A DNA stretch of 64,000 bases from contig WVSM01000005.1 in the NCBI GenBank assembly GCA_015689645.1, positions 124,001 through 188,000 of the forward strand, given 5' to 3'. The notes beneath the pieces were generated by a model. It did no database searches and was not told where the DNA came from. It saw only the letters and a program-made list of their open reading frames with translations. This document shows positions 1-64,000 of the stretch, one piece after another. Positions within the stretch are counted from its first letter, which is position 1, and each line of letters opens with the position of its first letter. The translations under genes and the position numbers were made by a program. The stretch comes from Rhodobacterales bacterium HKCCE4037. GTDB taxonomy: Bacteria; Pseudomonadota; Alphaproteobacteria; Rhodobacterales; Rhodobacteraceae.

Positions 1-709
1 AGTATCCGGCCGCCAGCGTGCGCGGCTCGCCCCCCAGGACGGTCACGAGATACCTGTTGATGCCGTCGTCCCCGAAGACATACCACACGCCGATGGTGAT
101 GAAGGCCCAGCCCGCGACGACAATCGCGACGATCACCAAGGGTAGACCCCATACCCGAACCGCGTTGATAAGAAAGACGGTGACCGCCAGCCCCACGATC
201 GGGACAAGCCAGCCGCCCAGCGTATTGTAGCATTGCGGGTCGTCGACGGTTGTGGGTTCGGGCAGGCCGAAGAGGAGAGCGTTTTCGCGCTCGATCCTGA
301 GGCTTTCCTCGATCAGGCGCGCACGGTCGCCAGTGATCTGGTCAGCGAGGCAGACCGACTGGATCTCGTTGAGGTAGGCGAGGGAGATCACGGCGGCCAT
401 CACGACAAGCGCGATGTCGAGCGCGAGCGCCAATGGCTTGTGCGTGCCGTTCAGCCTACGCTTGTTGTACTGTTTCAGCGCCACGATCAGCATCATGACG
501 AAGAAGGCAATGGGATAGAAATACTCGAACGGAAAGCGCCGGATGCTGATCCGGGTCTGGCCGGTCAGGCTGGATATCAGCTCGTTCAGGCCCGGGATAC
601 CGGGCATGGCGTTGAAGAGGCCGACCACGACGAAGGAGAACGCCAGCCAATAGGCAAAGCGGATGGAAAAGGCGTTAGTGGCTTGCGCCTGGGTGTCGGG
701 TACAGACAT
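1..709 (-). CDS. TRAP transporter fused permease, TAXI type (N-terminal part, runs off the window)
   Basis: The reading frame opens at an ATG at 709 (MSVPDTQAQATN) and stays open to the window edge, so about 236 N-terminal residues are seen. The translation has at least five hydrophobic segments, roughly at residues 15-34, 65-82, 92-115, 166-185 and 190-215, as expected for the DctQ-like start of a fused DctQM permease. It lies 74 bases downstream of the TAXI binding protein on the same strand, the usual order for TAXI-TRAP systems. Function: sodium- or proton-coupled uptake of a carboxylate delivered by that binding protein. The DctM domain lies outside the window, so the fusion is inferred from context. 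Confidence 0.8.
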   Translation of the reverse strand, partial: MSVPDTQAQATNAFSIRFAYWLAFSFVVVGLFNAMPGIPGLNELISSLTGQTRISIRRFPFEYFYPIAFFVMMLIVALKQYNKRRLNGTHKPLALALDIALVVMAAVISLAYLNEIQSVCLADQITGDRARLIEESLRIERENALLFGLPEPTTVDDPQCYNTLGGWLVPIVGLAVTVFLINAVRVWGLPLVIVAIVVAGWAFITIGVWYVFGDDGINRYLVTVLGGEPRTLAAGY

Positions 710-783
710 CTGGAACCTGTCCGAGATCCGACGGTCGTGTCCCGACCGCCGGTCTCTTAGTTAGGGTGGAGATCAGATCGAGG

Positions 784-1827
784 TCAGGGACGGGCGCAAT
801 CCGGCACCGTGTATCCTGCCTCTTCCCACGCGGCGATCGCGCCGGGGTGATATCTGATCGGATTGGGGCCGCACATTCCCGTCTCGTCCGCTTCGATTGC
901 CCCCAGAAGTGCGAGACGCATATAGGGCGCCCGGCTCTCGAAAGACTCGAGGTTCTCGAGCATCAGCGCCGTCAGGGCCCGGGCAGTTTCGAAGTCCATA
1001 TCGGAGTTCACCACAACAGCGCCGGCCGTCAGCGGGCTGCGCCACATGTCATCCTCGGAGCTGATCGTCAGGCCGTCCTGCTGCGGGAGGTCGGCGAGAG
1101 GAATCTCGAATCCTACCGTGCCGGGGCTCGCGAGGTAGCGTTGGAAGTCCTCGCTTTCGTAGGCTTCCCTTGGGACGGAGTAGAGGGTCATGGCGCCGGC
1201 GGCCGAGGCCTGCGTGATGCGCTCGTCCGGGAAGTAGATCGGCAGCACGACACCGTCGCCGGAGCCATCCGCGATGAATTGCGACATCTGCCCCCAGTTC
1301 GATTGCACTCCTTCGTAGCCAACGCCGTCTTCCAGCCCGGCGATGATCTGGATCATCGCGCGTGCATTGGCGAGCGCGCCGCCCGAGGGCGGACCGTTGA
1401 TGATCCGGCGGCCTTCCAGGGCATCCCAGCCCGACACGGGAGAGCTGTCATAGGAATAGAGGCTCATGGCGCCAAAGCTGAGCGTGAAGAGCGCCGAGAC
1501 GTTCCCGACAAGCGCTGTCCCCTCTTCGGCACCGATGGAGACGTAGGGACCTGCGCCGCGCGATAGAAGGAAGGGCGCGATGAGCGGCACCGGTGCCACG
1601 TCGGTGTTGCCCCGCGCCACGTTGACGAGTGAATCCGTCAGGGTCTGGCCGTCCTGCACTTGGAAATCTGCAATACCCGCAGCGCTGGCAAGCTCGGCCA
1701 TCGTGATGATCGTGGTCAGCGGCGTGCTGCCCGGATTGGAGCCTTCGGCGGTCATGGTCTGCGCATGGGCTGCAAGGCCCAAGACCGTTACCGCAGCGGC
1801 GGTGCCAAGTGTTGTCGTGAGTTTCAT
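784..1827 (-). CDS. TAXI family TRAP transporter substrate-binding protein
   Basis: The 347-residue product starts with a signal peptide (hydrophobic core about residues 5-20, cleavage after AHA at about 22) and then resembles TAXI-type periplasmic binding proteins, including the early GSNPGSTPLT segment and a domain with VGYEGVQSNW. The ATG at 1827 is preceded by a clear GGGAGGAA ribosome binding site. It captures a small organic acid in the periplasm for the permease just downstream. It is the third gene of an operon that begins with an exported MBL hydrolase, 57 bases after the cytosolic MBL gene, which suggests that the ligand is a hydrolysis product made in the periplasm. Confidence 0.85.
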   Translation of the reverse strand: MKLTTTLGTAAAVTVLGLAAHAQTMTAEGSNPGSTPLTTIITMAELASAAGIADFQVQDGQTLTDSLVNVARGNTDVAPVPLIAPFLLSRGAGPYVSIGAEEGTALVGNVSALFTLSFGAMSLYSYDSSPVSGWDALEGRRIINGPPSGGALANARAMIQIIAGLEDGVGYEGVQSNWGQMSQFIADGSGDGVVLPIYFPDERITQASAAGAMTLYSVPREAYESEDFQRYLASPGTVGFEIPLADLPQQDGLTISSEDDMWRSPLTAGAVVVNSDMDFETARALTALMLENLESFESRAPYMRLALLGAIEADETGMCGPNPIRYHPGAIAAWEEAGYTVPDCARP

Positions 1828-1884
1828 TAGGTTCCTCCCTTGAGCCGGATCGGACCGGCGTTGAAAATGGCGAGTCGTCTGGGG

Positions 1885-2763
1885 TCAGCCCCGGGCCGTC
1901 TCGCCGGAATAAATTGTGATTGACGCGCCGAAGCGGATGACGGTCAGATCGCGCGCCACGAAAAGAGGTTGGTCGTAGCCCCGTCCGACCTCTTCCAAAA
2001 GTTCCTCGATGCTAGGCGGGTCGGGTGCCTTGAGTATCAGGTGTGTCAGGATCGCAACCTTGGGCCGAACCTTTGCGAACACGCTCGCGACTTCGCGCGG
2101 CGTGATGTGATGCTCGAGAACCGTGCGCGAGTGGGGATCCCTTTCGAGCGTCTCGTGGCGCGCCATGGCGACCTCGTGAACAATCACGTCCGCGCCTGCC
2201 GCGTGCGCGATCAGGTTTTCGGAATACCGCGTGTCGTGACTGTGGACGAAGACATGACCGCCGTATTCGACCCGAAAGCCGAAGGCGGGTTTCACGAATT
2301 CGCCGTGGTCGACTTCGAAGGCGATGATGCGCAGCCCGTTCTCCTCCAGCATGACACCTTCGGAAATGACGCCCACGTCGATGCGGTGCCGGTCCGGATC
2401 GATCTCGCCATCGGCGACACGAATGGTGCGATCCGCGCTCGTGAAGGCCCACAGGCCCTCAATGACCTCTCGCACGCCTTCCGGACCGATGACACGCAGC
2501 CGCCGCTTGCGGCCACCCCAGGGCGCGGGGATCGCGCCGGTCATGACGACATCGGGCAGCGCCGCGTAGTGATCGGAGTGAAAGTGCGAAAACAGCACGG
2601 CATCGATGCTGCCGATCGGAACGCCAAGCTGCGCCAGCCGCACCACGGCACCGCGCCCGCAATCCAGAAGGACGCGCATTCCGCCCGCCTCGATCAGAGT
2701 GCTGGTGCCGAATTTGTGCTGGTCAGGCAGAGGCGTACCTGTGCCGAGCAAGGTAATTTTCAT
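1885..2763 (-). CDS. MBL-fold metallo-hydrolase, cytosolic, RNase Z/arylsulfatase-like
   Basis: The 292-residue protein starts at MKITLLGTGTPLPD, a typical first strand of the RNase Z-like branch of the metallo-beta-lactamase fold, so the longer upstream frame to 2862 is not used. The zinc motif SHFHSDH places ligands at His60, His62, Asp64 and His65, and further His/Asp residues appear in HSHDTRYSENL and LTHL. No signal peptide is present. It sits between the exported MBL hydrolase and the TAXI-TRAP genes, suggesting that it hydrolyses a lactone or ester after import. The exact substrate cannot be read from the sequence. Confidence 0.8.
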   Translation of the reverse strand: MKITLLGTGTPLPDQHKFGTSTLIEAGGMRVLLDCGRGAVVRLAQLGVPIGSIDAVLFSHFHSDHYAALPDVVMTGAIPAPWGGRKRRLRVIGPEGVREVIEGLWAFTSADRTIRVADGEIDPDRHRIDVGVISEGVMLEENGLRIIAFEVDHGEFVKPAFGFRVEYGGHVFVHSHDTRYSENLIAHAAGADVIVHEVAMARHETLERDPHSRTVLEHHITPREVASVFAKVRPKVAILTHLILKAPDPPSIEELLEEVGRGYDQPLFVARDLTVIRFGASITIYSGETARG

Positions 2764-2871
2764 CGAGAGATCCAAAAGGTGCTCCCTATGCTCGATGAGG
2801 CCGTCATCTTGGTCTCCTCCCCCCAAAATCTGTTGGACATCGGCGCCGGTTCGGACCAGCACACTGTCGTT

Positions 2872-3843
2872 CTACTCGCCTCGTTCCTGCTCCAGCCGCT
2901 CCACGGCGCGCCCCCGCAGATACTCGATCTGCGCAAGAAGCCCCTCTGGATCCACAAGCACGTTCGGCTCCCCAGGCGCGCGGGCCGCGAGCAACTGGCG
3001 ATCCTCGTCAAGATTGTTCGAAAATCCGTGCGTCGTCAGATGGACATCGATCCCCATGTTGCGCATCTCGACCAGGCTGCGCACACGGTCGACGCTTTCG
3101 ATATACGCCTCGACCTGGGTCGGCCCTTCGATCGCATTGAGCCCCAGACCGCCTATAGTGATCGCGCGGTAGGTGTCATCGCCATCGCGCACGTCATAGA
3201 CATACGACGCAGTGCCCCATGTGTGGCCGGGCGTCTCGACAACGGTGAAAGAGTTTTCGCCCAACGTGATCTCGTCACCGTCGGCCACCACCATGTCCGG
3301 CTCGATCATCTCCCAGGCGCGCGGTGTGCCTTGAGAGGCCGCCGCGCTTTCCAAGGCTTCGTCCCAGCCGCCCTGGGTCATGACGAACGTAGCATTCGGA
3401 AGCAGCGGCTCGAGCGTTGCCGCACCGCCGACGTGGTCAAAATGGCCATGGGTCATCAGCACGTACCGAATGTCGGCGAGGTCGGTGCCGGTACTCGCGA
3501 TGTTGTCGATCAGAGTCTGCCTGAACGGTCCGTAAAGCGTGTCGATGAGAACGCTGCCCTCATCCGTGTGCACAAGCCACGCAGAGACCCAGCAAACTCC
3601 CACGTAGTCGACATTGTCGAACGGCGACCATGGCTCGACATACTGGGCTCCGGGTGTATTGAGCCACTGGCCGAGGTCCGGCGGCATTTGCCCTGTCCGG
3701 CCAAACTCAGCAAACCGCTGAAGGATCGGCCCCGACGGGCACCCATCGAAAAGCGCTTGCGCAGATGCGCCCCCTCCAACAGTGGCAGCGGCAAACAGGC
3801 ACGCACCGAGAACACTGCGAAAATTTCGGCAGCTCAGATACAT
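2872..3843 (-). CDS. Exported MBL-fold hydrolase, copy 1 (B3-like zinc site)
   Basis: The 323-residue product has a signal peptide with probable cleavage after GGASA at about residue 28. Zinc ligands are those of a B3-like metallo-beta-lactamase fold: His132, His134, Asp136 and His137 in THGHFDHVGG, His207 in TPGHTWGT and His272 in TTHGF. It is closely similar over its whole length to the product of 44950-45924, with the same motif numbering. The ATG has a GGGAGGG site. It leads the operon ending in TAXI-TRAP genes, with a candidate operator 92 bases upstream. A periplasmic lactonase or esterase role is inferred; a beta-lactamase role is unlikely in this setting. Confidence 0.85.
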   Translation of the reverse strand: MYLSCRNFRSVLGACLFAAATVGGGASAQALFDGCPSGPILQRFAEFGRTGQMPPDLGQWLNTPGAQYVEPWSPFDNVDYVGVCWVSAWLVHTDEGSVLIDTLYGPFRQTLIDNIASTGTDLADIRYVLMTHGHFDHVGGAATLEPLLPNATFVMTQGGWDEALESAAASQGTPRAWEMIEPDMVVADGDEITLGENSFTVVETPGHTWGTASYVYDVRDGDDTYRAITIGGLGLNAIEGPTQVEAYIESVDRVRSLVEMRNMGIDVHLTTHGFSNNLDEDRQLLAARAPGEPNVLVDPEGLLAQIEYLRGRAVERLEQERGE

Positions 3844-3934
3844 GGTTTTCCCTCCCGCTGCTTCGCGACCTGACGTTCACGACCTGAAACGCCGATTTGG
3901 TTACGGCCGCGAATCTGAGCCAGCTCAGTCCTAT

Positions 3935-3954
3935 AAAGTCATATAACTAGACTT
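3935..3954. promoter_or_regulatory. Candidate operator (site 1) upstream of exported MBL copy 1
   Basis: The site reads AAAGTCATATAACTAGACTT, a variant of the ten-site palindrome AAAGCTA-N6-TAGCTTT with the same spacing (TCA, six bases, TAG). It lies 92 bases upstream of the MBL ATG at 3843. The matching position upstream of MBL copy 2 carries a related site (44839-44858). Confidence 0.6.
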
Positions 3955-4060
3955 TTAAGATTATTGTAGTCTTTTTTGCGGTCCCGACTCTTCGTTTCGA
4001 CGCGGCGATCTGCATGTGCAGCGCGCAGCCCACCATGCCACCAAACATTGACCTTCTAAA

Positions 4061-4080
4061 TAAGTTATAAATATAGCTTA
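4061..4080. promoter_or_regulatory. Candidate operator (site 2) upstream of the pcaH remnant
   Basis: The site reads TAAGTTATAAATATAGCTTA, two 8-base arms with one mismatch around four bases. It corresponds in position to site 44713-44732 in front of the intact pcaH, and both are followed by a TGGTCAACAG stretch. Confidence 0.65.
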
Positions 4081-4148
4081 ATGACTGGTCAACAGAGTAG
4101 TTGCGCTATGGCGCGGTGGCGTTTCGATTTGGGAGGAGCGATAGAACA

Positions 4149-4340
4149 AGGATACATTATCCTTGCGCAGCTACGATCCGTGGCCTGACGGGGTTCAGCC
4201 GAGCGTGCCGATCGAGCGCTACAGCAATCCCTGGACCTACATGCCGTCGCAGACGCTCTATCACCGCCCGGCCACGCGGACGGAAGCACCGGGCCTGTCG
4301 ATCTCTGGTGTAAACTTAAGCTAGAATGCGGTGACCACGC
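4149..4340 (+). pseudogene. Decayed 5' fragment of protocatechuate 3,4-dioxygenase beta gene (pcaH)
   Basis: Reading from 4154, the translation TLSLRSYDPWPDGVQPSVPI and the following YSNPW, MPSQTLYHRP and TRTEAPG match residues about 4-49 of the intact PcaH encoded at 43932-44645. A one-base deletion near 4290 (a G run shortened) shifts the frame; in the next frame the match resumes as GPVDLWCKLK and CGDH. The region matching the intact ATG is also altered, so the start codon is lost. Homology ends near 4340 and the dioxygenase domain is absent. It is a relic of a duplicated module, not a functional gene. Confidence 0.85.
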
Positions 4341-4455
4341 TCTTCCGGTGCATGACTTGTGTGCGATACTGACAAATCCGTGAGACCGCGACTTTTCGGT
4401 TGTGCCCAGAGACCGGATCGCGATCTTCACGCCGAAAGCAGAAAACGGGACTTCG

Positions 4456-4770
4456 ATGCGTCTCTTGGGCCTTTTGATGATTTTGCTGGTTGCGAACCTG
4501 TTGACGACCGCCTCGGTCGACCTGTCAGGTTCCGGCTGTGCGAATGGCGTGGCGGAACTGGACTATTGCCCGCCCTCCGCGGTGGACCCGTCTAGAAACA
4601 ACCACGCGGATCGCAACGTTTCGGCCTGTGTCACCTGTGTAGAACCGGAACCCAACGTGGTGCCGAGGTTCGAACCTGGACAGAATCCACTCACTTTCGT
4701 CGAGGCCGCTCTCCTCGTGACAACGCGCGCCGACGGACCGCTTCATCCGCCTCCGCGCCGGGTTTCCTGA
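4456..4770 (+). CDS. Small hypothetical exported or membrane-anchored protein
   Basis: The 104-residue frame starts MRLLGLLMILLVANLLTT, a strongly hydrophobic N-terminus suited to a signal peptide or anchor. Four cysteines follow in the central part (GSGCANG, DYCPP, ACVTC) and the C-terminus is proline-rich (GPLHPPPRR). A weak GGGA element precedes the chosen ATG, and the frame could also open at 4402. It precedes the DoxX gene by 80 bases on the same strand. I do not recognise a family; it could be a chance frame, but the signal-like start favours a real gene. Confidence 0.45.
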   Translation: MRLLGLLMILLVANLLTTASVDLSGSGCANGVAELDYCPPSAVDPSRNNHADRNVSACVTCVEPEPNVVPRFEPGQNPLTFVEAALLVTTRADGPLHPPPRRVS

Positions 4771-4850
4771 CCCCGATCATCATCGAAGGCTCAACGCCTC
4801 CGAACCGTATCAGGTGCGGCAGTTCTACTGCGCACCACAGGAGACAAGAC

Positions 4851-5306
4851 ATGAATACCAAATATCTCTCGACCGACCGGCCTCTGGTCATCCCCGCTCT
4901 CGAAACCCTTTACGAACGGCTCGCGCCGCTGGCCTTCACGTGGCTGCGGGTGATGTGTGGCCTTGCGCTTGTCGTGCATGGCTGGCCCAAGATCACCAAC
5001 CCGCTGGGTTCAGCCGACATGGTCGCCGGCATCGGCTTCCAGCCCGCCGCCTTCTGGTCGGTGGCGTTGGCAGTGACTGAATTCGGGGGAGGGCTTCTCA
5101 TCATTTTGGGTTTGTTGACCCGCCTCGCAGCGGCCGGTTGCACGATTGTCCTTTTGGTGACCGTTTACTTTCATTGGGTGCAACTGGGCCAGGGATACAG
5201 TGGCGCGGAGCTGTCATTGATATGGTCATCAGTCACGCTGTACCTCGTTGCAGTCGGCGGCGGGCGCCTGTCGCTCGACCGGGCTCTGTTGCCCCGCAAC
5301 CTCTGA
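4851..5306 (+). CDS. DoxX family membrane protein
   Basis: The 151-residue product has the layout of DoxX proteins: a helix with LRVMCGLALVVHGWPKI at about residues 30-50, then three more hydrophobic helices around residues 65-90, 92-112 and 120-140. The HG-W-K pattern at the end of the first helix is typical. The start ATG follows an AGGAGACAAGAC ribosome binding site. DoxX proteins are small four-helix membrane proteins of poorly defined redox-related function. No partner gene is evident; the next gene starts 670 bases away on the other strand. Confidence 0.8.
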   Translation: MNTKYLSTDRPLVIPALETLYERLAPLAFTWLRVMCGLALVVHGWPKITNPLGSADMVAGIGFQPAAFWSVALAVTEFGGGLLIILGLLTRLAAAGCTIVLLVTVYFHWVQLGQGYSGAELSLIWSSVTLYLVAVGGGRLSLDRALLPRNL

Positions 5307-5978
5307 ACGAACGACGTCAAATGGGCTGCTGCCTCGTTCACTCCGGACACTGGCTTCTTGACCAGGGTCGGATGGTTGTTCGCTGAGCAAGTTATTAGAG
5401 CTGGCTGACCTTTCCAGACCAAGACAAGGTCTTTCACGCCAAACGGCAGGGCGAGATGCCTACGGATTTCGCCCTGCGACCGATTGGAAGCTCGGAGCCT
5501 GTTTCCCCTGCCATGCTGCAGAGGGATTGGCGGGTTCAGAGCTGGACGCGTTCTATGATTGGATGGCGCAACCGCTAGGAGCATTGGATCGACGCCTTCG
5601 TAAATCGAAGCAGGTAGCCGCTCGCCGCAAATGGCGATCGTGTACAGGCCGGTCCCGGCGTCGCCGTCAGTCGAAGAGCCGTGGCCATTGCGAACGTCAC
5701 GATCCGTGTCACTGTCGCAGCGGAACAGGGGTTCAACTCGTTAGATCTTGGGCGGCAAAGCAACCACCTCATTTACCTCGACCCTATGTCACTCGACCGG
5801 AAGAATGCGTGCTCCGCGCGCGCATTGATGTGCCTGAAGGGTGGGCTGCCCGCAAAGTCTAGCCCGCCGGACTGCCGATCATTCCGGTGCGGTCGTTGCC
5901 CGGCGGAGTGGCGTAGCATTCAGACATGCGGCGATCAGGGCTGCGGCGCCAAGAAGTCTGGACTCAGCCCGGTGAAGG
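5307..5978. other. Non-coding or decayed stretch with one hairpin
   Basis: No open frame here gives a recognisable protein on either strand. A 9-bp perfect stem, GCAGGGCGA at 5446-5454 with TCGCCCTGC at 5469-5477 and a 14-base loop, is present but has no T tract. The stretch sits between a plus-strand gene end and the minus-strand tctA end, near the decayed pcaH piece, so it may be degraded DNA from an old rearrangement. Confidence 0.4.
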
Positions 5979-7517
5979 TCACTGACCGGTAGGGGCCTGC
6001 AGGTCGCCGTCCAGCGGCTTCTTTTTCTTGCGGGGTCCGAGATAGATGATCGAGCCGATGGACATTGCGATCAGTGCAAGGGCGATCGGGTGGCTCAACA
6101 GCGCGGCCGGGTCGTCATTGGTGATCAGTCGTGCACGCACCACCGCGCCTTCAAGTTGCGGCGTGAGCAGGAACGCCACGATGAAGGCGACGATGGAATA
6201 GCCGAAGGCCCGCATCATATAGCCGAAGATTGCAGAAACGATCATCACGTAGACGCCGAAACTCGCGCCGGTGATCACGAAGGAGCCTGCAAAGCACAAC
6301 AGCATCGCCGCAGGATAGATGACGGTGCCCGGTGCCGAGACGACCATGGCCCAGAAGCGCATACCGATCTGGCCGACGCCGAGATTGCAGAAGTTCGCGA
6401 CCAGCATCGCGCCGAACATGCCGTAGACCAGTTGCGCCTGTTGCTCGAACAACAGGGGCCCGGGCTGAATGCCGTGGATGATGAACGCCGAGACCAGAAG
6501 GGCGGCGGCGATGTTGCCGGGGATGCCAAGGGTCAGGAGCGGGATCAGGTTCGCGCCGACAACGGCGCTGTTGGCGGTTTCGGAGGCAGCGATCCCGCGC
6601 GGATCTCCGGTTCCGAATGCCTCGGGGTCTTTGGCGGCCTGTTTGTTGACGGAATAGCTCAGGAAGCCCGCCGTGGTAGAGCCGAGGCCCGGAATGGCCC
6701 CGATCACCGTGCCGATGAAAAAGGCGCGCACGGCGACGAAGCGGTTGGCCCAATATTCGGCGAAGGTCACGACGCTTTGCTCGCGCGTGCGGCCCTTCAT
6801 CGAGATCGCGGAGCTTTGGGTTTTCTGGTCAGAGCCGCGCATGCTCAGAAGGCCGACCAGAACACCGCTCATCGCGAGGGCTCCGATGCTGACTGCGGTC
6901 AGCGGCACGCCATCGTAAAGCTCGAGCACGCCGAAGGTGAAACGGGGTGTCGCCATGCCCGGATCGAGCCCGACCGTGGCCACCAGGATCCCGAACGCCG
7001 CCGAGATCAGTCCCTTGATCATGGAGTCGCCGACCAGCCCGCTGATGACTGTAAATGCGAGGATCATCAGGGCCGTGATCTCTACCGGCCCCATGTTCAA
7101 CGCCACGACGGCGAGCGGAGCCGCCAGCAGAATCAGCACGATGTCGCTGGCCAGATCGCCTGTCACGGAGTGATAGAGCGCGTATTTCATCGCCTTGAGC
7201 GGCTTGCCGTTCTTGGCCATGGGATGGCCATCCATCGTTGTTGCGGCAGACTCTGCCGATCCCGGCACGTTGAGCAGGATCGCTGGCACTGCCCCCCCGA
7301 CGGTTCCGCCCTTGTTGACCGAGATGAGGAAGGCGATCGCCGCCAAGGTGTCCATTCCGTAGGTCAGCGGAACGGCAATGGCCAAGGCCATGATGATGCT
7401 GAGCCCCGGGATTGCCCCCACGATCTGGCCAAGGATCACGCCGCCAAGGATGAACATGATGTTGGTCGGCGTGAAGACATCCGCGAAAGCGGCCAGCATG
7501 AGGGAGAGATCGAGCAT
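5979..7517 (-). CDS. tctA: Tripartite tricarboxylate transporter large permease, TTT-1
   Basis: This 512-residue protein has about twelve hydrophobic segments and the TctA hallmark stretches VGAIPGL near residue 35, NKGGTVGGAVPAILLNVPG around residues 69-87, and a second glycine-rich repeat GAIPGLGSTTAGFLSYSVN in the middle. It is the main transmembrane channel that takes a carboxylate from the TctC binding protein using an ion gradient. It follows tctB by 20 bases at the end of a tctCBA operon on the minus strand. Its N-terminal half is closest within this window to the permease of TTT-4 (47415-48965), not to those of TTT-2 or TTT-3. Confidence 0.93.
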   Translation of the reverse strand: MLDLSLMLAAFADVFTPTNIMFILGGVILGQIVGAIPGLSIIMALAIAVPLTYGMDTLAAIAFLISVNKGGTVGGAVPAILLNVPGSAESAATTMDGHPMAKNGKPLKAMKYALYHSVTGDLASDIVLILLAAPLAVVALNMGPVEITALMILAFTVISGLVGDSMIKGLISAAFGILVATVGLDPGMATPRFTFGVLELYDGVPLTAVSIGALAMSGVLVGLLSMRGSDQKTQSSAISMKGRTREQSVVTFAEYWANRFVAVRAFFIGTVIGAIPGLGSTTAGFLSYSVNKQAAKDPEAFGTGDPRGIAASETANSAVVGANLIPLLTLGIPGNIAAALLVSAFIIHGIQPGPLLFEQQAQLVYGMFGAMLVANFCNLGVGQIGMRFWAMVVSAPGTVIYPAAMLLCFAGSFVITGASFGVYVMIVSAIFGYMMRAFGYSIVAFIVAFLLTPQLEGAVVRARLITNDDPAALLSHPIALALIAMSIGSIIYLGPRKKKKPLDGDLQAPTGQ

Positions 7518-7537
7518 GGAAAGGGGGCCTCAAGAGG

Positions 7538-7963
7538 TCAGGACAGAGAACGCGACAGCACTACGGTGAACAGGAACCAGACGAAGAAAGGCACGGCGAT
7601 CAGGGTAGTGGCGGCCCAAAGCGGCCGGCGTTCGCGGAGCAGGACAAGGCTTGCGATCATCAGCCCGCAGGCGATGGGCAGGAAGCCAAGAAGCGGCAGC
7701 AAGAGCGCTGCGACGCCGAGCGCCACAATGAAACAAACGAAGCCGAAGAATTCCTTTCCGGCCGGGACCGACCCACCCGGACGGGCCAGCACGATCTGCG
7801 CCAGCCCCAGTCCCGAGATGAGCCAGCCCGCCGCGCGCGGAAACAGCGACGGGTCCAGCGGGTTGCCGGGCACCGCCGTCACGTAGGTTGGGACCAGCCA
7901 CACCAGCAGCGTGATACCGAACCCGAGGACGACGATGCCCTGAATGCGATCCGCGTTTATCAC
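7538..7963 (-). CDS. tctB: Tripartite tricarboxylate transporter small permease, TTT-1
   Basis: The 141-residue product has four hydrophobic helices, the TctB pattern, with DPSLFPRAAGW early and RRPLWAATTL before the last helix. The start is a GTG at 7963 that overlaps the TGA of tctC, which implies translational coupling. TctB is the small membrane subunit that assembles with TctA. Sequence conservation is low in this family, so identification rests on topology and on position between tctC and tctA. Confidence 0.88.
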   Translation of the reverse strand: MINADRIQGIVVLGFGITLLVWLVPTYVTAVPGNPLDPSLFPRAAGWLISGLGLAQIVLARPGGSVPAGKEFFGFVCFIVALGVAALLLPLLGFLPIACGLMIASLVLLRERRPLWAATTLIAVPFFVWFLFTVVLSRSLS

Positions 7964-8907
7964 TGGGCCAAGCGGTCGCCGTAGAAGGCGGAGGCGTCTG
8001 CAACCCAGGCCGCCGTGCCCTCGGGGCCCATGTTGCCCGGTACGGCCGATTGTCCGGCAAGGAACTCGATATACGACTCGGAAGACGTGACCGCCTCGAT
8101 CGCATCGGCGAGGCAGGATTGAACGTCGGCGGGCGTATCGCCGTTCATGATGAAGATGATGTGACCCTCGATCGACAGGTCGACGCCGCTTTCCATGGCG
8201 GTCATCGTGTCCGGGGCGTAGCTGGCCCGGTTTGCCGTCAGCGTCGCCAGCTGCACCATGGCGCCGGCCTCGATCTGCGGAACATGGGCCGCGCCCTGAA
8301 TGGTGGCGTCGACGTGCCCGCCAAGGGCTTCCTGCAATGCAGCCGCCGAACCCTGGCCCGGCACAGCCACCAAATCGACGTCGAAGTGTTCGGCCAGTGC
8401 CGTTACCGCGATCGTATGGCTCGACGCGCCAACTGAAATCGTTGCGCGGCCTTGCTCGCGGGCGAAGTCGACGAATTCTTCAAGGTTGCCATACGGTGCA
8501 TCGGCGAGCGCGACCAGGCCGTAGTTCAGCACCATGCCGGTGCCGAGGTAGGCGAAGTCTTCGTGCGTATAGCCGATGTCGGCATTGGTGTGGGGGTTGA
8601 TCGCCACGGTGGTGTTGCTGACCACGCCCACGGTCAGGCCGTCAGCTTCCGAGTCCAGCAAGCCACGTGCCATGACGCCGCCGCTGGCACCGGGGCGATT
8701 GTCGACCACGATGGTCCATCCGGTCGCTGCTTCGATGTCGCTGGCGACCCTGCGGGCCACCGTGTCGGTTCCGCCGCCGGCGCCGAACCCGACCAGGAAA
8801 TTGATGTTGCCGCCGGGATAATCCGCGGGGCAGGTGTCGGCAAAAGCGGTTGCCGCGGTCATCCCGACCGTTGCCATGCTGATGAAAAGTGACGGTAAGA
8901 TTTTCAT
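7960..8907 (-). CDS. tctC: Tripartite tricarboxylate transporter substrate-binding protein, TTT-1
   Basis: The 315-residue product has a signal peptide cleaved after about residue 23 (TAFA) and the TctC/Bug family opening NFLVGFGAGGGTDTVARRVA, followed by the NRPGASGGV segment. The ATG has a GGGAGG site. It binds a carboxylate, often aromatic or tricarboxylic in this family, in the periplasm. It is first in the tctCBA operon, and a candidate operator lies 23 bases upstream of its start. An enoyl-CoA hydratase operon leaves in the opposite direction from the same intergenic region. Confidence 0.92.
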   Translation of the reverse strand: MKILPSLFISMATVGMTAATAFADTCPADYPGGNINFLVGFGAGGGTDTVARRVASDIEAATGWTIVVDNRPGASGGVMARGLLDSEADGLTVGVVSNTTVAINPHTNADIGYTHEDFAYLGTGMVLNYGLVALADAPYGNLEEFVDFAREQGRATISVGASSHTIAVTALAEHFDVDLVAVPGQGSAAALQEALGGHVDATIQGAAHVPQIEAGAMVQLATLTANRASYAPDTMTAMESGVDLSIEGHIIFIMNGDTPADVQSCLADAIEAVTSSESYIEFLAGQSAVPGNMGPEGTAAWVADASAFYGDRLAQ

Positions 8908-8929
8908 TGATAGCCTCCCTGATATTTAA

Positions 8930-8949
8930 TAAGCTATAAACATAGTTTT
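8930..8949. promoter_or_regulatory. Candidate operator (site 3) upstream of TTT-1
   Basis: The site reads TAAGCTATAAACATAGTTTT, two 8-base arms with two mismatches and a 4-base centre. It is one of the stronger matches to the shared palindrome and lies 23 bases before the tctC start codon, where a bound repressor would block transcription. Confidence 0.7.
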
Positions 8950-9039
8950 TTAATTATTGCAACGCAATTTTCCGGCGACCTGCTCCGGCAGGGGAGGGGA
9001 CGAGGCTTCTTTGCTTGTTCATGTGAGCCACAAAACGTA

Positions 9040-9059
9040 AAATCTATATGATTAGATGA
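9040..9059. promoter_or_regulatory. Candidate operator (site 4) upstream of the 9137-12334 operon
   Basis: The site reads AAATCTATATGATTAGATGA, in which ATCTA and TAGAT are separated by six bases, the same frame as the AGCTA-N6-TAGCT sites. It is the most divergent of the arm sequences. It lies 78 bases before the enoyl-CoA hydratase ATG. Confidence 0.45.
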
Positions 9060-9136
9060 TATGCTTGTGCCGACCATTACGCTGTGCGAGAACGCAGGCA
9101 TATTCGTCGCTAGCGTGCCGGCAGGAGAAGTCGAAG

Positions 9137-9901
9137 ATGAGCCTTGAAACACTTGATGTCACCGTCGCCGACTACATCGCCACGGTCACGATCAACCGCC
9201 CTCCAGTCAACGCGCAGAACAACAAGCTGCGCGAGGAGATGCAGCTGGTCATGGACAGCCTTGGTGATCGGTCCGACGTACGCGCCATCGTTCTGACCGG
9301 CGAAGGCAAGGCGTTTTCTGCCGGAGCCGATCTGTCCGAACGGCCGACACAGGACCCGGGCAATTACACCGCTCACAACCGCCGGGTCCGGGCGAGTTTC
9401 GATTGCATCATGGAATGCCCCAAGCCGGTGATCGCGGCGGTCAACGGGCCGGCCATCGGGGCGGGATGCGTGACGGCATTGTGCTGCGACATTCTCGTGT
9501 TCTCGGAGAAAGGCTATCTCCAGATGACCGAAGTGAACGTGGGTCTTGCCGGCGGCGTGGCCCATGTGCGTCGCCACTTGGGAGAGTCCGATGCGCGGTT
9601 GATGCTGTTCACGGCCCGGCGTCTGTACGGGCCGGAATTGCTTCGAATGGGGGTCGCCTCTGCCTGCACGGCGCCAGAGAATCTGATCGAGACGGCAATG
9701 GGTATCGCGGGCGATATCGCCAAGGCCAGCCCCTCGGCAGTGCGCGCCGCCAAGGCTTCGTTCCAGGTGACCGAGGGACAGTCGATCTACGAGGGCTACC
9801 GGTTCGAGCAGGGTCAGACCAAGGCGCTGTCCACGTCCGAAGACAGTGCCGAGGCCATGGCCGCGTTCCGCGAAAAGCGTGCGCCCGTGTTCAAGCCGTG
9901 A
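9137..9901 (+). CDS. Enoyl-CoA hydratase/isomerase family protein
   Basis: The 254-residue protein has the crotonase fold signatures: the oxyanion-hole segment KAFSAGADLSE around residues 56-66 and PKPVIAAVNGPAIGAGCVTALCCD around residues 95-118. The ATG at 9137 is chosen because GCAGGAGAAG lies just upstream; the frame upstream of it has no support. It hydrates or isomerises an enoyl-CoA. It heads a four-gene operon with a D-2-hydroxyacid dehydrogenase and a two-subunit class I fumarase-like enzyme, so its substrate is probably a CoA ester of an unsaturated hydroxy or dicarboxylic acid. The exact substrate is unknown. Confidence 0.85.
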   Translation: MSLETLDVTVADYIATVTINRPPVNAQNNKLREEMQLVMDSLGDRSDVRAIVLTGEGKAFSAGADLSERPTQDPGNYTAHNRRVRASFDCIMECPKPVIAAVNGPAIGAGCVTALCCDILVFSEKGYLQMTEVNVGLAGGVAHVRRHLGESDARLMLFTARRLYGPELLRMGVASACTAPENLIETAMGIAGDIAKASPSAVRAAKASFQVTEGQSIYEGYRFEQGQTKALSTSEDSAEAMAAFREKRAPVFKP

Positions 9902-9911
9902 TCGTCCTGGA

Positions 9912-10826
9912 ATGACGCAGATGCGGTCCATAGCTGTTCTCGGTCGCATACCGCCCGACATCCGGAGCAGGCTCGAACCCGAGGTTTCCTTCGTGGATGC
10001 GGATGGGCTGGAAGCCATGACCGTTGATGCGAGAAATGCGATTACTCACGGGCTGACATCTGCCATGGGCGGAGCGAGCGCAGATGTCTTGGCGCTGCTG
10101 CCGGGATTGCAGGTCATTGTCAGTATCGGGGCCGGGAGCGACCGGTTCGACATGGACGGTCTGGACCAGCGCGGCATCACCTTGCGCACAACGCCGGACA
10201 TAATGACAGAAGACACTGCCGAATGCGCCGTGGCCTTGCTGTTTGCGGCGTTGCGCAATGTCGCCACCAATGACGCCTTCGTGCGGCGCGGCGACTGGGG
10301 GAATGGGCGCGCCGACCTCGGATGGCGGGTTTCGGGGCGCCGGGTGGGCATCGTCGGGCTTGGTCGGATTGGGAGCCGCGTGGCGTCCAAGTTGGATGCT
10401 TTGGGATGCGATGTGGCCTACACGGGGCGCGGCAAGAAGGACGTCCCGTGGCGCTTCGCCGGCTCGGTCGCTGCGTTGGCCGAGGCTGTGGACGTTCTGG
10501 TCCTGACCTGCTCGGGCGGGGAAGAGACGCGGGGCATCGTGACCCGCGACGTGCTGACGGCGCTTGGGCCCGAGGGCTTTCTCATCAATGTCTCACGCGG
10601 CTCGGTGGTAAACGAAGCGGCGTTGATCGACGCGCTAGAGCAGGGCCGGATTGCCGGTGCCGCCCTTGATGTGTTCGAGAATGAGCCCGCGCTCGACCCC
10701 CGCTTCGCGGCTTTGCCGAATTGCGTCCTGTCGCCACACGCGGCTGTCTTCACCCACGAGAACCGGCGCGATTTGCTGGCGGAGCTGCGACACCTGCTGA
10801 ATCTGACCGACGGCGGTCATCATTGA
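9912..10826 (+). CDS. D-2-hydroxyacid dehydrogenase (NAD(P)-dependent)
   Basis: The 304-residue protein has the D-isomer-specific dehydrogenase layout: an N-terminal catalytic half, the nucleotide-binding GLGRIGSRVASKL at about residues 145-157, the arginine in INVSRGSVVNE, the glutamate in DVFENEP and the histidine in LSPHAAVF. It interconverts a 2-oxoacid and a D-2-hydroxyacid. The ATG at 9912 is chosen because the earlier in-frame start would overlap the preceding gene. It follows the enoyl-CoA hydratase by 10 bases and precedes the fumarase-like genes by 18, so it is co-transcribed with them. Confidence 0.88.
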   Translation: MTQMRSIAVLGRIPPDIRSRLEPEVSFVDADGLEAMTVDARNAITHGLTSAMGGASADVLALLPGLQVIVSIGAGSDRFDMDGLDQRGITLRTTPDIMTEDTAECAVALLFAALRNVATNDAFVRRGDWGNGRADLGWRVSGRRVGIVGLGRIGSRVASKLDALGCDVAYTGRGKKDVPWRFAGSVAALAEAVDVLVLTCSGGEETRGIVTRDVLTALGPEGFLINVSRGSVVNEAALIDALEQGRIAGAALDVFENEPALDPRFAALPNCVLSPHAAVFTHENRRDLLAELRHLLNLTDGGHH

Positions 10827-10844
10827 AGGGGCGAGGAGCCGGGA

Positions 10845-11714
10845 ATGCCAATCACCGATGAGATGATCCATACCGCCACGAAAGAATTGTATTCGCGTGC
10901 CTTGCGCAAGGTGCCGGAAGACGCGAAGGCCGCCCTGGCGGGTGCCATGAAGACCGAAACCAGCGAAACCGCGCGCCATACGCTGGAACTTCAGTTGCGC
11001 AGCGCCGAACTGGCCGAGAAAAAGGATCGCTTCGTCTGTTCGGACAGCGGGGTGCCGGTCTATTTCGTCAAGGTCGGCGCGAAGGCTCCGCTGGAATGTG
11101 ACTTCAAGGCGTCGATCCGGGCGGGTTATGAAGAGCTGGTCGACACGATCCAGCCGCCGATGCTCAAGCACGTCACGAATCCCCTGACGCTGGAGCGCAG
11201 CTATCACGGCAAGGACATGCCGATTGTCAGCTATGATTTCGAAAGCGGCATTGATTACGTCGAGATGATCTGTTCGCCGAAAGCGCTCGGGTCGGGCCGC
11301 TGGGCCGCGATGGAGCTTTTCACCTTCCCCTCGCTCGAGGAAATCGAGACCTACATCCTCGACGTCGCGATCAAGGCCGGGGCGCAGCATTGCCCGCCTG
11401 TCGTGATGGGCGTGGGCATCGGCGGCACGTTCGATCATTGCGCGGGACTGGCGAAGAAGCAGACCCTGCGGAAGATCGGCACGACCAACCCCGAACCCAC
11501 GCTTGCGGCGATGGAGGAGCGGCTGTTCAAGGCAGTTAACGCGCTTGGCTTCGGCCCCATGGGCACGGGCGGGGACACGACTGTACTGGGCGTGCATGTC
11601 GACTACGCGAGCGGACATGGCTTCACACCGGTGGCCGTCGCGTTCAACTGCTGGATCAATCGGCGGACGAGCGTGAAGATCTGGGGCGACGGCCGGATGG
11701 AGTGGGGCGAATGA
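10845..11714 (+). CDS. Class I fumarate hydratase-like enzyme, alpha subunit
   Basis: The 289-residue product resembles the N-terminal half of class I fumarases and the alpha subunit of L(+)-tartrate dehydratase. Segments such as VCSDSGVPVYFVKVG, AGAQHCPPVVMGVGIGGTFD and LAKKQTLRKIG correspond to family motifs, including cysteines suited to an iron-sulfur cluster. It would add or remove water on a hydroxy-dicarboxylate. Its stop codon overlaps the start of the beta subunit. Fumarase itself is possible, but a role in a dedicated hydroxy-acid step is more likely because it is operonic with a hydroxyacid dehydrogenase and an enoyl-CoA hydratase. Confidence 0.85.
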   Translation: MPITDEMIHTATKELYSRALRKVPEDAKAALAGAMKTETSETARHTLELQLRSAELAEKKDRFVCSDSGVPVYFVKVGAKAPLECDFKASIRAGYEELVDTIQPPMLKHVTNPLTLERSYHGKDMPIVSYDFESGIDYVEMICSPKALGSGRWAAMELFTFPSLEEIETYILDVAIKAGAQHCPPVVMGVGIGGTFDHCAGLAKKQTLRKIGTTNPEPTLAAMEERLFKAVNALGFGPMGTGGDTTVLGVHVDYASGHGFTPVAVAFNCWINRRTSVKIWGDGRMEWGE

Positions 11715-12334
11715 CCTTGCGCGAACACGAACTCACGCTGCCGCTCACGGAAGAGTCCGTCCGTGCGCTGAAGGTGGGTGACATCGTCTACCTGACTGGC
11801 GAGATCTTCGCGACGGCGGGCATGCCCACGCATGACCGTCTGCTCGGTTGCCTCGACGGGGTGGAAGAGCTGCCTTTCGACCTGCAGGGGGCGGCGCTGT
11901 TCCACTTGGGAAGTCTGAATGAAGAGGCCGAAGACGGTTCGCTAAGGATCGTCTACATGAATCCGACCACCAGCACGCGGTTCAACCCGCACATGCCGCG
12001 TCTGATCCCCGGTCTTGGCCTGCGGGCAACCGGCGGGAAGGGGGGGCTGAATGCCGAGTGCGCGCGGGCGATGGCCGAGGCAGGCTGTGTCTACCTCGCG
12101 TTTCTGGGCGGCGGGGCCGAGATCATCACCGCCGGCATCAGGAAGGTGACGGGCATCGGCTGGCCCGAGATGATTTCCCACTACCGGATCGCGCGCATCG
12201 AGGTGGAGCGGCTGGGACCGTTGACCGTTGGGATCGACGCCCACGGCAACAGCATCTACGACGAGACGACCGATGCCGCACTGCGCAACCGCGACGCCAT
12301 CCTTGCAGAGATGCGCGCCGCGAGGGAGGGCTGA
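11711..12334 (+). CDS. Class I fumarate hydratase-like enzyme, beta subunit
   Basis: The 207-residue product matches the C-terminal (beta) half of class I fumarases: GDIVYLTGEIFATAGMPTHD near residues 24-43, GGKGGLNAECARAM near 107-120 and VYLAFLGGGAEI near 124-135. The ATG at 11711 overlaps the alpha-subunit TGA (ATGA) and has GGAGTGGGG upstream; a start at 11702 is less likely. It completes the two-subunit hydratase. A hairpin begins just before the stop codon and separates the gene from the convergent dioxygenase. Confidence 0.85.
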   Translation: MTLREHELTLPLTEESVRALKVGDIVYLTGEIFATAGMPTHDRLLGCLDGVEELPFDLQGAALFHLGSLNEEAEDGSLRIVYMNPTTSTRFNPHMPRLIPGLGLRATGGKGGLNAECARAMAEAGCVYLAFLGGGAEIITAGIRKVTGIGWPEMISHYRIARIEVERLGPLTVGIDAHGNSIYDETTDAALRNRDAILAEMRAAREG

Positions 12335-12362
12335 CTGCCACGCCATCGTTGGCGCGGCAGTC
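12333..12362. terminator. Convergent-gene hairpin, probable bidirectional terminator
   Basis: GACTGCCACGCC (12333-12344) pairs with GGCGCGGCAGTC (12351-12362) around a 6-base loop, a 12-bp stem with one mismatch. It lies between two convergent genes. There is no long T tract, so termination efficiency is uncertain. Confidence 0.55.
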
Positions 12363-12369
12363 ACGGTAT

Positions 12370-12996
12370 TCAGATCACGATATCGACGGTGGTTTCCTCG
12401 GACGCCTCACCTTGTGTGAACGTCATGGACACGGCCGCTGCCTCGGGGTCGCTCATGCGGTTGAAGATCCGGTCCCGTGCGTTGCCGGGATGCCCTGCGA
12501 TGTAAAACTGGGTCGTCAGAACCTCCGTCTCACCGTCCAGAACCTTCACATGGATATGTGGTGTACGGCCGGGATAGGTCACCGGTTTGATGGTGCGGAA
12601 GCTGTAGCTCCCGTCCGGGCCGGTGATGTCATGGCCGAACCCCTGGAACGCGGCGTCGAATTCGGTCGCCTGGTCGTCGCCCGGGTGCATGTATCTGCCA
12701 TTCATGTCGCATTGCCAGATTTCGACACGGTAGCCCTCGAGAGGTGTGTCGTCTGCATCGGTCAGTCTGCCACGAAGAGTGATCACCTCGCCGCCAGCTT
12801 CGCGGACCGCGCCCATGATGCGGACCAGGTCGTTGTCCACATCGGACCGTCGCATGGCGGGGGTGGGATAGAACGGACCTTCGGTTGCATCGGGTGTCAG
12901 TTCGGTCGCGGAAAGCGGATTGGCCAAGGCAACTGTGCCCAGAGCGCCGAGGCCACCCTTCAGAATGCTTCGACGGGTCGTGCTGGATTCAGTCAT
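12370..12996 (-). CDS. Intradiol ring-cleavage dioxygenase with Tat signal
   Basis: The 208-residue product starts MTESSTTRRSILKGG, a twin-arginine signal followed by a hydrophobic stretch, so export of the folded iron enzyme is expected. The catalytic domain shows the four non-haem iron ligands: Tyr102 (GRYMHP), Tyr141 (TYPGRTP), His147 and His149 (PHIHV). The start at 12996 has a GGAGCAC site; the longer frame to 13113 is not supported. It would cleave a catechol-type ring between the hydroxyls. It is divergent from TTT-2 and shares its operator region, suggesting that a periplasmic ring-cleavage product is imported by that transporter. Confidence 0.85.
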   Translation of the reverse strand: MTESSTTRRSILKGGLGALGTVALANPLSATELTPDATEGPFYPTPAMRRSDVDNDLVRIMGAVREAGGEVITLRGRLTDADDTPLEGYRVEIWQCDMNGRYMHPGDDQATEFDAAFQGFGHDITGPDGSYSFRTIKPVTYPGRTPHIHVKVLDGETEVLTTQFYIAGHPGNARDRIFNRMSDPEAAAVSMTFTQGEASEETTVDIVI

Positions 12997-13121
12997 GTCA
13001 CAAGTGCTCCATCGTACGTGGTTCGGTATTACACGGCAAGCTAGCGCGTTTCCGTCGCCGTCGGACCCGAATTGAGGCCCACGATTGCAAAGATTTCCTT
13101 GCATCCTCCGCAAATCTGTTA

Positions 13122-13141
13122 AAGGCTATTATTATAGCTTT
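13122..13141. promoter_or_regulatory. Candidate operator (site 5) between exported dioxygenase and TTT-2
   Basis: The site reads AAGGCTATTATTATAGCTTT, 8-base arms with one mismatch around TATT. It lies 62 bases before the tctC start and 125 bases before the dioxygenase start, so one bound dimer could control both divergent units. Confidence 0.7.
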
Positions 13142-13203
13142 TTAGAGTCGCTTCAGGTTTCATCCTTGACGTGCCGCAAAGAAGCAAAATGGGAGGAGAA
13201 AAA

Positions 13204-14196
13204 ATGTCGAACACATCGAACACGATCACGCGCCGTGCTCTTGCGGCGGTCGCCATGGCGGGGCTTGCCACGTTGAACGTTGGGGCCGCGTCGGCACAGG
13301 AGTTCCCCAGCCAGCCGATCACGCTTGTGGTGGGTTTCCCGCCGGGCGGCTCGACCGATGTCGTGGCCCGCATCCTTGCCGAGCACATGACCGGCACCCT
13401 GGGACAGCCCGTAGTGGTGGAAAACCGTCCGGGCGCAGGGGGCACGGTCGGCATTGCCCATGTCGCTGCGTCCGATCCGGATGGCTACACGCTCGGTGTC
13501 AGCGGCGTCGGTGCGTCGATCCTTGTTGCCGCCATGGGGCGCGACACGGGCTATGACTTCGACGCCGAACTGGATGTCGTCGGCGTGATGGGGACACTCG
13601 GGCTTGTGATTGCAGGACGCAATGGGCTTGAGGCCACGACATTGCCCGAGCTGATTGCCACCGCCGCCGCGGATCCGGAGGCGCTGAGCTACGGGTCTTC
13701 TGGCGTTGGAACGCCTGGGCATCTGGCGATGGAATACCTGCTGGATGAGGCCGGAGTGGAGATGCTCCACATCCCTTACCAGGGTAACACGCCCCTTATG
13801 AATGACGTTTTGGGCGGTCACGTGGACGTGGCCCTGCTGACCACTCCCGGCGCTGCCGAGCAGGTGCGGGCCGGCGGGATCGTCGCCTACGCCGTCTCTT
13901 CTCCGGAACGCTCGCCCCTGATGCCCGAAATTCCCACGGTGGCCGAGGGCGGCTTTGACGGCTATTCCGCTACGCTTTGGAACCTGTTGGTAACGCCGGA
14001 AGGCACCCCCGATGACGTGCAGGCGGCCTTGTCCGAGGCGCTCAACGCTGCACAACAGGACGCCACTGTGCTCGAGGCCTTCGCGTCCGCGGGCCTGGCG
14101 CCGACGCTGACGTCGCCGGCAGAGGCGACCCAGTTCCTAGAAGACGAACGCGCCCTGTGGTCGGGTGTTATCGAGCAACTCGGCATCGCCGAGTAA
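13204..14196 (+). CDS. tctC: Tripartite tricarboxylate transporter substrate-binding protein, TTT-2
   Basis: The 330-residue product has a signal peptide ending near residue 31 (GAASA) and the family opening LVVGFPPGGSTDVVARILA, then NRPGAGGTVGIAHVA. The ATG at 13204 sits 7 bases after GGGAGGAG, which rules out the upstream in-frame starts. It is the extracytoplasmic receptor of TTT-2 and is followed by tctB after 64 bases. The divergent neighbour is an exported intradiol dioxygenase, so a muconate-like di- or tricarboxylate is a reasonable guess for the ligand. The guess is inference only. Confidence 0.92.
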   Translation: MSNTSNTITRRALAAVAMAGLATLNVGAASAQEFPSQPITLVVGFPPGGSTDVVARILAEHMTGTLGQPVVVENRPGAGGTVGIAHVAASDPDGYTLGVSGVGASILVAAMGRDTGYDFDAELDVVGVMGTLGLVIAGRNGLEATTLPELIATAAADPEALSYGSSGVGTPGHLAMEYLLDEAGVEMLHIPYQGNTPLMNDVLGGHVDVALLTTPGAAEQVRAGGIVAYAVSSPERSPLMPEIPTVAEGGFDGYSATLWNLLVTPEGTPDDVQAALSEALNAAQQDATVLEAFASAGLAPTLTSPAEATQFLEDERALWSGVIEQLGIAE

Positions 14197-14260
14197 TAGC
14201 CGACCCTGACTGCGGCCATCCTGAAGGGTGGCCGCACCTTCTCCCTGTCGGAGGTTTTCA

Positions 14261-14698
14261 ATGCACCTCGCGAATCTACGCTTCACCGTTGCCGGCATTC
14301 TTGCAGTCATCGGGATATCCGCGTTCGTCATCGCGCTTGGATACGAGTTCGGATCTGCACGTCGCATGGGGCCGGGATATTTTCCGGTCGTCCTGTCGGG
14401 GATCCTGACCCTGCTTGCGGTAAGCGAGATGATCTCGGCGGCGATGAAACCTGGAGCAATCGCTGTAGACTGGCGGCCCTTCATGGCGATCTTGGCGGCC
14501 GTCGCGGGCTTTGCCGTGACCATGGCGCTGTTCGGGATGATCCCCGCGTTCTTCGTCGTCATCGGCCTCAGCACCTTGTCGGAGCCACGGTTCGGATGGG
14601 TCCCGGCCCTGATCCTTGCGGTTGTCACTTCGACGGGCGCGTGGCTTCTCTTCTCTCGCTTTCTCGGCATGACCATGCCGCTATTTGACTGGCCATAA
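14261..14698 (+). CDS. tctB: Tripartite tricarboxylate transporter small permease, TTT-2
   Basis: The 145-residue product has four hydrophobic helices, with RRMGPGYFPVVLSGI after the first, a motif shared by many TctB proteins. The ATG at 14261 has a GTCGGAGG site 7-8 bases upstream. It ends five bases before the tctA ATG, so the two membrane subunits are co-translated. Its role is to complete the membrane part of the carboxylate transporter. Confidence 0.88.
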   Translation: MHLANLRFTVAGILAVIGISAFVIALGYEFGSARRMGPGYFPVVLSGILTLLAVSEMISAAMKPGAIAVDWRPFMAILAAVAGFAVTMALFGMIPAFFVVIGLSTLSEPRFGWVPALILAVVTSTGAWLLFSRFLGMTMPLFDWP

Positions 14699-14703
14699 CC
14701 GCC

Positions 14704-16221
14704 ATGTGGGAGAATATCCTGCTTGGTTTCGCCACGGCGATGACCGTCGAGAACCTGATGTATTGCTTCGTCGGTGTTTTCCTCGGCACGTTCATAGGTG
14801 TTCTGCCCGGGCTGGGATCGCTTGCTGCGATCTCGATGTTGCTGCCCATGTCGTTCTACCTTGAGCCGACGACTGCGCTGATCCTGCTCGCGGGCATCTA
14901 TTACGGAGGGGAATACGGCGGCTCGATCGCTTCGATCCTGCTTAACCTGCCGGGCACGCCTTCGGCAGCCGTGACATGCCTGGACGGCAATCCCATGGCC
15001 AAGCAGGGCCGGGCAGGTGTTGCGCTGTTCGTCACCGCGATCGCATCTTTCGTTGGCGGATCGGTCGGTGTTGTCGCGCTGATGGGCTTTGGCCCGTCCA
15101 TTGCACAGCTCGGCCTCAGCTTCGGTCCGGCGGATTACTTTGCGCTGATGCTCCTTGGGCTGGTCGCAGCGGTCACGGTCGGTGGCGGATCGTTGGTCAA
15201 AGGCCTCATCATGGTCGTCCTCGGCCTGCTTCTCGGCACGGCGGGCACCGATGTAACCTCGGGCGAGTTCCGTTATACCTTCGGCTTTCTGGAGTTGCGC
15301 GACGGGGTCAGTCTGGTGGCCATTGCCATGGGTCTGTTCGGCATTGCCGAAGTTGTCAGTTCTGTGCGGGAGGCCGGCACACGCAAGATCACCGAGAAAG
15401 TGACCATGCGCTCCATGATGCCGACCCGAGCCGACATGCGGCGAACCGTAGGACCCATGGCGCGCGGCAGCTCGATCGGCGGCTTTCTGGGGGCGTTGCC
15501 GGGGGCAGGAACCGTAATCGCTGCCTTCCTCGCCTATGCCACCGAAATACGTGTCGCCAAGGACAAGACCCGTTTCGGCAAAGGCGCGGTCGAAGGCGTC
15601 GCGGCGCCCGAATCCGCCAACAACGCCGCTGCCCAGACGGCCTTCATTCCGACGCTCACAATCGGCATCCCGGGCAGTGCAACCATGTCGATCATGCTGG
15701 GGGCGCTGATGATCCACGGGATCACGCCCGGGCCGCTGTTGGTGACCGATCATCCGACGATCTTCTGGGGCCTGATCGCCAGCTTCTGGATCGGGAACCT
15801 GTTTTTGCTGGTGCTAAACATCCCGCTCATCGGGCTTTGGGTGAAAGTGCTCCAATTTCCCTACAAATATATCTATCCCGTGGTGATCGCGCTGATCTGC
15901 ATCGGCGTATTCAGCATGCGAACCAGCGTGTTCGACGTGGGCCTCGTCGTGATTTTCGGCGGCTTGGGCTACCTGTTGCAGCGCACGGGCTATTCCGCGG
16001 CGCCGTTGATCCTCGGGTTCGTGCTGGGGCCGATGCTGGAAGAGAACCTGCGCCGCGCCATGCTGATGGCGCGGGGCGACGCGATGCGCATGGTGTCCGA
16101 TCCGGTGACCGGCTCGATCCTCGGGCTGTCGGCAGCGATGTTGATCTGGGCGATCTATGGCGGAGTGCGGAACGTGATCCGGTCCCGCCAGGTCAAGGAT
16201 ATCCCGCCGGGCGAGACCTGA
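14704..16221 (+). CDS. tctA: Tripartite tricarboxylate transporter large permease, TTT-2
   Basis: The 505-residue permease shows the TctA motifs FIGVLPGLGSLAAISMLLP near residues 36-54, IYYGGEYGGSIASILLNLPG near 68-87, and GALPGAGTVIAAFLAYATE in the second half. About twelve transmembrane segments are visible. It belongs with TTT-3 in one subtype: their first 110 residues are clearly closer to each other than to TTT-1 or TTT-4. It is followed nine bases later by the convergent end of the GntR regulator gene. Confidence 0.93.
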   Translation: MWENILLGFATAMTVENLMYCFVGVFLGTFIGVLPGLGSLAAISMLLPMSFYLEPTTALILLAGIYYGGEYGGSIASILLNLPGTPSAAVTCLDGNPMAKQGRAGVALFVTAIASFVGGSVGVVALMGFGPSIAQLGLSFGPADYFALMLLGLVAAVTVGGGSLVKGLIMVVLGLLLGTAGTDVTSGEFRYTFGFLELRDGVSLVAIAMGLFGIAEVVSSVREAGTRKITEKVTMRSMMPTRADMRRTVGPMARGSSIGGFLGALPGAGTVIAAFLAYATEIRVAKDKTRFGKGAVEGVAAPESANNAAAQTAFIPTLTIGIPGSATMSIMLGALMIHGITPGPLLVTDHPTIFWGLIASFWIGNLFLLVLNIPLIGLWVKVLQFPYKYIYPVVIALICIGVFSMRTSVFDVGLVVIFGGLGYLLQRTGYSAAPLILGFVLGPMLEENLRRAMLMARGDAMRMVSDPVTGSILGLSAAMLIWAIYGGVRNVIRSRQVKDIPPGET

Positions 16222-16230
16222 GGCAGCCGC

Positions 16231-16983
16231 TCAGGTCAACTTGATCTCGACCCGGACCATATCGCCCCGGTAGATGCCGTTCGCGATCAAGGCCACTGTC
16301 CCATCTTCGGCGACGGCGATCCGCTGCACGTAGGCCACGGGGTCGCCAAGAGACACACCGAGCAATTCACTCACCTCCGGATCGGCCGAGCCGATGGTCA
16401 GGATCTGGCGCGCATCCACGATCTTCAGGCCGGGGACATCGGCGATCAGCCGCATCGACGTCTTGGAGGTGAAATCCGACGTGTCGATTTTCTCGCTCAC
16501 CCTTTCGTCGATGAACACATCGGCCAGAAGGAAGGCCTCGCCATCCCGACTGTGGCGTCTGCGCAGATGCAGATAAGAGGGCGCAAGGGTGCCGATCCCG
16601 TCCGGGTAGTCGTTGGGTTTGGTGCCGGTCTCGGAGCTGAGAAGCTCCAGCTGCGCATTGTCGCGCGACATCAGGAGGCCGTTCCAATCCGTTTGCACCT
16701 CGCACCACAGATCGCGCCGGTTGCTCTTGCGCACGAAGGTGCCCTTTGCGCGAAACCGCTCGATCAGGCCTTCCTGTTCCAGCAGGTTCAGGGCCTGGCG
16801 GATGGTCATGTTCGCCACGCCGCATTCCTTTGCCAATTCCTCGACAGTGGGAATGCGGGAGTCCACTGGCCATTCGTTGGTCTCGATCCGGCGTCGGAAC
16901 AGGGCAGCAAGTTGAAGATAACGAGCCACTGCGCTTTTGCGGATCGCCGCTGCAGCCTGCGATGGTTTGCCGGTCTCTGGCAT
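16231..16983 (-). CDS. GntR family regulator, HutC type (probable regulator of the island)
   Basis: The 250-residue protein has an N-terminal winged helix-turn-helix at about residues 20-90 (RIPTVEELAKECGVANMTIR, then LLEQEGLIERFRAKGTFV) and a C-terminal UTRA ligand-binding domain of the HutC subfamily. It sits in the middle of the run of ten shared palindromes and beside one of them (17092-17111), which makes it the best candidate to bind them. HutC-type regulators are usually repressors released by a pathway metabolite, often a carboxylate. It is transcribed toward TTT-2 and away from the CoA-transferase gene. Confidence 0.88.
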   Translation of the reverse strand: MPETGKPSQAAAAIRKSAVARYLQLAALFRRRIETNEWPVDSRIPTVEELAKECGVANMTIRQALNLLEQEGLIERFRAKGTFVRKSNRRDLWCEVQTDWNGLLMSRDNAQLELLSSETGTKPNDYPDGIGTLAPSYLHLRRRHSRDGEAFLLADVFIDERVSEKIDTSDFTSKTSMRLIADVPGLKIVDARQILTIGSADPEVSELLGVSLGDPVAYVQRIAVAEDGTVALIANGIYRGDMVRVEIKLT

Positions 16984-17091
16984 GTGGGTCTCCGTTGCTT
17001 TCTGGGCAGGATGCGGCCCGTTATGGGAGCAAAACGTCCATTTGTGCTAGCTTATTGTGTTTTTTATTGATGGGGCAAGATGGATCATTTA

Positions 17092-17111
17092 AACATTAAT
17101 CATCTAGCTTT
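17092..17111. promoter_or_regulatory. Candidate operator (site 6) between the GntR gene and the CoA-transferase
   Basis: The site reads AACATTAATCATCTAGCTTT. The right arm TAGCTTT is perfect and the left arm is degenerate, but the TTA-N6-TAG spacing is kept. It lies 41 bases before the CoA-transferase ATG and 108 bases before the GntR start, so it could serve autoregulation as well. A lone GCTAGCTTA lies at 17046-17054. Confidence 0.5.
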
Positions 17112-17152
17112 TATATGTTAAGCGGCGCTTCAGCCGAAGCAGGAGGTTTTCC

Positions 17153-18379
17153 ATGGCCGGTGCGATGTCTCACCTCAAGGTCCTTGATATCAGCCGGGTC
17201 TTCGCAGGGCCCTGGGCCGGGCAGATGTTGGCCGATTTCGGAGCCGAGGTGATCAAGGTCGAGCATGTCCGGGGCGGGGATGACGTTCGACGCATGGGCG
17301 TGCCACATCTGGATGCCGAGGGCGGGGATACGGGGCTGACCTCATCGTTTCTGGCGATGAACCGCGGAAAGAAGTCCCTCGCGGTGGATATGTCGACGCC
17401 AGAGGGGCAAGCGATCGTGACGCGGCTGGCCGCTGACGCCGATGTTCTTATCGAGAACTTCAAGGTCGGGAACATGGCCCGGTTCAACCTGGACTATGCA
17501 ACCCTTTCCCAAGTCAATCCGCGCCTTGTCTACTGCTCGATCACTGGTTTCGGGCAGACTGGTCCGCGCAGTCATCTGCCGGGCTACGACCCGATTTTCC
17601 AAGCCATGAGCGGCGTGATGAGCATTACCGGGGTGCCCGATGGCGCCCCCGGCGCAGGGCCAAACCTGGTGGGCTATTCGATTTCCGACATCAACGCGGG
17701 CTATTATGCCGTCATCGGAATCCTTGCCGCACTGAACCATCGTGATGCGACGGGTGGCAAGGGGCAGCATCTCGATATCGCGCTTTACGACGCTCAGGTG
17801 CACGCGGCCTCACACGTGGCAATGAACTATATCTCGAGCGGGACCGTTCCCGTTCGAAACGGGACCGCCTCCCAGATCACCTGTCCGTGGCAGGTATTCG
17901 ATGCGTCTGACAAGGCGATCATGATCGCAGTGGGCAACGACCCGCAGTTCCAGCGGCTTTGTGAGCTGCTGAGCTGTGCGGAGCTGGCCGAGGATGCGCG
18001 TTTCGCCACCAACCTCGAACGGGTTCGTCACAAAGATACGCTGGTGCCGCTGCTGCAGGAGCAGATAGCGGGCTGGGCCGCTGCCGCGCTGCAAGCAGAA
18101 CTGGAAGCCGTCGGCATTGCAGCGGGGCCGATCAACGGCTTTGATGACGTGTTGGAGGATGAGCAGTTCAAGGCGCGAAACCTGCGCCGGCGTGTCACCC
18201 ACGCTAAAGTCGGCGACATGGACGTAGTCGCCAACCCGATCGTCTTCTCCGAGACCCCAAACGTGTACGACCGCGCGCCGCCGGAGCTTGGGGCGGATAC
18301 GGACGCGATCCTGAGCGGCGACCTCGACATGTCCGAGGACGAGATTGCGGTCTTGCGGGAGGCGGGCATCGTCCGCTGA
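17153..18379 (+). CDS. CaiB/BaiF family III CoA-transferase, copy 1
   Basis: The 408-residue product opens with LKVLDISRVFAGPWAGQMLADFGAEVIKVE, the family III hallmark (quoted in parts: SRVFAGPWAGQ then GAEVIKVE), and has the probable catalytic aspartate Asp179 in GYSISDINAGYYA. It transfers CoA between carboxylic acids without ATP cost. An AGGAGG site precedes the ATG. It stands alone between the regulator gene and a convergent operon, under its own candidate operator. Three such enzymes occur in the window, and no PcaIJ-type two-subunit transferase was found, so one of them may activate 3-oxoadipate or another dicarboxylate. Confidence 0.9.
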   Translation: MAGAMSHLKVLDISRVFAGPWAGQMLADFGAEVIKVEHVRGGDDVRRMGVPHLDAEGGDTGLTSSFLAMNRGKKSLAVDMSTPEGQAIVTRLAADADVLIENFKVGNMARFNLDYATLSQVNPRLVYCSITGFGQTGPRSHLPGYDPIFQAMSGVMSITGVPDGAPGAGPNLVGYSISDINAGYYAVIGILAALNHRDATGGKGQHLDIALYDAQVHAASHVAMNYISSGTVPVRNGTASQITCPWQVFDASDKAIMIAVGNDPQFQRLCELLSCAELAEDARFATNLERVRHKDTLVPLLQEQIAGWAAAALQAELEAVGIAAGPINGFDDVLEDEQFKARNLRRRVTHAKVGDMDVVANPIVFSETPNVYDRAPPELGADTDAILSGDLDMSEDEIAVLREAGIVR

Positions 18380-18394
18380 TGGTGCCGTGGCGTG

Positions 18395-19003
18395 TCAGTC
18401 GGTCTCGGTTGGACGCGCGATTGGGAACACCTCGTCGATGATCGCGTAGTCCATGTATCCCAGTCGCGACAATGGACGGATTCGGGTGATGTCCAGCATG
18501 CCGTCGACGATGACGGCGTCAGAAATGTGGATACCCACGACCTCGCCGAAAATGACTTCGGAGCGCGCCTTTGTTCCGTCGCGGGCGGTCAGCGGAACGA
18601 TGCTGTTCAGCACGCATTCAAGGGCCACCGGCGAGGCTGCGACGCGCGGTGCACTGATGTTGTGACAGGGGGCCTTTTCCAGCCCGGCGCGCGCGAACTC
18701 ATCTACGCCCGGCGCGAAGGAAGCCGATGAACGGTTCATCGCGTCTTTCAGGTCGGCCACCGCCATGTTCACGACGAATTCGCCCGTCGCCTCGATGTTG
18801 GTCTGGCTGTCCTTTCGTCCGGCGGACGAGAACATGACGAAGGGCGGCACGCCCGAAACGGCATTGAAAAAGCTGTAGGGTGCCAGGTTCGCGATTCCAT
18901 CCGACGACAGGCTCGATATCCAACCGATCGGGCGCGGCACCACCAACGCGGTCCATGGAGAATGGGCCAATCCATGATCTTCGGTTCTGGGATCGTAGAA
19001 CAT
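18395..19003 (-). CDS. Flavin reductase family protein (FMN-binding split barrel)
   Basis: The 202-residue product has the flavin reductase-like opening TALVVPRPIGWISSLSSDG, then NLAPYSFFNAVSGVPP and FVVNMAVADL, typical of the FMN-binding split-barrel family. It is the last gene of the minus-strand operon that begins at 22321, 12 bases after the PcaC-like gene. It could supply reduced flavin to a monooxygenase, but no obvious partner oxygenase lies in the same operon. It may act directly as an oxidoreductase. Confidence 0.82.
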   Translation of the reverse strand: MFYDPRTEDHGLAHSPWTALVVPRPIGWISSLSSDGIANLAPYSFFNAVSGVPPFVMFSSAGRKDSQTNIEATGEFVVNMAVADLKDAMNRSSASFAPGVDEFARAGLEKAPCHNISAPRVAASPVALECVLNSIVPLTARDGTKARSEVIFGEVVGIHISDAVIVDGMLDITRIRPLSRLGYMDYAIIDEVFPIARPTETD

Positions 19004-19015
19004 CCGTAAGGCCCG

Positions 19016-19624
19016 CTACTCCGCCGCGGTGCGCCGCGGGCTGACCGGAAGCGAGGTCCGGTACGGTGGGTCGCTGTTCAGCTCTGCCGGAATGTGATCG
19101 GGAAGCGGAATGCGGTGCACGTTCAACGTCATGGCCACCATCGAGTAATAGCCCAACAGCGCCGTCAATTCGACGGTGCCGACGGCATCCCAGCGATCCA
19201 GTACAGCGGCATAAGCGACGTCGTCCACCTTGCCGTTTTCGAGCAGTTGGCGACTGAATTCATAGACTTCGCGAGCGCGTTCATCCTTGAAATCCGGCGG
19301 TTGCCCGACGCGGATTGCTTCGATCACCTTCTCGTCGAGACCTGCCTTGCGCGCGGCTCCGGCGTGGATCGTCCACTCCAGTTCACTGTTCCAGTGGCGC
19401 GCGGACAATAGAATGGCGAGTTCATTCAGGTCCGGTGGTAAGCAGGTCTCGTAGCGCAGAACCTGCCCCAGGGCCTGCCACCGGTCGGCCAGCGCCGGGT
19501 TGTGCAAGGCAGCGCGAAGAGGTCCCACAAGAGTGCCGCGCGGACCGCCGACGATCTTCTCGTAGACCGCTTTCTGAGCCTCGTTCATCTCTTCGGGGGA
19601 GGGAAGCGGGATGCGGGGGGCCAT
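19016..19624 (-). CDS. Carboxymuconolactone decarboxylase family protein (PcaC-like)
   Basis: The 202-residue protein contains the CMD domain with ELAILLSARHWNSELEW and the following HAGAARKAGLDEKVIEAI around residues 68-103, without the CxxC pair of AhpD-type members. In the protocatechuate branch such proteins decarboxylate gamma-carboxymuconolactone. It overlaps the CoA-transferase stop by one base (TGATG) and lies in an operon with a PcaD-like hydrolase, which supports a ring-fission role. It is longer than classical PcaC (about 130 residues), so the substrate may differ. Confidence 0.82.
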   Translation of the reverse strand: MAPRIPLPSPEEMNEAQKAVYEKIVGGPRGTLVGPLRAALHNPALADRWQALGQVLRYETCLPPDLNELAILLSARHWNSELEWTIHAGAARKAGLDEKVIEAIRVGQPPDFKDERAREVYEFSRQLLENGKVDDVAYAAVLDRWDAVGTVELTALLGYYSMVAMTLNVHRIPLPDHIPAELNSDPPYRTSLPVSPRRTAAE

Positions 19625-20820
19625 CAGTCCGTCGCCTCCTGCGCGAGACCCAGCTTGCCGAGGACTTCGTCCGTATGCTCGCCAAGCAAGGGCGGCGCGC
19701 GGTCAAAGCGCAGCTCCGCGCGCTCGAACCGCATCGGGCTGACGACCGAGGGCACCGTGCCTGACAGGGGATGCGGGAGGTCGCGCAGCATCCGGCGGTG
19801 TTTGACCTGCTCCTCGGCGAAGACCATCGGTACGGTGTTGATCGGGCCGCAGGGAACCTTCTGCTCTCCGAAGATCCTGAGCCAATCGGCCAGATCCTTC
19901 TCCTGCAACTGATCACAGATCAACGGGTGCAGGGTGGAGAGGTTCTTCACACGCTCGCGGTTTGTTGCGTAGCGGGCATCGTCTGACAGGTCGGGTCGCC
20001 CGATGGCTGCGGCGAAGCGCACGAACTGCTCATCATTGCCAACGGCCAGAACGATGTGCCCGTCCCGCACCGGAAAGACGTCCTGGGGCTGGATATTGGG
20101 GTGCTTGTTGCCCCGCCGGATCGGCGTCGCGCCGGAGACAAGATGATTCATCGCCTGATTGGCCAGCATCGCGGTGGCGACGTCAAGCATCGCGACGTCG
20201 ATGGTGTCGCCCTTGCCGCTCTGGCTGCGTTCGGCCAGGGCCGCGAGCACGGCGATCGTGGCATACATGCCCGTCATGATGTCGACGATTGGTACGCCCA
20301 CCTTTTGTGGCCCTCCGCCGGGTTCGTCATGGGGGCCGCCGGTGACGCTCATCAAGCCACCCATCGCCTGGATCATGAAGTCATAGGCCACATCATTCGC
20401 GCGCGGGCCGTCCTGGCCGAAGCCAGTGATGGAGCAGAAGATCAGATCGGGGTTCACGGCCTTCAGATCGTCGGGGCCGATCCCGTAGCGTTCCAGTGTG
20501 CCGACCTTGAAATTTTCAAGCACGATATCGGACTTCGCGGCCAGCGCCTTGATCGTTTCCTGCCCCTCAGTCGAGGCGATATCGATCTCGACAGATTTCT
20601 TGCCGCGATTGACGGACAGGTAGTAGCCGGATTCAGCTGTGTCCTTGCCGTCCTTGTCCTTGAGATAGGGCGGGCCCCATTTGCGGGTGTCGTCGCCCGC
20701 GCCCGCGCGCTCGACCTTGATGACCTCCGCGCCGAGATCCGCGAGAATCTGTCCGGCCCATGGCCCGGCCATGATGCGGGAGAGGTCCAGCACCCGGATG
20801 TGTTTCAAAGGTCCAGTCAT
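19624..20820 (-). CDS. CaiB/BaiF family III CoA-transferase, copy 2
   Basis: The 398-residue product begins MTGPLKHIRVLDLSRIMAGP and has the probable catalytic Asp180 in VGVPIVDIMTGMYA. The ATG at 20820 overlaps the GST stop as ATGA, so the longer upstream frame is discounted. Genes on both sides overlap it, which makes translation strongly coupled. In this operon it would convert the free acid made by the PcaD-like hydrolase into its CoA ester, taking the role that PcaIJ has in the classical pathway. It is closer to copy 3 (29511-30767) than to copy 1 by eye. Confidence 0.9.
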   Translation of the reverse strand: MTGPLKHIRVLDLSRIMAGPWAGQILADLGAEVIKVERAGAGDDTRKWGPPYLKDKDGKDTAESGYYLSVNRGKKSVEIDIASTEGQETIKALAAKSDIVLENFKVGTLERYGIGPDDLKAVNPDLIFCSITGFGQDGPRANDVAYDFMIQAMGGLMSVTGGPHDEPGGGPQKVGVPIVDIMTGMYATIAVLAALAERSQSGKGDTIDVAMLDVATAMLANQAMNHLVSGATPIRRGNKHPNIQPQDVFPVRDGHIVLAVGNDEQFVRFAAAIGRPDLSDDARYATNRERVKNLSTLHPLICDQLQEKDLADWLRIFGEQKVPCGPINTVPMVFAEEQVKHRRMLRDLPHPLSGTVPSVVSPMRFERAELRFDRAPPLLGEHTDEVLGKLGLAQEATD

Positions 20821-21491
20821 GAAGATGTCCCGTAGCTGAAGGAAGGGGTTTCGTCCGCCGCGCCGGAAGGCCCGGCGCCGTCGTCCACGATGGCAGTCGC
20901 CGCGACGGATGGGCGTTCGGCGATGTCTGCATACCATGCCGCAAGCCCGGGCAGGGCGGATTTCCAGCCGCAATCGGCATAGCGGAAATCGAGCTGCCCC
21001 AAGGTGCAGACAACCGAGATGTGCCCCAGACCGAACTCTGTATTGGCTAGATCGCTGCTTTCCTGCTCCAGAAGCGCGAGCCCTGCTCGGGTCTTGGTCT
21101 CGAATGCGGCAAGGATGACCGGGTCGGATCGCTCGCCGCGTCCGCGTTCCGTGCGCCAGAGCAGCAGGATATCGGTCAGGCCGTCGCCCAGGGCCTGCCA
21201 GCGCAGGTGCTTGATCCGTGCGTCAGGGTCACGCGGCAGCAGGTCATCGCGGCCGGCCTGCGTAATGAGGTATTCGCAGATCACCCGGGAATCGAACAGC
21301 TTGCGCCCGTCATCGGTGATCAGGACCGGTATCTTGCCCAGAGGATTGTCCGCCAGGATCTCGGGATTGGGCGGCGCTGCGAACACGGCGACAGAGCGGA
21401 TGCGCTCTACCTGCTCCGTCAGGCCGAGTTCCTCCAGGACAATGTTGACCTTGCGCACGAAGGGCGAGCGTGGAGACCAGTGCAGCTTCAT
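20817..21491 (-). CDS. Glutathione S-transferase family protein
   Basis: The 224-residue protein has a thioredoxin-like N-terminal domain starting MKLHWSPRSPFVRKVNIVLEE, with the cis-proline segment GKIPVLITDDG, and an all-helical C-terminal domain. The start at 21491 overlaps the end of the alpha/beta hydrolase gene by 4 bases. GST homologues in aromatic pathways act as isomerases, ether-cleaving enzymes or dehalogenases. SPRSPF lacks the usual catalytic cysteine or tyrosine, so a serine may activate glutathione. Its exact step is unknown. Confidence 0.87.
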   Translation of the reverse strand: MKLHWSPRSPFVRKVNIVLEELGLTEQVERIRSVAVFAAPPNPEILADNPLGKIPVLITDDGRKLFDSRVICEYLITQAGRDDLLPRDPDARIKHLRWQALGDGLTDILLLWRTERGRGERSDPVILAAFETKTRAGLALLEQESSDLANTEFGLGHISVVCTLGQLDFRYADCGWKSALPGLAAWYADIAERPSVAATAIVDDGAGPSGAADETPSFSYGTSS

Positions 21492-22321
21492 GTCGAGGCG
21501 TCTCCGAAAGATTTGGCAAGGAAGTCCGACAAGATGGCGGTAAAGGCCTCGGGTTGTTCGAAACAGGGCACGTGACCGGCGTTTTCGATCACATGCATCT
21601 GCGATCCGGCGATGGCGGGTTTCAGCTTTGTCGCCATACCTTCGGGCATCGCGCCATCCTTGGCACCCGCGATCAAGAGGGTAGGGCATGTTATCCGCGC
21701 GAGTTCTTCGACGTAGTCGTAGTCCATCAATGCCGTTGCGCAGGCCTCGAACCCCGCGAAAGGCGTGGCCGCGATCATCCGGGCGAGGCGTGACCGCATC
21801 TCGGCAGAAGCGGATTCGGTCAACCAACGATCCACTGTTGCGGCGGCAAAGGCGTCCATGCCTGCGCTTCGCGCCATCTCGATCCGGTCGGCCCATCCCG
21901 CGGCGCCTCCCGGCGCGGTCCTTGCCTGCCCGTCCGAAAAAACCAGGGCAAGAAAACGGTCCGCTGAACGCCTGTGCGCCGCCAGGCCGGTCGGGACGCC
22001 CATCGACAGACCGATGTAGACCGCGCGCTCGACGCCTGCTGCATCCATGACCGCCAGAAGGTCTTCCCCCAGCATGTCAAAATTGACCGGCGTGTCCGGA
22101 ACGTCCGAGCCGCCATGTCCCGCTTGATCGTAGCGCAGGATCCCGTAGCGCCCTTGAACGGCCTCAGCCTGCGCATCCCAGATCGTCAGATCGGTCACAA
22201 GCGAATTGCCGAAGACAAGCCACGGCGCGCCGTCGGATTCGGGCGGCACTGCCTTCGCATGCAGGTCGCGGCCGTCGCGCGAGACCGTGACTGTCTTTGA
22301 CGAGGCGCCGGGGAATGTCAT
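21488..22321 (-). CDS. Alpha/beta hydrolase, 3-oxoadipate enol-lactonase-like (PcaD-like)
   Basis: The 277-residue product has the PcaD-type fold: LVFGNSLVTDLTIWD near residues 35-49, RYDQAGHGGSD near 63-73, the nucleophile Ser106 in GLSMG, an aspartate in IAGAKDGAMP and a histidine in ENAGHVPCFEQP. It would open a lactone ring or an ester in the cytosol. It heads a five-gene operon, hydrolase, GST, CoA-transferase, PcaC-like protein and flavin reductase, with an operator 34 bases upstream. Pairing with a PcaC-like protein supports an enol-lactonase role. Confidence 0.86.
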   Translation of the reverse strand: MTFPGASSKTVTVSRDGRDLHAKAVPPESDGAPWLVFGNSLVTDLTIWDAQAEAVQGRYGILRYDQAGHGGSDVPDTPVNFDMLGEDLLAVMDAAGVERAVYIGLSMGVPTGLAAHRRSADRFLALVFSDGQARTAPGGAAGWADRIEMARSAGMDAFAAATVDRWLTESASAEMRSRLARMIAATPFAGFEACATALMDYDYVEELARITCPTLLIAGAKDGAMPEGMATKLKPAIAGSQMHVIENAGHVPCFEQPEAFTAILSDFLAKSFGDAST

Positions 22322-22355
22322 CGCGTTTCGGTGTCCTGGTTCGTTGACCGCATTA

Positions 22356-22375
22356 AAAGCTAGTTATATAGTTTT
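22356..22375. promoter_or_regulatory. Candidate operator (site 7) in the hydrolase-MaoC divergent region
   Basis: The site reads AAAGCTAGTTATATAGTTTT, with arms AAAGCTA and TAGTTTT. It lies 34 bases from the hydrolase start at 22321 and 43 bases from the MaoC start at 22419, so it can control both directions. Confidence 0.68.
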
Positions 22376-22418
22376 TGAGAGGGCGTGCAATTGTGATTTC
22401 ATCGAAAAGGAGCAACGC

Positions 22419-22907
22419 ATGCTCATTCTACCTACGCCGGCCGCGTTTCATGATCATGTCGGCGCCCGGCTCGGGCCCACCGAATGGCGGACTATCCCGC
22501 AGCCCGAAATCGACGCATTCGCCAGTCTGACGGGTGACGACCACTGGATCCACGTCGATACGGAGCGCGCGGCGCGCGAAGCGCCCGGTGGGCGGACCAT
22601 CGTGCATGGGCTTTCCGTCCTCTCCCTGATCCCGGCATGGCAACGCAGCCTTTTTCGGATCGAGCGTCGCGGTGCGGGGCTGAGTTACGGATATGACCGC
22701 GTAAGATTCATCGCGCCGATCATGGTCGATGCACCAATCCGGCTGTTTCAGACAGTGTCGGCTGCCGAGGCACACCGGATGGGCACGCGGGTTTCACTCA
22801 CATCCACGATCGAGGTCGATGCACCCGGAACCACCGCGATCGTGGCCGAGGCGATTCTCGTGATCGGATCCGCGCCCGAACCTGACAGCAGCGCGCATCG
22901 CGGTTGA
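22419..22907 (+). CDS. MaoC-like (R)-hydratase family protein
   Basis: The 162-residue hot-dog-fold protein contains the hydratase segment IDAFASLTGDDHWIHVD at residues about 30-46, with the aspartate and histidine of the catalytic pair, and a later GRTIVHGLSVLSL stretch. The ATG at 22419 follows AAAAGGAGC. It hydrates a 2-enoyl-CoA to a 3-hydroxyacyl-CoA, probably with R stereochemistry. It precedes the acyl-CoA dehydrogenase operon, but a further operator site in the gap suggests separate initiation there. Confidence 0.88.
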   Translation: MLILPTPAAFHDHVGARLGPTEWRTIPQPEIDAFASLTGDDHWIHVDTERAAREAPGGRTIVHGLSVLSLIPAWQRSLFRIERRGAGLSYGYDRVRFIAPIMVDAPIRLFQTVSAAEAHRMGTRVSLTSTIEVDAPGTTAIVAEAILVIGSAPEPDSSAHRG

Positions 22908-22916
22908 CACATCCTT

Positions 22917-22936
22917 AAAGCTAGTTTTATAGCTTA
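22917..22936. promoter_or_regulatory. Candidate operator (site 8) upstream of the acyl-CoA dehydrogenase operon
   Basis: The site reads AAAGCTAGTTTTATAGCTTA and is among the best matches: AAAGCTA and TAGCTTA around six bases. It starts nine bases after the MaoC stop and ends 23 bases before the ATG at 22960, a typical repressing position. Confidence 0.72.
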
Positions 22937-22959
22937 ATAGGATCACGGGGACTTTGCAG

Positions 22960-24024
22960 ATGCCACAGCAGCCAGACGATAGTGTCGAGAACATCCGCAT
23001 GTTGACCGAGAGCGCGAGTGCCGTGGTACCGGGTGACGGTTCACTGGACAGAATCCGCGCAGCCCGGTTCCAACATCCCGGTTTTTCGCGCGACGTCTGG
23101 ATGACATTAGCCGAAATGGGTTGGTTGGGTCTTCGTCTTGGCGAAGAAAAAGGTGGTCTGGCGCTCGGCGTTCATGAGGCCATGGCCCTGTCGCGGATAT
23201 TCGGCGCAGGTTTGGTGCCGGAACCCTTCCTCTCCAGTCTGTTCGCCCTGAGCTTGATGGAAGCTGCGAAGGCTCGGAACTGGATCGGATCGGCTCTGCA
23301 CGGCGAGACGATCGTGGCTCCCGCGTGGCAGTCGGTACCAAACGCGCTGGACCCCGCAGGCGGTGTATCCGTCAAGGCCGGGCGGTTGCACGGCGCGAAG
23401 GTTGCCGTTGCGGCGGGCGCTGACGTATTCGCGGTGACCACGCCGGAGGGACTGGCGCTTGTGCCGTGCGACGCTGACGGTCTGACGATCAAGCGTATGC
23501 GGATGCACGATGGAACCTTTCGGGAAGACCTGCACTTCGATGCAATCCCCTGCGAGATCCATGAATGCGAGAAGGTGCAAGATTGCCTCTACGAGGCTAT
23601 GCTGTTGCACGCGGGCTTCTTGCAGGGCACGGCCGAGCGCGCGTTCGATATAACGCTCGAGTATTTGCGCCTGCGCAAACAATTCGATGCGCCGATCGGG
23701 AGTTTCCAAGCCCTTCAGCACCGGGCAACCGAGATCAAGGTGCAGCTTGAACTTTCGCGGGCCGCGATCGACGCGGCCGCTTCGGCGCTTGATGGTGGAC
23801 AAACCGAGCGCTTGTCGATGGCGATCCTGCGGGCACGCAGCCGGGCGGGCGGATTGGGGCGATTGGTGGCGCGCGAGGCGGCGCAGATGCACGGCGCGAT
23901 CGGCTTTACCGACGAGGCGGATATCGGCCTCTTCGTTCGCAAGCTGATGGTCGAGGCAGGTCAGTTCGCGCCCGAATATCAGTTGCGCGCGCAATTCATG
24001 TCTCTGCGGGAAGCCGCCGCATGA
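22960..24024 (+). CDS. Acyl-CoA dehydrogenase, small/partner subunit
   Basis: The 354-residue protein resembles the shorter member of paired acyl-CoA dehydrogenases, such as PimD of the pimeloyl-CoA system: ARFQHPGFSRDVWMTLAEMGWLGLRLGEEKGGLALG near the N-terminus (in parts WMTLAEMGWLGLRLGEEKGG) and a C-terminal helical domain with REAAQMHGAIGFTDEADIG. The ATG at 22960 is preferred over a TTG six bases earlier. Its stop overlaps the next gene by 4 bases, so a heteromeric enzyme is likely. Confidence 0.88.
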   Translation: MPQQPDDSVENIRMLTESASAVVPGDGSLDRIRAARFQHPGFSRDVWMTLAEMGWLGLRLGEEKGGLALGVHEAMALSRIFGAGLVPEPFLSSLFALSLMEAAKARNWIGSALHGETIVAPAWQSVPNALDPAGGVSVKAGRLHGAKVAVAAGADVFAVTTPEGLALVPCDADGLTIKRMRMHDGTFREDLHFDAIPCEIHECEKVQDCLYEAMLLHAGFLQGTAERAFDITLEYLRLRKQFDAPIGSFQALQHRATEIKVQLELSRAAIDAAASALDGGQTERLSMAILRARSRAGGLGRLVAREAAQMHGAIGFTDEADIGLFVRKLMVEAGQFAPEYQLRAQFMSLREAAA

Positions 24025-25202
24025 CCAATCCTCCGTTCATCGCGGACCATCCCCCGCATCCCGATTTCAATGCCATGTCGGATGACGCGTTCCGAGCTGT
24101 CGTTCGAGACTTCGTGGAAAACCATTATCCGGATATTCCCCGGTTTGCTCAACGACGGTTGCGTTGGCCCGAAGTGCGGCCATGGTACGGTGTGCTCGCC
24201 CAAAAGGGCTGGATCGCGCCGACCTGGCCCCGGGAACTGGGCGGGATGGGCCTTGGCGCTGGAAAGCACCTTGTCCTGATCGAAGAGTTCGAGCGCTTCG
24301 GCTGCGCCCGTGTGCATGATATCGGCACGGTCATGCTCGGGCCTCTGCTCATGGAATACGGCACGCAGGCGCAAAGGGACCACTACCTGCCGCGCATCTT
24401 GCGGGGGGAAGACATCTGGGCGCAGGGCTACAGCGAGCCGGGCGCAGGATCGGATCTCGCCGCGCTGAGAACCACGGCTGAGCTGGACGGCGATCACTGG
24501 GTCATCAGCGGTCAGAAAACATGGGTTACCCTTGGCGCCGATGCCAACATGGCCTTCGTGCTGGCGCGGACCGACAAGGCCGCGAAGAAGCAGGCCGGAA
24601 TCAGTTTTCTCCTTGTCCCGACGGATGCGACCGGGGTCACCGTGCGCCCCATCGAGAATCTCGAAGGGCACGCCGAATTCTGCGAGATCTTCTTTGACGC
24701 CGTGCGCATCCCGAAAGCCAACATCGTTGGCGAGGTCAACCGGGGCTGGACCATGGCCAAGGCGCTTTTGGGCCACGAGCGGGTCTTTATCGGCGCGCCG
24801 CGCCTGTCGGCCAATGCGCTATCGCGGCTTGAGGCCCTCGCGCGCGGCAACGGTGCGTGGGAAGACCCTGTCTTCCGCGATCGTTTCGCCGGGCTCGCGA
24901 TGGATCTGGCCGACCTCGGCGACCTCTTCGAGACCTATGTTCAACGGCTGCGCACCGGCGCTTCGATCGGTGCCGATGTGGGCATCCTGAAGATATTCCA
25001 AAGCGAATTGTATCAACGGATTTCCGAGGAGCTGATGCAGGTGGCGGGCAGCCATGCCGGCATCAAACTGGAGGAGGGGGGCGACAGCCGGTTCGATGCG
25101 GCGGGCACGTACCTGGCCGCCCGGCCGACCACCATCTTCGGCGGCTCGACCGAAGTGATGCGCAACGTGCTGGCACGGGCCAGCCTCAACCTGCCGAAGT
25201 GA
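24021..25202 (+). CDS. Acyl-CoA dehydrogenase, large subunit
   Basis: The 393-residue product has the full acyl-CoA dehydrogenase fold: QKGWIAPTWPRELGGMGLG near residues 63-81, the flavin/substrate segment AQGYSEPGAGSDLAALRT near 134-151 and VISGQKTWVTLGADAN near 160-175, and C-terminal IFGGSTEVMRNVLAR. It forms, with the overlapping upstream gene, a two-subunit dehydrogenase of the PimCD type, acting on a CoA ester of a medium-chain or dicarboxylic acid. The enoyl-CoA would go to the FadJ-like protein encoded next. Confidence 0.91.
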   Translation: MTNPPFIADHPPHPDFNAMSDDAFRAVVRDFVENHYPDIPRFAQRRLRWPEVRPWYGVLAQKGWIAPTWPRELGGMGLGAGKHLVLIEEFERFGCARVHDIGTVMLGPLLMEYGTQAQRDHYLPRILRGEDIWAQGYSEPGAGSDLAALRTTAELDGDHWVISGQKTWVTLGADANMAFVLARTDKAAKKQAGISFLLVPTDATGVTVRPIENLEGHAEFCEIFFDAVRIPKANIVGEVNRGWTMAKALLGHERVFIGAPRLSANALSRLEALARGNGAWEDPVFRDRFAGLAMDLADLGDLFETYVQRLRTGASIGADVGILKIFQSELYQRISEELMQVAGSHAGIKLEEGGDSRFDAAGTYLAARPTTIFGGSTEVMRNVLARASLNLPK

Positions 25203-25207
25203 AAAAG

Positions 25208-27316
25208 ATGCAGATGATACATGATGCGGGCGTTGTGCGCCTTGAGGTTCAGGACGCCGTTGCGATCCTGATCATCGACAATCCGCCGGTGAACGCGGGC
25301 TCCACGGCGGTTCGGGCGGGTATACTGGCCTGTTTGGCCAAAACGGCGGACTTGGACCTGGCTGGGGTCGTCATTCTCGGCGGCGGGCGCACGTTCATCG
25401 CGGGCTCCGACATCCGGGAATTCGGTGCACCGCTTGCGGCCCCTGAATTGCCTCAGGTCATCGCTGCGATCGAAGATAGCCCGCATCCCGTGTGTGCGGC
25501 GATCCATGGCGCGGCACTCGGGGGCGGTTTCGAACTTGCCCTCGGATGCGATCTGCGGATTGCCGCGCCGGATGCGGTGATGGGCTTGCCCGAAGTCACG
25601 CTTGGCATGGTGCCCGGTGCCGGCGGTACGCAACGGCTGCCGCGACTGACCGGGATCGCAGATGCCATCGACCTGGTCTGTTCGGGGCGGCGGGTGAAGG
25701 CGCCCGAGGCGCTGAGGCTTGGCATGATTGACGCGCTGGCGCAAAGCAGTGAGGTGCAGGATCTGATTGTCGCTGCCATCTCGGCGATCCGGGAAGCGCC
25801 CCACAAGCGGCGTCTACGGCAGGAGACTATGCCCGCAGTCGATATCGCGGCTCTTCGGGCGGTCGAGGAGAAGGCCCTCCGTCGCGGCAAAGGGCGGCCC
25901 AATGTGGCGGAGGCAATCGCGCTGGTGAAGCTGTCAGCCGAAGTGCCTTCCGAAGAGGCATTGGCAAAGGAACGCGCGTCCTTCCAAAGCTTCCGGTTGC
26001 AGGAAGAAGCTTTCGCGCTCCGCCACCTGTTTTTCGCCGAACGTGCAGCAACTCGGATTGATGGCCTGAACGCAGAGCCGGCGGCGATTTCACGGGTCGG
26101 TTTGGTGGGCGGTGGCACGATGGGGCAGGGCATCTGCCGTGCGGTGCTGGCAGCGGGGCTCCCTGTTACGCTGGTCGAGCGCGATGCAGAGGCGCGCGAC
26201 AAGGCGCAGGACGCCATCGGGCAGGCACTGGATGGCGCCGTCGCCAAGGGCCGTCTGGACGCAGATTCCGCCGTACACAGAAAGGCTTTGCTGACAGCCA
26301 GCGACGACATGGCCGATCTGGCCGATTGCGACCTGGTGATCGAGGCGGTTTTCGAGGATATGGCCGTCAAGAAGGAGCTTTTCACCACGCTCGACGGCAT
26401 CCTGAAGCCCGGCGCGATCCTTGCCACCAATACATCCTATCTCGACATCGACGACATGGCCGACGGGATTGCCCGTGCCGCTGAAATCGTGGGTCTGCAT
26501 TTCTTCAGCCCGGCGGACATCATGAAACTGCTGGAAGTGGTGCGCGCCAAAAATAGTTCGGACCGGGCGCTGGCCACCGCCTTGGCCTTCGCGAAAACCC
26601 TTGGAAAACAACCCGTCGTGGCGCGCGTGGCCGAGGGGTTCATCGGCAACCGCATCTATGCCGCCTACCGGCGCCACGCCGAATATCTCGTCGAGGAAGG
26701 CGCCAGCCCGGAGCAGGTGGATCGCGCCGCGACGGATTTCGGTTTTGCCATGGGTCCCTTTGCTGTGGGGGACATGTCAGGTCTCGATATTGCGTGGCAG
26801 ATGCGCAAACGACAGGCCGAAACGCGTGATCCCGCCACGCGCTACGTCGATATTCCCGACCGCCTGTGTGAGGCGGGTCGCTTCGGGCGCAAGACCGGAG
26901 GCGGGTACTACGACTACGACGCTGGCAAGCCGCAACCTTCCGAAACCGCGACACGGATCATTCACGAGGCACGGGCCGAAAAGGGGATCACGCCCCGGGC
27001 CTTCACGACACAGGAGGTACAGGACAGGCTTCTTGGCGCGATCCTGAACGAGGCCGCGCTGGTCCTGTCAGAAGGCGTCGCCGCGCGGCCCGGCGATATC
27101 GACGTCACTTTGGTCCACGGCTACGGCTTTCCGCGTTGGCGGGGTGGCCCGCTTTGGTGGGCGTCGGGCCAGCCAGTGGAGCGTGTCGCCACCATGACGG
27201 ATGCTACGGCATCGGCGGCAGGTGCCGGGTTTGCGACTGCGGAAGTCGAGACGGTGCTCGCCCCCATGCGGGCAGACCGCCAAGAGATCGAACAAAGGAA
27301 ATCAGGCCATGCGTGA
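25208..27316 (+). CDS. Bifunctional enoyl-CoA hydratase/3-hydroxyacyl-CoA dehydrogenase (FadJ/PimF-like)
   Basis: The 702-residue fusion has a crotonase domain at about residues 1-190 (GRTFIAGSDIREFG, and AAIHGAALGGGFELALGCDLR) and a 3-hydroxyacyl-CoA dehydrogenase domain from about residue 295 with the NAD-binding VGLVGGGTMGQGICRAVLAAG. Later motifs are GLHFFSPADIMKLLEVV and the C-terminal GYGFPRWRGGP. The ATG at 25208 gives the usual family length; a frame running upstream overlaps the dehydrogenase gene and is not used. It catalyses two beta-oxidation steps and hands a 3-oxoacyl-CoA to the overlapping thiolase. Confidence 0.92.
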   Translation: MQMIHDAGVVRLEVQDAVAILIIDNPPVNAGSTAVRAGILACLAKTADLDLAGVVILGGGRTFIAGSDIREFGAPLAAPELPQVIAAIEDSPHPVCAAIHGAALGGGFELALGCDLRIAAPDAVMGLPEVTLGMVPGAGGTQRLPRLTGIADAIDLVCSGRRVKAPEALRLGMIDALAQSSEVQDLIVAAISAIREAPHKRRLRQETMPAVDIAALRAVEEKALRRGKGRPNVAEAIALVKLSAEVPSEEALAKERASFQSFRLQEEAFALRHLFFAERAATRIDGLNAEPAAISRVGLVGGGTMGQGICRAVLAAGLPVTLVERDAEARDKAQDAIGQALDGAVAKGRLDADSAVHRKALLTASDDMADLADCDLVIEAVFEDMAVKKELFTTLDGILKPGAILATNTSYLDIDDMADGIARAAEIVGLHFFSPADIMKLLEVVRAKNSSDRALATALAFAKTLGKQPVVARVAEGFIGNRIYAAYRRHAEYLVEEGASPEQVDRAATDFGFAMGPFAVGDMSGLDIAWQMRKRQAETRDPATRYVDIPDRLCEAGRFGRKTGGGYYDYDAGKPQPSETATRIIHEARAEKGITPRAFTTQEVQDRLLGAILNEAALVLSEGVAARPGDIDVTLVHGYGFPRWRGGPLWWASGQPVERVATMTDATASAAGAGFATAEVETVLAPMRADRQEIEQRKSGHA

Positions 27317-28514
27317 CGTCTTCATCTGCGACTACATCCGAACGCCAATAGGGCGGTATGCCGGCGTGTTGTCCACCGTGCGTCCCGATGATCTGGGTGC
27401 CGTGCCGCTCCGCGCCCTGATGGCGCGGAATGATGGCGTGGATTGGGCCGACGTCGACGAGGTGATCTTCGGATGCGCCAATCAGGCTGGCGAGGACAAC
27501 CGCAACGTTGCCCGCATGTCGCTCCTGTTGGCCGGACTGCCCGAGACCGTGCCGGGCACGACGATGAACCGTCTTTGCGGATCGGGCATGGACGCGGTGA
27601 TCACAGCCGCGCGCGCCATCCGCGCTGGCGAGGCCGATCTGATCATTGCGGGCGGAGTCGAAAGCATGTCGCGTGCCCCCTTCGTGATGCCAAAGGCCGA
27701 GACCGCGTTTTCCCGCACCTCTTCGGTTGAGGACACGACCATCGGGTGGCGTTTCGTCAACCCGCTGATGAAGGCACAATATGGTGTCGACAGCATGCCC
27801 GAAACGGCCGAGAACGTGGCCGAGGACTTCGATATTTCCCGCACAGATCAGGATGCCTTCGCCCTGCGTTCCCAGCAAAAGGCCGCGACCGCGATGGCCA
27901 GTGGCAGGCTCGCGGCAGAGATCACGCAAGTCTCCATTCCCCAACGCAAGGGCGATCCCCGAGTGGTCGATACCGACGAGCACCCGCGACCTGACACCAC
28001 GCTCGAGATGCTGGCCAAGCTGCGCGCGCCGTTTCGTGAGGGCGGCTCGGTCACGGCGGGCAATGCGTCCGGCGTGAATGATGGGGCGGCGGCCCTCATC
28101 CTGGCGTCCGATGCAGCGGTGAAGGCCCATGGTTTGTCGCCGATCGCACGGGTGTCCGGCGGGGCGACCGCCGGTGTCGCGCCCCGGATCATGGGGTTCG
28201 GACCGGCTCCGGCGACAAAGAAACTCATGGCGCGGCTAGGTCTGTCGAAAGCGGACTTCGACGTGATCGAGTTGAACGAGGCTTTTGCCAGCCAGGCATT
28301 GGCCACCTTGCGAGACCTTGGCATCGCGGATGATGACCCACGGGTAAACCCCAACGGTGGCGCGATCGCGTTGGGCCATCCCCTGGGCATGTCGGGGGCA
28401 CGCATCGTTGGCACCGCGGCACTGGAGCTGCAGGCCACCGGCGGCAAGAGGGCGCTGTCGACCATGTGTATTGGCGTCGGTCAGGGCATTGCAGTCGCTA
28501 TCGAGGCAGTCTGA
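27309..28514 (+). CDS. pcaF: 3-oxoadipyl-CoA thiolase
   Basis: The 401-residue protein is very close to PcaF/PaaJ-type thiolases: MRDVFICDYIRTPIGRYAG, then VDEVIFGCANQAGEDNRNVA, the nucleophile cysteine in MNRLCGSGMDAV, GWRFVNPLMKAQYGVDSMPE, NEAF, the active-site histidine in GGAIALGHPLGMSG and the second cysteine in CIGVGQG. It splits 3-oxoadipyl-CoA into succinyl-CoA and acetyl-CoA. The gene overlaps the FadJ-like gene by 8 bases. It marks the point where the aromatic and dicarboxylate routes of this island would meet. Confidence 0.93.
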   Translation: MRDVFICDYIRTPIGRYAGVLSTVRPDDLGAVPLRALMARNDGVDWADVDEVIFGCANQAGEDNRNVARMSLLLAGLPETVPGTTMNRLCGSGMDAVITAARAIRAGEADLIIAGGVESMSRAPFVMPKAETAFSRTSSVEDTTIGWRFVNPLMKAQYGVDSMPETAENVAEDFDISRTDQDAFALRSQQKAATAMASGRLAAEITQVSIPQRKGDPRVVDTDEHPRPDTTLEMLAKLRAPFREGGSVTAGNASGVNDGAAALILASDAAVKAHGLSPIARVSGGATAGVAPRIMGFGPAPATKKLMARLGLSKADFDVIELNEAFASQALATLRDLGIADDDPRVNPNGGAIALGHPLGMSGARIVGTAALELQATGGKRALSTMCIGVGQGIAVAIEAV

Positions 28515-28634
28515 GAGGCGCCGTCGCGTCAATCCCCGGACTGTCTGCGTTCGCACCTGATCCCGGCGCGAACGCTGCGCGTCTGGCTCGGCTGGCCGCG
28601 ACCCAGGCAATCCGTTCCGGACCGGATCACTGAA

Positions 28635-28675
28635 GTCTTGGTGTTTGGGTAAGGTGCATTACGTTGCACCAAGAC
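28635..28675. terminator. Nested hairpin between convergent genes
   Basis: GTCTTGGTG (28635-28643) pairs with CACCAAGAC (28667-28675). Inside it GGTGCA (28653-28658) pairs with TGCACC (28665-28670), so the two stems compete for the bases at 28667-28670. The element lies between convergent transcription units and probably ends one or both. The rest of 28515-28713 shows nothing recognisable. Confidence 0.4.
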
Positions 28676-28713
28676 CAAAGACATGGTGCCGGGCGGTGCA
28701 TGAATACCCTGGC

Positions 28714-29514
28714 TCATTTACCGGTGAACGTCCCGTCGCGGCGTTCCAGGAGGGCGGCCACGGCCTCGGCGTGATCCTCCGTCTGGTGCACGGCGCCCTG
28801 ATACGCCGCGGACAGTTCGAGAACTTGGTCGAGCGAAGCGACGGTCCCTTCCCGCATCAGGCGTTTGGTCAGCCGCAATTGCCGCGGCGGGTTTCGGGCG
28901 ATGCGCCTTGCGAGGGTCAGCGCGGCGTCCATCAAGCCTTCGGGCGGTGTAACCTGTGAGACCAGCCCCCAGGACAGCGCAGTCTGCGCATCAATCGGGT
29001 CGGCCGTGAAGGCCATTTCAGCTGCGCGCGACAGGCCCACCTGGCGCGGCAGGATCCAAGCTCCCCCATCGCCCGAGATGATACCGACATTCACGAAGTT
29101 CTCGGCAAACACGGCGGTCTCGGACGCGATGCGGATGTCGCAAAAGAGCGTCAGGTCACAGCCCGCGCCGTAGGCCGGGCCGTTGACCGCGGCGATCATC
29201 GGGACCTCGACATTCCAGACCGCCTTCGCGACCTTTTGTATACCCGCGCGATAGGCGTTCCGCACCTCAATGGCGTCGCCGCCGAAGATGCCCTCCTTGT
29301 CGCGCATGTGCTTGAGATTTCCACCTGACGAGAACGCCTTGCCCGCACCCGTCAGTATGGCGCAGCGGATTGATTGATCGGCGTTCAGCCAATCCATCGC
29401 CGCGCAGATTTCGGCCACCACGTCTGCATCCGTGATCGGGTTGCGCAACTCCGGCATGTTCAATGTCAGCGTCGCGATTCCGTCTGATTGGGCGATGAGG
29501 AGCTTGTCGGTCAT
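28714..29514 (-). CDS. Enoyl-CoA hydratase/isomerase family protein
   Basis: The 266-residue crotonase-fold protein has GKAFSSGGNLKHM at about residues 57-69 and VPMIAAVNGPAYGAGCDLTLFCDIRIAS around 104-131. The start overlaps the CoA-transferase stop (ATGA). It is the last gene of the long right-hand operon (39517-28714). Together with the CoA-transferase it would process an imported or ring-derived acid as its CoA ester. It belongs to a different branch from the hydratase at 9137-9901 and is not a recent duplicate. Confidence 0.88.
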   Translation of the reverse strand: MTDKLLIAQSDGIATLTLNMPELRNPITDADVVAEICAAMDWLNADQSIRCAILTGAGKAFSSGGNLKHMRDKEGIFGGDAIEVRNAYRAGIQKVAKAVWNVEVPMIAAVNGPAYGAGCDLTLFCDIRIASETAVFAENFVNVGIISGDGGAWILPRQVGLSRAAEMAFTADPIDAQTALSWGLVSQVTPPEGLMDAALTLARRIARNPPRQLRLTKRLMREGTVASLDQVLELSAAYQGAVHQTEDHAEAVAALLERRDGTFTGK

Positions 29515-30767
29515 GGTGTCCCGTCGCGAAGGGTGAATATGACGCCGTTCTTTGCCAGCGCATCAAGGTCGTGATTGTCGGGATCAAGGTGTTTCGACAA
29601 GACGGACCACGTGTCTGCCCCCAGTTCCGGCGCGGCACGAGGCTCAATCGGCGGAGTGCCCGACAACTTCAGCGGCGAGGCCACACCGTGCAGCGGCTCG
29701 CCTTCCGGTGTCACTGGACGGGTGTGCATCCCGCGCGCCTGAACATGGGGGTCCGCAAACACCCGTTCGATGTCGTTGATTGGACCGACAGGCACGCTGG
29801 CCGCGTTCAGGGCCTTGATCCAGTCGTCCATCGTGCGGCCCGAGATCAACCCCTTGAGGATCGGGATCAGCGTTTCGCGGTGGCGCACCCGCTCGGGGTT
29901 GGTGGCAAAACGGGGGTCATCGGCCAGCCCCGGCGCGCCCGCCACATCGCAGAAGCGCGAAAACTGGCCGTCGTTGCCGATCGCGAGGATGACATGCCCG
30001 TCGCTGGCTGCGAAGGCCTGATAGGGCACGATGCTGGGATGGGCGTTGCCAAGCCGTCCCGGGGATTTTCCCGTGGCGAGGTAGTTCAGCGCCTGGTTGG
30101 CAAGCGTTGCGACCTGAACATCCAGAAGCGCCATGTCGATGTGCTGACCATCTCCCGTGGCGTCGCGGTGGCGCAGGGCCGCGAGGATTCCGATCACGGA
30201 ATAGAGCCCGGTCAGAACGTCCGTCAGGGCTACGCCCACCTTCATCGGCTCGGCGCCGGGCGTGCCGTCAGGCTGGCCCGTGACGCTCATCAGCCCACCC
30301 ATGGCCTGGATCAGGAAGTCGTAGCCGGCCCGGTCCGCATAGGGACCCGTCTGGCCGAAGCCGGTGATCGAGCAATAGACGAGGTCGGGTTTGAGCGCTC
30401 GCAGACTGGCATGGTCCAGCCCGTATCGCGCCAGGCCGCCGACCTTGAAATTCTCGATCACCACATCGGACTGCAACGCCAATTCGCGAATGATCTGCGC
30501 ACCCTCGGGTTGGGATATATCGACGGACACCGATTTCTTGCCCCGGTTGGCAGAATGAAAATACGCGGCGCCGCGGTCGCGACCGCCCGAATCCTTCACG
30601 TCGGGCGGTCCCCATTGCCGCGTGTCGTCACCCGTGCCGGGGCGTTCGATCTTGATCACTTCCGCGCCAAGATCTGCAAGGATCTGCGTGGCCCAGGGAC
30701 CCGCAAGTATGCGCGTCAGATCCAGAACGCGCACACCGGACAGCGCGCTTTTGGTTGCGCCTGCCAT
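29511..30767 (-). CDS. CaiB/BaiF family III CoA-transferase, copy 3
   Basis: The 418-residue product starts MAGATKSALSGVRVLDLTRI, continues LAGPWATQILADLGAEVIKI, and has the probable catalytic Asp183 in VGVALTDVLTGLYS. The ATG at 30767 lies two bases after the NIPSNAP gene stop, and its own stop overlaps the hydratase start. It transfers CoA to a carboxylic acid, probably using succinyl-CoA or acetyl-CoA as donor. The best match inside the window is copy 2. Confidence 0.9.
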   Translation of the reverse strand: MAGATKSALSGVRVLDLTRILAGPWATQILADLGAEVIKIERPGTGDDTRQWGPPDVKDSGGRDRGAAYFHSANRGKKSVSVDISQPEGAQIIRELALQSDVVIENFKVGGLARYGLDHASLRALKPDLVYCSITGFGQTGPYADRAGYDFLIQAMGGLMSVTGQPDGTPGAEPMKVGVALTDVLTGLYSVIGILAALRHRDATGDGQHIDMALLDVQVATLANQALNYLATGKSPGRLGNAHPSIVPYQAFAASDGHVILAIGNDGQFSRFCDVAGAPGLADDPRFATNPERVRHRETLIPILKGLISGRTMDDWIKALNAASVPVGPINDIERVFADPHVQARGMHTRPVTPEGEPLHGVASPLKLSGTPPIEPRAAPELGADTWSVLSKHLDPDNHDLDALAKNGVIFTLRDGTP

Positions 30768-30769
30768 GG

Positions 30770-31099
30770 CTATCGCAGCGTGGAGAAGGCGGTAGGCGAA
30801 AGAAAGCTGGACGCGATATTGGCCACGACTTCGCCATGAACGCGCTGATGCTCCGCCCGCGCCGCAACCCATTCGGGATCGCTGGCGAAGGTGTTCCAGA
30901 GCCGCTCACGTTCCGCAAGACTTTCCCAAGCCAGAAGATAGGTCAGGTCGTGGTTGGACGGACCCACCAATGTGGTGAAGAACCCAGACGGACGCAGTCC
31001 GATCCGCTCCCATATCCGCAAGGTCGTGTCCTCGAAACGCTGCAACAGGGCGGGCAGACCGCCGGGCACGCAGGAATAGACGCGCATCTCGTATATCAT
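30770..31099 (-). CDS. NIPSNAP family protein
   Basis: The 109-residue product begins MIYEMRVYSCVPGGLPALLQ, the typical first strand and helix of NIPSNAP proteins, followed by TTLVGPSNHDLTYLLAWESLAERERLW. These are small ferredoxin-like alpha/beta-barrel dimers with no firmly assigned reaction. AAAGGATACCTG precedes the ATG at 31099. The gene is tightly packed between the aldehyde dehydrogenase and the CoA-transferase genes, so it probably serves the pathway as a small isomerase-like or accessory protein. Confidence 0.85.
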   Translation of the reverse strand: MIYEMRVYSCVPGGLPALLQRFEDTTLRIWERIGLRPSGFFTTLVGPSNHDLTYLLAWESLAERERLWNTFASDPEWVAARAEHQRVHGEVVANIASSFLSPTAFSTLR

Positions 31100-31121
31100 C
31101 AGGTATCCTTTCAGACCCGCC

Positions 31122-32558
31122 TCAGGCGGCGGTATAGGCGGTCTTGACCGTTGTGAAGAATTCGGCGGCATAGCGCCCTTGTTCGCGCGGGCCGTAGCTC
31201 GAGGCCTTGCGCCCCCCGAACGGCACGTGGAAATCGACGCCCGCCGTAGGCAGGTTGACCATGACCATGCCGGCCTCGGCATTGCGTTTGAAATGCGTGG
31301 CGTATTTGAGGCTGGTGGTTGCGATGCCTGCCGACAGGCCGAACTCCGTGTCATTGGCGACAGCAAGCGCGGTGTCATAGTCCCTGACAGGTATTACACT
31401 GGCGACGGGGCCGAAGATCTCCTCGCGCGCGATGCGCATGTCGTTGGTGCAATCGGCAAAGAGCGCAGGCATCTGGAAGAACCCTTTGGTGTCGCGCTCC
31501 ACACGATGTCCGCCGCCGACCAGCCGTGCACCCTCGGACTTGCCGATCTCTATATATGCCTCGTTCTGCGTCAATTGGCTTTCGTCGACCACGGGGCCAA
31601 TCTGCGTGTCCTCGGAAAGGGCGTGGCCAACACGAAGGGCCGACATCTGTTCGGCCAACTTGGCGACGAACTGGTCATGGATTTCCTCTTCCACGATGAT
31701 CCGGGACGAGGCCGTGCAGCGTTGTCCGGTGGAAAAGAACGCGCCATTGATGACGCAATCTGCGGCCACGTCCAGATCGGCGTCGGCCAGGACCACGAAG
31801 GGGTTCTTGCCGCCCATCTCCATCTGCGCCTTGCGCATCAAGTGCGCGGATTGCACCGCCAAGGCGGCGCCCGTGGGTTGTGAGCCGGTGAAAGTCAGCG
31901 CCGCCACATCCGGGCTTTCGACAATGGCTTTTCCGACGACAGAGCCGCGCCCCATGACAAGGTTCAGAACACCGTCTGGCAGGCCGGCGCGGTGCAGGAT
32001 ATCGACCAGCGCCCAGGCGCAGCCCGGTACCAGGTCGGCGGGCTTGAACACGATTGTGTTGCCATGGCAAAGCGCCGGGGCGATCTTCCATGCCGGGATT
32101 GCTATTGGGAAATTCCATGGGGTGATGATGCCGACAACCCCGATGGCCTCACGTGTGATCTCGACCCCGACGCCCGGGCGAACTGACGGCAAAAGCTCGC
32201 CTTCGGGCCGAAGGCATTCGCCCGCGAAGTAATCGAAGATCTGCGCGGCGCGTACCGTCTCGCCGATGCCCTCGGCCAATGTCTTTCCCTCTTCCCGCGA
32301 AAGCAGACGCCCCAGCTCTTCCTTGCGGGCCAGAATCTCGTCCGAGGCGCGACGCAGGATGGCATGACGCTCCAGCGGCGTGGTGCGGGACCATGCGGGA
32401 AAAGCCGCCTTGGCAGCCGCGATGGCATCGCGGGCCTGGTCGGCGGTGGCGCGCGCGTAATGCCCTACGATGTCGGATGTGTCGGACGGGTTGATGTTGG
32501 GTGTGGCATCACCAGCGACCCATTGGCCGCCCACAAGGTTCAGTTTCGGCTCGGTCAT
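31122..32558 (-). CDS. NAD(P)-dependent aldehyde dehydrogenase
   Basis: The 478-residue product has all ALDH signatures: ITPWNFPIAIPAWKIAPAL near residues 145-163, the general base Glu247 in MEMGGKNP, the nucleophile Cys281 in GQRCTASS, and EEIFGPV later. It resembles the branch that includes 2,5-dioxopentanoate (alpha-ketoglutarate semialdehyde) dehydrogenases, but the assignment by eye is tentative. In an operon with an extradiol-type dioxygenase it could instead oxidise a ring-fission semialdehyde to the acid. Confidence 0.88.
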   Translation of the reverse strand: MTEPKLNLVGGQWVAGDATPNINPSDTSDIVGHYARATADQARDAIAAAKAAFPAWSRTTPLERHAILRRASDEILARKEELGRLLSREEGKTLAEGIGETVRAAQIFDYFAGECLRPEGELLPSVRPGVGVEITREAIGVVGIITPWNFPIAIPAWKIAPALCHGNTIVFKPADLVPGCAWALVDILHRAGLPDGVLNLVMGRGSVVGKAIVESPDVAALTFTGSQPTGAALAVQSAHLMRKAQMEMGGKNPFVVLADADLDVAADCVINGAFFSTGQRCTASSRIIVEEEIHDQFVAKLAEQMSALRVGHALSEDTQIGPVVDESQLTQNEAYIEIGKSEGARLVGGGHRVERDTKGFFQMPALFADCTNDMRIAREEIFGPVASVIPVRDYDTALAVANDTEFGLSAGIATTSLKYATHFKRNAEAGMVMVNLPTAGVDFHVPFGGRKASSYGPREQGRYAAEFFTTVKTAYTAA

Positions 32559-32585
32559 GCGAGGCCTCCGGAAGGGGAAGTTGGA

Positions 32586-32957
32586 TTATCGCACCACGGC
32601 GCTTTGATCGGAATAGCGCACCGTGAAAGTCATGCCTCCTTCGTTCAGCAGCCAACGGTGAATGGTATAATGGCGCAATCCGGCCTCGTGGAACGGATCG
32701 GCATCGGCCAGCTTGCGGGCGGCCTCTTCATCTTCTGCACGCACAATGATCATCCCGGCGGTCGGTGTTGTGCCGCCATCTTCGAAGATCGGTCCCGCGC
32801 CGAAAAGGTGACCCGCGCGCTCCAGACTGACCTGGTAGTCCAGATGAGCGGGCAGCACTTCTTGCATGCCCGGAGCGCGCGCCGGTCGCGTGGTTATCAC
32901 GAAGAGCGATTGGCGCAGAAAAGTGGCGTAGAGGTCTTCGGGCGTTTTCGCGGCCAT
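32586..32957 (-). CDS. YCII-related domain protein
   Basis: The 123-residue product has the YCII/muconolactone-isomerase-like ferredoxin fold: LFVITTRPARAPGMQEVLPA, then AHLDYQVSLERAGHLFGAGPI with a conserved histidine-aspartate pair, and ADPFHEAGL. YciI-like proteins include lactone isomerases and dehalogenases. It is the first gene after the TTT-3 binding protein, with a 65-base gap, and precedes the ALDH by 27 bases. A role in isomerising a ring-fission lactone is plausible but unproven. Confidence 0.8.
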   Translation of the reverse strand: MAAKTPEDLYATFLRQSLFVITTRPARAPGMQEVLPAHLDYQVSLERAGHLFGAGPIFEDGGTTPTAGMIIVRAEDEEAARKLADADPFHEAGLRHYTIHRWLLNEGGMTFTVRYSDQSAVVR

Positions 32958-33022
32958 GTCATCGCTCCGGCTTGGAAGGCAAGGGATCGGCCCGCGGCAG
33001 ATGCGCGGGCCGATTGATCAGT

Positions 33023-33985
33023 TCAGCGCCGCTCGATCTCGGCGGAGTCGATCACTTCTGTCCAAACGGCGATTTGACGCTCGACCAATGCCTGAAGCTC
33101 TTCCCCGGTGGAGCCCTGCGGGTTGGCGCCGAGGGCCTCGATCTGGCCCCGCACGTCCTCCAGCTCCAGAACCCGGGCAATCTCTTCAGAGAGGGTCGCT
33201 TCCACGTCTTCCGGCAAGCCCGCCGGCGCGCCCAGGGCAGTCCAGGAAATCACGTCGAAGCCTTCGGCCACGGTTTCGTTCAGCGTGGGCACGTCCTCGT
33301 AACCCGGCCAGCGTTCGGCTGATGTCACAGCCAGGATGTCGTAGACACCTGCGTCGGCCTGTCCCCGGATCACGGTGCCGGTGTCGATGATCAGGTTGAC
33401 CTCGCCACCCATCAGCGCAGTGCTGGCCGCGGCGCCCCCCTGGTAGGGGACGTGGATGAATTCTGCGCCGGTCTCAAGGCCCAGGAGCTCTCCGGTCAGG
33501 TGCTGCGTCGAGCCAACGCCGGAATGCCCGATCACGATGGAGCCGGGCTCGGCCAGGGCGGCTTCGATCAGCGCATTGATGGATTCGTATTCACCCGCGC
33601 GGGCCGCGACGAAGAATGGGAACTGGCCAACCGTGGACAGGAACGTGAAGTCCTCGACCGAGTCGTAAGGCAACTCGTTGTAAAGCCCTGCTGCGACCGC
33701 GTGGCCACCGACAAGCAACTGGAGCGTGTAGCCATCGGGTTCCTCGCCCGCGACATAGCCCGAGGCGACGGTTCCACCGGCACCGGGGCGCGATTCCACG
33801 ACGACCGGCTGACCCAGGCCCTGGGTCATCTGCTCGGCCATGATGCGCGAGACGGTATCGGCGTTTCCGCCAGGACCGAAACCATGCACGATCCGCAATG
33901 CGCGGTCGGGAAAGCTGTCCTGCGCGACGGCCGGCAGCGCCAGCGCGATCGTGAGGGGCAGCGTTGTCATCAGAGTTCTAAACAT
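33023..33985 (-). CDS. tctC: Tripartite tricarboxylate transporter substrate-binding protein, TTT-3
   Basis: The 320-residue product carries a signal peptide cleaved near residue 21 (PAVA) and the family start RIVHGFGPGGNADTVSRIMA, then SRPGAGGTVASGYVAG. It is the periplasmic receptor of TTT-3. Gene order here is tctB, tctA, tctC, unlike the C-B-A order of the other three systems in the window. AGGGAGGAAGAG precedes the ATG. The gap to tctA is 62 bases. Confidence 0.92.
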   Translation of the reverse strand: MFRTLMTTLPLTIALALPAVAQDSFPDRALRIVHGFGPGGNADTVSRIMAEQMTQGLGQPVVVESRPGAGGTVASGYVAGEEPDGYTLQLLVGGHAVAAGLYNELPYDSVEDFTFLSTVGQFPFFVAARAGEYESINALIEAALAEPGSIVIGHSGVGSTQHLTGELLGLETGAEFIHVPYQGGAAASTALMGGEVNLIIDTGTVIRGQADAGVYDILAVTSAERWPGYEDVPTLNETVAEGFDVISWTALGAPAGLPEDVEATLSEEIARVLELEDVRGQIEALGANPQGSTGEELQALVERQIAVWTEVIDSAEIERR

Positions 33986-34047
33986 TCTCTTCCTCCCTTT
34001 TTAGAAGCCGTTGTGGTTGATCGTGGCGGCCTGCGGCTCCGACAGGC

Positions 34048-35556
34048 TCAGTGTTCATTTTTCGCGGGTAATCCTGCGGGTGGACGGCGGTTGCGGATGG
34101 CAGAGTAGACCGAGAATACGATCAGGGCGGTCGTACAGGCCAAGAGCCCGGCACTGATCGGACGTTCCACGAAGATCAGGAAGTCGCCGCGATAGATCAG
34201 CATGGTGCGGCGGAAGTTGTCCTCCAGCAGCGGGCCCAACACAAAGCCAAGCAGCACGGGGGCAGGCTCGAACCGGTAGCTTTTCATCAGGTAGCCGACG
34301 ATCCCGAAGGCGAGCGTCAAGACCACGTCGACCACGCTGGTGCGGTGTGAATAGACGCCGACGCAGATCATCACGATGATAATGGGATATAGCTTTTGGT
34401 AGGGGATGCGCAGGAGCAGCACCCAGAGCCGGATCAGCGGGATGTTGATCAACAGCAAGATGATGTTGCCGACGAAGAAGCTTGCAATGACGCCCCAGAA
34501 CAGCAGCGGTTGATCCACCATCAGGCGTGGGCCGGGAATGATCCCGTTCAGGATCAACGCCCCGATGATCAACGCCATGACGGCATCGCCGGGAATGCCA
34601 AGGGTCAGGGTCGGGATGAAGCCGGTCTGGGAGGCCGCATTATTGGCCGCTTCAGGTGCGGACAGGCCCGGGAGATGCCCCTTGCCGAATTTACCGGGTG
34701 TCCTCGAGAACCGCTTTTCTGTCGCATAGCTCATGAACGATGCGATGGCGGCCCCGGTCCCGGGAAGCGCGCCGAAGAAACTCCCGATAGCCGAGCCGCG
34801 CAGGATCGGGCCACCAAGGCTCCTAGCCTCCGCCCGCGTCGGCAGGATGTCTCGGATCTTAAGGTTCAGACGCGGGGTAGGGCGTCCATGGTGGGTGGCG
34901 TGGCGGATGATCTCGCTCACGCCGAACAGACCCATCGCCAGCGACACGAGGCTGATGCCATCGGCCAGCTCGGGCATTGCTACGAAGCGATAGAAGCCCG
35001 TGGTCGCATCAGCGCCGACAACGCCCAAGGCGATGCCCACAAGGACCATCGCGAAGGACCGCAGTTGTGATCCGGTGCCGATGAGAGAGGCCGCGAGAAG
35101 GCCGAGAACCACCAGCATCGCGTATTCCGGCGCACCAAAGCGCAGCGCGATCGTTGTCATCGGGATGGCCGCAAGAACAAGGATCGACACACCGATCATC
35201 CCGCCGATGAAGGATGAGAAGGCGGCGACGAACAGCGCCAGACCGGCCCGCCCATTCTGCGCCAGCGGATATCCGTCAAGGCAAGTGACGACCGAGGATG
35301 GTGTACCCGGAAGGTTCAGCAGGATCGAGGCGATCGAACCGCCGTATTGCGAGCCGTAGTAGATGCCTGCCAGCAGGATCATGGAGGCCGTGGCATCCAG
35401 GTAGAATGTGATCGGCAAGAGCAGTGAGATCGCGGTGATCGCGCCGATGCCCGGCAGTACGCCGATCAACTGCCCGATAAAGACACCCGCAAAGGCATAG
35501 ATCAGCACATCGGGCTGAAGAACGACCGAAAGGCCAAGGAGGAACTGGTCTATCAT
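34048..35556 (-). CDS. tctA: Tripartite tricarboxylate transporter large permease, TTT-3
   Basis: The 502-residue permease has the TctA motifs LIGVLPGIGAITAISLLLP, then IYYGSQYGGSIASILLNLPG and GALPGTGAAIASFMSYATE, with about twelve transmembrane segments. The ATG at 35556 overlaps the tctB stop (ATGA); a longer upstream frame would overlap all of tctB and is discarded. It is most like the TTT-2 permease within this window. Confidence 0.93.
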   Translation of the reverse strand: MIDQFLLGLSVVLQPDVLIYAFAGVFIGQLIGVLPGIGAITAISLLLPITFYLDATASMILLAGIYYGSQYGGSIASILLNLPGTPSSVVTCLDGYPLAQNGRAGLALFVAAFSSFIGGMIGVSILVLAAIPMTTIALRFGAPEYAMLVVLGLLAASLIGTGSQLRSFAMVLVGIALGVVGADATTGFYRFVAMPELADGISLVSLAMGLFGVSEIIRHATHHGRPTPRLNLKIRDILPTRAEARSLGGPILRGSAIGSFFGALPGTGAAIASFMSYATEKRFSRTPGKFGKGHLPGLSAPEAANNAASQTGFIPTLTLGIPGDAVMALIIGALILNGIIPGPRLMVDQPLLFWGVIASFFVGNIILLLINIPLIRLWVLLLRIPYQKLYPIIIVMICVGVYSHRTSVVDVVLTLAFGIVGYLMKSYRFEPAPVLLGFVLGPLLEDNFRRTMLIYRGDFLIFVERPISAGLLACTTALIVFSVYSAIRNRRPPAGLPAKNEH

Positions 35557-36023
35557 GACCACCTCCGGAATGCCGGGATCGGCAGCTCTAGAATGACGAG
35601 AAACAGGAGCCAGCCCGCGAAGGTCGCCAGCACGGTGTAGATCAGGACAGTCAAGGGCTTTGCCTGTCTGTCGGCGAACATGGAAACAGCAACCGCAAGA
35701 AACATCGACGGGACCAGGCCAGCCACGTCGACCAAAGTCGCGAAAATCAGCATGGCTGCGGATACGAATATGAGTCCTCGCCAATGTAGGCCATCGCTGC
35801 GGGCCACATCGGTGCTGCGCAAGTCGATGACGAGGATTGTAGCCGCCATCACGCAAATGAAGATCGCAATGGCGCGCGGCACGTAGCCCGGGCCCATCTG
35901 GGTCAGTTGCCCGACCGGATAGCTCCAGCCGATGACCAGCATCCCGATCCCGACCGCCATCAGTACGCCACCGCTGAGGGCGCGAGACAGGGCCGTTGGC
36001 TGTTGTGGGTTATCTGGTGTCAT
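35553..36023 (-). CDS. tctB: Tripartite tricarboxylate transporter small permease, TTT-3
   Basis: The 156-residue product has four hydrophobic segments and the QMGPGYVPRAIAIFIC motif after the first, matching the MGPGYFP segment of the TTT-2 small subunit. It follows the Ldh2-type dehydrogenase by 42 bases and overlaps tctA by 4. It forms the membrane complex with the large permease. Confidence 0.88.
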   Translation of the reverse strand: MTPDNPQQPTALSRALSGGVLMAVGIGMLVIGWSYPVGQLTQMGPGYVPRAIAIFICVMAATILVIDLRSTDVARSDGLHWRGLIFVSAAMLIFATLVDVAGLVPSMFLAVAVSMFADRQAKPLTVLIYTVLATFAGWLLFLVILELPIPAFRRWS

Positions 36024-36065
36024 GGTCGCTCCCCTCCCGAGAACGATGAATGGACTGGCGGCGCG

Positions 36066-37124
36066 CTAACCGGATGCGGTGCTGGGACGGTCCTTGGTCT
36101 CGATGGGTGCCGGCTGCGGAATGGCGAATCTGTCGCCGACCTCTGCCAGACGTTTCAGCGTACCCTCGGCAATGGGTATGCCACTGGAATTGCGTTCTTC
36201 GGACAGGCGAAACCCGCGCTCTCCAGGCATCAGGATTTCATCGGTTCCTGGCGCCTTGGGCAGCGCTTTGAGACTTCCGGCCAAGGCGTCGACCTGCTTC
36301 GCGAATTCGTCGGGGTCGGTGAAACTCGCGATCTTCAACGCGATGGCGACCCCGTTCATCGAGCCTTTGCCGCCCGCCAAGGCGGTCGAGATCACCGGAT
36401 TGGAGACGAGAAGACTGCTGAGCACCTCGATCATGAGGGACAGGCCAGATCCTTTCGGGCCGCCGAGCGGGGTCAGCGTGTTCACTTGCGTCGGATCCGT
36501 GGCCGGCCGCCCGTCGGCGTCGATCGCCCATCCCTCGGGGATATTCGTTCCTGCGTCCTTGGCGTGCATGATCTTTCCCAAGGCCACCGTCGATGTCGAC
36601 ATGTCCAACAGCAAAGGGAAGTCGGACTTCGGTGCGCAGATCGCGATCGGATTGGTCGACAGCCCCGACACGCGCGCGCCGTGGTAGGCCATGAGCGGGC
36701 CGGAGGCCGTCATCACGATGCCCACGCAGCCGCGTTTGGCGGCCTCCAGCGCGAAATATCCCACCGCGCCAGCATGCGTGATATCGCGGGCAGAGCACCA
36801 GCCGACGCCAAGCTGGTTCGCAATCCCAATGGCCGTATCCATCGCGGCCATCATGCCGGATGCGCCTGGTGCGCGTCCCGCGTTCAGAACCGCCATTGCC
36901 CCGGTTTGGGTCGTGACCACTGGTGTGGCCTGTGGGTCGATTAGGCCCAACTCCACCATTTCTATGTAGCGCGGGATGCGCAGGACCCCATGGGAATTCG
37001 TGCCGCGCGCATTGGCCCAGACCAGCACATCCGCCGTGCGGGCCGCATGGGCGGCGCTGTACCCCCCGGCCGCCAGCAAAGCTGCCGCATAGGCGTGCAG
37101 GTCATTGGGCCGGAATGTGGTCAT
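36066..37124 (-). CDS. Malate/L-lactate dehydrogenase family protein (Ldh2 type)
   Basis: The 352-residue protein belongs to the Ldh2/MDH2 oxidoreductase family: ADVLVWANARGTNSHGVLRI near residues 31-50 with the conserved histidine, then GVGWCSARDITHAGAVGYFA and LLLDMSTSTVALGKI. These enzymes use NAD(P) to interconvert 2-oxoacids and 2-hydroxyacids such as malate, lactate, ureidoglycolate or sulfolactate. Its start overlaps the hydrolase stop by 4 bases. It would act on a hydroxy acid imported or released in the operon's pathway. Confidence 0.88.
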   Translation of the reverse strand: MTTFRPNDLHAYAAALLAAGGYSAAHAARTADVLVWANARGTNSHGVLRIPRYIEMVELGLIDPQATPVVTTQTGAMAVLNAGRAPGASGMMAAMDTAIGIANQLGVGWCSARDITHAGAVGYFALEAAKRGCVGIVMTASGPLMAYHGARVSGLSTNPIAICAPKSDFPLLLDMSTSTVALGKIMHAKDAGTNIPEGWAIDADGRPATDPTQVNTLTPLGGPKGSGLSLMIEVLSSLLVSNPVISTALAGGKGSMNGVAIALKIASFTDPDEFAKQVDALAGSLKALPKAPGTDEILMPGERGFRLSEERNSSGIPIAEGTLKRLAEVGDRFAIPQPAPIETKDRPSTASG

Positions 37125-38008
37125 GCGCCGTCAGCCAAAGGTGTTGGAAAGAACTTCTTCAGCCAAGCGGAGATCAACGCCTCGGTATGCGGTGCATCTT
37201 CTTCGGAAAGCGGAAAATGCGACATGCCGGTGGGGATCATCAACTCCGCGTTGGCGCCGGCCTTCTGGAACAGGCTGATGGATTGCTCCATCGGAGTGAT
37301 CACGTCGCCTGCCGTATGAAAGAGGAGCAGGGGGCGCGGCGCGATGTCCGCCACGACGTCTTCGGCGCGGAAATGGTACATGCTGATCGCGGTCTCAACC
37401 GGCACCTCGAACTGCGCATGCGGCGACAGGTTCTTGCGCAATTCTTCGGGGATCGGAACCACGTCGAAACGCGACACCCACATGCTTTCACCGGTTTCGG
37501 CCCGGTGGCGGCGGCCTTCTTCGAGGATGCCAGTGAATTTGGCCCAAGCCTCGGGTGTGGGATGCTGACCGCGGAACTTGCGCTCTCCGTCGCCCCAACC
37601 GCAGAGCGACAGGACACAGGCCACGCGCAAGTCTACACCACCGGTGAAGATAGCGACTGCCGCGCCGAAGCTGTGGCCGGTTACGCCGATGCGCTCGGGA
37701 TCCACCTCCTCGCGCTCGGCGATGAACGTCAGCGCGTTGCGCGTATCGGCCACCTGATCGAAGCAACGCACTTCACCCCGCGCACCTTCACTCTGGCCGC
37801 AGCCGCGAAAGTCTATGCGGAAAACGCAGTAACCCAGCCTCTCGAGCATGCGGGCGACCAATTCCACGTGTGATTTGTCCTTTGTCCCCACGAACCCGTG
37901 TAGCACGATGAAGGTCGGCAGACGTTGTCCGGGTTTGCGCCCCTCAGGGACGTGCAGGACACCTGAAAGTTTCAGGCCGTCGGACATGAAGGTCAGATCG
38001 TGTTCCAT
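37121..38008 (-). CDS. Alpha/beta hydrolase
   Basis: The 295-residue product has LHGFVGTKDKSHVELVARML near residues 36-55, FRIDFRGCGQSEG, the nucleophile Ser113 in VTGHSFGAA, a probable acid in FHTAGDVITP and a histidine in GMSHFPLSE. It is probably a cytosolic esterase or C-C bond hydrolase. It lies between an FMN reductase and the Ldh2-type gene in the right-hand operon. Together with the extradiol-type dioxygenase upstream, a meta-cleavage-product hydrolase role is possible. Confidence 0.84.
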   Translation of the reverse strand: MEHDLTFMSDGLKLSGVLHVPEGRKPGQRLPTFIVLHGFVGTKDKSHVELVARMLERLGYCVFRIDFRGCGQSEGARGEVRCFDQVADTRNALTFIAEREEVDPERIGVTGHSFGAAVAIFTGGVDLRVACVLSLCGWGDGERKFRGQHPTPEAWAKFTGILEEGRRHRAETGESMWVSRFDVVPIPEELRKNLSPHAQFEVPVETAISMYHFRAEDVVADIAPRPLLLFHTAGDVITPMEQSISLFQKAGANAELMIPTGMSHFPLSEEDAPHTEALISAWLKKFFPTPLADGA

Positions 38009-38043
38009 GATGTCATCTCACCTTGTCAGGTCGGCCGCCGAGG

Positions 38044-38601
38044 TCAGCTGCGGCTCCAGGAGTTGCAGAAGGTCGCGAACGCCGAGAGATGGGCGCGCAG
38101 GAACGCCTCCGTGTCGGCATTCGTGATCACGCTAGTGCCAACATCGACTTTGCCTTTTGCGCCAGCAAGCTGCACTTCGGGCTTGGCCATGATGATCATG
38201 TCTTGGCTATGCAGCGTGTGGCGCAGGCTTTCATGAACCCGGGCCCCGCCCAGGAGGCCGGGCGATACACTCCAGATCGCCACGGGCTTGTGCGCCAAGG
38301 GGTTCGGATTGACCCGGGATAGCCAGTCGATGGCATTCTTGAGCCCGCCGGGCACAGACCAGTTATACTCGGGTGTGACGATCAGGATGGCATCCACCGC
38401 AGCCACTGCCGCGATCATGGTCTGGACGCTGTCGGGCATGGCTTCGTCGAGAACATCCTGATTGAACAGCGGCAGGGTACCCGGGTTCGGAAGCGCTACG
38501 GCTGCCAAACCGTCAGGCATGAGCCCCGCTGCCGCCCTTGCCACGGCGCGAGAGAGCGATGCCTGCCGCAGGGAGCCTTCGAGAATGCCGAGCTGTGTCA
38601 T
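38044..38601 (-). CDS. NADPH-dependent FMN reductase family protein
   Basis: The 185-residue flavodoxin-like protein has LGILEGSLRQASLSRAVARA at the N-terminus (phosphate-binding loop) and IVTPEYNWSVPGGLKNAIDW around residues 95-114, a classical motif of NADPH-dependent FMN reductases and chromate/quinone reductases. It follows the dioxygenase gene by 10 bases. It may reduce a quinone formed from a dihydroxylated aromatic or supply reduced flavin. Confidence 0.88.
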   Translation of the reverse strand: MTQLGILEGSLRQASLSRAVARAAAGLMPDGLAAVALPNPGTLPLFNQDVLDEAMPDSVQTMIAAVAAVDAILIVTPEYNWSVPGGLKNAIDWLSRVNPNPLAHKPVAIWSVSPGLLGGARVHESLRHTLHSQDMIIMAKPEVQLAGAKGKVDVGTSVITNADTEAFLRAHLSAFATFCNSWSRS

Positions 38602-38611
38602 GCAATCTGCC

Positions 38612-39517
38612 TCATGCTGCGGGCGCGGCCCATGGGAAATGGTGCTCGCGCCACGGCAGCGGCGCCGGTTCGCCCCAGACGTTCATGACACGGACGTTAT
38701 CAGGCCGTTTCAGGGCGGTGATCACATTCGGCTCATAGCGGTCGTCGTCGTTGACGATTGCCATGTTGCCCGCGCATTCGACCATCGCGCCGCAGGTGTC
38801 GATGTAATAGGCAAAGGTGTTGTCGCCAGGGCGATGGCGGCCAGGGCCCCAGATGAAATTCTTCTCGACCGTGTCCAGCAGATCGCCGAGACGGCAATAA
38901 TCCGAAAATTCCGCGACTTCCCACGAATAGTGGTGCAGACCGGTCTCCCCGCGAACGATGCCGAGGATGTGGTGCAGACGGTTTGCGCCGCGCATCCAGC
39001 TCAGGCCATCGTCCACCATCCGCTCGGAAAGGCGCATCCCCATGATCTGTTCCATCTGGGAGCGCGTTTCGGCCGGTTCGGGCGAAGTGATGTTGACGTG
39101 GTCCATCCGCAGCGGAACCATGCCTGTCACAGCTTTGCGGTTGCCGTAGATTTCCGTGGCGACGGGGGAGTGCAACTCGAAGGTGTGGCCCTGTGGCGTG
39201 ACGAAGCTCATCCCCTTGGTGCAGACGTCCAAAGTGGGCTCGGTCGCCGCCAGTCGGCATCCGGCATCTTCGACACGCGCGGCCGCCTCGGCAACGGCGG
39301 CCTCTGAAACGGCCTCGAACCCGAGGGAGCGGATCGCGTTTTCCGATGCCTCATGAAGGACCAGTTCGGCGGAGCGTCCGTTGGACGAAAGCCAGACACA
39401 GCCAGCAGCCTCCCGCGTCACATGCAGGCCGAGGATCGTGGTGGATTCACGCACCAAAGCGTCCACGTCGATGACGTTCAACTGAACGTGTCCGACCGAA
39501 TTGACCAGATAACTCAC
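38612..39517 (-). CDS. VOC family extradiol-type ring-cleavage dioxygenase
   Basis: The 301-residue product has two vicinal-oxygen-chelate modules. The C-terminal one keeps the metal ligands of type I extradiol dioxygenases: His140 in MDHVNI, a histidine at 195/196 in GLHHYSWEV, and Glu247 in GAMVECAG. The start is a GTG at 39517, chosen because GGGGAGGTG lies just upstream and SYLVNSVGHVQLNVID follows as a proper first strand. It would cleave a catechol-like ring beside the hydroxyls. It heads the twelve-gene operon, with a TTTCGAAA motif upstream. Confidence 0.82.
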   Translation of the reverse strand: MSYLVNSVGHVQLNVIDVDALVRESTTILGLHVTREAAGCVWLSSNGRSAELVLHEASENAIRSLGFEAVSEAAVAEAAARVEDAGCRLAATEPTLDVCTKGMSFVTPQGHTFELHSPVATEIYGNRKAVTGMVPLRMDHVNITSPEPAETRSQMEQIMGMRLSERMVDDGLSWMRGANRLHHILGIVRGETGLHHYSWEVAEFSDYCRLGDLLDTVEKNFIWGPGRHRPGDNTFAYYIDTCGAMVECAGNMAIVNDDDRYEPNVITALKRPDNVRVMNVWGEPAPLPWREHHFPWAAPAA

Positions 39518-39580
39518 ATCCACCTCCCCGTGGCAATGCTTCCAAAAGATCGCTAACACAGAGTTTCGGCAATCACAAAC

Positions 39581-39592
39581 ATTTTCGAAACT
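39581..39592. promoter_or_regulatory. Candidate FadR-type operator A
   Basis: The site reads ATTTTCGAAACT. On the other strand it gives TTTCGAAAAT, matching two more sites at 40491 and 40573. It lies 64 bases upstream of the GTG start of the dioxygenase operon. Confidence 0.5.
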
Positions 39593-39628
39593 TTTTGCTT
39601 AGTGGAATAAATCGGCGTCCTCGGCCGG

Positions 39629-40474
39629 TCAGTCTTCGGCCTCAACAATGTTCGACAACAGGCCAATCCCCTCGATTTCCACCTCGACCAAGTCGCCCGG
39701 ACGAAGAAATTCCGGGGGCTTTCGCGTGGAACCGAAGCCTGTGCAGGTGCCGGTCACGATGACATCGCCAGGGACAAGCGGGGCAAAGGTCGAGATGTAG
39801 GAAATCAGGTAGGGGATATCGAAGATCATCCGCGACGTATCCGTGCGCTGTTTTTCGACCCCGTTGACCCGCGTCACGAGCGACAGGCCGTGTTCGGGTA
39901 TCGGGAGGTCATCCCGTCCCACCATCCATGGGCCGAAGGCACCGGTCCCGACAAAGTTCTTGCCCGGCGTGAATTGATGCGAGTGCTTTTGCCAATCCCG
40001 CACCGACCCATCGTTGTAGATCGAATAGCCCGCCACGTGGGACATGGCCTGTTCCCGTGGAATGTGGCGTCCACTCTTGCCCACGATCACGGCGAGCTCG
40101 CCTTCGAAATCCAGCTTCTCCGACGATTTGGGCTGGATCAGCGGTGCGCCATGGGCGATCTGCGACGTTGGTAAGCGCAGGAAGAGGACGGGATAATCAG
40201 GGATCTTCGCAGACCTCATGCCATCTTCATGATAATTCAACGCCGCCATCACGATCTTGTCGGGGTTCGGTATGACGGGCGCCAGCACGATCTCGTCGAA
40301 TCCCAGGTCCGGGGTGGTGACCTCATGCAGGAGCGCAGCGGGACAGCCGTCCGCTATGAATGATTTTAGATCCGGATACCGCCCCCCGAACCGGTGATGG
40401 AGATCTGCGATGCCCTGGCCGACGACACATCCCCAGGAGGCTTGGTCACCTCGCATGAAAGACAGCAGCTTCAT
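39629..40474 (-). CDS. Fumarylacetoacetate hydrolase family protein
   Basis: The 281-residue product has an FAH fold: the metal-binding KLDFEGELAVIVGK near residues 119-132, GYSIYNDGSVRDWQ, GKNFVGTGAFGPWM and VIVTGTCTGFGS at the C-terminus. Family members hydrolyse or decarboxylate 1,3-dioxo acids, or act as 2-oxopent-4-enoate hydratases in meta-cleavage routes. The gene lies 111 bases upstream of the dioxygenase operon, facing the same way, and is divergent from the FadR-type regulator. It probably shares that regulator. Confidence 0.88.
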   Translation of the reverse strand: MKLLSFMRGDQASWGCVVGQGIADLHHRFGGRYPDLKSFIADGCPAALLHEVTTPDLGFDEIVLAPVIPNPDKIVMAALNYHEDGMRSAKIPDYPVLFLRLPTSQIAHGAPLIQPKSSEKLDFEGELAVIVGKSGRHIPREQAMSHVAGYSIYNDGSVRDWQKHSHQFTPGKNFVGTGAFGPWMVGRDDLPIPEHGLSLVTRVNGVEKQRTDTSRMIFDIPYLISYISTFAPLVPGDVIVTGTCTGFGSTRKPPEFLRPGDLVEVEIEGIGLLSNIVEAED

Positions 40475-40489
40475 TCGTATCTCTTTCTA

Positions 40490-40500
40490 CTTTCGAAAAT
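40490..40500. promoter_or_regulatory. Candidate FadR-type operator B
   Basis: The site reads CTTTCGAAAAT and lies 15 bases upstream of the FAH-family ATG at 40474. It is the second of three TTCGAAAAT occurrences near the regulator gene. Confidence 0.55.
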
Positions 40501-40571
40501 ATGTGTATCGTTGAAATCGTAGTAGGTGAAGGAATATCTCGATTGTGATGGCGAGATCGGTTTCGCTGGGA

Positions 40572-40582
40572 TATTCGAAAAT
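40572..40582. promoter_or_regulatory. Candidate FadR-type operator C
   Basis: The site reads TATTCGAAAAT and lies 36-54 bases before the two possible starts of the regulator gene, a position suited to autoregulation. It shares the TTCGAAAAT core with operators A and B. Confidence 0.55.
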
Positions 40583-40636
40583 CCGAGGGTGTGCCGTCTT
40601 GACTGACGGGCGACCGAAATGAGGAGGGTGCAAGAA

Positions 40637-41332
40637 TTGACATCTCGCGATGAAGCCGCGACCGCCGATGCGAGCCCTTCTGGCTCTTCTGGTGGGCGCG
40701 ACGCGCTGTCCCGACTGCGCTCGGATATCGTCAGCAGTGTCTTCGAGCCCGAGATGCGGCTGAAGTTTGCCGAGATGACAAAGCGATACGATGTGGGCGT
40801 CGGCACTTTGCGCGAGGCGTTGTCGCAGCTTTCATCCGAGGGTTTCGTGACGGTGGAGGCGGGAAAGGGTTTCCGGGTTGCGCCCGTGTCGGCAGAGGAA
40901 CTGGTAGAGATTACCGATCACTTCATCGCGCTGGAAAAGCGTGCGGTGCGTGAGGCGATCGCACACGGCGGCGAGGATTGGGAAACACATATCGTGGCGG
41001 TGCATCACCGTCTGAGCCTGATCGAAGGTCTTCCGTGGGAAGCGAGGATGGAGCGCCACTCGGAATGGGTGGAGCGGCATCGCGAGTTTCATCACGCTCT
41101 GGTTGCTGCCTGTCCGGGGCGCTGGCTGCTGCGGTTGCGCTCGATGATGTTCGACCAACTGGACCGATACCGCTTCGTCACCAAGAAAGCCCCCGAGGGC
41201 CTGGGCCGCAAGAAATTCGAGGAGCATCGCCTCCTCATGCTGGCGACGCTGGAGCGTGATGCGGACAAGGCCTCCGATCTGATCGAGGCGCATATTCGCG
41301 ATACTTCAGATCGGGCCTTGGCCATGCTGTAG
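40637..41332 (+). CDS. GntR family regulator, FadR/FCD type
   Basis: The protein (231 residues from TTG, 237 from ATG) has a winged helix-turn-helix with MTKRYDVGVGTLREALSQLS and GFVTVEAGKGFRVAPVS, then an FCD ligand-binding domain with metal-type histidines in HREFHHALV, EEHRLLML and EAHIRDT. An in-frame ATG at 40619 has no ribosome binding site, whereas GAGGAGGG lies 8 bases before the TTG at 40637, so I prefer the TTG. It is divergent from the FAH gene and probably represses the right-hand operon through the TTCGAAAAT sites. Confidence 0.85.
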   Translation: MTSRDEAATADASPSGSSGGRDALSRLRSDIVSSVFEPEMRLKFAEMTKRYDVGVGTLREALSQLSSEGFVTVEAGKGFRVAPVSAEELVEITDHFIALEKRAVREAIAHGGEDWETHIVAVHHRLSLIEGLPWEARMERHSEWVERHREFHHALVAACPGRWLLRLRSMMFDQLDRYRFVTKKAPEGLGRKKFEEHRLLMLATLERDADKASDLIEAHIRDTSDRALAML

Positions 41333-41403
41333 GCTCTGGTCGCAGGGCCGGGCCGTTTTGTGCTTGCCAGAAGACCGCCCCAAGGTGCCTTGGGTAAGAA
41401 GAA

Positions 41404-42249
41404 TCAAGTAACGCGCGACGTATCACGCCCCTGGTCCGGCAAGCTCTTAAGCCAGTCTGTCAGCGCCTGCACCACGGCCTCCGGTTGCTCCGGCAACAAG
41501 GCGTGCCCGGCATTCTGGACGGTGCGGCAATCAGCAAGCGGCCCGATCGTATGCCGCAGCTCGCCGAGGTGGGGTGGTGGCGAGATCACGTCGTCCGATG
41601 CGCCGACATAAAGCGTTGGGTGCCGGTCGGCCACACGGATCCAGTCCTTGTCCAGGGTTGCCTTCGCAGCGCGCCGTTGGGCGGCCGACACCTCGGGCCA
41701 CCAACCATCCAGCCAGACCGAAGCATCGGCGCCCGGCGCGAAATAGACCCGTTGCAAATGGCCAAGGCGTTCCTGATCGCTCAACGTCATGTCGAAACTT
41801 GCGGAGATCGAGGCGCTGACTTCGCCCGGGACGACATTGGTGACAATCGCGGCGACAAGGGCCACGGCGCGGGTCAGATCGGGCCGGTCATGGGCCAGCA
41901 CACGGGCCACCCAGTTACCGGCCGCATGTCCGACGAGGACGGCAGGTGCGGCGTTTTCTTCCTCGATGATCGCAGCAATGTCTGCTGCCATGTCATGGAG
42001 CGTATCGTTCGACCCAAGGGGTGAGGACCCTTCGATACCACGCGGCTCGGGCAGGATCAGCTTCAATCCGGACTGCGCCAGACCTGGGACAAGCAAATCG
42101 AAGTCCTCGCTCCCCCTCCCAAGCGACGGGATGAGGACGACACAGGGGCCGTCACCGAAAACGCGGTAGGCGATCTTCGCGCCGTCGCGCGTCAAAGCCC
42201 GCTGAGCCGTATCGGTTAGGGCAGGTTTATCGTGTGGTCTGGATGTCAT
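41404..42249 (-). CDS. Alpha/beta hydrolase-fold protein lacking the serine nucleophile
   Basis: The 281-residue product has the alpha/beta hydrolase framework: CVVLIPSLGRGSEDFDLLVP near residues 36-55, LILPEPRGIEGSS near 64-76, the elbow GHAAG at 107-111 and a C-terminal NAGHALLPEQP with the usual histidine, plus VGASDDVISPP with the acid. In the elbow the nucleophile position (109) is alanine in the DNA as given. It may be an inactive binder, or use another mechanism as some cofactor-free enzymes of this fold do. The ATG at 42249 has no strong ribosome binding site. Confidence 0.8.
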   Translation of the reverse strand: MTSRPHDKPALTDTAQRALTRDGAKIAYRVFGDGPCVVLIPSLGRGSEDFDLLVPGLAQSGLKLILPEPRGIEGSSPLGSNDTLHDMAADIAAIIEEENAAPAVLVGHAAGNWVARVLAHDRPDLTRAVALVAAIVTNVVPGEVSASISASFDMTLSDQERLGHLQRVYFAPGADASVWLDGWWPEVSAAQRRAAKATLDKDWIRVADRHPTLYVGASDDVISPPPHLGELRHTIGPLADCRTVQNAGHALLPEQPEAVVQALTDWLKSLPDQGRDTSRVT

Positions 42250-42319
42250 GGTGCCGGAGGGAAATTTGAGCAAAAGTAGCCGGAATAACCTTTGGAAGAA
42301 ACGAACACGGAGCGCGAAA

Positions 42320-43300
42320 ATGAAGGTGTCGGTTATCGGGGCAGGGGCGATCGGCGGGTGGTTGACGGCGGGCTTCATCGAAGCGGGCGCGGATGTCAAA
42401 GTGCTGGCGCGCGGTGCCTCGCTGGACGCCCTGAGGGCGCGCGGACTCGGTCTGGACGATGGTGTATCGGAGCGGCGCTACGAGGTGTTCGCCACCGATG
42501 ACCCTGCCCAGTTGAAAGGCGCCGATGTTTTGCTCCTCGGGCTGAAGGCCCAGGATTTGCCGGCCCTCTCGTCCTTGATCGAACGCGCACTTGATCCACA
42601 AACCGTGGTCGTGCCAGCCATCAACGGGCTGCCTTGGTGGTTTTTCGAAGAGTTCGGCGGGCCGGCGCAGGGTTTGCAGCTGAACTCCACGGACCCGGGC
42701 GGCGTGCTGGCACGGCTGATGCCGGCTGACCGCGTGGTCGGCACGGTTGTGCACGCGGCGAGTTTCGTCAAATCCCCGGGAGACATTCGGCTCGTGGCAG
42801 CCAACGCTGTCTTGATGGGCGATGCAGGGCAGGGCGCGCATGCGGCCGCGATTGCCGATCACCTTGCAGCCGGCGGTGTGCCCGCTTCCGCGTCTGCACA
42901 GATTCATCATGATGTCTGGAGCAAGCTGTGGGGCAATTCCAACATGAACCCGCTTTCGGCGCTGTCGCGTGCCGACCTGTTGCAGATGCTTGATGACGAC
43001 GGCGTGCGGGCCTTGGCCGTCACGATGATGCAAGAGATGTCGCGTATCGGAGACAAGATCGGTTTGCGCGGCTTTGACGACATTGAAGAACGGATCGCGA
43101 AGACACGCAAATTGGGCGCCTTCCGCACGTCCATGCTGCAGGATGTTGAAGCGGGTCGGGCATTGGAACTCGATCCCATCCTCGGCGCGCTGGTCGAACT
43201 GGCACGCAAGCTGGATGTGCCCACGCCGACCATGGACGGCATCTACGGCCTGACACGCCTCTTGGCGCAGAGCCTTCGGGAGGAGTCCCGGACCGCGTGA
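42320..43300 (+). CDS. 2-dehydropantoate 2-reductase-like oxidoreductase
   Basis: The 326-residue product has the NADP-binding start MKVSVIGAGAIGGWLTAGFI and the ApbA/PanE layout, including VPAINGLPWW, KLWGNSNMNPLSALSRAD and a C-terminal helical domain ending PTPTMDGIYGLTRLLAQ. The ATG at 42320 follows CACGGAGCGCG. In catabolic clusters such paralogues reduce branched 2-oxo acids other than ketopantoate. It sits between a hydrolase and the convergent pcaG gene, so pantothenate synthesis is unlikely to be its job. Confidence 0.85.
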   Translation: MKVSVIGAGAIGGWLTAGFIEAGADVKVLARGASLDALRARGLGLDDGVSERRYEVFATDDPAQLKGADVLLLGLKAQDLPALSSLIERALDPQTVVVPAINGLPWWFFEEFGGPAQGLQLNSTDPGGVLARLMPADRVVGTVVHAASFVKSPGDIRLVAANAVLMGDAGQGAHAAAIADHLAAGGVPASASAQIHHDVWSKLWGNSNMNPLSALSRADLLQMLDDDGVRALAVTMMQEMSRIGDKIGLRGFDDIEERIAKTRKLGAFRTSMLQDVEAGRALELDPILGALVELARKLDVPTPTMDGIYGLTRLLAQSLREESRTA

Positions 43301-43314
43301 GTTGTGGAAAGGGG

Positions 43315-43932
43315 TCACGTCTCGAAGAAGGGGGTTTCCTCGCCCCGTGGCCCCCTGAGCAGAAAGTCGAACCCGTAGGATCGCACCCCGTCCACCATGC
43401 CGTTGTCACGCATGACCAGCATGTGGCGCAGGTCCTCAGGCAGCACTGAAAGCACGGGGTCCGCCGCGTTCTCTTCCGGAAAATCTGGGAAGAACAAGGT
43501 GGTCTCCGCGATCCGCATCAGGCCGATGCCCATGACCAGAATGTTCAGGTGCGGCGCGCGATGCTGGCCGTTCTCATCATAGCCTCCGGGGACAACGGAG
43601 TGAAACGAATAGGCGCCATCACCCTCGGACCATGCCCGGCCCCAACCAAGGAAATCTGGGTCGGCCTTGTCCGCTTCCGGGTCTTCGGGGTGCCGGAAAC
43701 GGCCGCTTGAGTCGGCCTGCCATAATTCCAGGATGGCGTTGGCCACGGGCTCGCGGCCTTCTTTTCTCACGATTCCGGTAAGGGTGAAGGGATCGCCTTT
43801 CGTGGTGGGCGCCGCGTCTGCCGAGACGCGGGTCAGATCGTTGTCTCCCGGCAGGAAGTAATCCGCCGGAAAGAAGGGGCCAATCGTGTGCTGCGAAAGC
43901 GGGAACCGGCGGGATTGCGTGAGATGCTGCAT
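43315..43932 (-). CDS. pcaG: Protocatechuate 3,4-dioxygenase, alpha subunit
   Basis: The 205-residue protein matches PcaG: QHTIGPFFPADYF at the N-terminus, LELWQADSSGRFRHPED in the middle, and APHLNILVMGIGLM where the beta subunit has the histidine iron ligands. As in other alpha subunits the ligand positions are replaced (Phe for Tyr in GRF, and PHLN for PHIH), so it does not bind iron. It follows pcaH with a one-base stop/start overlap (TAATG). Together they open protocatechuate to beta-carboxymuconate. Confidence 0.9.
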   Translation of the reverse strand: MQHLTQSRRFPLSQHTIGPFFPADYFLPGDNDLTRVSADAAPTTKGDPFTLTGIVRKEGREPVANAILELWQADSSGRFRHPEDPEADKADPDFLGWGRAWSEGDGAYSFHSVVPGGYDENGQHRAPHLNILVMGIGLMRIAETTLFFPDFPEENAADPVLSVLPEDLRHMLVMRDNGMVDGVRSYGFDFLLRGPRGEETPFFET

Positions 43933-44645
43933 TATGCCTCCGGGGTTGCGCTGCGTCCGCGCAGGACGATGTCGTGGTGAAAGCCGAGGTGGTCGACGCC
44001 AACATCCGCAGGATGCAGTTGCTTTGCGATGAGCCTCTGGCGCGCACCGGCATCACCCACGGATTGCAGGATACGGTCCCACTCATTCAAGGGATCGCCG
44101 GGGAAGTACATCTGCGTCACCAGCCTTGAGAGCGAACTTGGGCCAAGGACCGAGAAATGGATATGGGGCGGACGCCACCACGTGTCCTTCACGGGAACCG
44201 GGTAGGCGCCCGGTTTGATGGTCAGGAAGGAATAGCCCCCGTTTTCATCCGATCGTACCCGACCATGCCCGAGGAAGTTGGGATCGAGCGGGGCTTCGCG
44301 TTGGTCGAGCGCGTGGGTATAGCGCCCGGCGGCATTGGCCTGCCACAGTTCCACAATAGCATTCGGGATCGGGCGTCCATCTTCATCCAGCACCCGACCG
44401 GACACCTGCATCAGCAAGCCCTGGGCGAATTTTCCGGTCGATGTCTGGGCAAGGTTGCTGTCTCCGCACTTCAGCTTGCGCCAGAGGTTGGCAGGCCCCG
44501 TTGCTTCGGTCCGCGTGACCGGGCGCTGATAAAGCGTCTGCGACGGCGTGTGTGTCCAGGTGTTCGTATACCCTTCGATTGGCACGCTCGGCTGGACGCC
44601 CTCGGGCCACGGATCATAGCTGCGCAAGGATAACGTATTCCGCAT
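43932..44645 (-). CDS. pcaH: Protocatechuate 3,4-dioxygenase, beta subunit
   Basis: The 237-residue product has the PcaH pattern: LRSYDPWPEGVQPSVPIEGY near residues 7-26, GRYTHALDQREAPLDPNFLG near 107-127 and AYPVPVKDTWWRPPHIHFSV near 147-166. Iron ligands are Tyr109, Tyr148, His161 and His163. GGGAGAGCG precedes the ATG at 44645, which is preferred to an in-frame start 63 bases upstream. A candidate operator lies 67 bases upstream. A broken copy of its first 60 codons sits at 4149-4340. Confidence 0.92.
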   Translation of the reverse strand: MRNTLSLRSYDPWPEGVQPSVPIEGYTNTWTHTPSQTLYQRPVTRTEATGPANLWRKLKCGDSNLAQTSTGKFAQGLLMQVSGRVLDEDGRPIPNAIVELWQANAAGRYTHALDQREAPLDPNFLGHGRVRSDENGGYSFLTIKPGAYPVPVKDTWWRPPHIHFSVLGPSSLSRLVTQMYFPGDPLNEWDRILQSVGDAGARQRLIAKQLHPADVGVDHLGFHHDIVLRGRSATPEA

Positions 44646-44712
44646 GTTCTCTCGCTCTCCCGACTTAGGACCACACTGCGCCTGTCGCGCCGCCAATCTG
44701 TTGACCAACCAT

Positions 44713-44732
44713 TAAGCTACATTTATAGCTTA
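44713..44732. promoter_or_regulatory. Candidate operator (site 9) upstream of pcaHG
   Basis: The site reads TAAGCTACATTTATAGCTTA, with 7-base perfect arms TAAGCTA and TAGCTTA around six bases; it is the cleanest palindrome of the set. It corresponds to site 4061-4080 in front of the pcaH relic. Confidence 0.72.
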
Positions 44733-44838
44733 ATGCAAGGATCAATGTTGTGCGTCCCGGCGCGTTGCGGAGAGCACCTGAAGATCTTCAACGCGAAATC
44801 CGTAGCGAGCACCTCAAAAAAGACTATCAAAATACTTT

Positions 44839-44858
44839 AATGCTAGCTATATGACTTT
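44839..44858. promoter_or_regulatory. Candidate operator (site 10) upstream of exported MBL copy 2 and TTT-4
   Basis: The site reads AATGCTAGCTATATGACTTT, a variant with CTA-N6-TGA. It lies 91 bases before the MBL ATG, the same distance as site 3935-3954 from MBL copy 1. Apart from this site and site 9, the 304-base gap shows no other feature that I recognise. Confidence 0.6.
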
Positions 44859-44949
44859 TAGGGGATGAGCGGGTTCAGGTTCGCGAATCTGACCAAACCG
44901 GCCGTTCAGGTCGTCAACGGCACATCGCGAAGCTGCGGGAGGAAAAACC

Positions 44950-45924
44950 ATGTCTCTGAATTGCCGGAAATTTCTCAGGGTCTTCGGTGGGGGATTGGTG
45001 GCAGCTGCAACCGTAGGCGGCGGCGCATCTGCGCAGGCGCTTTTCGATGGTTGTCCGTCGGCACAGATTCTCGACCGATTCGTCGAATTCGGTCGCACCG
45101 GGCAGATGCCGCCTGACCTTGGGGCGTGGCTCAACACGCCCGAAGCCCAGTACGTGGAGCCATGGTCGGCTTTCGACAACGTCGACTATGTCGGCGTGTG
45201 CTGGGTCTCGGCCTGGCTGGTGCATACCGACGCGGGCACGGTGCTGATCGACACGCTCTACGGGCCGTTCCAGCAGACATTGCTCGACAATATCGCGGCG
45301 ACCGGGACGGATCTGGAAGACATCACCCATGTGATGATGACACACGGCCACTTCGACCATGTGGGCGGCGCCGCCATGCTGGCGGAGGTCTTGCACAACG
45401 CAACTTTCGTAATGACTCAGGGCGGCTGGGATGAGGCGCTTGAATCGTCTGCAGCCTCACAAGGCGGGCCGCGGGCCTGGGACATGATCGAGCCGGATAT
45501 GGTCGTTGCGGACGGTGAAGAGATCGTCGTTGGGAACAACACATTCACGGTCATAGAGACGCCTGGCCACACCTGGGGTACCGCATCGTACCTTTTCGAT
45601 GTGACAGAGGGTGACGATACCTTTCGCGCTATCACCATCGGGGGTCTGGGGCTGAACGCCATCGAGGGGCCGCCGCAGGTCGAAGCGTATATCGAAAGCC
45701 TCGATCGCGTGCGGGCTTTGGTCGAGGGCCGCGACATGGGCGTACAGGTCCATCTGACCACCCACGGCTTCTCGAATAACCTGGACGAGGACCGTCAGGC
45801 CTTGGCGGCCCGGTCCGAGGGAGCGCCCAATGTGCTCGTGAACCCGGACGGCCTGCTGTCTCAGATCGAGACACTTCGCGCGAGGGCGGTCGAGCGCCTC
45901 GAGATCGAGCGCGCAAGTCAATGA
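44950..45924 (+). CDS. Exported MBL-fold hydrolase, copy 2 (B3-like zinc site)
   Basis: The 324-residue product has a signal peptide ending near residue 28 (GGASA) and zinc ligands His132, His134, Asp136, His137 (THGHFDHVGG), His207 (TPGHTWGT) and His272 (TTHGF), numbered exactly as in the copy at 2872-3843. By eye about four residues in five are identical. The ATG has a GGGAGGAAAAACC site. The gene is followed 51 bases later by the TTT-4 tctCBA genes, so a periplasmic hydrolysis product is probably the TTT-4 substrate. Confidence 0.87.
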   Translation: MSLNCRKFLRVFGGGLVAAATVGGGASAQALFDGCPSAQILDRFVEFGRTGQMPPDLGAWLNTPEAQYVEPWSAFDNVDYVGVCWVSAWLVHTDAGTVLIDTLYGPFQQTLLDNIAATGTDLEDITHVMMTHGHFDHVGGAAMLAEVLHNATFVMTQGGWDEALESSAASQGGPRAWDMIEPDMVVADGEEIVVGNNTFTVIETPGHTWGTASYLFDVTEGDDTFRAITIGGLGLNAIEGPPQVEAYIESLDRVRALVEGRDMGVQVHLTTHGFSNNLDEDRQALAARSEGAPNVLVNPDGLLSQIETLRARAVERLEIERASQ

Positions 45925-45975
45925 GACCTGCACATTTCTTGCAGAAGTAACCAAGACTCCAAGGGAGGAATGATC

Positions 45976-46923
45976 ATGAAACTGAAATCGAAACTTGTGG
46001 CACTGGGGGCGGCCGCGCTTCTGGCTTTCGGCGCACCCGCCACGGCGCAAGACTGGGGACCGAGCGAGCCGCTGACGATCCTGATCGGATTCGGGGCCGG
46101 GGGCTCCACGGACACGATGGGTCGCGTGCTGGCCGATCAGATCGCCGAGCAGACCGGCTGGAACGTCGTTGTCGAGAACCGCCCCGGCGGCGGCGGCGTT
46201 GCGATGTTCACCAGCTTGTCGCAGATGCCCGTGGACAATCACACGATCGGCATGGGCGTAGGCATTCCGGTCCTGGTGCAACTCGTCGAGCGGGGCGACC
46301 AATTGCCCTTCGACCTCGACAGCTTCGACTATCTCGGCACGATTGCCACGGCTGAACTGGCTCTGGTCGCCAGCGCGGATGCACCTTTCGACGATCTGGA
46401 AGGCATGATCGCATATGCGCAGGAACAGGGCACCTTGCCGGTTGCCACGATGGCGCCGCCGCAGGTCCTGATGATGAATGCCGCTCAGCGCGAGTCGGGT
46501 GCCGAATTCAACCTCGTCACTGCAGAAGGCGGCGCAGAAGTCATCCAGTTGATCCTCGGTGGACAGGTTCTGGCGGGTTTCGCATCGGGTGAACACTTTC
46601 CCTACCTCGAATCCGGAGACATGAAGGTGATCGCAAGCGCCAACGCGAACCGCCTGAGCTATGCTCCCGACACGCCCACCTTCATCGAGTCCGGCGTTGA
46701 TGCCTATGTGGATGCGGTGTTCTTCCTCGCAATGCGCGATGGCACCGATCCTGCGGCTGCGGCCGCGATTGCTGCGGCCATCGATGCGGCCGTGCAGTCC
46801 GAAGCCGTCGCCGAAATCGTCCGGAACGCGGTGCAGGGCCCGGCCGTCAACCTTGGGCCGGAAGGCGCCCGGATGATGATGGTCAACGGGCTCGAAAACG
46901 CGCAACGGCTTTTCCAGAACTGA
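45976..46923 (+). CDS. tctC: Tripartite tricarboxylate transporter substrate-binding protein, TTT-4
   Basis: The 315-residue product has a signal peptide ending near residue 24 (APATA) and the opening TILIGFGAGGSTDTMGRVLA, then NRPGGGGVAMFTSLSQM. Two ATGs are in frame; AAGGGAGG lies 7 bases from the second (45976) and only 1 from the first (45970), so the second is chosen. It is the receptor of TTT-4. A strong hairpin follows its stop, which would let more receptor than permease be made. Confidence 0.92.
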   Translation: MKLKSKLVALGAAALLAFGAPATAQDWGPSEPLTILIGFGAGGSTDTMGRVLADQIAEQTGWNVVVENRPGGGGVAMFTSLSQMPVDNHTIGMGVGIPVLVQLVERGDQLPFDLDSFDYLGTIATAELALVASADAPFDDLEGMIAYAQEQGTLPVATMAPPQVLMMNAAQRESGAEFNLVTAEGGAEVIQLILGGQVLAGFASGEHFPYLESGDMKVIASANANRLSYAPDTPTFIESGVDAYVDAVFFLAMRDGTDPAAAAAIAAAIDAAVQSEAVAEIVRNAVQGPAVNLGPEGARMMMVNGLENAQRLFQN

Positions 46924-46930
46924 GTTGGAC

Positions 46931-46956
46931 CGCCCCGCTGCGATTGCAGCGGGGCG
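46931..46956 (+). terminator. Intercistronic hairpin between tctC and tctB of TTT-4
   Basis: CGCCCCGCTGC (46931-46941) pairs perfectly with GCAGCGGGGCG (46946-46956) around a GATT loop. No T tract follows, so it is more likely an mRNA-stabilising or partially terminating structure than a full terminator. It starts seven bases after the tctC stop. Confidence 0.65.
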
Positions 46957-46976
46957 TCACACGGGGGGACTGCTCC

Positions 46977-47402
46977 ATGAGTGTATCTGCTGATCGACTG
47001 TCGGGTGCCTTTTTCCTGATACTCGGCCTCGCGCTGTATTTTGCCGTCATCCCCGCCCAGGTTGAGCAGATCGACGGCCGCAATCTCGCCCCTGCAACGA
47101 TGCCGAATGTCGTGGCGATCGTGATCTCCGTCTGCGGCGGCTTACTTATCCTGAAACCGACCACGCATCAGGCGCCCGATCTGCGCTTTTTCCTGATCTC
47201 GGCGGCCTTCGTGGCCATACTGGGGGGGAGCATCTATGCCATGTCCTTCTTCGGGTTCGAATACGTCGCATCGCCGCTTGCACTCATCATCATGCTGATG
47301 ATCGGCGAACGTCGTCCGGTCTGGTTGCTGACGGGCGTGGTGCTGATGCCCGCCGCGATCTGGTTCCTTGTCACGCAACTTCTGGAGCGGGCTCTGCCCT
47401 GA
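46977..47402 (+). CDS. tctB: Tripartite tricarboxylate transporter small permease, TTT-4
   Basis: The 141-residue product has four hydrophobic helices, with GRNLAPATMPNVVAIVISVC after the first and GERRPVWLLTGVVLMPAAIW near the end, close in layout to the TTT-1 small permease. The ATG at 46977 follows ACGGGGGGAC. Its stop lies 12 bases before the tctA ATG. Confidence 0.87.
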   Translation: MSVSADRLSGAFFLILGLALYFAVIPAQVEQIDGRNLAPATMPNVVAIVISVCGGLLILKPTTHQAPDLRFFLISAAFVAILGGSIYAMSFFGFEYVASPLALIIMLMIGERRPVWLLTGVVLMPAAIWFLVTQLLERALP

Positions 47403-47414
47403 TTGGACCCCGCC

Positions 47415-48965
47415 ATGGTTGATCTATCCGTCATTCTCGCCGGTTTTGGCGACGTCTTCACGCCCATGACATTGCTGTTCATCCTGTTCGGCGTGGTGTT
47501 GGGACAGTTCGTCGGCGCTGTGCCGGGTATCGGCCCCGTCATGGCAATGGCGATCGCCATACCCTTCACATTCGGCCTAGACCCGCTTGCCGCGATCGCC
47601 TTTCTGGTCGGTGTCAACAAGGGTGGCCTCGTCGGCGGGGCCGTGCCGGCGATCCTGATGAATACGCCTGGCACGCCCGATGCAGCCGCTACGGCGCTGG
47701 ACGGCTATCCGCTGGCGCGGCAGGGCAAGCCGATCAAGGCCACCAAAATGGCTCTGTTCTCATCGGTCTCCGGGGATACGTTCAGCGACATCGTGCTAAT
47801 AACAGTGTCCGCGCCGCTCGCAATTCTCGCGCTGAAAATGGGCCCGGTCGAAATCGTGGCCCTCATGATTTTCGCCTTTTCTGTCATTTCCGGCCTAATG
47901 GGCGAGTCGCTCATCAAGGGCGTCATCGCCGCGGCACTGGGATTGATGTTCTCTTTCGTGGGGGCGGATCCGGAAAGTTTCACGCCTCGCCTGATGTTTG
48001 GCTACTGGGATCTTTACGACGGTCTGGCCCTGACCTCGGTGGCGATCGGAATGCTGGCAATCTCGGAGATCCTGCGCCGGATGACGGAGTCGTTTGGACA
48101 GGCGGGGCAGGGTGTACTGGCACCCGACAACGGGAACCCGGAAGATCGCCGGGTGTCGTGGGCCGAGTTCTGGTCGTGTCGCTTCACCCTTTTGCGCGGG
48201 GCCACGTTAGGCACCATTCTCGGTGCCTTGCCGGGCATCGGCTCGACCGCGGCAGCCTTCATGTCCTACGCGACAACCAAGGCCGCATCGAAAGACCCCG
48301 ACAGCTTCGGCAGGGGCAACATCCAGGGGATCGCGGCAACGGAGTCAGCGAATTCTGCGGTCGTGGGCGCCAACTTGATCCCTCTTCTGACCCTCGGTAT
48401 CCCGGGTAGCGTCACAGCGGCACTGATCATCAGCGCCTTCATGATCCACGGAATGCAGCCCGGCCCGCTCCTGTTCGAAACCCAGGGGCGGTTGGTCTAC
48501 GGCCTGTTCGGCGCGATGATCATCGCCAATTTCCTCAACCTTTGGGTGGGGCAATTGGGTCTGCGCATCTGGGTAAAGGTCGTGTCTGCCCCGGAATCGG
48601 TGATCTTTTCATCCGCGCTGCTGCTGTGTTTCGTTGGCGTCGCAATGGCCACGAACGGCATCTTTGGCATCGTGATCATGCTGATCTTCGCGGCCCTGGG
48701 CATCCTGATGCACAGCTTTGGATATTCCATGGTCATTTTCATCATCGCCTTCTTCCTCGGGCCGCAGTTCGAGAAGTCCCTGGCGCAAGCCTTGGCGCTT
48801 CTGGATGGCAATCTGCTGCGCATCTACACCAGCCCCGTGGCGCTGGCCTTGCTGGTGCTGTCGGTCATCTCGGTGTTCTGGTTTGTCTCCCGGCGGACAA
48901 ATGCAAAGGCAGACACCACCAACCTCGGTGTGCCGGATGGCGAAGTCCTCGACCAGAAGCGCTGA
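47415..48965 (+). CDS. tctA: Tripartite tricarboxylate transporter large permease, TTT-4
   Basis: The 516-residue permease has the TctA motifs QFVGAVPGIGPVMAMAIAIP, then NKGGLVGGAVPAILMNTPG and GALPGIGSTAAAFMSYATT. It is the close counterpart of the TTT-1 permease (5979-7517), with aligned stretches throughout. The ATG at 47415 is preferred over a TTG 12 bases upstream because MVDLSVILAGF matches the TTT-1 start MLDLSLMLAAF. It is the last gene of the MBL-TTT-4 operon. Confidence 0.93.
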   Translation: MVDLSVILAGFGDVFTPMTLLFILFGVVLGQFVGAVPGIGPVMAMAIAIPFTFGLDPLAAIAFLVGVNKGGLVGGAVPAILMNTPGTPDAAATALDGYPLARQGKPIKATKMALFSSVSGDTFSDIVLITVSAPLAILALKMGPVEIVALMIFAFSVISGLMGESLIKGVIAAALGLMFSFVGADPESFTPRLMFGYWDLYDGLALTSVAIGMLAISEILRRMTESFGQAGQGVLAPDNGNPEDRRVSWAEFWSCRFTLLRGATLGTILGALPGIGSTAAAFMSYATTKAASKDPDSFGRGNIQGIAATESANSAVVGANLIPLLTLGIPGSVTAALIISAFMIHGMQPGPLLFETQGRLVYGLFGAMIIANFLNLWVGQLGLRIWVKVVSAPESVIFSSALLLCFVGVAMATNGIFGIVIMLIFAALGILMHSFGYSMVIFIIAFFLGPQFEKSLAQALALLDGNLLRIYTSPVALALLVLSVISVFWFVSRRTNAKADTTNLGVPDGEVLDQKR

Positions 48966-49412
48966 TGGCGGCAGTCAGTGACATCGTGTCCAAGAGATTG
49001 GATCAGGCGTAGTTGAACTGACCGGGGCCTTACGGGCATCCGCATGTTCACATGCTCCCTATTTATCGTCGAGTAGATCGGGGCTTGTCGTTCGACCGAG
49101 CCTACATCCGGTGCTTCCCCACGGTCCGTTGCGCTTTGATCCACGCGCGCAACGCCAAGGCAGGAAAGTGGTCAAGGCTGCGATCGAGGGCATTATCGAG
49201 CAGCACGTCCGCGATTGCGGTATCCTCGCGGCGCAACGACCAAGACAGTGATTTGACCGGAAGCATCATCTCGAAGGCGGTTTTGTCGGGGGCCTACGAC
49301 CCGTGAGCATGATTTCCGCAGCGCGAAGCTTGGCCGAGCCGGCGGCGCGTGTAAACGCGGACCGATCTCGCGGGGGCTGGACGACGGTGGGCAAACCGGG
49401 CATCGGGGGGGC
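48966..49412. other. Intergenic region without a recognisable gene
   Basis: Short frames on both strands give no recognisable protein. It marks the right end of the catabolic island; genes beyond it belong to amino-acid and taurine metabolism. I found no direct repeat or integrase that would prove an integration site. Confidence 0.45.
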
Positions 49413-49658
49413 ATGGAATTCGGAACCCTCGTTCAGACCCTCACCGATTGGGTGGTCAGCATCGGCTCGGGCGTCAATGACCTGCCCGGGACGGTTGCCT
49501 TCGGCCTGGGCCTGTTCACGTGGTTCGCCGTCGAACAGGTGCTTCAGCGGGTCTTCAACGGGCTGAAATGGGCGATCCTGATCGGGGTCGTCGTGGCCCT
49601 CGGCCTGTCGCTTCCCTACCTGTTCAGCACCGTCTTCGGATCGGGCGGCCCGTCCTGA
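49413..49658 (+). CDS. Small membrane protein, hypothetical
   Basis: The 81-residue product has two likely transmembrane helices, about residues 27-46 (GTVAFGLGLFTWFAVEQVLQ) and 52-72 (WAILIGVVVALGLSLPYLF), joined by a short basic loop. A G-rich stretch precedes the ATG but is not a typical ribosome binding site. It converges with the threonine aldolase gene. No family is recognised. Confidence 0.5.
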   Translation: MEFGTLVQTLTDWVVSIGSGVNDLPGTVAFGLGLFTWFAVEQVLQRVFNGLKWAILIGVVVALGLSLPYLFSTVFGSGGPS

Positions 49659-49683
49659 TCGTCGATACGCCGAAGCGCCTGTT

Positions 49684-50733
49684 TCAGGCCGCGCCGCGTC
49701 GCTCGGCGAGGCGCTCGAACGCCTCGAGGACATGGGCAAAGGCCGCGTCGTCGATGTTGCGATGCAACACCATCCGGCTGGCGGGAGCAGGGGCCGAGAG
49801 GGCGATACCGGAGGCGGCGAGCGCGCCAAGGTTGACGCCCTGTGCCGGGGTCAGGAACACCATGTTCGTGGCCTGTCTCACCTCTCCCAGCCCGAGGGCG
49901 TGCAGATGGGCTGCCAATGCCTCGGCGCGCTGGTGATCCTCCGCCAGCCGCGTGACGTTGTTCTCCAGCGCAAACAGACCCGCCGCGGCGATGATCCCCG
50001 CCTGCCGCATGCCGCCGCCGACCATCTTGCGCAGACGCCGCGCCTTCGCGATGAGGTCCGCCGGGCCAAGCAGGACCGACCCGACCGGCGCGCCAAGCCC
50101 CTTGGACAGGCAGACGGAGACCGTGTCGAACGGGTCCGCCAGGTCGCGCTCGGTGCAACCCAGAGCCGTGACCGCGTTGAAGAACCGCGCGCCGTCGAGA
50201 TGGGTCGACAGGCCCGCCGCGCGCCCGGCCTCGACTGCGGCCGCGATCCGCGCGAGCGGCACCGCGCGCCCGTAATTGGTGTTTTCCAGCGACAGAAGGC
50301 GGCTTACGGGATGGTGGCTGTCATCCTCCTTCACGGCGGCGCGGATCGCGTCGGGTTCCAACCCGCCATCCCCGGCCACCGGAAGGGCATGCAGGGCAAC
50401 GCCGCCAAGGACCGAGGCACCGGCTGCCTCGTAGCGGATCACGTGGTAGCTTTCCCCCGCGATGACCTCGTCGCCGCGCCCGCAATGGGCGAGCATGCCA
50501 AGCAGGTTCGACTGCGTGCCGGAGCTGACATAGAGGCCCGCCTCCTTGCCCAGGCGCTCGGCCAGGGTGCGCTCCAGTTGGTTGACGACGGGGTCTTCCC
50601 CGTAGACGTCATCGCCCACCTCGGCCTCGGCCATCACCTTGCGCATGGCGGCGCAGGGCTTGGTCACGGTGTCGGACCGCAGGTCCGCCACGATGGGGCC
50701 GGGATCGTTGCTGAGGTGCGTGTATTGCGACAT
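49684..50733 (-). CDS. ltaE: Low-specificity L-threonine aldolase
   Basis: The 349-residue product has the threonine aldolase layout: ADLRSDTVTKPCAAMRKVM near residues 16-34, VGDDVYGEDPVVNQLE, YVSSGTQSNLLGMLAH, the PLP aspartate in STHLDGARFFNA and the PLP lysine in VSVCLSKGLGAPVGS. It cleaves L-threonine or allo-threonine to glycine and acetaldehyde. It stands alone, divergent from the MocR regulator gene, and is likely a housekeeping gene outside the island. Confidence 0.93.
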   Translation of the reverse strand: MSQYTHLSNDPGPIVADLRSDTVTKPCAAMRKVMAEAEVGDDVYGEDPVVNQLERTLAERLGKEAGLYVSSGTQSNLLGMLAHCGRGDEVIAGESYHVIRYEAAGASVLGGVALHALPVAGDGGLEPDAIRAAVKEDDSHHPVSRLLSLENTNYGRAVPLARIAAAVEAGRAAGLSTHLDGARFFNAVTALGCTERDLADPFDTVSVCLSKGLGAPVGSVLLGPADLIAKARRLRKMVGGGMRQAGIIAAAGLFALENNVTRLAEDHQRAEALAAHLHALGLGEVRQATNMVFLTPAQGVNLGALAASGIALSAPAPASRMVLHRNIDDAAFAHVLEAFERLAERRGAA

Positions 50734-50865
50734 GTCCGACTACTCCGATGTAGGTGACCGCAAAGCATCACGGGGACAGGCAGGCTGCAACCCCCGATGC
50801 GGCGATTGGCCTTGTCGTTTTCCCTTTTTCCCATCATTTTGGCCTTATCCCAGGCAGGGCTCTCC

Positions 50866-52335
50866 ATGGCGGTCATCTCGGAACACCACATCTTCCTGTC
50901 CGACGATGCCAATGTCGGCCTGCAGACGCGTCTGAAGGATTCCATCACCCAGGCGATCTGGGACGGACGCTTTGCCTCCGGGGACCGGTTGCCGGCCACC
51001 CGTGCGCTCGCCCGCCACCTTGGGATCAGCCGCATCACCGTCAGCCTCGCCTATGACAGCCTTCTGGCCACCGGGTACATCGTCTCGGTCGCGCGCTCGG
51101 GCTATTTCGTGGCCCCCGACGCGCCCACGCGGATCGAGGCGGTCGGCATGGCAGGCGAGGCGACGGGCGAGCAGGTGGATTGGGACGCGCGCCTCGGCCC
51201 GAAACCGGCCGCTTTGGGCGCGCAGGCGAACCCGGCTGACTGGCGGCGCTACAAGTATCCGTTCATCTTCGGCGAGCCGGACGTGACCCGCTTTCCCGTC
51301 GACGATTGGCGCGATTGCGTGCGCCGCGCCCTCGGCAAGCGACATTTCGAGCAGATCGCCCTCGACGCCCAGGACCGCGACGACCCGTTCCTGCTGGAAC
51401 AGATCGTGCGCCGCTCGGTCTCGGGGCGCGGGGTGGCGACCTCGACGGGCGAGGTGCTGGTGACGGCGGGCGCGCAGAACGCCCTGTGGCTGATGGTGCA
51501 GGTTCTGTTCCCGCAGCGGCGCGGTGTCGTCGCGATGGAGGATCCCGGCTACCCGGAGCTGCGCAACCTGCTGCGCCACCAGGGGCTGACGGTGCTCCCG
51601 GTGCAGGTGGACCGCGAAGGGCTGAAGGTCTCGCGCATCCCGAAGGGTGTCGATGCCGTCTTCGTCACGCCCTCGCACCAGGCGCCGACCGGGGCGACGA
51701 TGTCGATGGCACGCCGTAACGCGCTGCTGGAGCGGGCGGAGGAAGACGATTTCATCGTCATCGAGGACGATTACGATTACGAGATGGCCTATACCTCCCC
51801 AGCGCTTCCGGCGCTGAAGTCGCTCGATCACCGGGGCCGGGTGATCTACGTCGGCAGCTTCTCGAAATCCATCTTTCCGGGGCTGCGCCTCGGCTACCTG
51901 AACGGGCCCGCGCGCGTGATCGAACAGGCCCGCGCGATCCGCACCCTCAGCGAACGGCACCCGCCCGGCCTGACCCAGAAGACCGTCGCCTATTTCCTGT
52001 CGGAGGGGCATTACAACAGCCATTCGCGGCGCATGCGGATGCGGATGGCGCGCCGGAACGAGGTGCTGCGCGAGGCCTTGGCCGAGCATGGCCTGACGCC
52101 CGCGCTGAAACGGGCCACGGGCGGCACGACCCTCTGGCTGCGCGGGCCGGACGACATGGTGGATACCGAAGTTGCGGCGGCGCTGCGGGAGAAGTCGGTG
52201 CTGGTGGAGGCCGGGTCGACCTTCTACGCCTCGGACAACGCGCCGAAAAACCGGTTGCGCCTTGGCTTCGCGACGATCGAGACCGCGCTGATCCCCGACG
52301 GGGTCGCCCTGATTGCCGAGGCGATCAAGGGATAG
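50866..52335 (+). CDS. MocR family regulator (GntR-aminotransferase fusion), TauR-like
   Basis: The 489-residue protein joins a GntR-type winged helix at about residues 17-85 (GDRLPATRALARHLGISRITV) to an aminotransferase-like domain with the PLP lysine in GSFSKSIFPGLRLGY and IIVEDDYDYE-type motif VIEDDYDYEM. MocR proteins bind PLP and activate or repress amine catabolism. TauR of Rhodobacter capsulatus, a MocR protein, controls tpa and xsc; here the gene lies close to an aminotransferase and xsc. The ATG at 50866 follows AGGCAGGG; an upstream hydrophobic extension to 50797 is unlikely. Confidence 0.88.
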   Translation: MAVISEHHIFLSDDANVGLQTRLKDSITQAIWDGRFASGDRLPATRALARHLGISRITVSLAYDSLLATGYIVSVARSGYFVAPDAPTRIEAVGMAGEATGEQVDWDARLGPKPAALGAQANPADWRRYKYPFIFGEPDVTRFPVDDWRDCVRRALGKRHFEQIALDAQDRDDPFLLEQIVRRSVSGRGVATSTGEVLVTAGAQNALWLMVQVLFPQRRGVVAMEDPGYPELRNLLRHQGLTVLPVQVDREGLKVSRIPKGVDAVFVTPSHQAPTGATMSMARRNALLERAEEDDFIVIEDDYDYEMAYTSPALPALKSLDHRGRVIYVGSFSKSIFPGLRLGYLNGPARVIEQARAIRTLSERHPPGLTQKTVAYFLSEGHYNSHSRRMRMRMARRNEVLREALAEHGLTPALKRATGGTTLWLRGPDDMVDTEVAAALREKSVLVEAGSTFYASDNAPKNRLRLGFATIETALIPDGVALIAEAIKG

Positions 52336-52341
52336 GGTCGC

Positions 52342-54780
52342 TCAGGCCCGCGCGCGCCCGGACGTCGGATCATACATCGGCCTGAGGCTCGCCTCCGCCC
52401 GAACGCGGGTGCCCGCCACCTCGATCTCGTAGGTCGAGGCCAGAACCTGCTCGGGCGTCTCGCCGGGGCAGGGGATGTAGCCCATCCCGATGGCCCCGCC
52501 CAACGTGTGCCCGTAATTGCCCGAGGTGACGTAGCTGACCACCTCGCCATCGCGCAGGATCGGTTCAGCATGGAACAGGAACGGCTCCGCGTCGGTCAGC
52601 CGGAATTGCACCATCCGCGATTGCAAACCTTCATCGCGTTTGCGCGCCACCGCCTCGGCCCCGATGAAGTCGTTCTTCCGCTGGCTCACGGCAAAGCCGA
52701 GGCCCGCCTCCAAAACATGATCCTCGCCCGAGATGTCATGGCCGAAATGGCGGAACGCCTTCTCGATCCGGCAGGAATCCATCATGTGCAGCCCGCAGAG
52801 GCGCAGGCCGTGGTTTGCCCCGGCCTCAACGATCGTCTCGAACACGTGGGCGGCCTGATCGGTGGAGACGTACAATTCCCACCCCAGCTCGCCCACGTAG
52901 GTCACGCGGTGCGCGCGCGCGAGGCCGAGGCCGATCTCGACCTCCTGCGCGGTGCCGAAGGGGAAGGCGGCGTTCGACCAATCCGCCGGGCTGACGGACT
53001 GCATTACCTCGCGCGCCTTCGGCCCCATGACGCAGATCACCGCCTCACCCGCCGTGACGTCCTGCAACACGACCATCTCGTCCCGCCGGTGCGCCTTCAG
53101 CCAAGCCATGTCGCGGATCGCCGTCGCCGCCGGCGTCACAACGAGGTAGCTGTCCCGCGCCAGCCGCGTGACCGTCACGTCTGCCTCGATCCCCGCGCGG
53201 GTGTTGAGGAATTGCGTATAGACGATCTTGCCCACGGGCACCGACATGTCGCCTGCCGCGATACGGTTCAGGAAAGCCTCGGCATCCGGCCCGTCGACGC
53301 GGATCTTGCCGAAGGACGACATGTCGTAGAGACCCACGCCGTCCCGGATCGCGAGATGTTCCTGCCGCTGGTTGGCAAACCAGTTCTGCCCCTTCCAGTC
53401 GTAGCGATACTCTCGCTCTTGCCCTTCGTCCGCGAACCAGTTGGCGCGTTCCCAGCCTGCTGTTTCACCGAAGACAGCGCCAGCCGCTTTCAGATGCTCA
53501 TGCAGCGGAGACCGCCGCACACCTCGTGCCGTAGCTTTCTGCCGGTAGGGATAATGGTCGGCGTAGAGCAGGCCGAGCGTCTCGGACGCCCGCTCGCGCA
53601 GATACCGCCTGTTGCGCTGGAAGGGCTGCATCCGGCGGATGTCCACGTCGCCGATATCGAAGGGCGGCAGACCCGTTTCCATCCACTCGGCCAGCGCCCA
53701 ACCGGCCCCGCCTCCGGACTGGATACCGATGGAGTTGAACCCGGCGCAGACCCAGTAGCCGTCCAGTTCCGGCGCGGGCCCAAGGTGATAGGCATCGTCC
53801 GGCGTGAAGCTTTCCGGCCCGTTGAAGAAGGTGTGAATGCCAGCCTCCGCCAGCATCGGCATCCGCTCCACGGCGGCCTCAAGGATCGGCTCGAAATGGT
53901 CGAAATCCTCTGGCAGCTGGTCGAATTCGAAATCCTCGGGGATCGGACCCCATGGTTTCGACTTCGGCTCGAACGCGCCAAGCAGCATCTTGCCCGCGTC
54001 TTCCTTGTAATAGGCGCATTCGTCGGGGACGCGCAGGACGGGAAGCTGTTGCAGCCCCTCGATCTGCTCTGACACGATGTAGAAATGCTCGCAGGCCTGA
54101 AGCGGCACGTTCACGCCCGCCAGCGCGCCGAAATCGCGCGCCCACATGCCGGCGCAGTTCACCACCATCTCGCAGGCGATCTCGCCGCTTTCGCCTTCCG
54201 CCTCCCACGACACGCCCGTCACGCGCCCCTCGGCCTGTGACACGCCCGTGACCTTCACGTTCTCCAGCACCGTCGCGCCGCCCATCCGCGCGCCCTTGGC
54301 CATCGACAGCGCGATGTTGGCCGGGTCGCCTTGCCCGTCGCGCGGCAGCCAGACCGCCGCCGTCATGCCGTCGGTGTTCACATGGGGGTAGCGGCGGTTG
54401 ACCTCGGCGGCGTCGATCTCCTCCACCTCCACTCCGAAGGCCCGCGCCATGGAGGCCTGCCGCCGGATTTCCTCGGCGCGGTGCCCGGTCAGCGCCATGG
54501 TGATGGAGCCGCAGCGGCGGAAGCCCGTGGAAACGCCCGTTTCGGCCTCCAGCTTGCCGTAAAGCTCCTGGCTGTATTTCGCCAGGCGCGTCATGTTCTT
54601 GGTCGCCCGCAACTGCGCGATCAGGCCCGCCGCATGCCATGTCGTGCCCGAGGTCAGGCGCTTGCGTTCCAGCAGCACGACGTCCGTCCAGCCGAGCTTC
54701 GTCAGGTGGTAGGCCACCGAACACCCGGCGACCCCGCCGCCGACGATGACCACGCGGGCGTGGGATGGGACTTTGGACAT
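52342..54780 (-). CDS. FAD-dependent oxidoreductase fused to GcvT domain (DMGDH/sarcosine dehydrogenase-like)
   Basis: The 812-residue product has an N-terminal FAD domain (VVIVGGGVAGCSVAYHLTKLG, then SGTTWHAAGL where the histidine is the usual covalent flavin site) and a C-terminal GcvT-like folate-binding half (residues about 430-800, with YVGELGWELYVSTDQAAHVF). Such enzymes oxidatively demethylate dimethylglycine, sarcosine or related N-methyl amines and pass formaldehyde to tetrahydrofolate. It lies between a MocR regulator and an omega-amino acid aminotransferase near xsc. N-methylated taurine is therefore a possible substrate, by inference only. Confidence 0.9.
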   Translation of the reverse strand: MSKVPSHARVVIVGGGVAGCSVAYHLTKLGWTDVVLLERKRLTSGTTWHAAGLIAQLRATKNMTRLAKYSQELYGKLEAETGVSTGFRRCGSITMALTGHRAEEIRRQASMARAFGVEVEEIDAAEVNRRYPHVNTDGMTAAVWLPRDGQGDPANIALSMAKGARMGGATVLENVKVTGVSQAEGRVTGVSWEAEGESGEIACEMVVNCAGMWARDFGALAGVNVPLQACEHFYIVSEQIEGLQQLPVLRVPDECAYYKEDAGKMLLGAFEPKSKPWGPIPEDFEFDQLPEDFDHFEPILEAAVERMPMLAEAGIHTFFNGPESFTPDDAYHLGPAPELDGYWVCAGFNSIGIQSGGGAGWALAEWMETGLPPFDIGDVDIRRMQPFQRNRRYLRERASETLGLLYADHYPYRQKATARGVRRSPLHEHLKAAGAVFGETAGWERANWFADEGQEREYRYDWKGQNWFANQRQEHLAIRDGVGLYDMSSFGKIRVDGPDAEAFLNRIAAGDMSVPVGKIVYTQFLNTRAGIEADVTVTRLARDSYLVVTPAATAIRDMAWLKAHRRDEMVVLQDVTAGEAVICVMGPKAREVMQSVSPADWSNAAFPFGTAQEVEIGLGLARAHRVTYVGELGWELYVSTDQAAHVFETIVEAGANHGLRLCGLHMMDSCRIEKAFRHFGHDISGEDHVLEAGLGFAVSQRKNDFIGAEAVARKRDEGLQSRMVQFRLTDAEPFLFHAEPILRDGEVVSYVTSGNYGHTLGGAIGMGYIPCPGETPEQVLASTYEIEVAGTRVRAEASLRPMYDPTSGRARA

Positions 54781-54807
54781 CGTGGGACCCCGATCGTGGC
54801 TGGACAG

Positions 54808-54837
54808 AAAAAAGGCGGGCCCTTCACAAGGCCCGCC
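54808..54837 (-). terminator. Rho-independent terminator after the aminotransferase
   Basis: On the minus strand GGCGGGCC (54837-54830) pairs with GGCCCGCC (54821-54814) around an 8-base loop, followed by six T residues (54813-54808). It starts nine bases after the aminotransferase stop, so the DMGDH-like gene downstream probably has its own promoter. Confidence 0.8.
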
Positions 54838-54846
54838 GGGAAAGGT

Positions 54847-56181
54847 TCAGCCGTTGTCGCGCATCTGGTCAAGGGTCAGGCGGAACTTCTCGACGATCTC
54901 GTCGATATGCGCCCGCTCGGCGATGAATTGCGGGGCAAGGATCGCGTTGTCGCCGGTGAATTTCACGCTCAAACCGTTCCAGAACATGCGTTTCTGCAAC
55001 TCGGTACCGCGCAGGCCCGGCCCGCCCTCGGGGTGGACTTCCACTGCCGCCATGAGGCCGGCGACGCGAATGTCACGCACAAGCTCATGGCCTTTCAGAC
55101 CGCCCATCAGCGCCTCTTCCCAATAGGGGATCAGCGCCTGCGCCCGGGCAAACAGGTCTTCTTCCACGATGATATCCATCATCGCGTTGCCCGCCGCGCA
55201 GGCCGCGGGGTGGCCGGAATAGGTGTAGCCGTGGAAGAATTCCGTCAGGCCGCGCCTGGAGGAGCCGACGACCGTCTCGTAGATCTCGTCCTTCACGCCC
55301 ACCGCCCCCATGGGGATGGAGCCGTTGGTCAGCGCCTTGGCCATGGTGATGATGTCGGGCTCCACCTCGTAACGCTGCGCCGCGAAGGGTGCGCCGAGGC
55401 GGCCGAAGCCGGTGATGACCTCGTCGAAGACCAGCAGGATGCCGTATTGATCGCAGATCTCGCGCAGCCGTTGCAGGTAGCCCTTGGGCGGCGTCAGCGC
55501 GCCGGTCGAGCCTGCGACGGGCTCCACGAAGACGGCGGCGATGTTCTGGCCGCCATAGGTCTGCGCCATGCGCTCTAGATCGTTGGCCAGTTCCACGCCG
55601 CGATGCTCGGAATGGCCGCCGGGGATGAAGGTCTCGTTCGGGTCGTAGGTGTGGCGCAGCATCATCACGCCCGGAACGGTGGCGTGGAAAATGTCGCGGT
55701 TCTTGACCATGCCCGACAGGGACACGCCGCCGATGTTCACCCCGTGGTAGGCGCGCTCGCGGCTGACGAAGCGCGGCCGCGTCTCGCCCCGCGCGTTCCA
55801 GTAGGCCATGACGATCTTCATCGCCGTATCGACGGACTCGGAGCCGGAGTTGGTGAAGAACACGTGGTTCATCGGCTCTGGCAGCATCCGCGCGACCTTC
55901 TCGGCCAGCGCGAAAGACCCCGGATGGCCGGCTTGGAACGGCATGACATAGGTGTATTCGGTCATCTGCTTGGCGACCGCCTCGGCGATCTTCGGATGAC
56001 AGTGACCGGCGGGCGAGCAGAACAGGCCCGACGAGCCGTCGATCAGCTTGCCGCCGCGATGGTCATAGAGGTGCACCCCCTCGGCCCGCACCACGAGGCG
56101 CGGGTCTTCCTTGAAGCCACGGTTGTCGGAAAACGGCATCCAATGCGCTTCGAGCGAGTTGTTGGCGGCATCATAGGCCAT
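54847..56181 (-). CDS. Omega-amino acid--pyruvate aminotransferase (beta-alanine/taurine type)
   Basis: The 444-residue class III aminotransferase starts NSLEAHWMPFSDNRGFKEDP and has NHVFFTNSGSESVDTAMK, ERAYHGVNIGGVSL, VFDEVITGFGR and the PLP-lysine segment ITMAKALTNGSIPMGAV. Its N-terminus closely follows beta-alanine:pyruvate aminotransferases. With xsc and a MocR gene nearby, deamination of taurine or hypotaurine to sulfoacetaldehyde is a likely job; beta-alanine is the main alternative. A clear terminator follows the gene. Confidence 0.87.
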   Translation of the reverse strand: MAYDAANNSLEAHWMPFSDNRGFKEDPRLVVRAEGVHLYDHRGGKLIDGSSGLFCSPAGHCHPKIAEAVAKQMTEYTYVMPFQAGHPGSFALAEKVARMLPEPMNHVFFTNSGSESVDTAMKIVMAYWNARGETRPRFVSRERAYHGVNIGGVSLSGMVKNRDIFHATVPGVMMLRHTYDPNETFIPGGHSEHRGVELANDLERMAQTYGGQNIAAVFVEPVAGSTGALTPPKGYLQRLREICDQYGILLVFDEVITGFGRLGAPFAAQRYEVEPDIITMAKALTNGSIPMGAVGVKDEIYETVVGSSRRGLTEFFHGYTYSGHPAACAAGNAMMDIIVEEDLFARAQALIPYWEEALMGGLKGHELVRDIRVAGLMAAVEVHPEGGPGLRGTELQKRMFWNGLSVKFTGDNAILAPQFIAERAHIDEIVEKFRLTLDQMRDNG

Positions 56182-56303
56182 GGGGCGAATCTCCGGAAAA
56201 AGCGCGTATTCGACGCGCGAAAACGATGCAGCAAAATCGCTCCGCCGCGAGAGTTGGAGTAGGGCCAGCGCCGCCGTTCCCTAGGGCCAGCAGGCGGGGG
56301 GCA

Positions 56304-57332
56304 TCAGGCCAGGTGCGTCCGTAGCGCGGCGGCGATTTCACCCTCTTCATCGGCGGGGATGACGAAGCTTGGCTCGGGTCTCAGCCCGGCCCAATCGAGG
56401 CCAGCAACGACCCCGTCCCGGATCGGGGCCGCGTTCTCACCGACCCCGCCGGTGAAGACCATGGCGTCGATCCCGCCCATTGCGGCGCACATCGCGCCTG
56501 CGTGCCGGATGATCCAGTGAATGTAATGCTCTACCGCGAAACGCGCCTCCGCGTCGTCGCGCGCCAGAAGCTCTTTCATCGCGCCGGTCCCGGCCAGGCC
56601 CTTCAGCCCGCTTTCGCGGTTCAGCAGCTGTTCGACCTCCTCCGCCGATCGTCCCTCGCGCAGAAGGTGGAAGATCACGCCCGGGTCCATCGCGCCCGCG
56701 CGGCTGGCCATCGGCAAGCCGTCCATCGGTGAGAAGCCCATCGTCGTCGCCACGCCCACGCCGTCGCACACGGCCGCCAGCGAAGCGCCCGCGCCGAGAT
56801 GGGCCATCAGCACGCGGCGGGGCAGCGGTGTGCCTGTCGCATCCGCGAAGCGACGCACGAGCGACGCGTAGGAAAGCCCGTGAAACCCGTACCGCCGGAT
56901 GCCGGCTTCCCGAAACGCCTCGGGCAGGGGAAAGGTCGTCGCCACATCCGGGTTTGTCGCGTGAAACGCCGTGTCGAAACAGGCCAGCTGCGGCACGCCG
57001 TCGAAGAGCGTGGCGCAGAGGTCCATGACATGCAGCGCGGGCGGATTGTGGAGCGGCGCAAACGCGGCGGCCTGTTCGATGACTGCCCGCGTCTCGGGCG
57101 TCAGGAGGGCAGGGGCGTTCAGGTGCAACCCATGCACCACCCGGTGCCCGATGCCCGACGGGGCGGAGCCTTGTCCAAGCGCCGCCACCGCCTCGGCAAA
57201 GGCCGCCTCAGACAGGCGCCCCGCATCCGTCTCGGCCAGCGCGTGGCCGGCCAGCGGCGCGCCCGACGCATCGAACGCCGCCAGCTTCAGAGAGGACGAC
57301 CCGGCGTTGACCGCCAGGTGCCAGTCGCTCAC
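56304..57332 (-). CDS. ackA: Acetate kinase (short form)
   Basis: The 342-residue product has VNAGSSSLKLAAFD at the N-terminus, GHRVVHGLHLN, CFDTAFHATNPDVATTFPLP, RRYGFHGLSY with the catalytic histidine, MASRAGAMDPGVIFHL with the conserved arginine, and FTGGVGENAAPIR. It is about 60 residues shorter than typical AckA, and the usual HLGNG motif reads HLGAG. It turns acetyl phosphate into acetate and ATP. Its ATG overlaps the xsc stop (ATGA), so it directly uses the acetyl phosphate made by Xsc; no pta lies in this operon. Confidence 0.9.
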   Translation of the reverse strand: MSDWHLAVNAGSSSLKLAAFDASGAPLAGHALAETDAGRLSEAAFAEAVAALGQGSAPSGIGHRVVHGLHLNAPALLTPETRAVIEQAAAFAPLHNPPALHVMDLCATLFDGVPQLACFDTAFHATNPDVATTFPLPEAFREAGIRRYGFHGLSYASLVRRFADATGTPLPRRVLMAHLGAGASLAAVCDGVGVATTMGFSPMDGLPMASRAGAMDPGVIFHLLREGRSAEEVEQLLNRESGLKGLAGTGAMKELLARDDAEARFAVEHYIHWIIRHAGAMCAAMGGIDAMVFTGGVGENAAPIRDGVVAGLDWAGLRPEPSFVIPADEEGEIAAALRTHLA

Positions 57333-59110
57333 GACACCTTCTGCGGGACCATGTCCTCTTTCGAGATGCCGGCCACGGCGACCGGCTTCTTCATCGCGTC
57401 GCGGCGGAACGGCTCACCCAGTTCCTGGTTGATCATCGCCTCGATCAGCGTGGTCTTGCCATGCTTCATCTGGTCCTCGATGGCCGTTTTCAGCGCCTCG
57501 GTCAGTTCGTCCATCGTCCGCGCCACCACGCCCTGAAGACCGCAGGCCTTGGCGATCCCGGCGTAGGAGACCTGCTCGTCCAGTTCGGTGCCGACGAAAT
57601 TGTCGTCGAACCACAGGGTCGAGTTCCGCTTCTCCGCGCCCCACTGGTAATTGCGGAAGACCACCTGCGTGATCGCGGGCCATTCGCCGCGACCGATGGC
57701 CGTCAACTCGTTGACTGCGATCCCGAATGCGCCGTCCCCGGCGAAACCCACCACCGGCACCTCCGGCTGGCCGATCTTCGCGCCGACGATGGAGGGCAGG
57801 CCGTAGCCGCACGGCCCGAACAGGCCGGGGGCGAGGTATTTCCGCCCCTCGTCGAAATCGGGGTAGGCATTGCCGATGGCGCAGTTGTTGCCGATGTCCG
57901 ACGAGATGATCGCGTTGCGGGGCAGCGCCGCCTGGATTGCCCGCCACGCCATGCGCGGGCTCATCCAGTCGGGCTTGTCCGCGCGCGCACGCTCGTTCCA
58001 CGTCGTGCCGGGATCGTCCTCTTCGTGGTCCATCGACGACAGCTGCTGCTTCCAGCGGCTCTTGGTCTCGGCGATCCGCGCCTTGCGCTCTTCCCGGCCC
58101 TTGTCGCCCGCATCCTGATCGAGGCCGCGCAGGATGCCGCGCGCCACCTTGGCCGCGTCGCCCACGATACCGACGGTCACCTTCTTGGTCAGGCCGATGC
58201 GATTGGGGTTGATGTCGACCTGGATGATCTTGGCGTTCGACGGCCAGTATTCCATGCCGTAGCCCGGCAGGGTCGAGAACGGGTTCAGCCGCGTGCCAAG
58301 CGCCAGCACCACGTCCGCGTCCTTGATCAGCTCCATCGCCGCCTTCGACCCGTTGTAGCCCAACGGTCCCGCGAACAGCGGATGCGAGCCGGGGAAGGCA
58401 TCGTTGTGCTGGTAGCCCACGCAGACCGGCGCATCGAGCCGCTCGGCGAGGTCCATCGACGCTTCGATCCCGCCTTTCGACAGAACCACGCCAGCGCCGT
58501 TAAGGATCACCGGGTTCTTCGCGTCCGACAAAAGGCCAGCCGCCTCGGCCACCGAATTCTCACCGCCCGGCGAGGCCTCGAACGCGATCGGGTCGGGGAT
58601 CTCGATATCCACGACCTGCGTCCAGAAATCGCGCGGGATGTTGATCTGCGCCGGGCCGGACAGGCGCTTGGCCTGCGAAATCACCCGCGTCAGTACTTCC
58701 GCCACGCGGGAGGGGTCGCGCACCTCTTCCTGGTAGGCGACCATGTCCTCGAACAGCTTCATCTGCTCGACTTCCTGGAACCCGCCCTGGCCGATCGTCT
58801 TGTTCGCCGCCTGCGGCGTGACCAGCAGAAGCGGCGTGTGATTCCAGTAGGCGGTTTTCACGGCGGTCACGAAATTGGTGATGCCCGGCCCGTTCTGCGC
58901 GATCATCATCGACATCTTGCCGGTCGCGCGGGTGTAGCCGTCCGACATGAACCCGGCGGAGCCTTCGTGCGCGCAATCCCAGAACTGGATACCGGCGGCG
59001 GGGAACAGGTCGGAGATCGGCATCATGGCCGAGCCGATGATTCCGAAGGCATGTTCGATCCCGTGGCGCTGGAGCGTTTTGACGAAGGCTTCTTCGGTGG
59101 TCATTTTCAT
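57329..59110 (-). CDS. xsc: Sulfoacetaldehyde acetyltransferase
   Basis: The 593-residue ThDP enzyme matches Xsc along its length: TTEEAFVKTLQRHGIEHAFG at the start, Glu49 in DCAHEGSAGFMSDGY, INIPRDFWTQVVDIEIPDP, VGFAGDGAFGIAVNEL (the ThDP GDG motif) and VFRNYQWGAEKRNSTLWFDD. It converts sulfoacetaldehyde and phosphate to acetyl phosphate and sulfite. GGAGAACGCCC precedes the ATG, and a GC-rich hairpin lies 18 bases upstream. It is followed by an overlapping acetate kinase gene. Confidence 0.95.
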   Translation of the reverse strand: MKMTTEEAFVKTLQRHGIEHAFGIIGSAMMPISDLFPAAGIQFWDCAHEGSAGFMSDGYTRATGKMSMMIAQNGPGITNFVTAVKTAYWNHTPLLLVTPQAANKTIGQGGFQEVEQMKLFEDMVAYQEEVRDPSRVAEVLTRVISQAKRLSGPAQINIPRDFWTQVVDIEIPDPIAFEASPGGENSVAEAAGLLSDAKNPVILNGAGVVLSKGGIEASMDLAERLDAPVCVGYQHNDAFPGSHPLFAGPLGYNGSKAAMELIKDADVVLALGTRLNPFSTLPGYGMEYWPSNAKIIQVDINPNRIGLTKKVTVGIVGDAAKVARGILRGLDQDAGDKGREERKARIAETKSRWKQQLSSMDHEEDDPGTTWNERARADKPDWMSPRMAWRAIQAALPRNAIISSDIGNNCAIGNAYPDFDEGRKYLAPGLFGPCGYGLPSIVGAKIGQPEVPVVGFAGDGAFGIAVNELTAIGRGEWPAITQVVFRNYQWGAEKRNSTLWFDDNFVGTELDEQVSYAGIAKACGLQGVVARTMDELTEALKTAIEDQMKHGKTTLIEAMINQELGEPFRRDAMKKPVAVAGISKEDMVPQKVS

Positions 59111-59127
59111 GGGCGTTCTCCGATGGA

Positions 59128-59150
59128 GCGGCCCCGATCCGCGGGGCCGC
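59128..59150. promoter_or_regulatory. GC-rich hairpin in the xsc leader
   Basis: GCGGCCCC (59128-59135) pairs with GGGGCCGC (59143-59150) around a 7-base loop, 17 bases upstream of the xsc start codon. It could be a leader structure affecting expression. No T tract is present toward xsc. Confidence 0.35.
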
Positions 59151-59297
59151 GCGTTGCCGCTATTGAGCCGAGAGGCCCCGAATCCGGTAGGGCCAGACCT
59201 TTCGTTGGGTAGGTCCAGGCAGGCTTATCGCCGAAGACGAAGCCCATGGGCAACAGGGAGAGGTGCTTGGATTCTGGCAGGGCCTTGAGGGAACGTG

Positions 59298-59786
59298 CTA
59301 ACGCAAATCCTTGCGACGCGGCGGAATTCCAGCCGGGTCGTGATCGCCGGGCAAGACCTGAGTCGGCGTCTTGCCGAGGTGGGAAAGCACCGGGCGAACA
59401 TCCGTGGCGCGGCCGGAGGCGAGCATCACCTCGGACATCAGAACCTGCAACGCACGATCATCGGGCGCAGCCTCGATGGCCGTGACGAGGATGGCATGGG
59501 CGGCGGAAGCATCGTTGCTGGCCATCGCAATGCGGGCCTTGGCAGCCGACACCTCTGCCAGTGCACTGGCAGAAGGGGTGCCGCCGTCCTCGCGCAGGCG
59601 CGCTTCCTCGGCGGCCACGAGTGTCCGTGCACTCCGGATGTCATCCGTTGCAAGCGCCAGTCGAACAGCGGACAGGAAGGCGAGCGGTGCATCGGCCTCC
59701 GGCTTGACCCGTTTTCGTTTTGAAGCTGACGGCGGGATCGGAGCAATACTCCGCCCGTCCAACGCACCGTTCGTATTGCTGCCCAT
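59298..59786 (-). CDS. Hypothetical alpha-helical protein, possibly TPR-like
   Basis: The 162-residue product has a basic, disordered-looking start (ASKRKRVKPEAD) and then helical repeats rich in alanine, with VRLALATDDIRSARTLVAAE and the similar AKARIAMASNDASAAHAILV, spaced like tetratricopeptide units. The ATG at 59786 has GGGGGAG upstream; an ATG at 59807 is less likely. It is encoded upstream of xsc on the same strand, 187 bases away. Function unknown; a protein-interaction role is a guess. Confidence 0.6.
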   Translation of the reverse strand: MGSNTNGALDGRSIAPIPPSASKRKRVKPEADAPLAFLSAVRLALATDDIRSARTLVAAEEARLREDGGTPSASALAEVSAAKARIAMASNDASAAHAILVTAIEAAPDDRALQVLMSEVMLASGRATDVRPVLSHLGKTPTQVLPGDHDPAGIPPRRKDLR

Positions 59787-60117
59787 GGCAACTCCCCCAA
59801 TTCTCATGATGTCGATGCAGACAAATACGCTCCCCAGAAAAGCGCATCGCCCATTCTCACGATAACTGAAAAGATCGTTAATGGATGGTTAATGTAGCCG
59901 GTTTAATTTTTTGGGCTAGGGTAAATAACGGAAATGACTCCATTTTATGCGCTCTCGGCGGATGCACGCCGAGCCGGAGGGGCGTTACACGGGTCCGTGT
60001 TCACCTGTCTTTGCGCCGTTGCGTCACTCGCGGAATGTTGCAACAATGATTTCCGCACCTTTCTTCCTGCGCGCTGCCCTCCGCGCCGGACAGCTGATTT
60101 CTAGATGGAGCCTGACC

Positions 60118-61827
60118 TTGCAGCAAAAATTCGTTTCCCTGGGGTTTGCCGCCGCCACCACCGTGTGTCTCGCCGCTGGTGCGGTGCATGCCCAAGGCAT
60201 TGAATTGCCGGACGAAAGCGTAATTGAAGCGCAACTGTCGCAACTCAACCAGAACGTGCCCGGAACGATCTTCGCGATGCAGCCGTTCCGCAATGCGCAG
60301 TCGCTGACGGCCGAGGATGGAACGACCTATACGCTCACCTCGCTTAACCCGAACGTCAACTCGTGGTTCGTTCTCGAGATCGCGCCTGAAGGTGGTCGCT
60401 CAAGTTTTGCGCATTTCGAAAACGGGGCGCCCGATGTTTGGGATATCTCGCTGATCGACGAAGACGGTCCGGCGCTCTTGATCGAAGGGGACGGCGACAA
60501 TTTCGCCTGCGCGCCGTGGGACGACGGCGAATTGCAAGAGGCGCAATCGAGCGATTTGCCGTTTGCACCGATCTGCGACTGGAGCCTTTTCGTTCGAAAC
60601 CCGGTCACCGGAAATCGTACGACCCGCGAGGCCGTTGCCGAATTCCTGCGCGACAATATCGTTTTCGGGGAATCCATCGTCAATTTGATCAAGGGCGCGT
60701 TTTTCGAGGATGCGTTCATGGTCTCCTCCGAAGGCGAGGAGGAGGTCGAGGAAATCGACGGGGTCGAATTGCTCGGCACTGCGCTGCTCGACAGCACGCC
60801 CAACATGCGCCCCTACATGGGCTTCGACCTGATCGGCACCGATGCCGGCGCGATGACCGCCGGGTCGTGGTACGAAGTGGATGGCAGTCCGGGCATCTAT
60901 GCCTCGGTCATGCAGCCCGCGATGATCGCCAACGAGGTCTTCCAGGTGTCCGGTGCGAACGGGCTCGACGGGATCGAACGGAGTGCCGACGTCTACCTGG
61001 TGGCCTTCGACATGGCCCGCTTCGAAATCGGCTACGAACTTGGTACCGATCACCCGCGCCTCGGCTGGTCCTCCCGCCCGTCGAACCGGCACGGGCAGGG
61101 CAGCGGCCCCGATGGCTTCAACCGGCCCGACCCTCTGGTGCGCACCGGCATGGTCAACCCGGCGTTCGTCGAACGGGTCGCGGCCACCTTCACGGGCGGC
61201 TTCAAGCGCGACCATGGCGCATGGCGGTTCGGTGATTACGCGACCTTCAACTACGGCCACCATTACGGCTTCATGCAGAACGGTGTGCTGATCTCGCGGC
61301 TCTGGCCGAACCTCGCGACGCTCTACCTCACACTGGATGGCGAGGTCGGCATGCGCACTTGGCGCGAGGAGGACGACGCGATGCTGTCGGAGCTCGTCTT
61401 TGCCCGTCAGAACGGCGTCCCGATTATCGAGGATGGCGTGCCCGGCCCGCGCGTGACCTCCTGGGGCGGCGGCAACTGGTCGGGCGATGCCAACGCCGTC
61501 CTCCGGACCCTGCGGGGCGGTGCCTGCATGCGGACTGTCGAGGGGCGGCAGTTCCTGATCTATGCCTATTTCTCCTCGGCCACGCCCTCGGCCATGGCGC
61601 GGACGTTCCAGGCCTACCAGTGCGACTATGCCATGCTCCTCGACATGAACTCGCCCGAACACACCTACATGGCGCTCTATCTCCATGACGAAGAGGGCGA
61701 GGATGAGATGGAATGGCGGCACCTCGTCACCAACATGGGCGAATCCGACCCCGACAGCGGCCGTGTCGCCCGTTTCGTGCAGGCGCCCGACAACCGTGAC
61801 TTCTTTTATCTCTTGCGGAGGCAGTGA
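60118..61827 (+). CDS. Exported protein of unknown function, tied to an FGE-like protein
   Basis: The product has 569 residues from the TTG at 60118, giving a compact signal peptide that ends AAGAVHA near residue 23; TGGAG lies 7-8 bases before that TTG. An ATG at 60046 would add a long unlikely leader. The mature protein is acidic, with a cluster SEGEEEVEEIDG, and has no motif that I recognise. Two cysteines occur in the first third (NFACAPWDD, APICDWS), with further ones late. Its stop overlaps the next gene (TGATG), so the two are functionally linked. Confidence 0.72.
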   Translation: MQQKFVSLGFAAATTVCLAAGAVHAQGIELPDESVIEAQLSQLNQNVPGTIFAMQPFRNAQSLTAEDGTTYTLTSLNPNVNSWFVLEIAPEGGRSSFAHFENGAPDVWDISLIDEDGPALLIEGDGDNFACAPWDDGELQEAQSSDLPFAPICDWSLFVRNPVTGNRTTREAVAEFLRDNIVFGESIVNLIKGAFFEDAFMVSSEGEEEVEEIDGVELLGTALLDSTPNMRPYMGFDLIGTDAGAMTAGSWYEVDGSPGIYASVMQPAMIANEVFQVSGANGLDGIERSADVYLVAFDMARFEIGYELGTDHPRLGWSSRPSNRHGQGSGPDGFNRPDPLVRTGMVNPAFVERVAATFTGGFKRDHGAWRFGDYATFNYGHHYGFMQNGVLISRLWPNLATLYLTLDGEVGMRTWREEDDAMLSELVFARQNGVPIIEDGVPGPRVTSWGGGNWSGDANAVLRTLRGGACMRTVEGRQFLIYAYFSSATPSAMARTFQAYQCDYAMLLDMNSPEHTYMALYLHDEEGEDEMEWRHLVTNMGESDPDSGRVARFVQAPDNRDFFYLLRRQ

Positions 61828-62855
61828 TGGGATTATCGACGAGTTTGAAGGCGGCCTGCACGGCGCTTGCACTGGTGGTGAGTGGCGGCGCGGTTCAGGC
61901 GCAATCGCTGGCGGAACGGAATGAACTGCTGTTCCAGCAGTTACAGGAGATCCGGGGCCTCTCGAATTCCGAGATCGCCCGCGTTCGCCAGATCTTCGCC
62001 AATTCGCCGAACGGCTGGATGGGGCAGGGCAACCCGGCGGTCACGCAGCACCCGCTGACGCCAGAGGAAGCGGCGGCGCGGCTCGGCGGCACGGTCGAGC
62101 AGGTGCAGAACAGCTATCGCAACCGCGAGTATGAACGGATCTGCGGCGGGCCTTACATGGTGCCGCTTTACGATCCCGAAACCCAGACCCCGCGTGACGC
62201 AACGGTCTGCGCGGACATGTTCGAATATCCCAACATCCCGATGGTCTACCCGGTCGTCTGGGTCCGCGCGAACGAGGCGGCACAGCTTTGCGCGGCCGAA
62301 GGCGGGCGCATCGGTGACGCCCACGAATGGGAAGGCGCCGCAGCTGGCCAGCTTCTGCCGCCCGACTACCCCTTCGACATGATCCGTGGCATGGGCCTGT
62401 CGGCGGCGGTCAACACGATGCGCAACTGGCACAACAACCACTATGCCAGCACCTCGGGCACCTATTCGATCGGGGCCTGGCAATCGGGGGTCTGTGCGAC
62501 CGGTTCGTTCAAGAACGCCTCGTGCAACGGCGGCAGCTTCCAGGGCTGCGGGTCGAACACCTATCCGGCGGGCAGTTTCCCGTCCTGCCAGTCGCCGCTT
62601 GGTGTGTACGACATCGACGGCAACGCGGCGGAGCACATGAACCTTCCGCTGGCCGAGGACCAGATGGCCTCGCGCGGGTCCACCACCCTTGGCGTGACCG
62701 AGATGAAAGGCTCGTGGTTCATCTGGGACACGATCCGCGCCCATGAGCACTGGGCCCGCTGGCGCGCACCGTTCTGGCACGGCACCCGCGTGATGAGCGA
62801 GGGTAGCCACCGGAACTATCACCTCGGGTTCCGCTGCTTCCGGGACGTGCGTTAG
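61827..62855 (+). CDS. Exported SUMF1/formylglycine-generating-enzyme-like protein
   Basis: The 342-residue product has a signal peptide (cleavage near VQA at about residue 25) and a sulfatase-modifying-factor fold: VYPVVWVRANEAAQLCAAEGGRIGDAHEWE (in part VRANEAAQLCAAEGGRIGDA), GVYDIDGNAAEHMN, and the C-terminal HRNYHLGFRCFR. Family members either convert cysteine to formylglycine or act as binding domains. Seven further cysteines lie in residues 205-260, which is unusual. It overlaps the upstream gene, suggesting a two-protein periplasmic unit. Confidence 0.8.
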   Translation: MGLSTSLKAACTALALVVSGGAVQAQSLAERNELLFQQLQEIRGLSNSEIARVRQIFANSPNGWMGQGNPAVTQHPLTPEEAAARLGGTVEQVQNSYRNREYERICGGPYMVPLYDPETQTPRDATVCADMFEYPNIPMVYPVVWVRANEAAQLCAAEGGRIGDAHEWEGAAAGQLLPPDYPFDMIRGMGLSAAVNTMRNWHNNHYASTSGTYSIGAWQSGVCATGSFKNASCNGGSFQGCGSNTYPAGSFPSCQSPLGVYDIDGNAAEHMNLPLAEDQMASRGSTTLGVTEMKGSWFIWDTIRAHEHWARWRAPFWHGTRVMSEGSHRNYHLGFRCFRDVR

Positions 62856-62878
62856 GCTTCAACGCGTAGGTCGAAATG

Positions 62879-62907
62879 AAAACGGCGCTCCGAGGGGCGC
62901 CGTTTTT
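62879..62907. terminator. Rho-independent terminator, probably bidirectional
   Basis: AAAACGGCGC (62879-62888) pairs with GCGCCGTTTT (62897-62906) around an 8-base loop, followed by T residues. It lies between two convergent genes, 23 bases after the FGE-like gene. Confidence 0.85.
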
Positions 62908-62954
62908 CGTTGGTCGAAGTCAGATGTGGGTGCCGGCTTTCCCGGCTGCCGACC

Positions 62955-64000
62955 TCAGAGCGACGCGAGGCGGATCGTTGCGCCAGTCAGAGCACCGTCG
63001 GAATTGAGGAAGCCCGCATAGCGTTCGTCCGTCAGGAGCTGGCGCAGGTCGACTGCTTCGCCATTCACGTAGGCCGTGCGGCTGACCAGCCGGATGCCGT
63101 GGGAATAGTCGGCGTAGTATTCACCATGGACCGTCGAGAGCGGCTGGATCGCCTGACCGTTGGTCCGGTGCCAGCCGTAGATCGCCACGCGGCCCGGGTT
63201 GCGGGACAGGCGGTTGGCGATCACGAGGTCTTTCTTGTGGCCGGCAACCAGCATGCCCTGCTGCGCCCCGGCGCGCGCGAATTGCGCATCGACGGTTTCG
63301 TCATGGGTTACGAAGTAGCTGGTCGAGGACATGGCCGAGCCCGGCGTCATCGGCGAGGGCGCGATGCGCACGTCGGCCTGCCGGTAGATCGCATCGACCA
63401 TCGAGGTGGTCGGCAACATCATGTCGAAGGCATCGGCCACGCGCAGCGCGGCGGGCAGGCCAAGCGGCACGCGCACGTGGTCGTTGTCCGACCCGATGGC
63501 GAGATAATCGGGGGTCACGCAGATCGTCACGGTGACGGAGCGTCCGCCGACGGTGCTCTCGAACGTCACCGGGTGCAGGTTGCGCATGTAATCGGGCATG
63601 TTGCCGTTCAGCGCCTCTTGCACCAGCCGGTTGTCGCGGTTCGAGCCCGAGCCGTTGCCAACAGCCGCCATGACGGCGGAGCCGCCGGCGGCGGAGCCGG
63701 GACGGCGCGGCATCTGGCGCGTCAGGCGGGAATTGCACTCCCCGGCGGAGCCGCCGAAGAGGCTGCCCCGGGGAATTTCGCCAACTTCGCCGCGTGCGAT
63801 CTCGATCTCAAGATCTGCGGGGCTGGCCGCCACGCGGGTCACGAGGTCTTCCGGTCGGATCGACGGGCGCGGGCTGGCCTCGGCCAGGCGGATCGTGCCG
63901 TCGACGACATCCTCGGGCTGCTCGGCGCCGGTGGCGATCTCCGGGCGCTGCGTCGGAAGCGGAAAGCTCAACGCGCGCGCCGGCGTGATGTTCTGGGCCA
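62955..64000 (-). CDS. Hypothetical protein, N-terminus outside the window
   Basis: The open frame runs to the window edge without a convincing start; the visible first residues AQNITPARALSFPLPT look like those just after a signal peptide, so about 20-30 residues are probably missing. The visible part has about 348 residues, a low-complexity proline/threonine/serine-rich stretch early and GSAAGGSAVMAAVGNGSGSN in the middle. A later region with YGWHRTNGQAIQPLSTVHGE may be a folded domain. No family is recognised. It converges with the FGE-like gene across the terminator. Confidence 0.65.
   Translation of the reverse strand, partial: AQNITPARALSFPLPTQRPEIATGAEQPEDVVDGTIRLAEASPRPSIRPEDLVTRVAASPADLEIEIARGEVGEIPRGSLFGGSAGECNSRLTRQMPRRPGSAAGGSAVMAAVGNGSGSNRDNRLVQEALNGNMPDYMRNLHPVTFESTVGGRSVTVTICVTPDYLAIGSDNDHVRVPLGLPAALRVADAFDMMLPTTSMVDAIYRQADVRIAPSPMTPGSAMSSTSYFVTHDETVDAQFARAGAQQGMLVAGHKKDLVIANRLSRNPGRVAIYGWHRTNGQAIQPLSTVHGEYYADYSHGIRLVSRTAYVNGEAVDLRQLLTDERYAGFLNSDGALTGATIRLASL

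Follow-up and report, generated by a model that had tools for sequence, protein, structure and literature searches.

The window analysed in our study, a stretch of 64,000 nucleotides from Rhodobacterales bacterium HKCCE4037, was found to contain an island of transporter and enzyme genes together with a regulator gene (16231..16983, minus strand). The product of this gene contained a GntR winged helix-turn-helix domain (PF00392, 60.8 bits against a cut-off of 27) and a UTRA domain (PF07702, 67.4 bits against 23.8), in agreement with the HutC-type assignment made in an earlier, sequence-only reading of this DNA. The score for the NCBIfam HutC equivalog TIGR02018 was 95.7 bits, below its cut-off of 220. 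The Pfam scan found no FCD domain in this protein, such a domain being present in the product of a second GntR gene at 40628-41332. No hut genes were recognised among the 29 distinct window proteins scanned (61 called), nor by eye among the translations listed.

Two tctCBA sets for tripartite tricarboxylate transporters, at 5979..8907 (minus strand) and 13204..16221 (plus strand), were found among the likely targets of the regulator. Both are based on gene calls and have the same order in the sister genome (G002); their Tct names come from reading the sequences, two proteins scanned in each set having no NCBIfam match. The other likely targets named by NCBIfam scan are the crotonase, D-2-hydroxyacid dehydrogenase and FumA/TtdA-type hydratase subunit genes at 9137..12334 (plus strand) and a CaiB-type CoA transferase gene at 17153..18379 (plus strand). 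A likely target operon on the minus strand (18395..22321) contains PcaD-like, GST-like, CaiB, carboxymuconolactone-decarboxylase-like and flavin-reductase-like genes, of which PcaD and GST were named by NCBIfam matches below the cut-off and the others from reading. The likely target block at 22419..28514 (plus strand) contains a MaoC-like gene (weak profile match) followed by two acyl-CoA dehydrogenase-like, FadB-like and thiolase genes (named from reading); its order is shared with the sister genome up to 27316, and the thiolase gene stands beside FadB in the related loci L020 and L021. An MBL-fold gene, possibly with the tctCBA set that follows it (44950..48965, plus strand; gene calls, names from reading), is also a likely target, and the tct set does not follow the MBL gene in the sister genome.

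Ten 20-base elements of the form CTA-N6-TAG had been described in the sequence-only reading, and all ten were present at their coordinates. The strict form was found at six sites (8930, 9040, 13122, 22356, 22917, and 44713), while the other four (3935, 4061, 17092, and 44839) had one imperfect arm. The scores given here come from a palindromic matrix of 24 columns built from the ten sites, with an AT-richer background for the window. Site 8930 (8930..8949, 23.0 bits) lies before the tctC gene at 7960-8907 of the minus-strand tctCBA set and site 9040 (9040..9059, 16.0 bits) before the crotonase-family gene at 9137 on the plus strand, each with 17 of 20 bases kept in the sister genome. Site 13122 (13122..13141, 24.5 bits, 15 of 20 bases kept) precedes the second tctC at 13204. 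Site 22356 (22356..22375, 23.2 bits, 17 of 20 bases kept) lies between the divergent PcaD-like (22321, minus) and MaoC-like (22419, plus) genes, and site 22917 (22917..22936, 24.4 bits, 15 of 20 bases kept) before an acyl-CoA dehydrogenase-like gene at 22960; the counterpart of the latter in the sister genome has a degraded right arm (11.3 bits). Site 44713 (44713..44732, 22.9 bits, 19 of 20 bases kept) precedes the intradiol dioxygenase genes at 43315-44645 on the minus strand, and site 44839 (44839..44858, 17.8 bits, 15 of 20 bases kept) the MBL-fold gene at 44950 on the plus strand. The least secure site, 17092 (17092..17111, 16.5 bits), lies between gntR and the CaiB gene at 17153, its centre being 52 bases from the CaiB gene start and 118 from the gntR start; this site, which adjoins the regulator gene, was half conserved in the sister genome, where one arm was found (6.2 bits).

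Sites 3935 (3935..3954, 18.1 bits) and 4061 (4061..4080, 23.9 bits) were found to be duplicate copies of 44839 and 44713, with 17 and 18 of 20 bases equal, respectively, and 74.5% identity over 1442 bp; therefore, the number of independent sites is eight, not ten. Site 3935 stands before an MBL-fold gene, about 100 bases from the ATG at 3843 in the list of open reading frames (the start chosen by the gene caller is further in). The placement of the sites upstream of genes held for the eight with an intact called gene near, whose centres lie 32 to 102 bases from the nearest called start, but not for site 4061, which faces only a dioxygenase gene remnant. A weaker eleventh box (44820..44839, 12.6 bits) adjoins site 44839 at 19 bp, and a similar sequence is present near 3957 in the left duplicate. 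The promoter region of gntR contained a further conserved element, TTTGTGCTAGCTTATTGTGTTTT (17041..17063), with one strong arm (AAGCTA) on the gntR strand; AGCTAGC was present there in all seven direct orthologs seen (window, G002, L020-L024) and AAGCTAGC in five of the seven.

The strict CTA-N6-TAG form gave six matches in the whole window, all among the ten sites, against a shuffle mean of 0.85, and none of 100 shuffles contained six. By matrix, no other position in the window scored as high as the ten sites (16.0 to 24.5 bits), the next best reaching 12.6 bits. The 30 intergenic segments (6020 bases) were shuffled 1000 times with dinucleotides preserved, and no site reached 15.9 bits, a score reached by all ten real sites; the largest shuffle value was 15.2 bits and the mean best 5.6 bits. 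When each site was left out of the matrix trained on the ten, the scores ranged between 11.5 and 22.9 bits, and three sites (9040, 17092, and 44839, with 11.5, 13.1, and 14.2 bits, respectively) then fell short of the best shuffled score. A search of the whole genome (3.84 Mb) for AAGCTA-N6-TAGCTT with one mismatch or none, a pattern that would overlook sites as degenerate as four of the ten, gave six places, all within the island; exactly two mismatches gave 12 further places, all outside the window, with spacers of at least half G+C. The check proposed with the sequence-only reading (a matrix, window and genome scans, and intergenic shuffles) thus found that the sites exceed chance and that the near-exact form is confined to the island, and the ten-site observation is confirmed.

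The right-hand operon (28714..41332) was scanned and contained zero sites, as the sequence-only reading had noticed. Its linking of the whole island was too wide, since this block is siteless, is missing from the island of the sister genome and from L021, and carries its own FCD-type GntR gene (40628-41332). The right-hand operon is a separate catabolic module outside the regulon, with its own GntR. The FCD-type protein was considered as regulator of the sites and rejected, because its block is absent where the sites remain.

When 42 loci were collected purely through resemblance to the regulator, 31 of them carried sites scoring 13 bits or more, 62 in total. As controls, 10 block shuffles averaged 0.1 sites and 60 palindromic matrices with permuted columns averaged 0.65 (largest 6), and with a spacer one base shorter or longer 11 or 7 sites remained. 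At 11 bits or above, 70 sites were found in 33 of 41 regulator-relative loci, which include near-duplicates; none lay within called genes, which cover 88% of the bases, and most preceded tctC/tctB-, gntR-, PcaD-, crotonase-, FadB-, CaiB- or acyl-CoA-dehydrogenase-like genes. Loci L054 (10.8 bits), L086, and L088 contained zero sites at 11 bits, and L053 contained zero by either the window matrix or the Arg-38 matrix described below. Eleven same-family control loci, from genomes in which the regulator has no close relative, contained zero sites in 188,697 bases; these carry only a distant decarboxylase relative and not the same pathway. The loci were picked via the regulator, so its neighbours are enriched too and the linkage is partly built in. 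In the sister genome seven of the eight compared sites were kept, with 115 of 140 operator bases identical against 152 of 364 in ungapped flanks, a comparison that disfavours flanks with indels.

A de novo search without the window matrix recovered the motif in the closest group (window, G002, L020-L024), and the best motif of group C included a TAGCTT arm; in groups B and D the motif was not recovered, the search being caught by conserved, probably coding, sequence. In an unbiased dyad count over 33 loci, AAGCTA-N6 was second among the 6-base dyads (6 loci against 0.01 expected from base composition), which is weak support because many coding-type dyads rank alongside it. Genome-level counts of a relaxed pattern were uninformative, at least one match being found in 95 of 147 genomes (own included) and in 30 of 40 regulator-bearing genomes. 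Since the signal stands before the gene blocks of the island and travels with the regulator gene across many species, it is very probably the regulator's own binding site rather than a product of chance. The motif-rich neighbourhoods of the relatives, the siteless controls, the conservation in the sister genome and the co-variation of operator and helix favour one coordinated regulon under 16231-16983, as had been proposed.

The best solved relative of the protein by sequence was YvoA (4u0v, E 3.5e-16), and the two Arg of the YvoA helix-turn-helix were aligned with Glu and Asn in the window protein. In PMC4494728, Arg at helix-turn-helix positions 28 and 38 is described as frequent in the HutC subfamily and as contacting G, without being required. 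By our own mapping onto its table, the window protein and its sister-genome counterpart have Glu at position 28 and Asn at position 38; Arg-38 was found in 10 of 41 related loci and Arg-28 in none. The operators of the Arg-38 clade contained AAAGGC arms. With a matrix for this clade, 9 of its 10 loci yielded 15 sites scoring 11 bits or more, including the four seeds, compared with 1.1 in 40 shuffles; the matrix was less specific, with 4 matches of at least 11 bits in control loci and 51 in the loci of other clades. G at -8 was found in 11 of 20 arms in the Arg-38 clade against 15 of 120 elsewhere, in a noisy masked scan (matrix of sites from both clades) from which 46 of 106 and 7 of 17 matches were dropped as inside called genes. 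Since the Arg-38 loci form a single clade in the tree, the co-variation amounts to a single event. On balance, and with some reserve, we favour the view that the HutC operator rule has been abandoned by a clade of GntR proteins with a UTRA domain, found in Rhodobacterales, Rhizobiales, Acetobacteraceae/Roseomonadaceae, and a Sphingomonas. Its members, without both G-contacting Arg, are predicted to read a wide AAAGCTAT-N4-ATAGCTTT palindrome, one branch having kept or regained Arg-38 and reading AAAGGC arms, and the shared catabolic regulon goes along.

The ten elements are predicted operators of the GntR/UTRA protein 16231-16983, bound as a dimer, repressing, and released by an inducer; we give this reading a probability of about 0.85. 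A dimer would sit on AAAGCTAT-N4-ATAGCTTT and block RNA polymerase where the operator overlaps a -10 box; an acid or CoA-pathway intermediate of the island may then bind the UTRA domain and free the repressor, so that transporters and enzymes would be turned on together. The sites, the restriction of their near-exact form to the island, their conservation and their occurrence together with the regulator were observed, whereas it is predicted that the protein physically binds them, that it represses, and that an inducer of this kind releases it. At five of the ten sites (4061, 8930, 22356, 22917, and 44713) a -10-like hexamer (TATAGC or similar) starts just past the operator centre and coincides with one arm, at 17-18 bp from a -35 of the TTGAC type or TTGCAA; the other five have no -10 overlap. 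Site 22356 overlaps TTGACC-N17-TATAGT and site 22917 overlaps TTGACA-N18-TATAGC, while at 4061 both strands carry promoter-like pairs of the form TTGACC-N17/18-TATA. Of the promoter-like pairs at 44713, the better one points to the MBL gene 228 bases away and not to the dioxygenase genes. Scanning 3600-23200 with a consensus gave a single sigma-70-like promoter, below the shuffle figure of 4.6. Of the 98 oriented sites over all loci, 12 had a TTG-type hexamer at -23 or -22, compared with 1.3 per offset, but offsets within the operator (+2, +10) gave 10 and 8. The overlap with a -10-like box at half of the sites suggests that the regulator acts as a repressor.

The same TATAG-type arms, plausible as -10 hexamers at those five sites, could mean that the elements are AT-rich core promoters, palindromic by chance. 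This is highly improbable: a promoter has no need of a further arm, inverted and at a constant spacing, most matches are lost when one arm is moved by a base, and palindromes of equal composition with permuted columns hardly ever match. In addition, the operators of the Arg-38 clade end in CCTTT, the control loci have promoters yet zero sites, and no place in the genome beyond the island matches with at most one mismatch. That the protein is an activator, or a repressor at some sites and an activator at others, is unlikely, though it draws on the paired sites in divergent regions and on 9040 and 44839, which lie 88-102 bases upstream of the start codon and have no clear -10 overlapping them. 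Binding across a -10-like box, the position of the clearest sites, is rare for activators, and HutC-type proteins of known function are mostly repressors.

Slightly less likely still is that another transcription factor, encoded elsewhere or being the FCD-type GntR, owns the sites and that 16231-16983 is merely co-clustered with them. The presence of the second GntR gene in the window and the selection of loci by the first would allow it; against it, the FCD block is missing from the G002 and L021 islands with their sites remaining, and operator base and recognition-helix residue co-vary. The closely related Arg-38 loci L043, L044, L046, and L059 also have the palindrome before gntR without most of the island genes nearby, although L043 served as a seed and L046 is identical to it in sequence, which reduces this four-locus evidence to about one observation.

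With 16231-16983 as the owner of the sites, an unnamed regulator would gain a testable operator and target list, and transporter operons and several enzyme blocks would be tied into one regulon across alphaproteobacteria. The unassigned tripartite transporters would be grouped with enzymes of probably one pathway, which narrows the substrate search, and the two clades (Arg-38 with G; no Arg with A) form a natural pair for testing DNA reading by GntR proteins. In a literature search outside subscription papers, no description was found of such a GntR regulon with a tripartite tricarboxylate transporter and intradiol dioxygenase, nor of one with a carboxymuconolactone decarboxylase. Under the same scope, none of the matches listed for the operator strings AAAGCTA and TAGCTTT concerned GntR by title, and no fitting paper was present among those listed for GntR with AGCTATA, nor, by title, among those listed for TctC with CoA-transferase.

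For HutC proteins, the published consensus (PMC4494728) reads NyGTMTAKACNy; GT and AC usually stand 4 nt apart, and exceptions have been published. The canonical GT-N4-AC reading of our sites was rejected because the ten-site matrix contains no GT/AC box. Within the HutC subfamily, FarR, NagQ and SdhR likewise have operators departing from this rule; FarR and NagQ have direct repeats and SdhR has TCTTATGTCTTATATAAGACATAAGA, none of them being like AAAGCTAT-N4-ATAGCTTT. As in the YtrA subfamily, the conserved arm bases lie far from the palindrome centre, whereas the C-terminal domains of YtrA proteins are described in PMC4494728 as short and a full UTRA domain is present here. Compared with what is described for the HutC subfamily in that paper, the arms are conserved further out than usual, at -9 to -4 from the centre. 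The regulator nevertheless resembles HutC, NagR/YvoA and DasR in having a GntR winged helix with a UTRA domain, and its predicted sites are likewise palindromes situated in divergent regions of genes for transport and catabolism.

The ten 20-base palindromic elements proposed in the sequence-only reading (3935, 4061, 8930, 9040, 13122, 17092, 22356, 22917, 44713, and 44839) were all found where it had placed them, and the observation of a ten-site set is right. The strict CTA-N6-TAG form occurred six times in the window against 0.85 expected, and all six were reported sites. A palindromic 24-column matrix (window matrix), trained on the ten sites themselves, ranked them first to tenth in the window, the lowest of them scoring 16.0 bits and the next match 12.6 bits. 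The leave-one-out scores ranged from 11.5 to 22.9 bits, so the three weakest sites, taken singly, are less certain. An equal density in AT-rich intergenic DNA had been named as the ground for refutation, which failed: 0 sites reached 15.9 bits when the intergenic DNA was shuffled 1000 times (largest 15.2, mean best 5.6). Genome-wide (3.84 Mb), near-exact elements were present only in the island. A weaker eleventh box was found at 44820, adjoining 44839.

The region 2890-4320 was found to be a diverged inverted copy of 44469-45903 (74.5% over 1442 bp); therefore 3935/4061 are a copy of 44839/44713, and the independent sites number eight. The duplicate operators were identical at 17/20 and 18/20 bases. 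The duplicated segment covered an MBL-fold gene, the intergenic region with its operators, and the beginning of an intradiol dioxygenase gene; in the left copy, this dioxygenase gene, the would-be target of 4061, was reduced to a remnant. The MBL-fold protein of 2872-3843 resembled CAR-family subclass B3 metallo-beta-lactamases at 410 bits, under the cut-off of 500, and 44950-45924 encoded its close paralog. Given the catabolic setting, both may be lactone or ester hydrolases.

The protein encoded at 16231-16983 (minus strand) had the domain content of a UTRA (HutC-subfamily) GntR regulator; as HutC itself it was rejected, its score of 95.7 bits lying below the cut-off (220). We scanned 42 loci, drawn from public genomes solely by similarity to this protein, with the window matrix, which was built without them; 31 of these loci contained sites scoring 13 bits or more, 62 in all. 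The mean was 0.1 sites over ten block-shuffled versions of the loci and 0.65 over sixty column-permuted palindromic matrices (at most 6), and 11 or 7 sites remained when the spacer was shortened or lengthened by one base, respectively. At 11 bits or more, 33 of 41 loci carried 70 sites between them (the short match L061 was excluded and near-duplicates were retained), and none of these sites fell within called genes, though these made up 88% of the bases; the genes were called with a simple purpose-made caller, and the AT-richness of the operators itself favours intergenic DNA. Most of the 70 sites preceded tctC/tctB-like (tripartite tricarboxylate transporter), regulator, PcaD-, crotonase-, FadB-, MaoC-, CaiB-, or acyl-CoA-dehydrogenase-like genes, and some preceded genes without an assigned label. 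Eight loci contained no site of at least 11 bits: seven belonged to a clade whose HTH has Arg at position 38 (Arg-38 clade), and the other, L054, had a 10.8-bit site. Five loci (L031, L035, L057, L058, and L085) also encoded a second, more distant regulator relative, with 44-50% identity to the window protein.

A set of 394 genomes from the family included 7 with a close relative of the regulator and 17 with a relative of the island's decarboxylase-like protein, both counts including the genome studied here. The close decarboxylase relative (at least 57% identity) was found in six genomes, all within the seven; the distant one (39-44%) was found in eleven genomes, none within the seven. The stretches round the eleven distant-decarboxylase loci (188,697 bases) contained 0 sites. 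The seven regulator-bearing stretches (103,056 bases), four of which were apparently already among the 42 loci, contained 7 sites, with none in L086 and L088. Since the control loci lack the island's pathway, this control shows specificity of the motif more than a separation of regulator from pathway.

At two HTH positions where YvoA has Arg, the window protein has Glu and Asn in the alignment; by our own mapping, these correspond to positions 28 and 38 in the table of PMC4494728. Position 38 was Asn, Thr, Ser, or Gly in the relatives, except for ten with Arg followed by Ala, which formed a single tree branch (support 99/96). The operators of this clade read about AAAGGCYA...TRGCCTTT. A matrix seeded from four of its gntR-promoter sites gave 15 sites scoring 11 bits or more (four being the seeds and one a repeat of a seed sequence) in 9 of 10 loci, whereas 40 shuffles averaged 1.1; L053 had no site by this matrix. 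Sites other than the seeds were located upstream of GST-like genes (L038, L041, L042, and L050) and of a TctC-like gene (L041). The same matrix gave 4 matches on the control loci and is thus less specific than the window matrix. In four closely related loci of the clade (L043, L044, L046, and L059), all from Roseomonas-type genomes, the palindrome (AAAGGC, in L044 AAGGGC) was retained before gntR with few island-like genes nearby. When operators were aligned by their centres, the main difference was A to G at -8. In a scan blind to -8, which discarded 53 of 123 matches as lying in called genes, G was present in 11/20 Arg-38 arms against 15/120 in other clades (Fisher p = 7e-5; arms within a clade are non-independent, and the matrix drew on sites of both clades). 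An Arg-to-G contact is reported in PMC4494728 as likely conserved in GntR proteins.

G002, a sister genome of the same genus, encoded a 92% identical regulator with identical HTH residues. The common gene order ran from 5979 to 27316 without gene 12370-12996, and then from 41461 to 45911 without gene 42320-43300, with a DNA identity of about 72-76%. For seven of the eight sites compared, the orthologous position held a site scoring 11 bits or more, with the lowest score (11.3) at the counterpart of 22917; the operators were identical at 115/140 bases and the ungapped flanks at 152/364, a figure depressed by gaps. No counterpart of 3935/4061 was present in the G002 stretch examined. Of 17092, the least secure of the ten sites, only one arm was retained; the adjacent element 17041-17063 in the gntR promoter region was better conserved, with AGCTAGC in all seven direct orthologs seen.

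No site was found in 28714-41332 by the window-matrix scan, in agreement with the sequence-only reading, which had noticed no element between the genes of the right-hand operon. This block, whose last gene encodes an FCD-type GntR protein, was absent from the corresponding place in G002 and in the public-genome locus L021. It is a catabolic module set amid the regulon with a GntR gene of its own, and its best reading is a separately regulated insertion; this accounts for the earlier remark. From 49001 on, the window had no operator scoring 11 bits or more. Judged by names given on reading the sequences, the neighbouring, higher-G+C cluster at 50866-59110 resembles one for the metabolism of taurine or sulfoacetaldehyde, with a regulator of the MocR type.

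Five sites (4061, 8930, 22356, 22917, and 44713) had a -35 element, TTGAC-type or TTGCAA, starting 22-23 bp ahead of the operator centre and, from +1, a hexamer of the TATA type, so that one operator arm doubles as a -10-like box; the other five sites lacked this geometry. At 44713, the better -35/-10 pair was directed at the MBL gene. A promoter scan limited to 3600-23200 found one such promoter, 22344-22372, across operator 22356; this is fewer than the shuffles yielded, and the scan itself is therefore no proof. A dimer bound at the operator would exclude RNA polymerase, and ligand would release it via the UTRA domain, by analogy with the family. The pathway is catabolic, judged by gene content: CaiB-type transferases, acyl-CoA dehydrogenases, crotonase, FadB-like, thiolase, PcaD-like, and intradiol dioxygenases, several of them named by reading sequences. 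Four tripartite transporter sets were found in the window, one of them in the inserted module.

The earlier explanation, a dimeric repressor with one coordinated regulon, is right in the main: the motif is rich round relatives of the regulator, but 28714-41332 lies outside the regulon. In the open-access literature, judged by its listings, no description of this regulon was found. The system is read as a UTRA-type GntR regulator with a wide, predicted operator and a conserved regulon. According to PMC4494728, HutC-subfamily operators usually carry GT and AC four bases apart; the window operator departs from this GT-N4-AC rule, its arms lying further out, and it also differs in sequence from the operators of FarR, NagQ, and SdhR, the exceptions published there within the subfamily.
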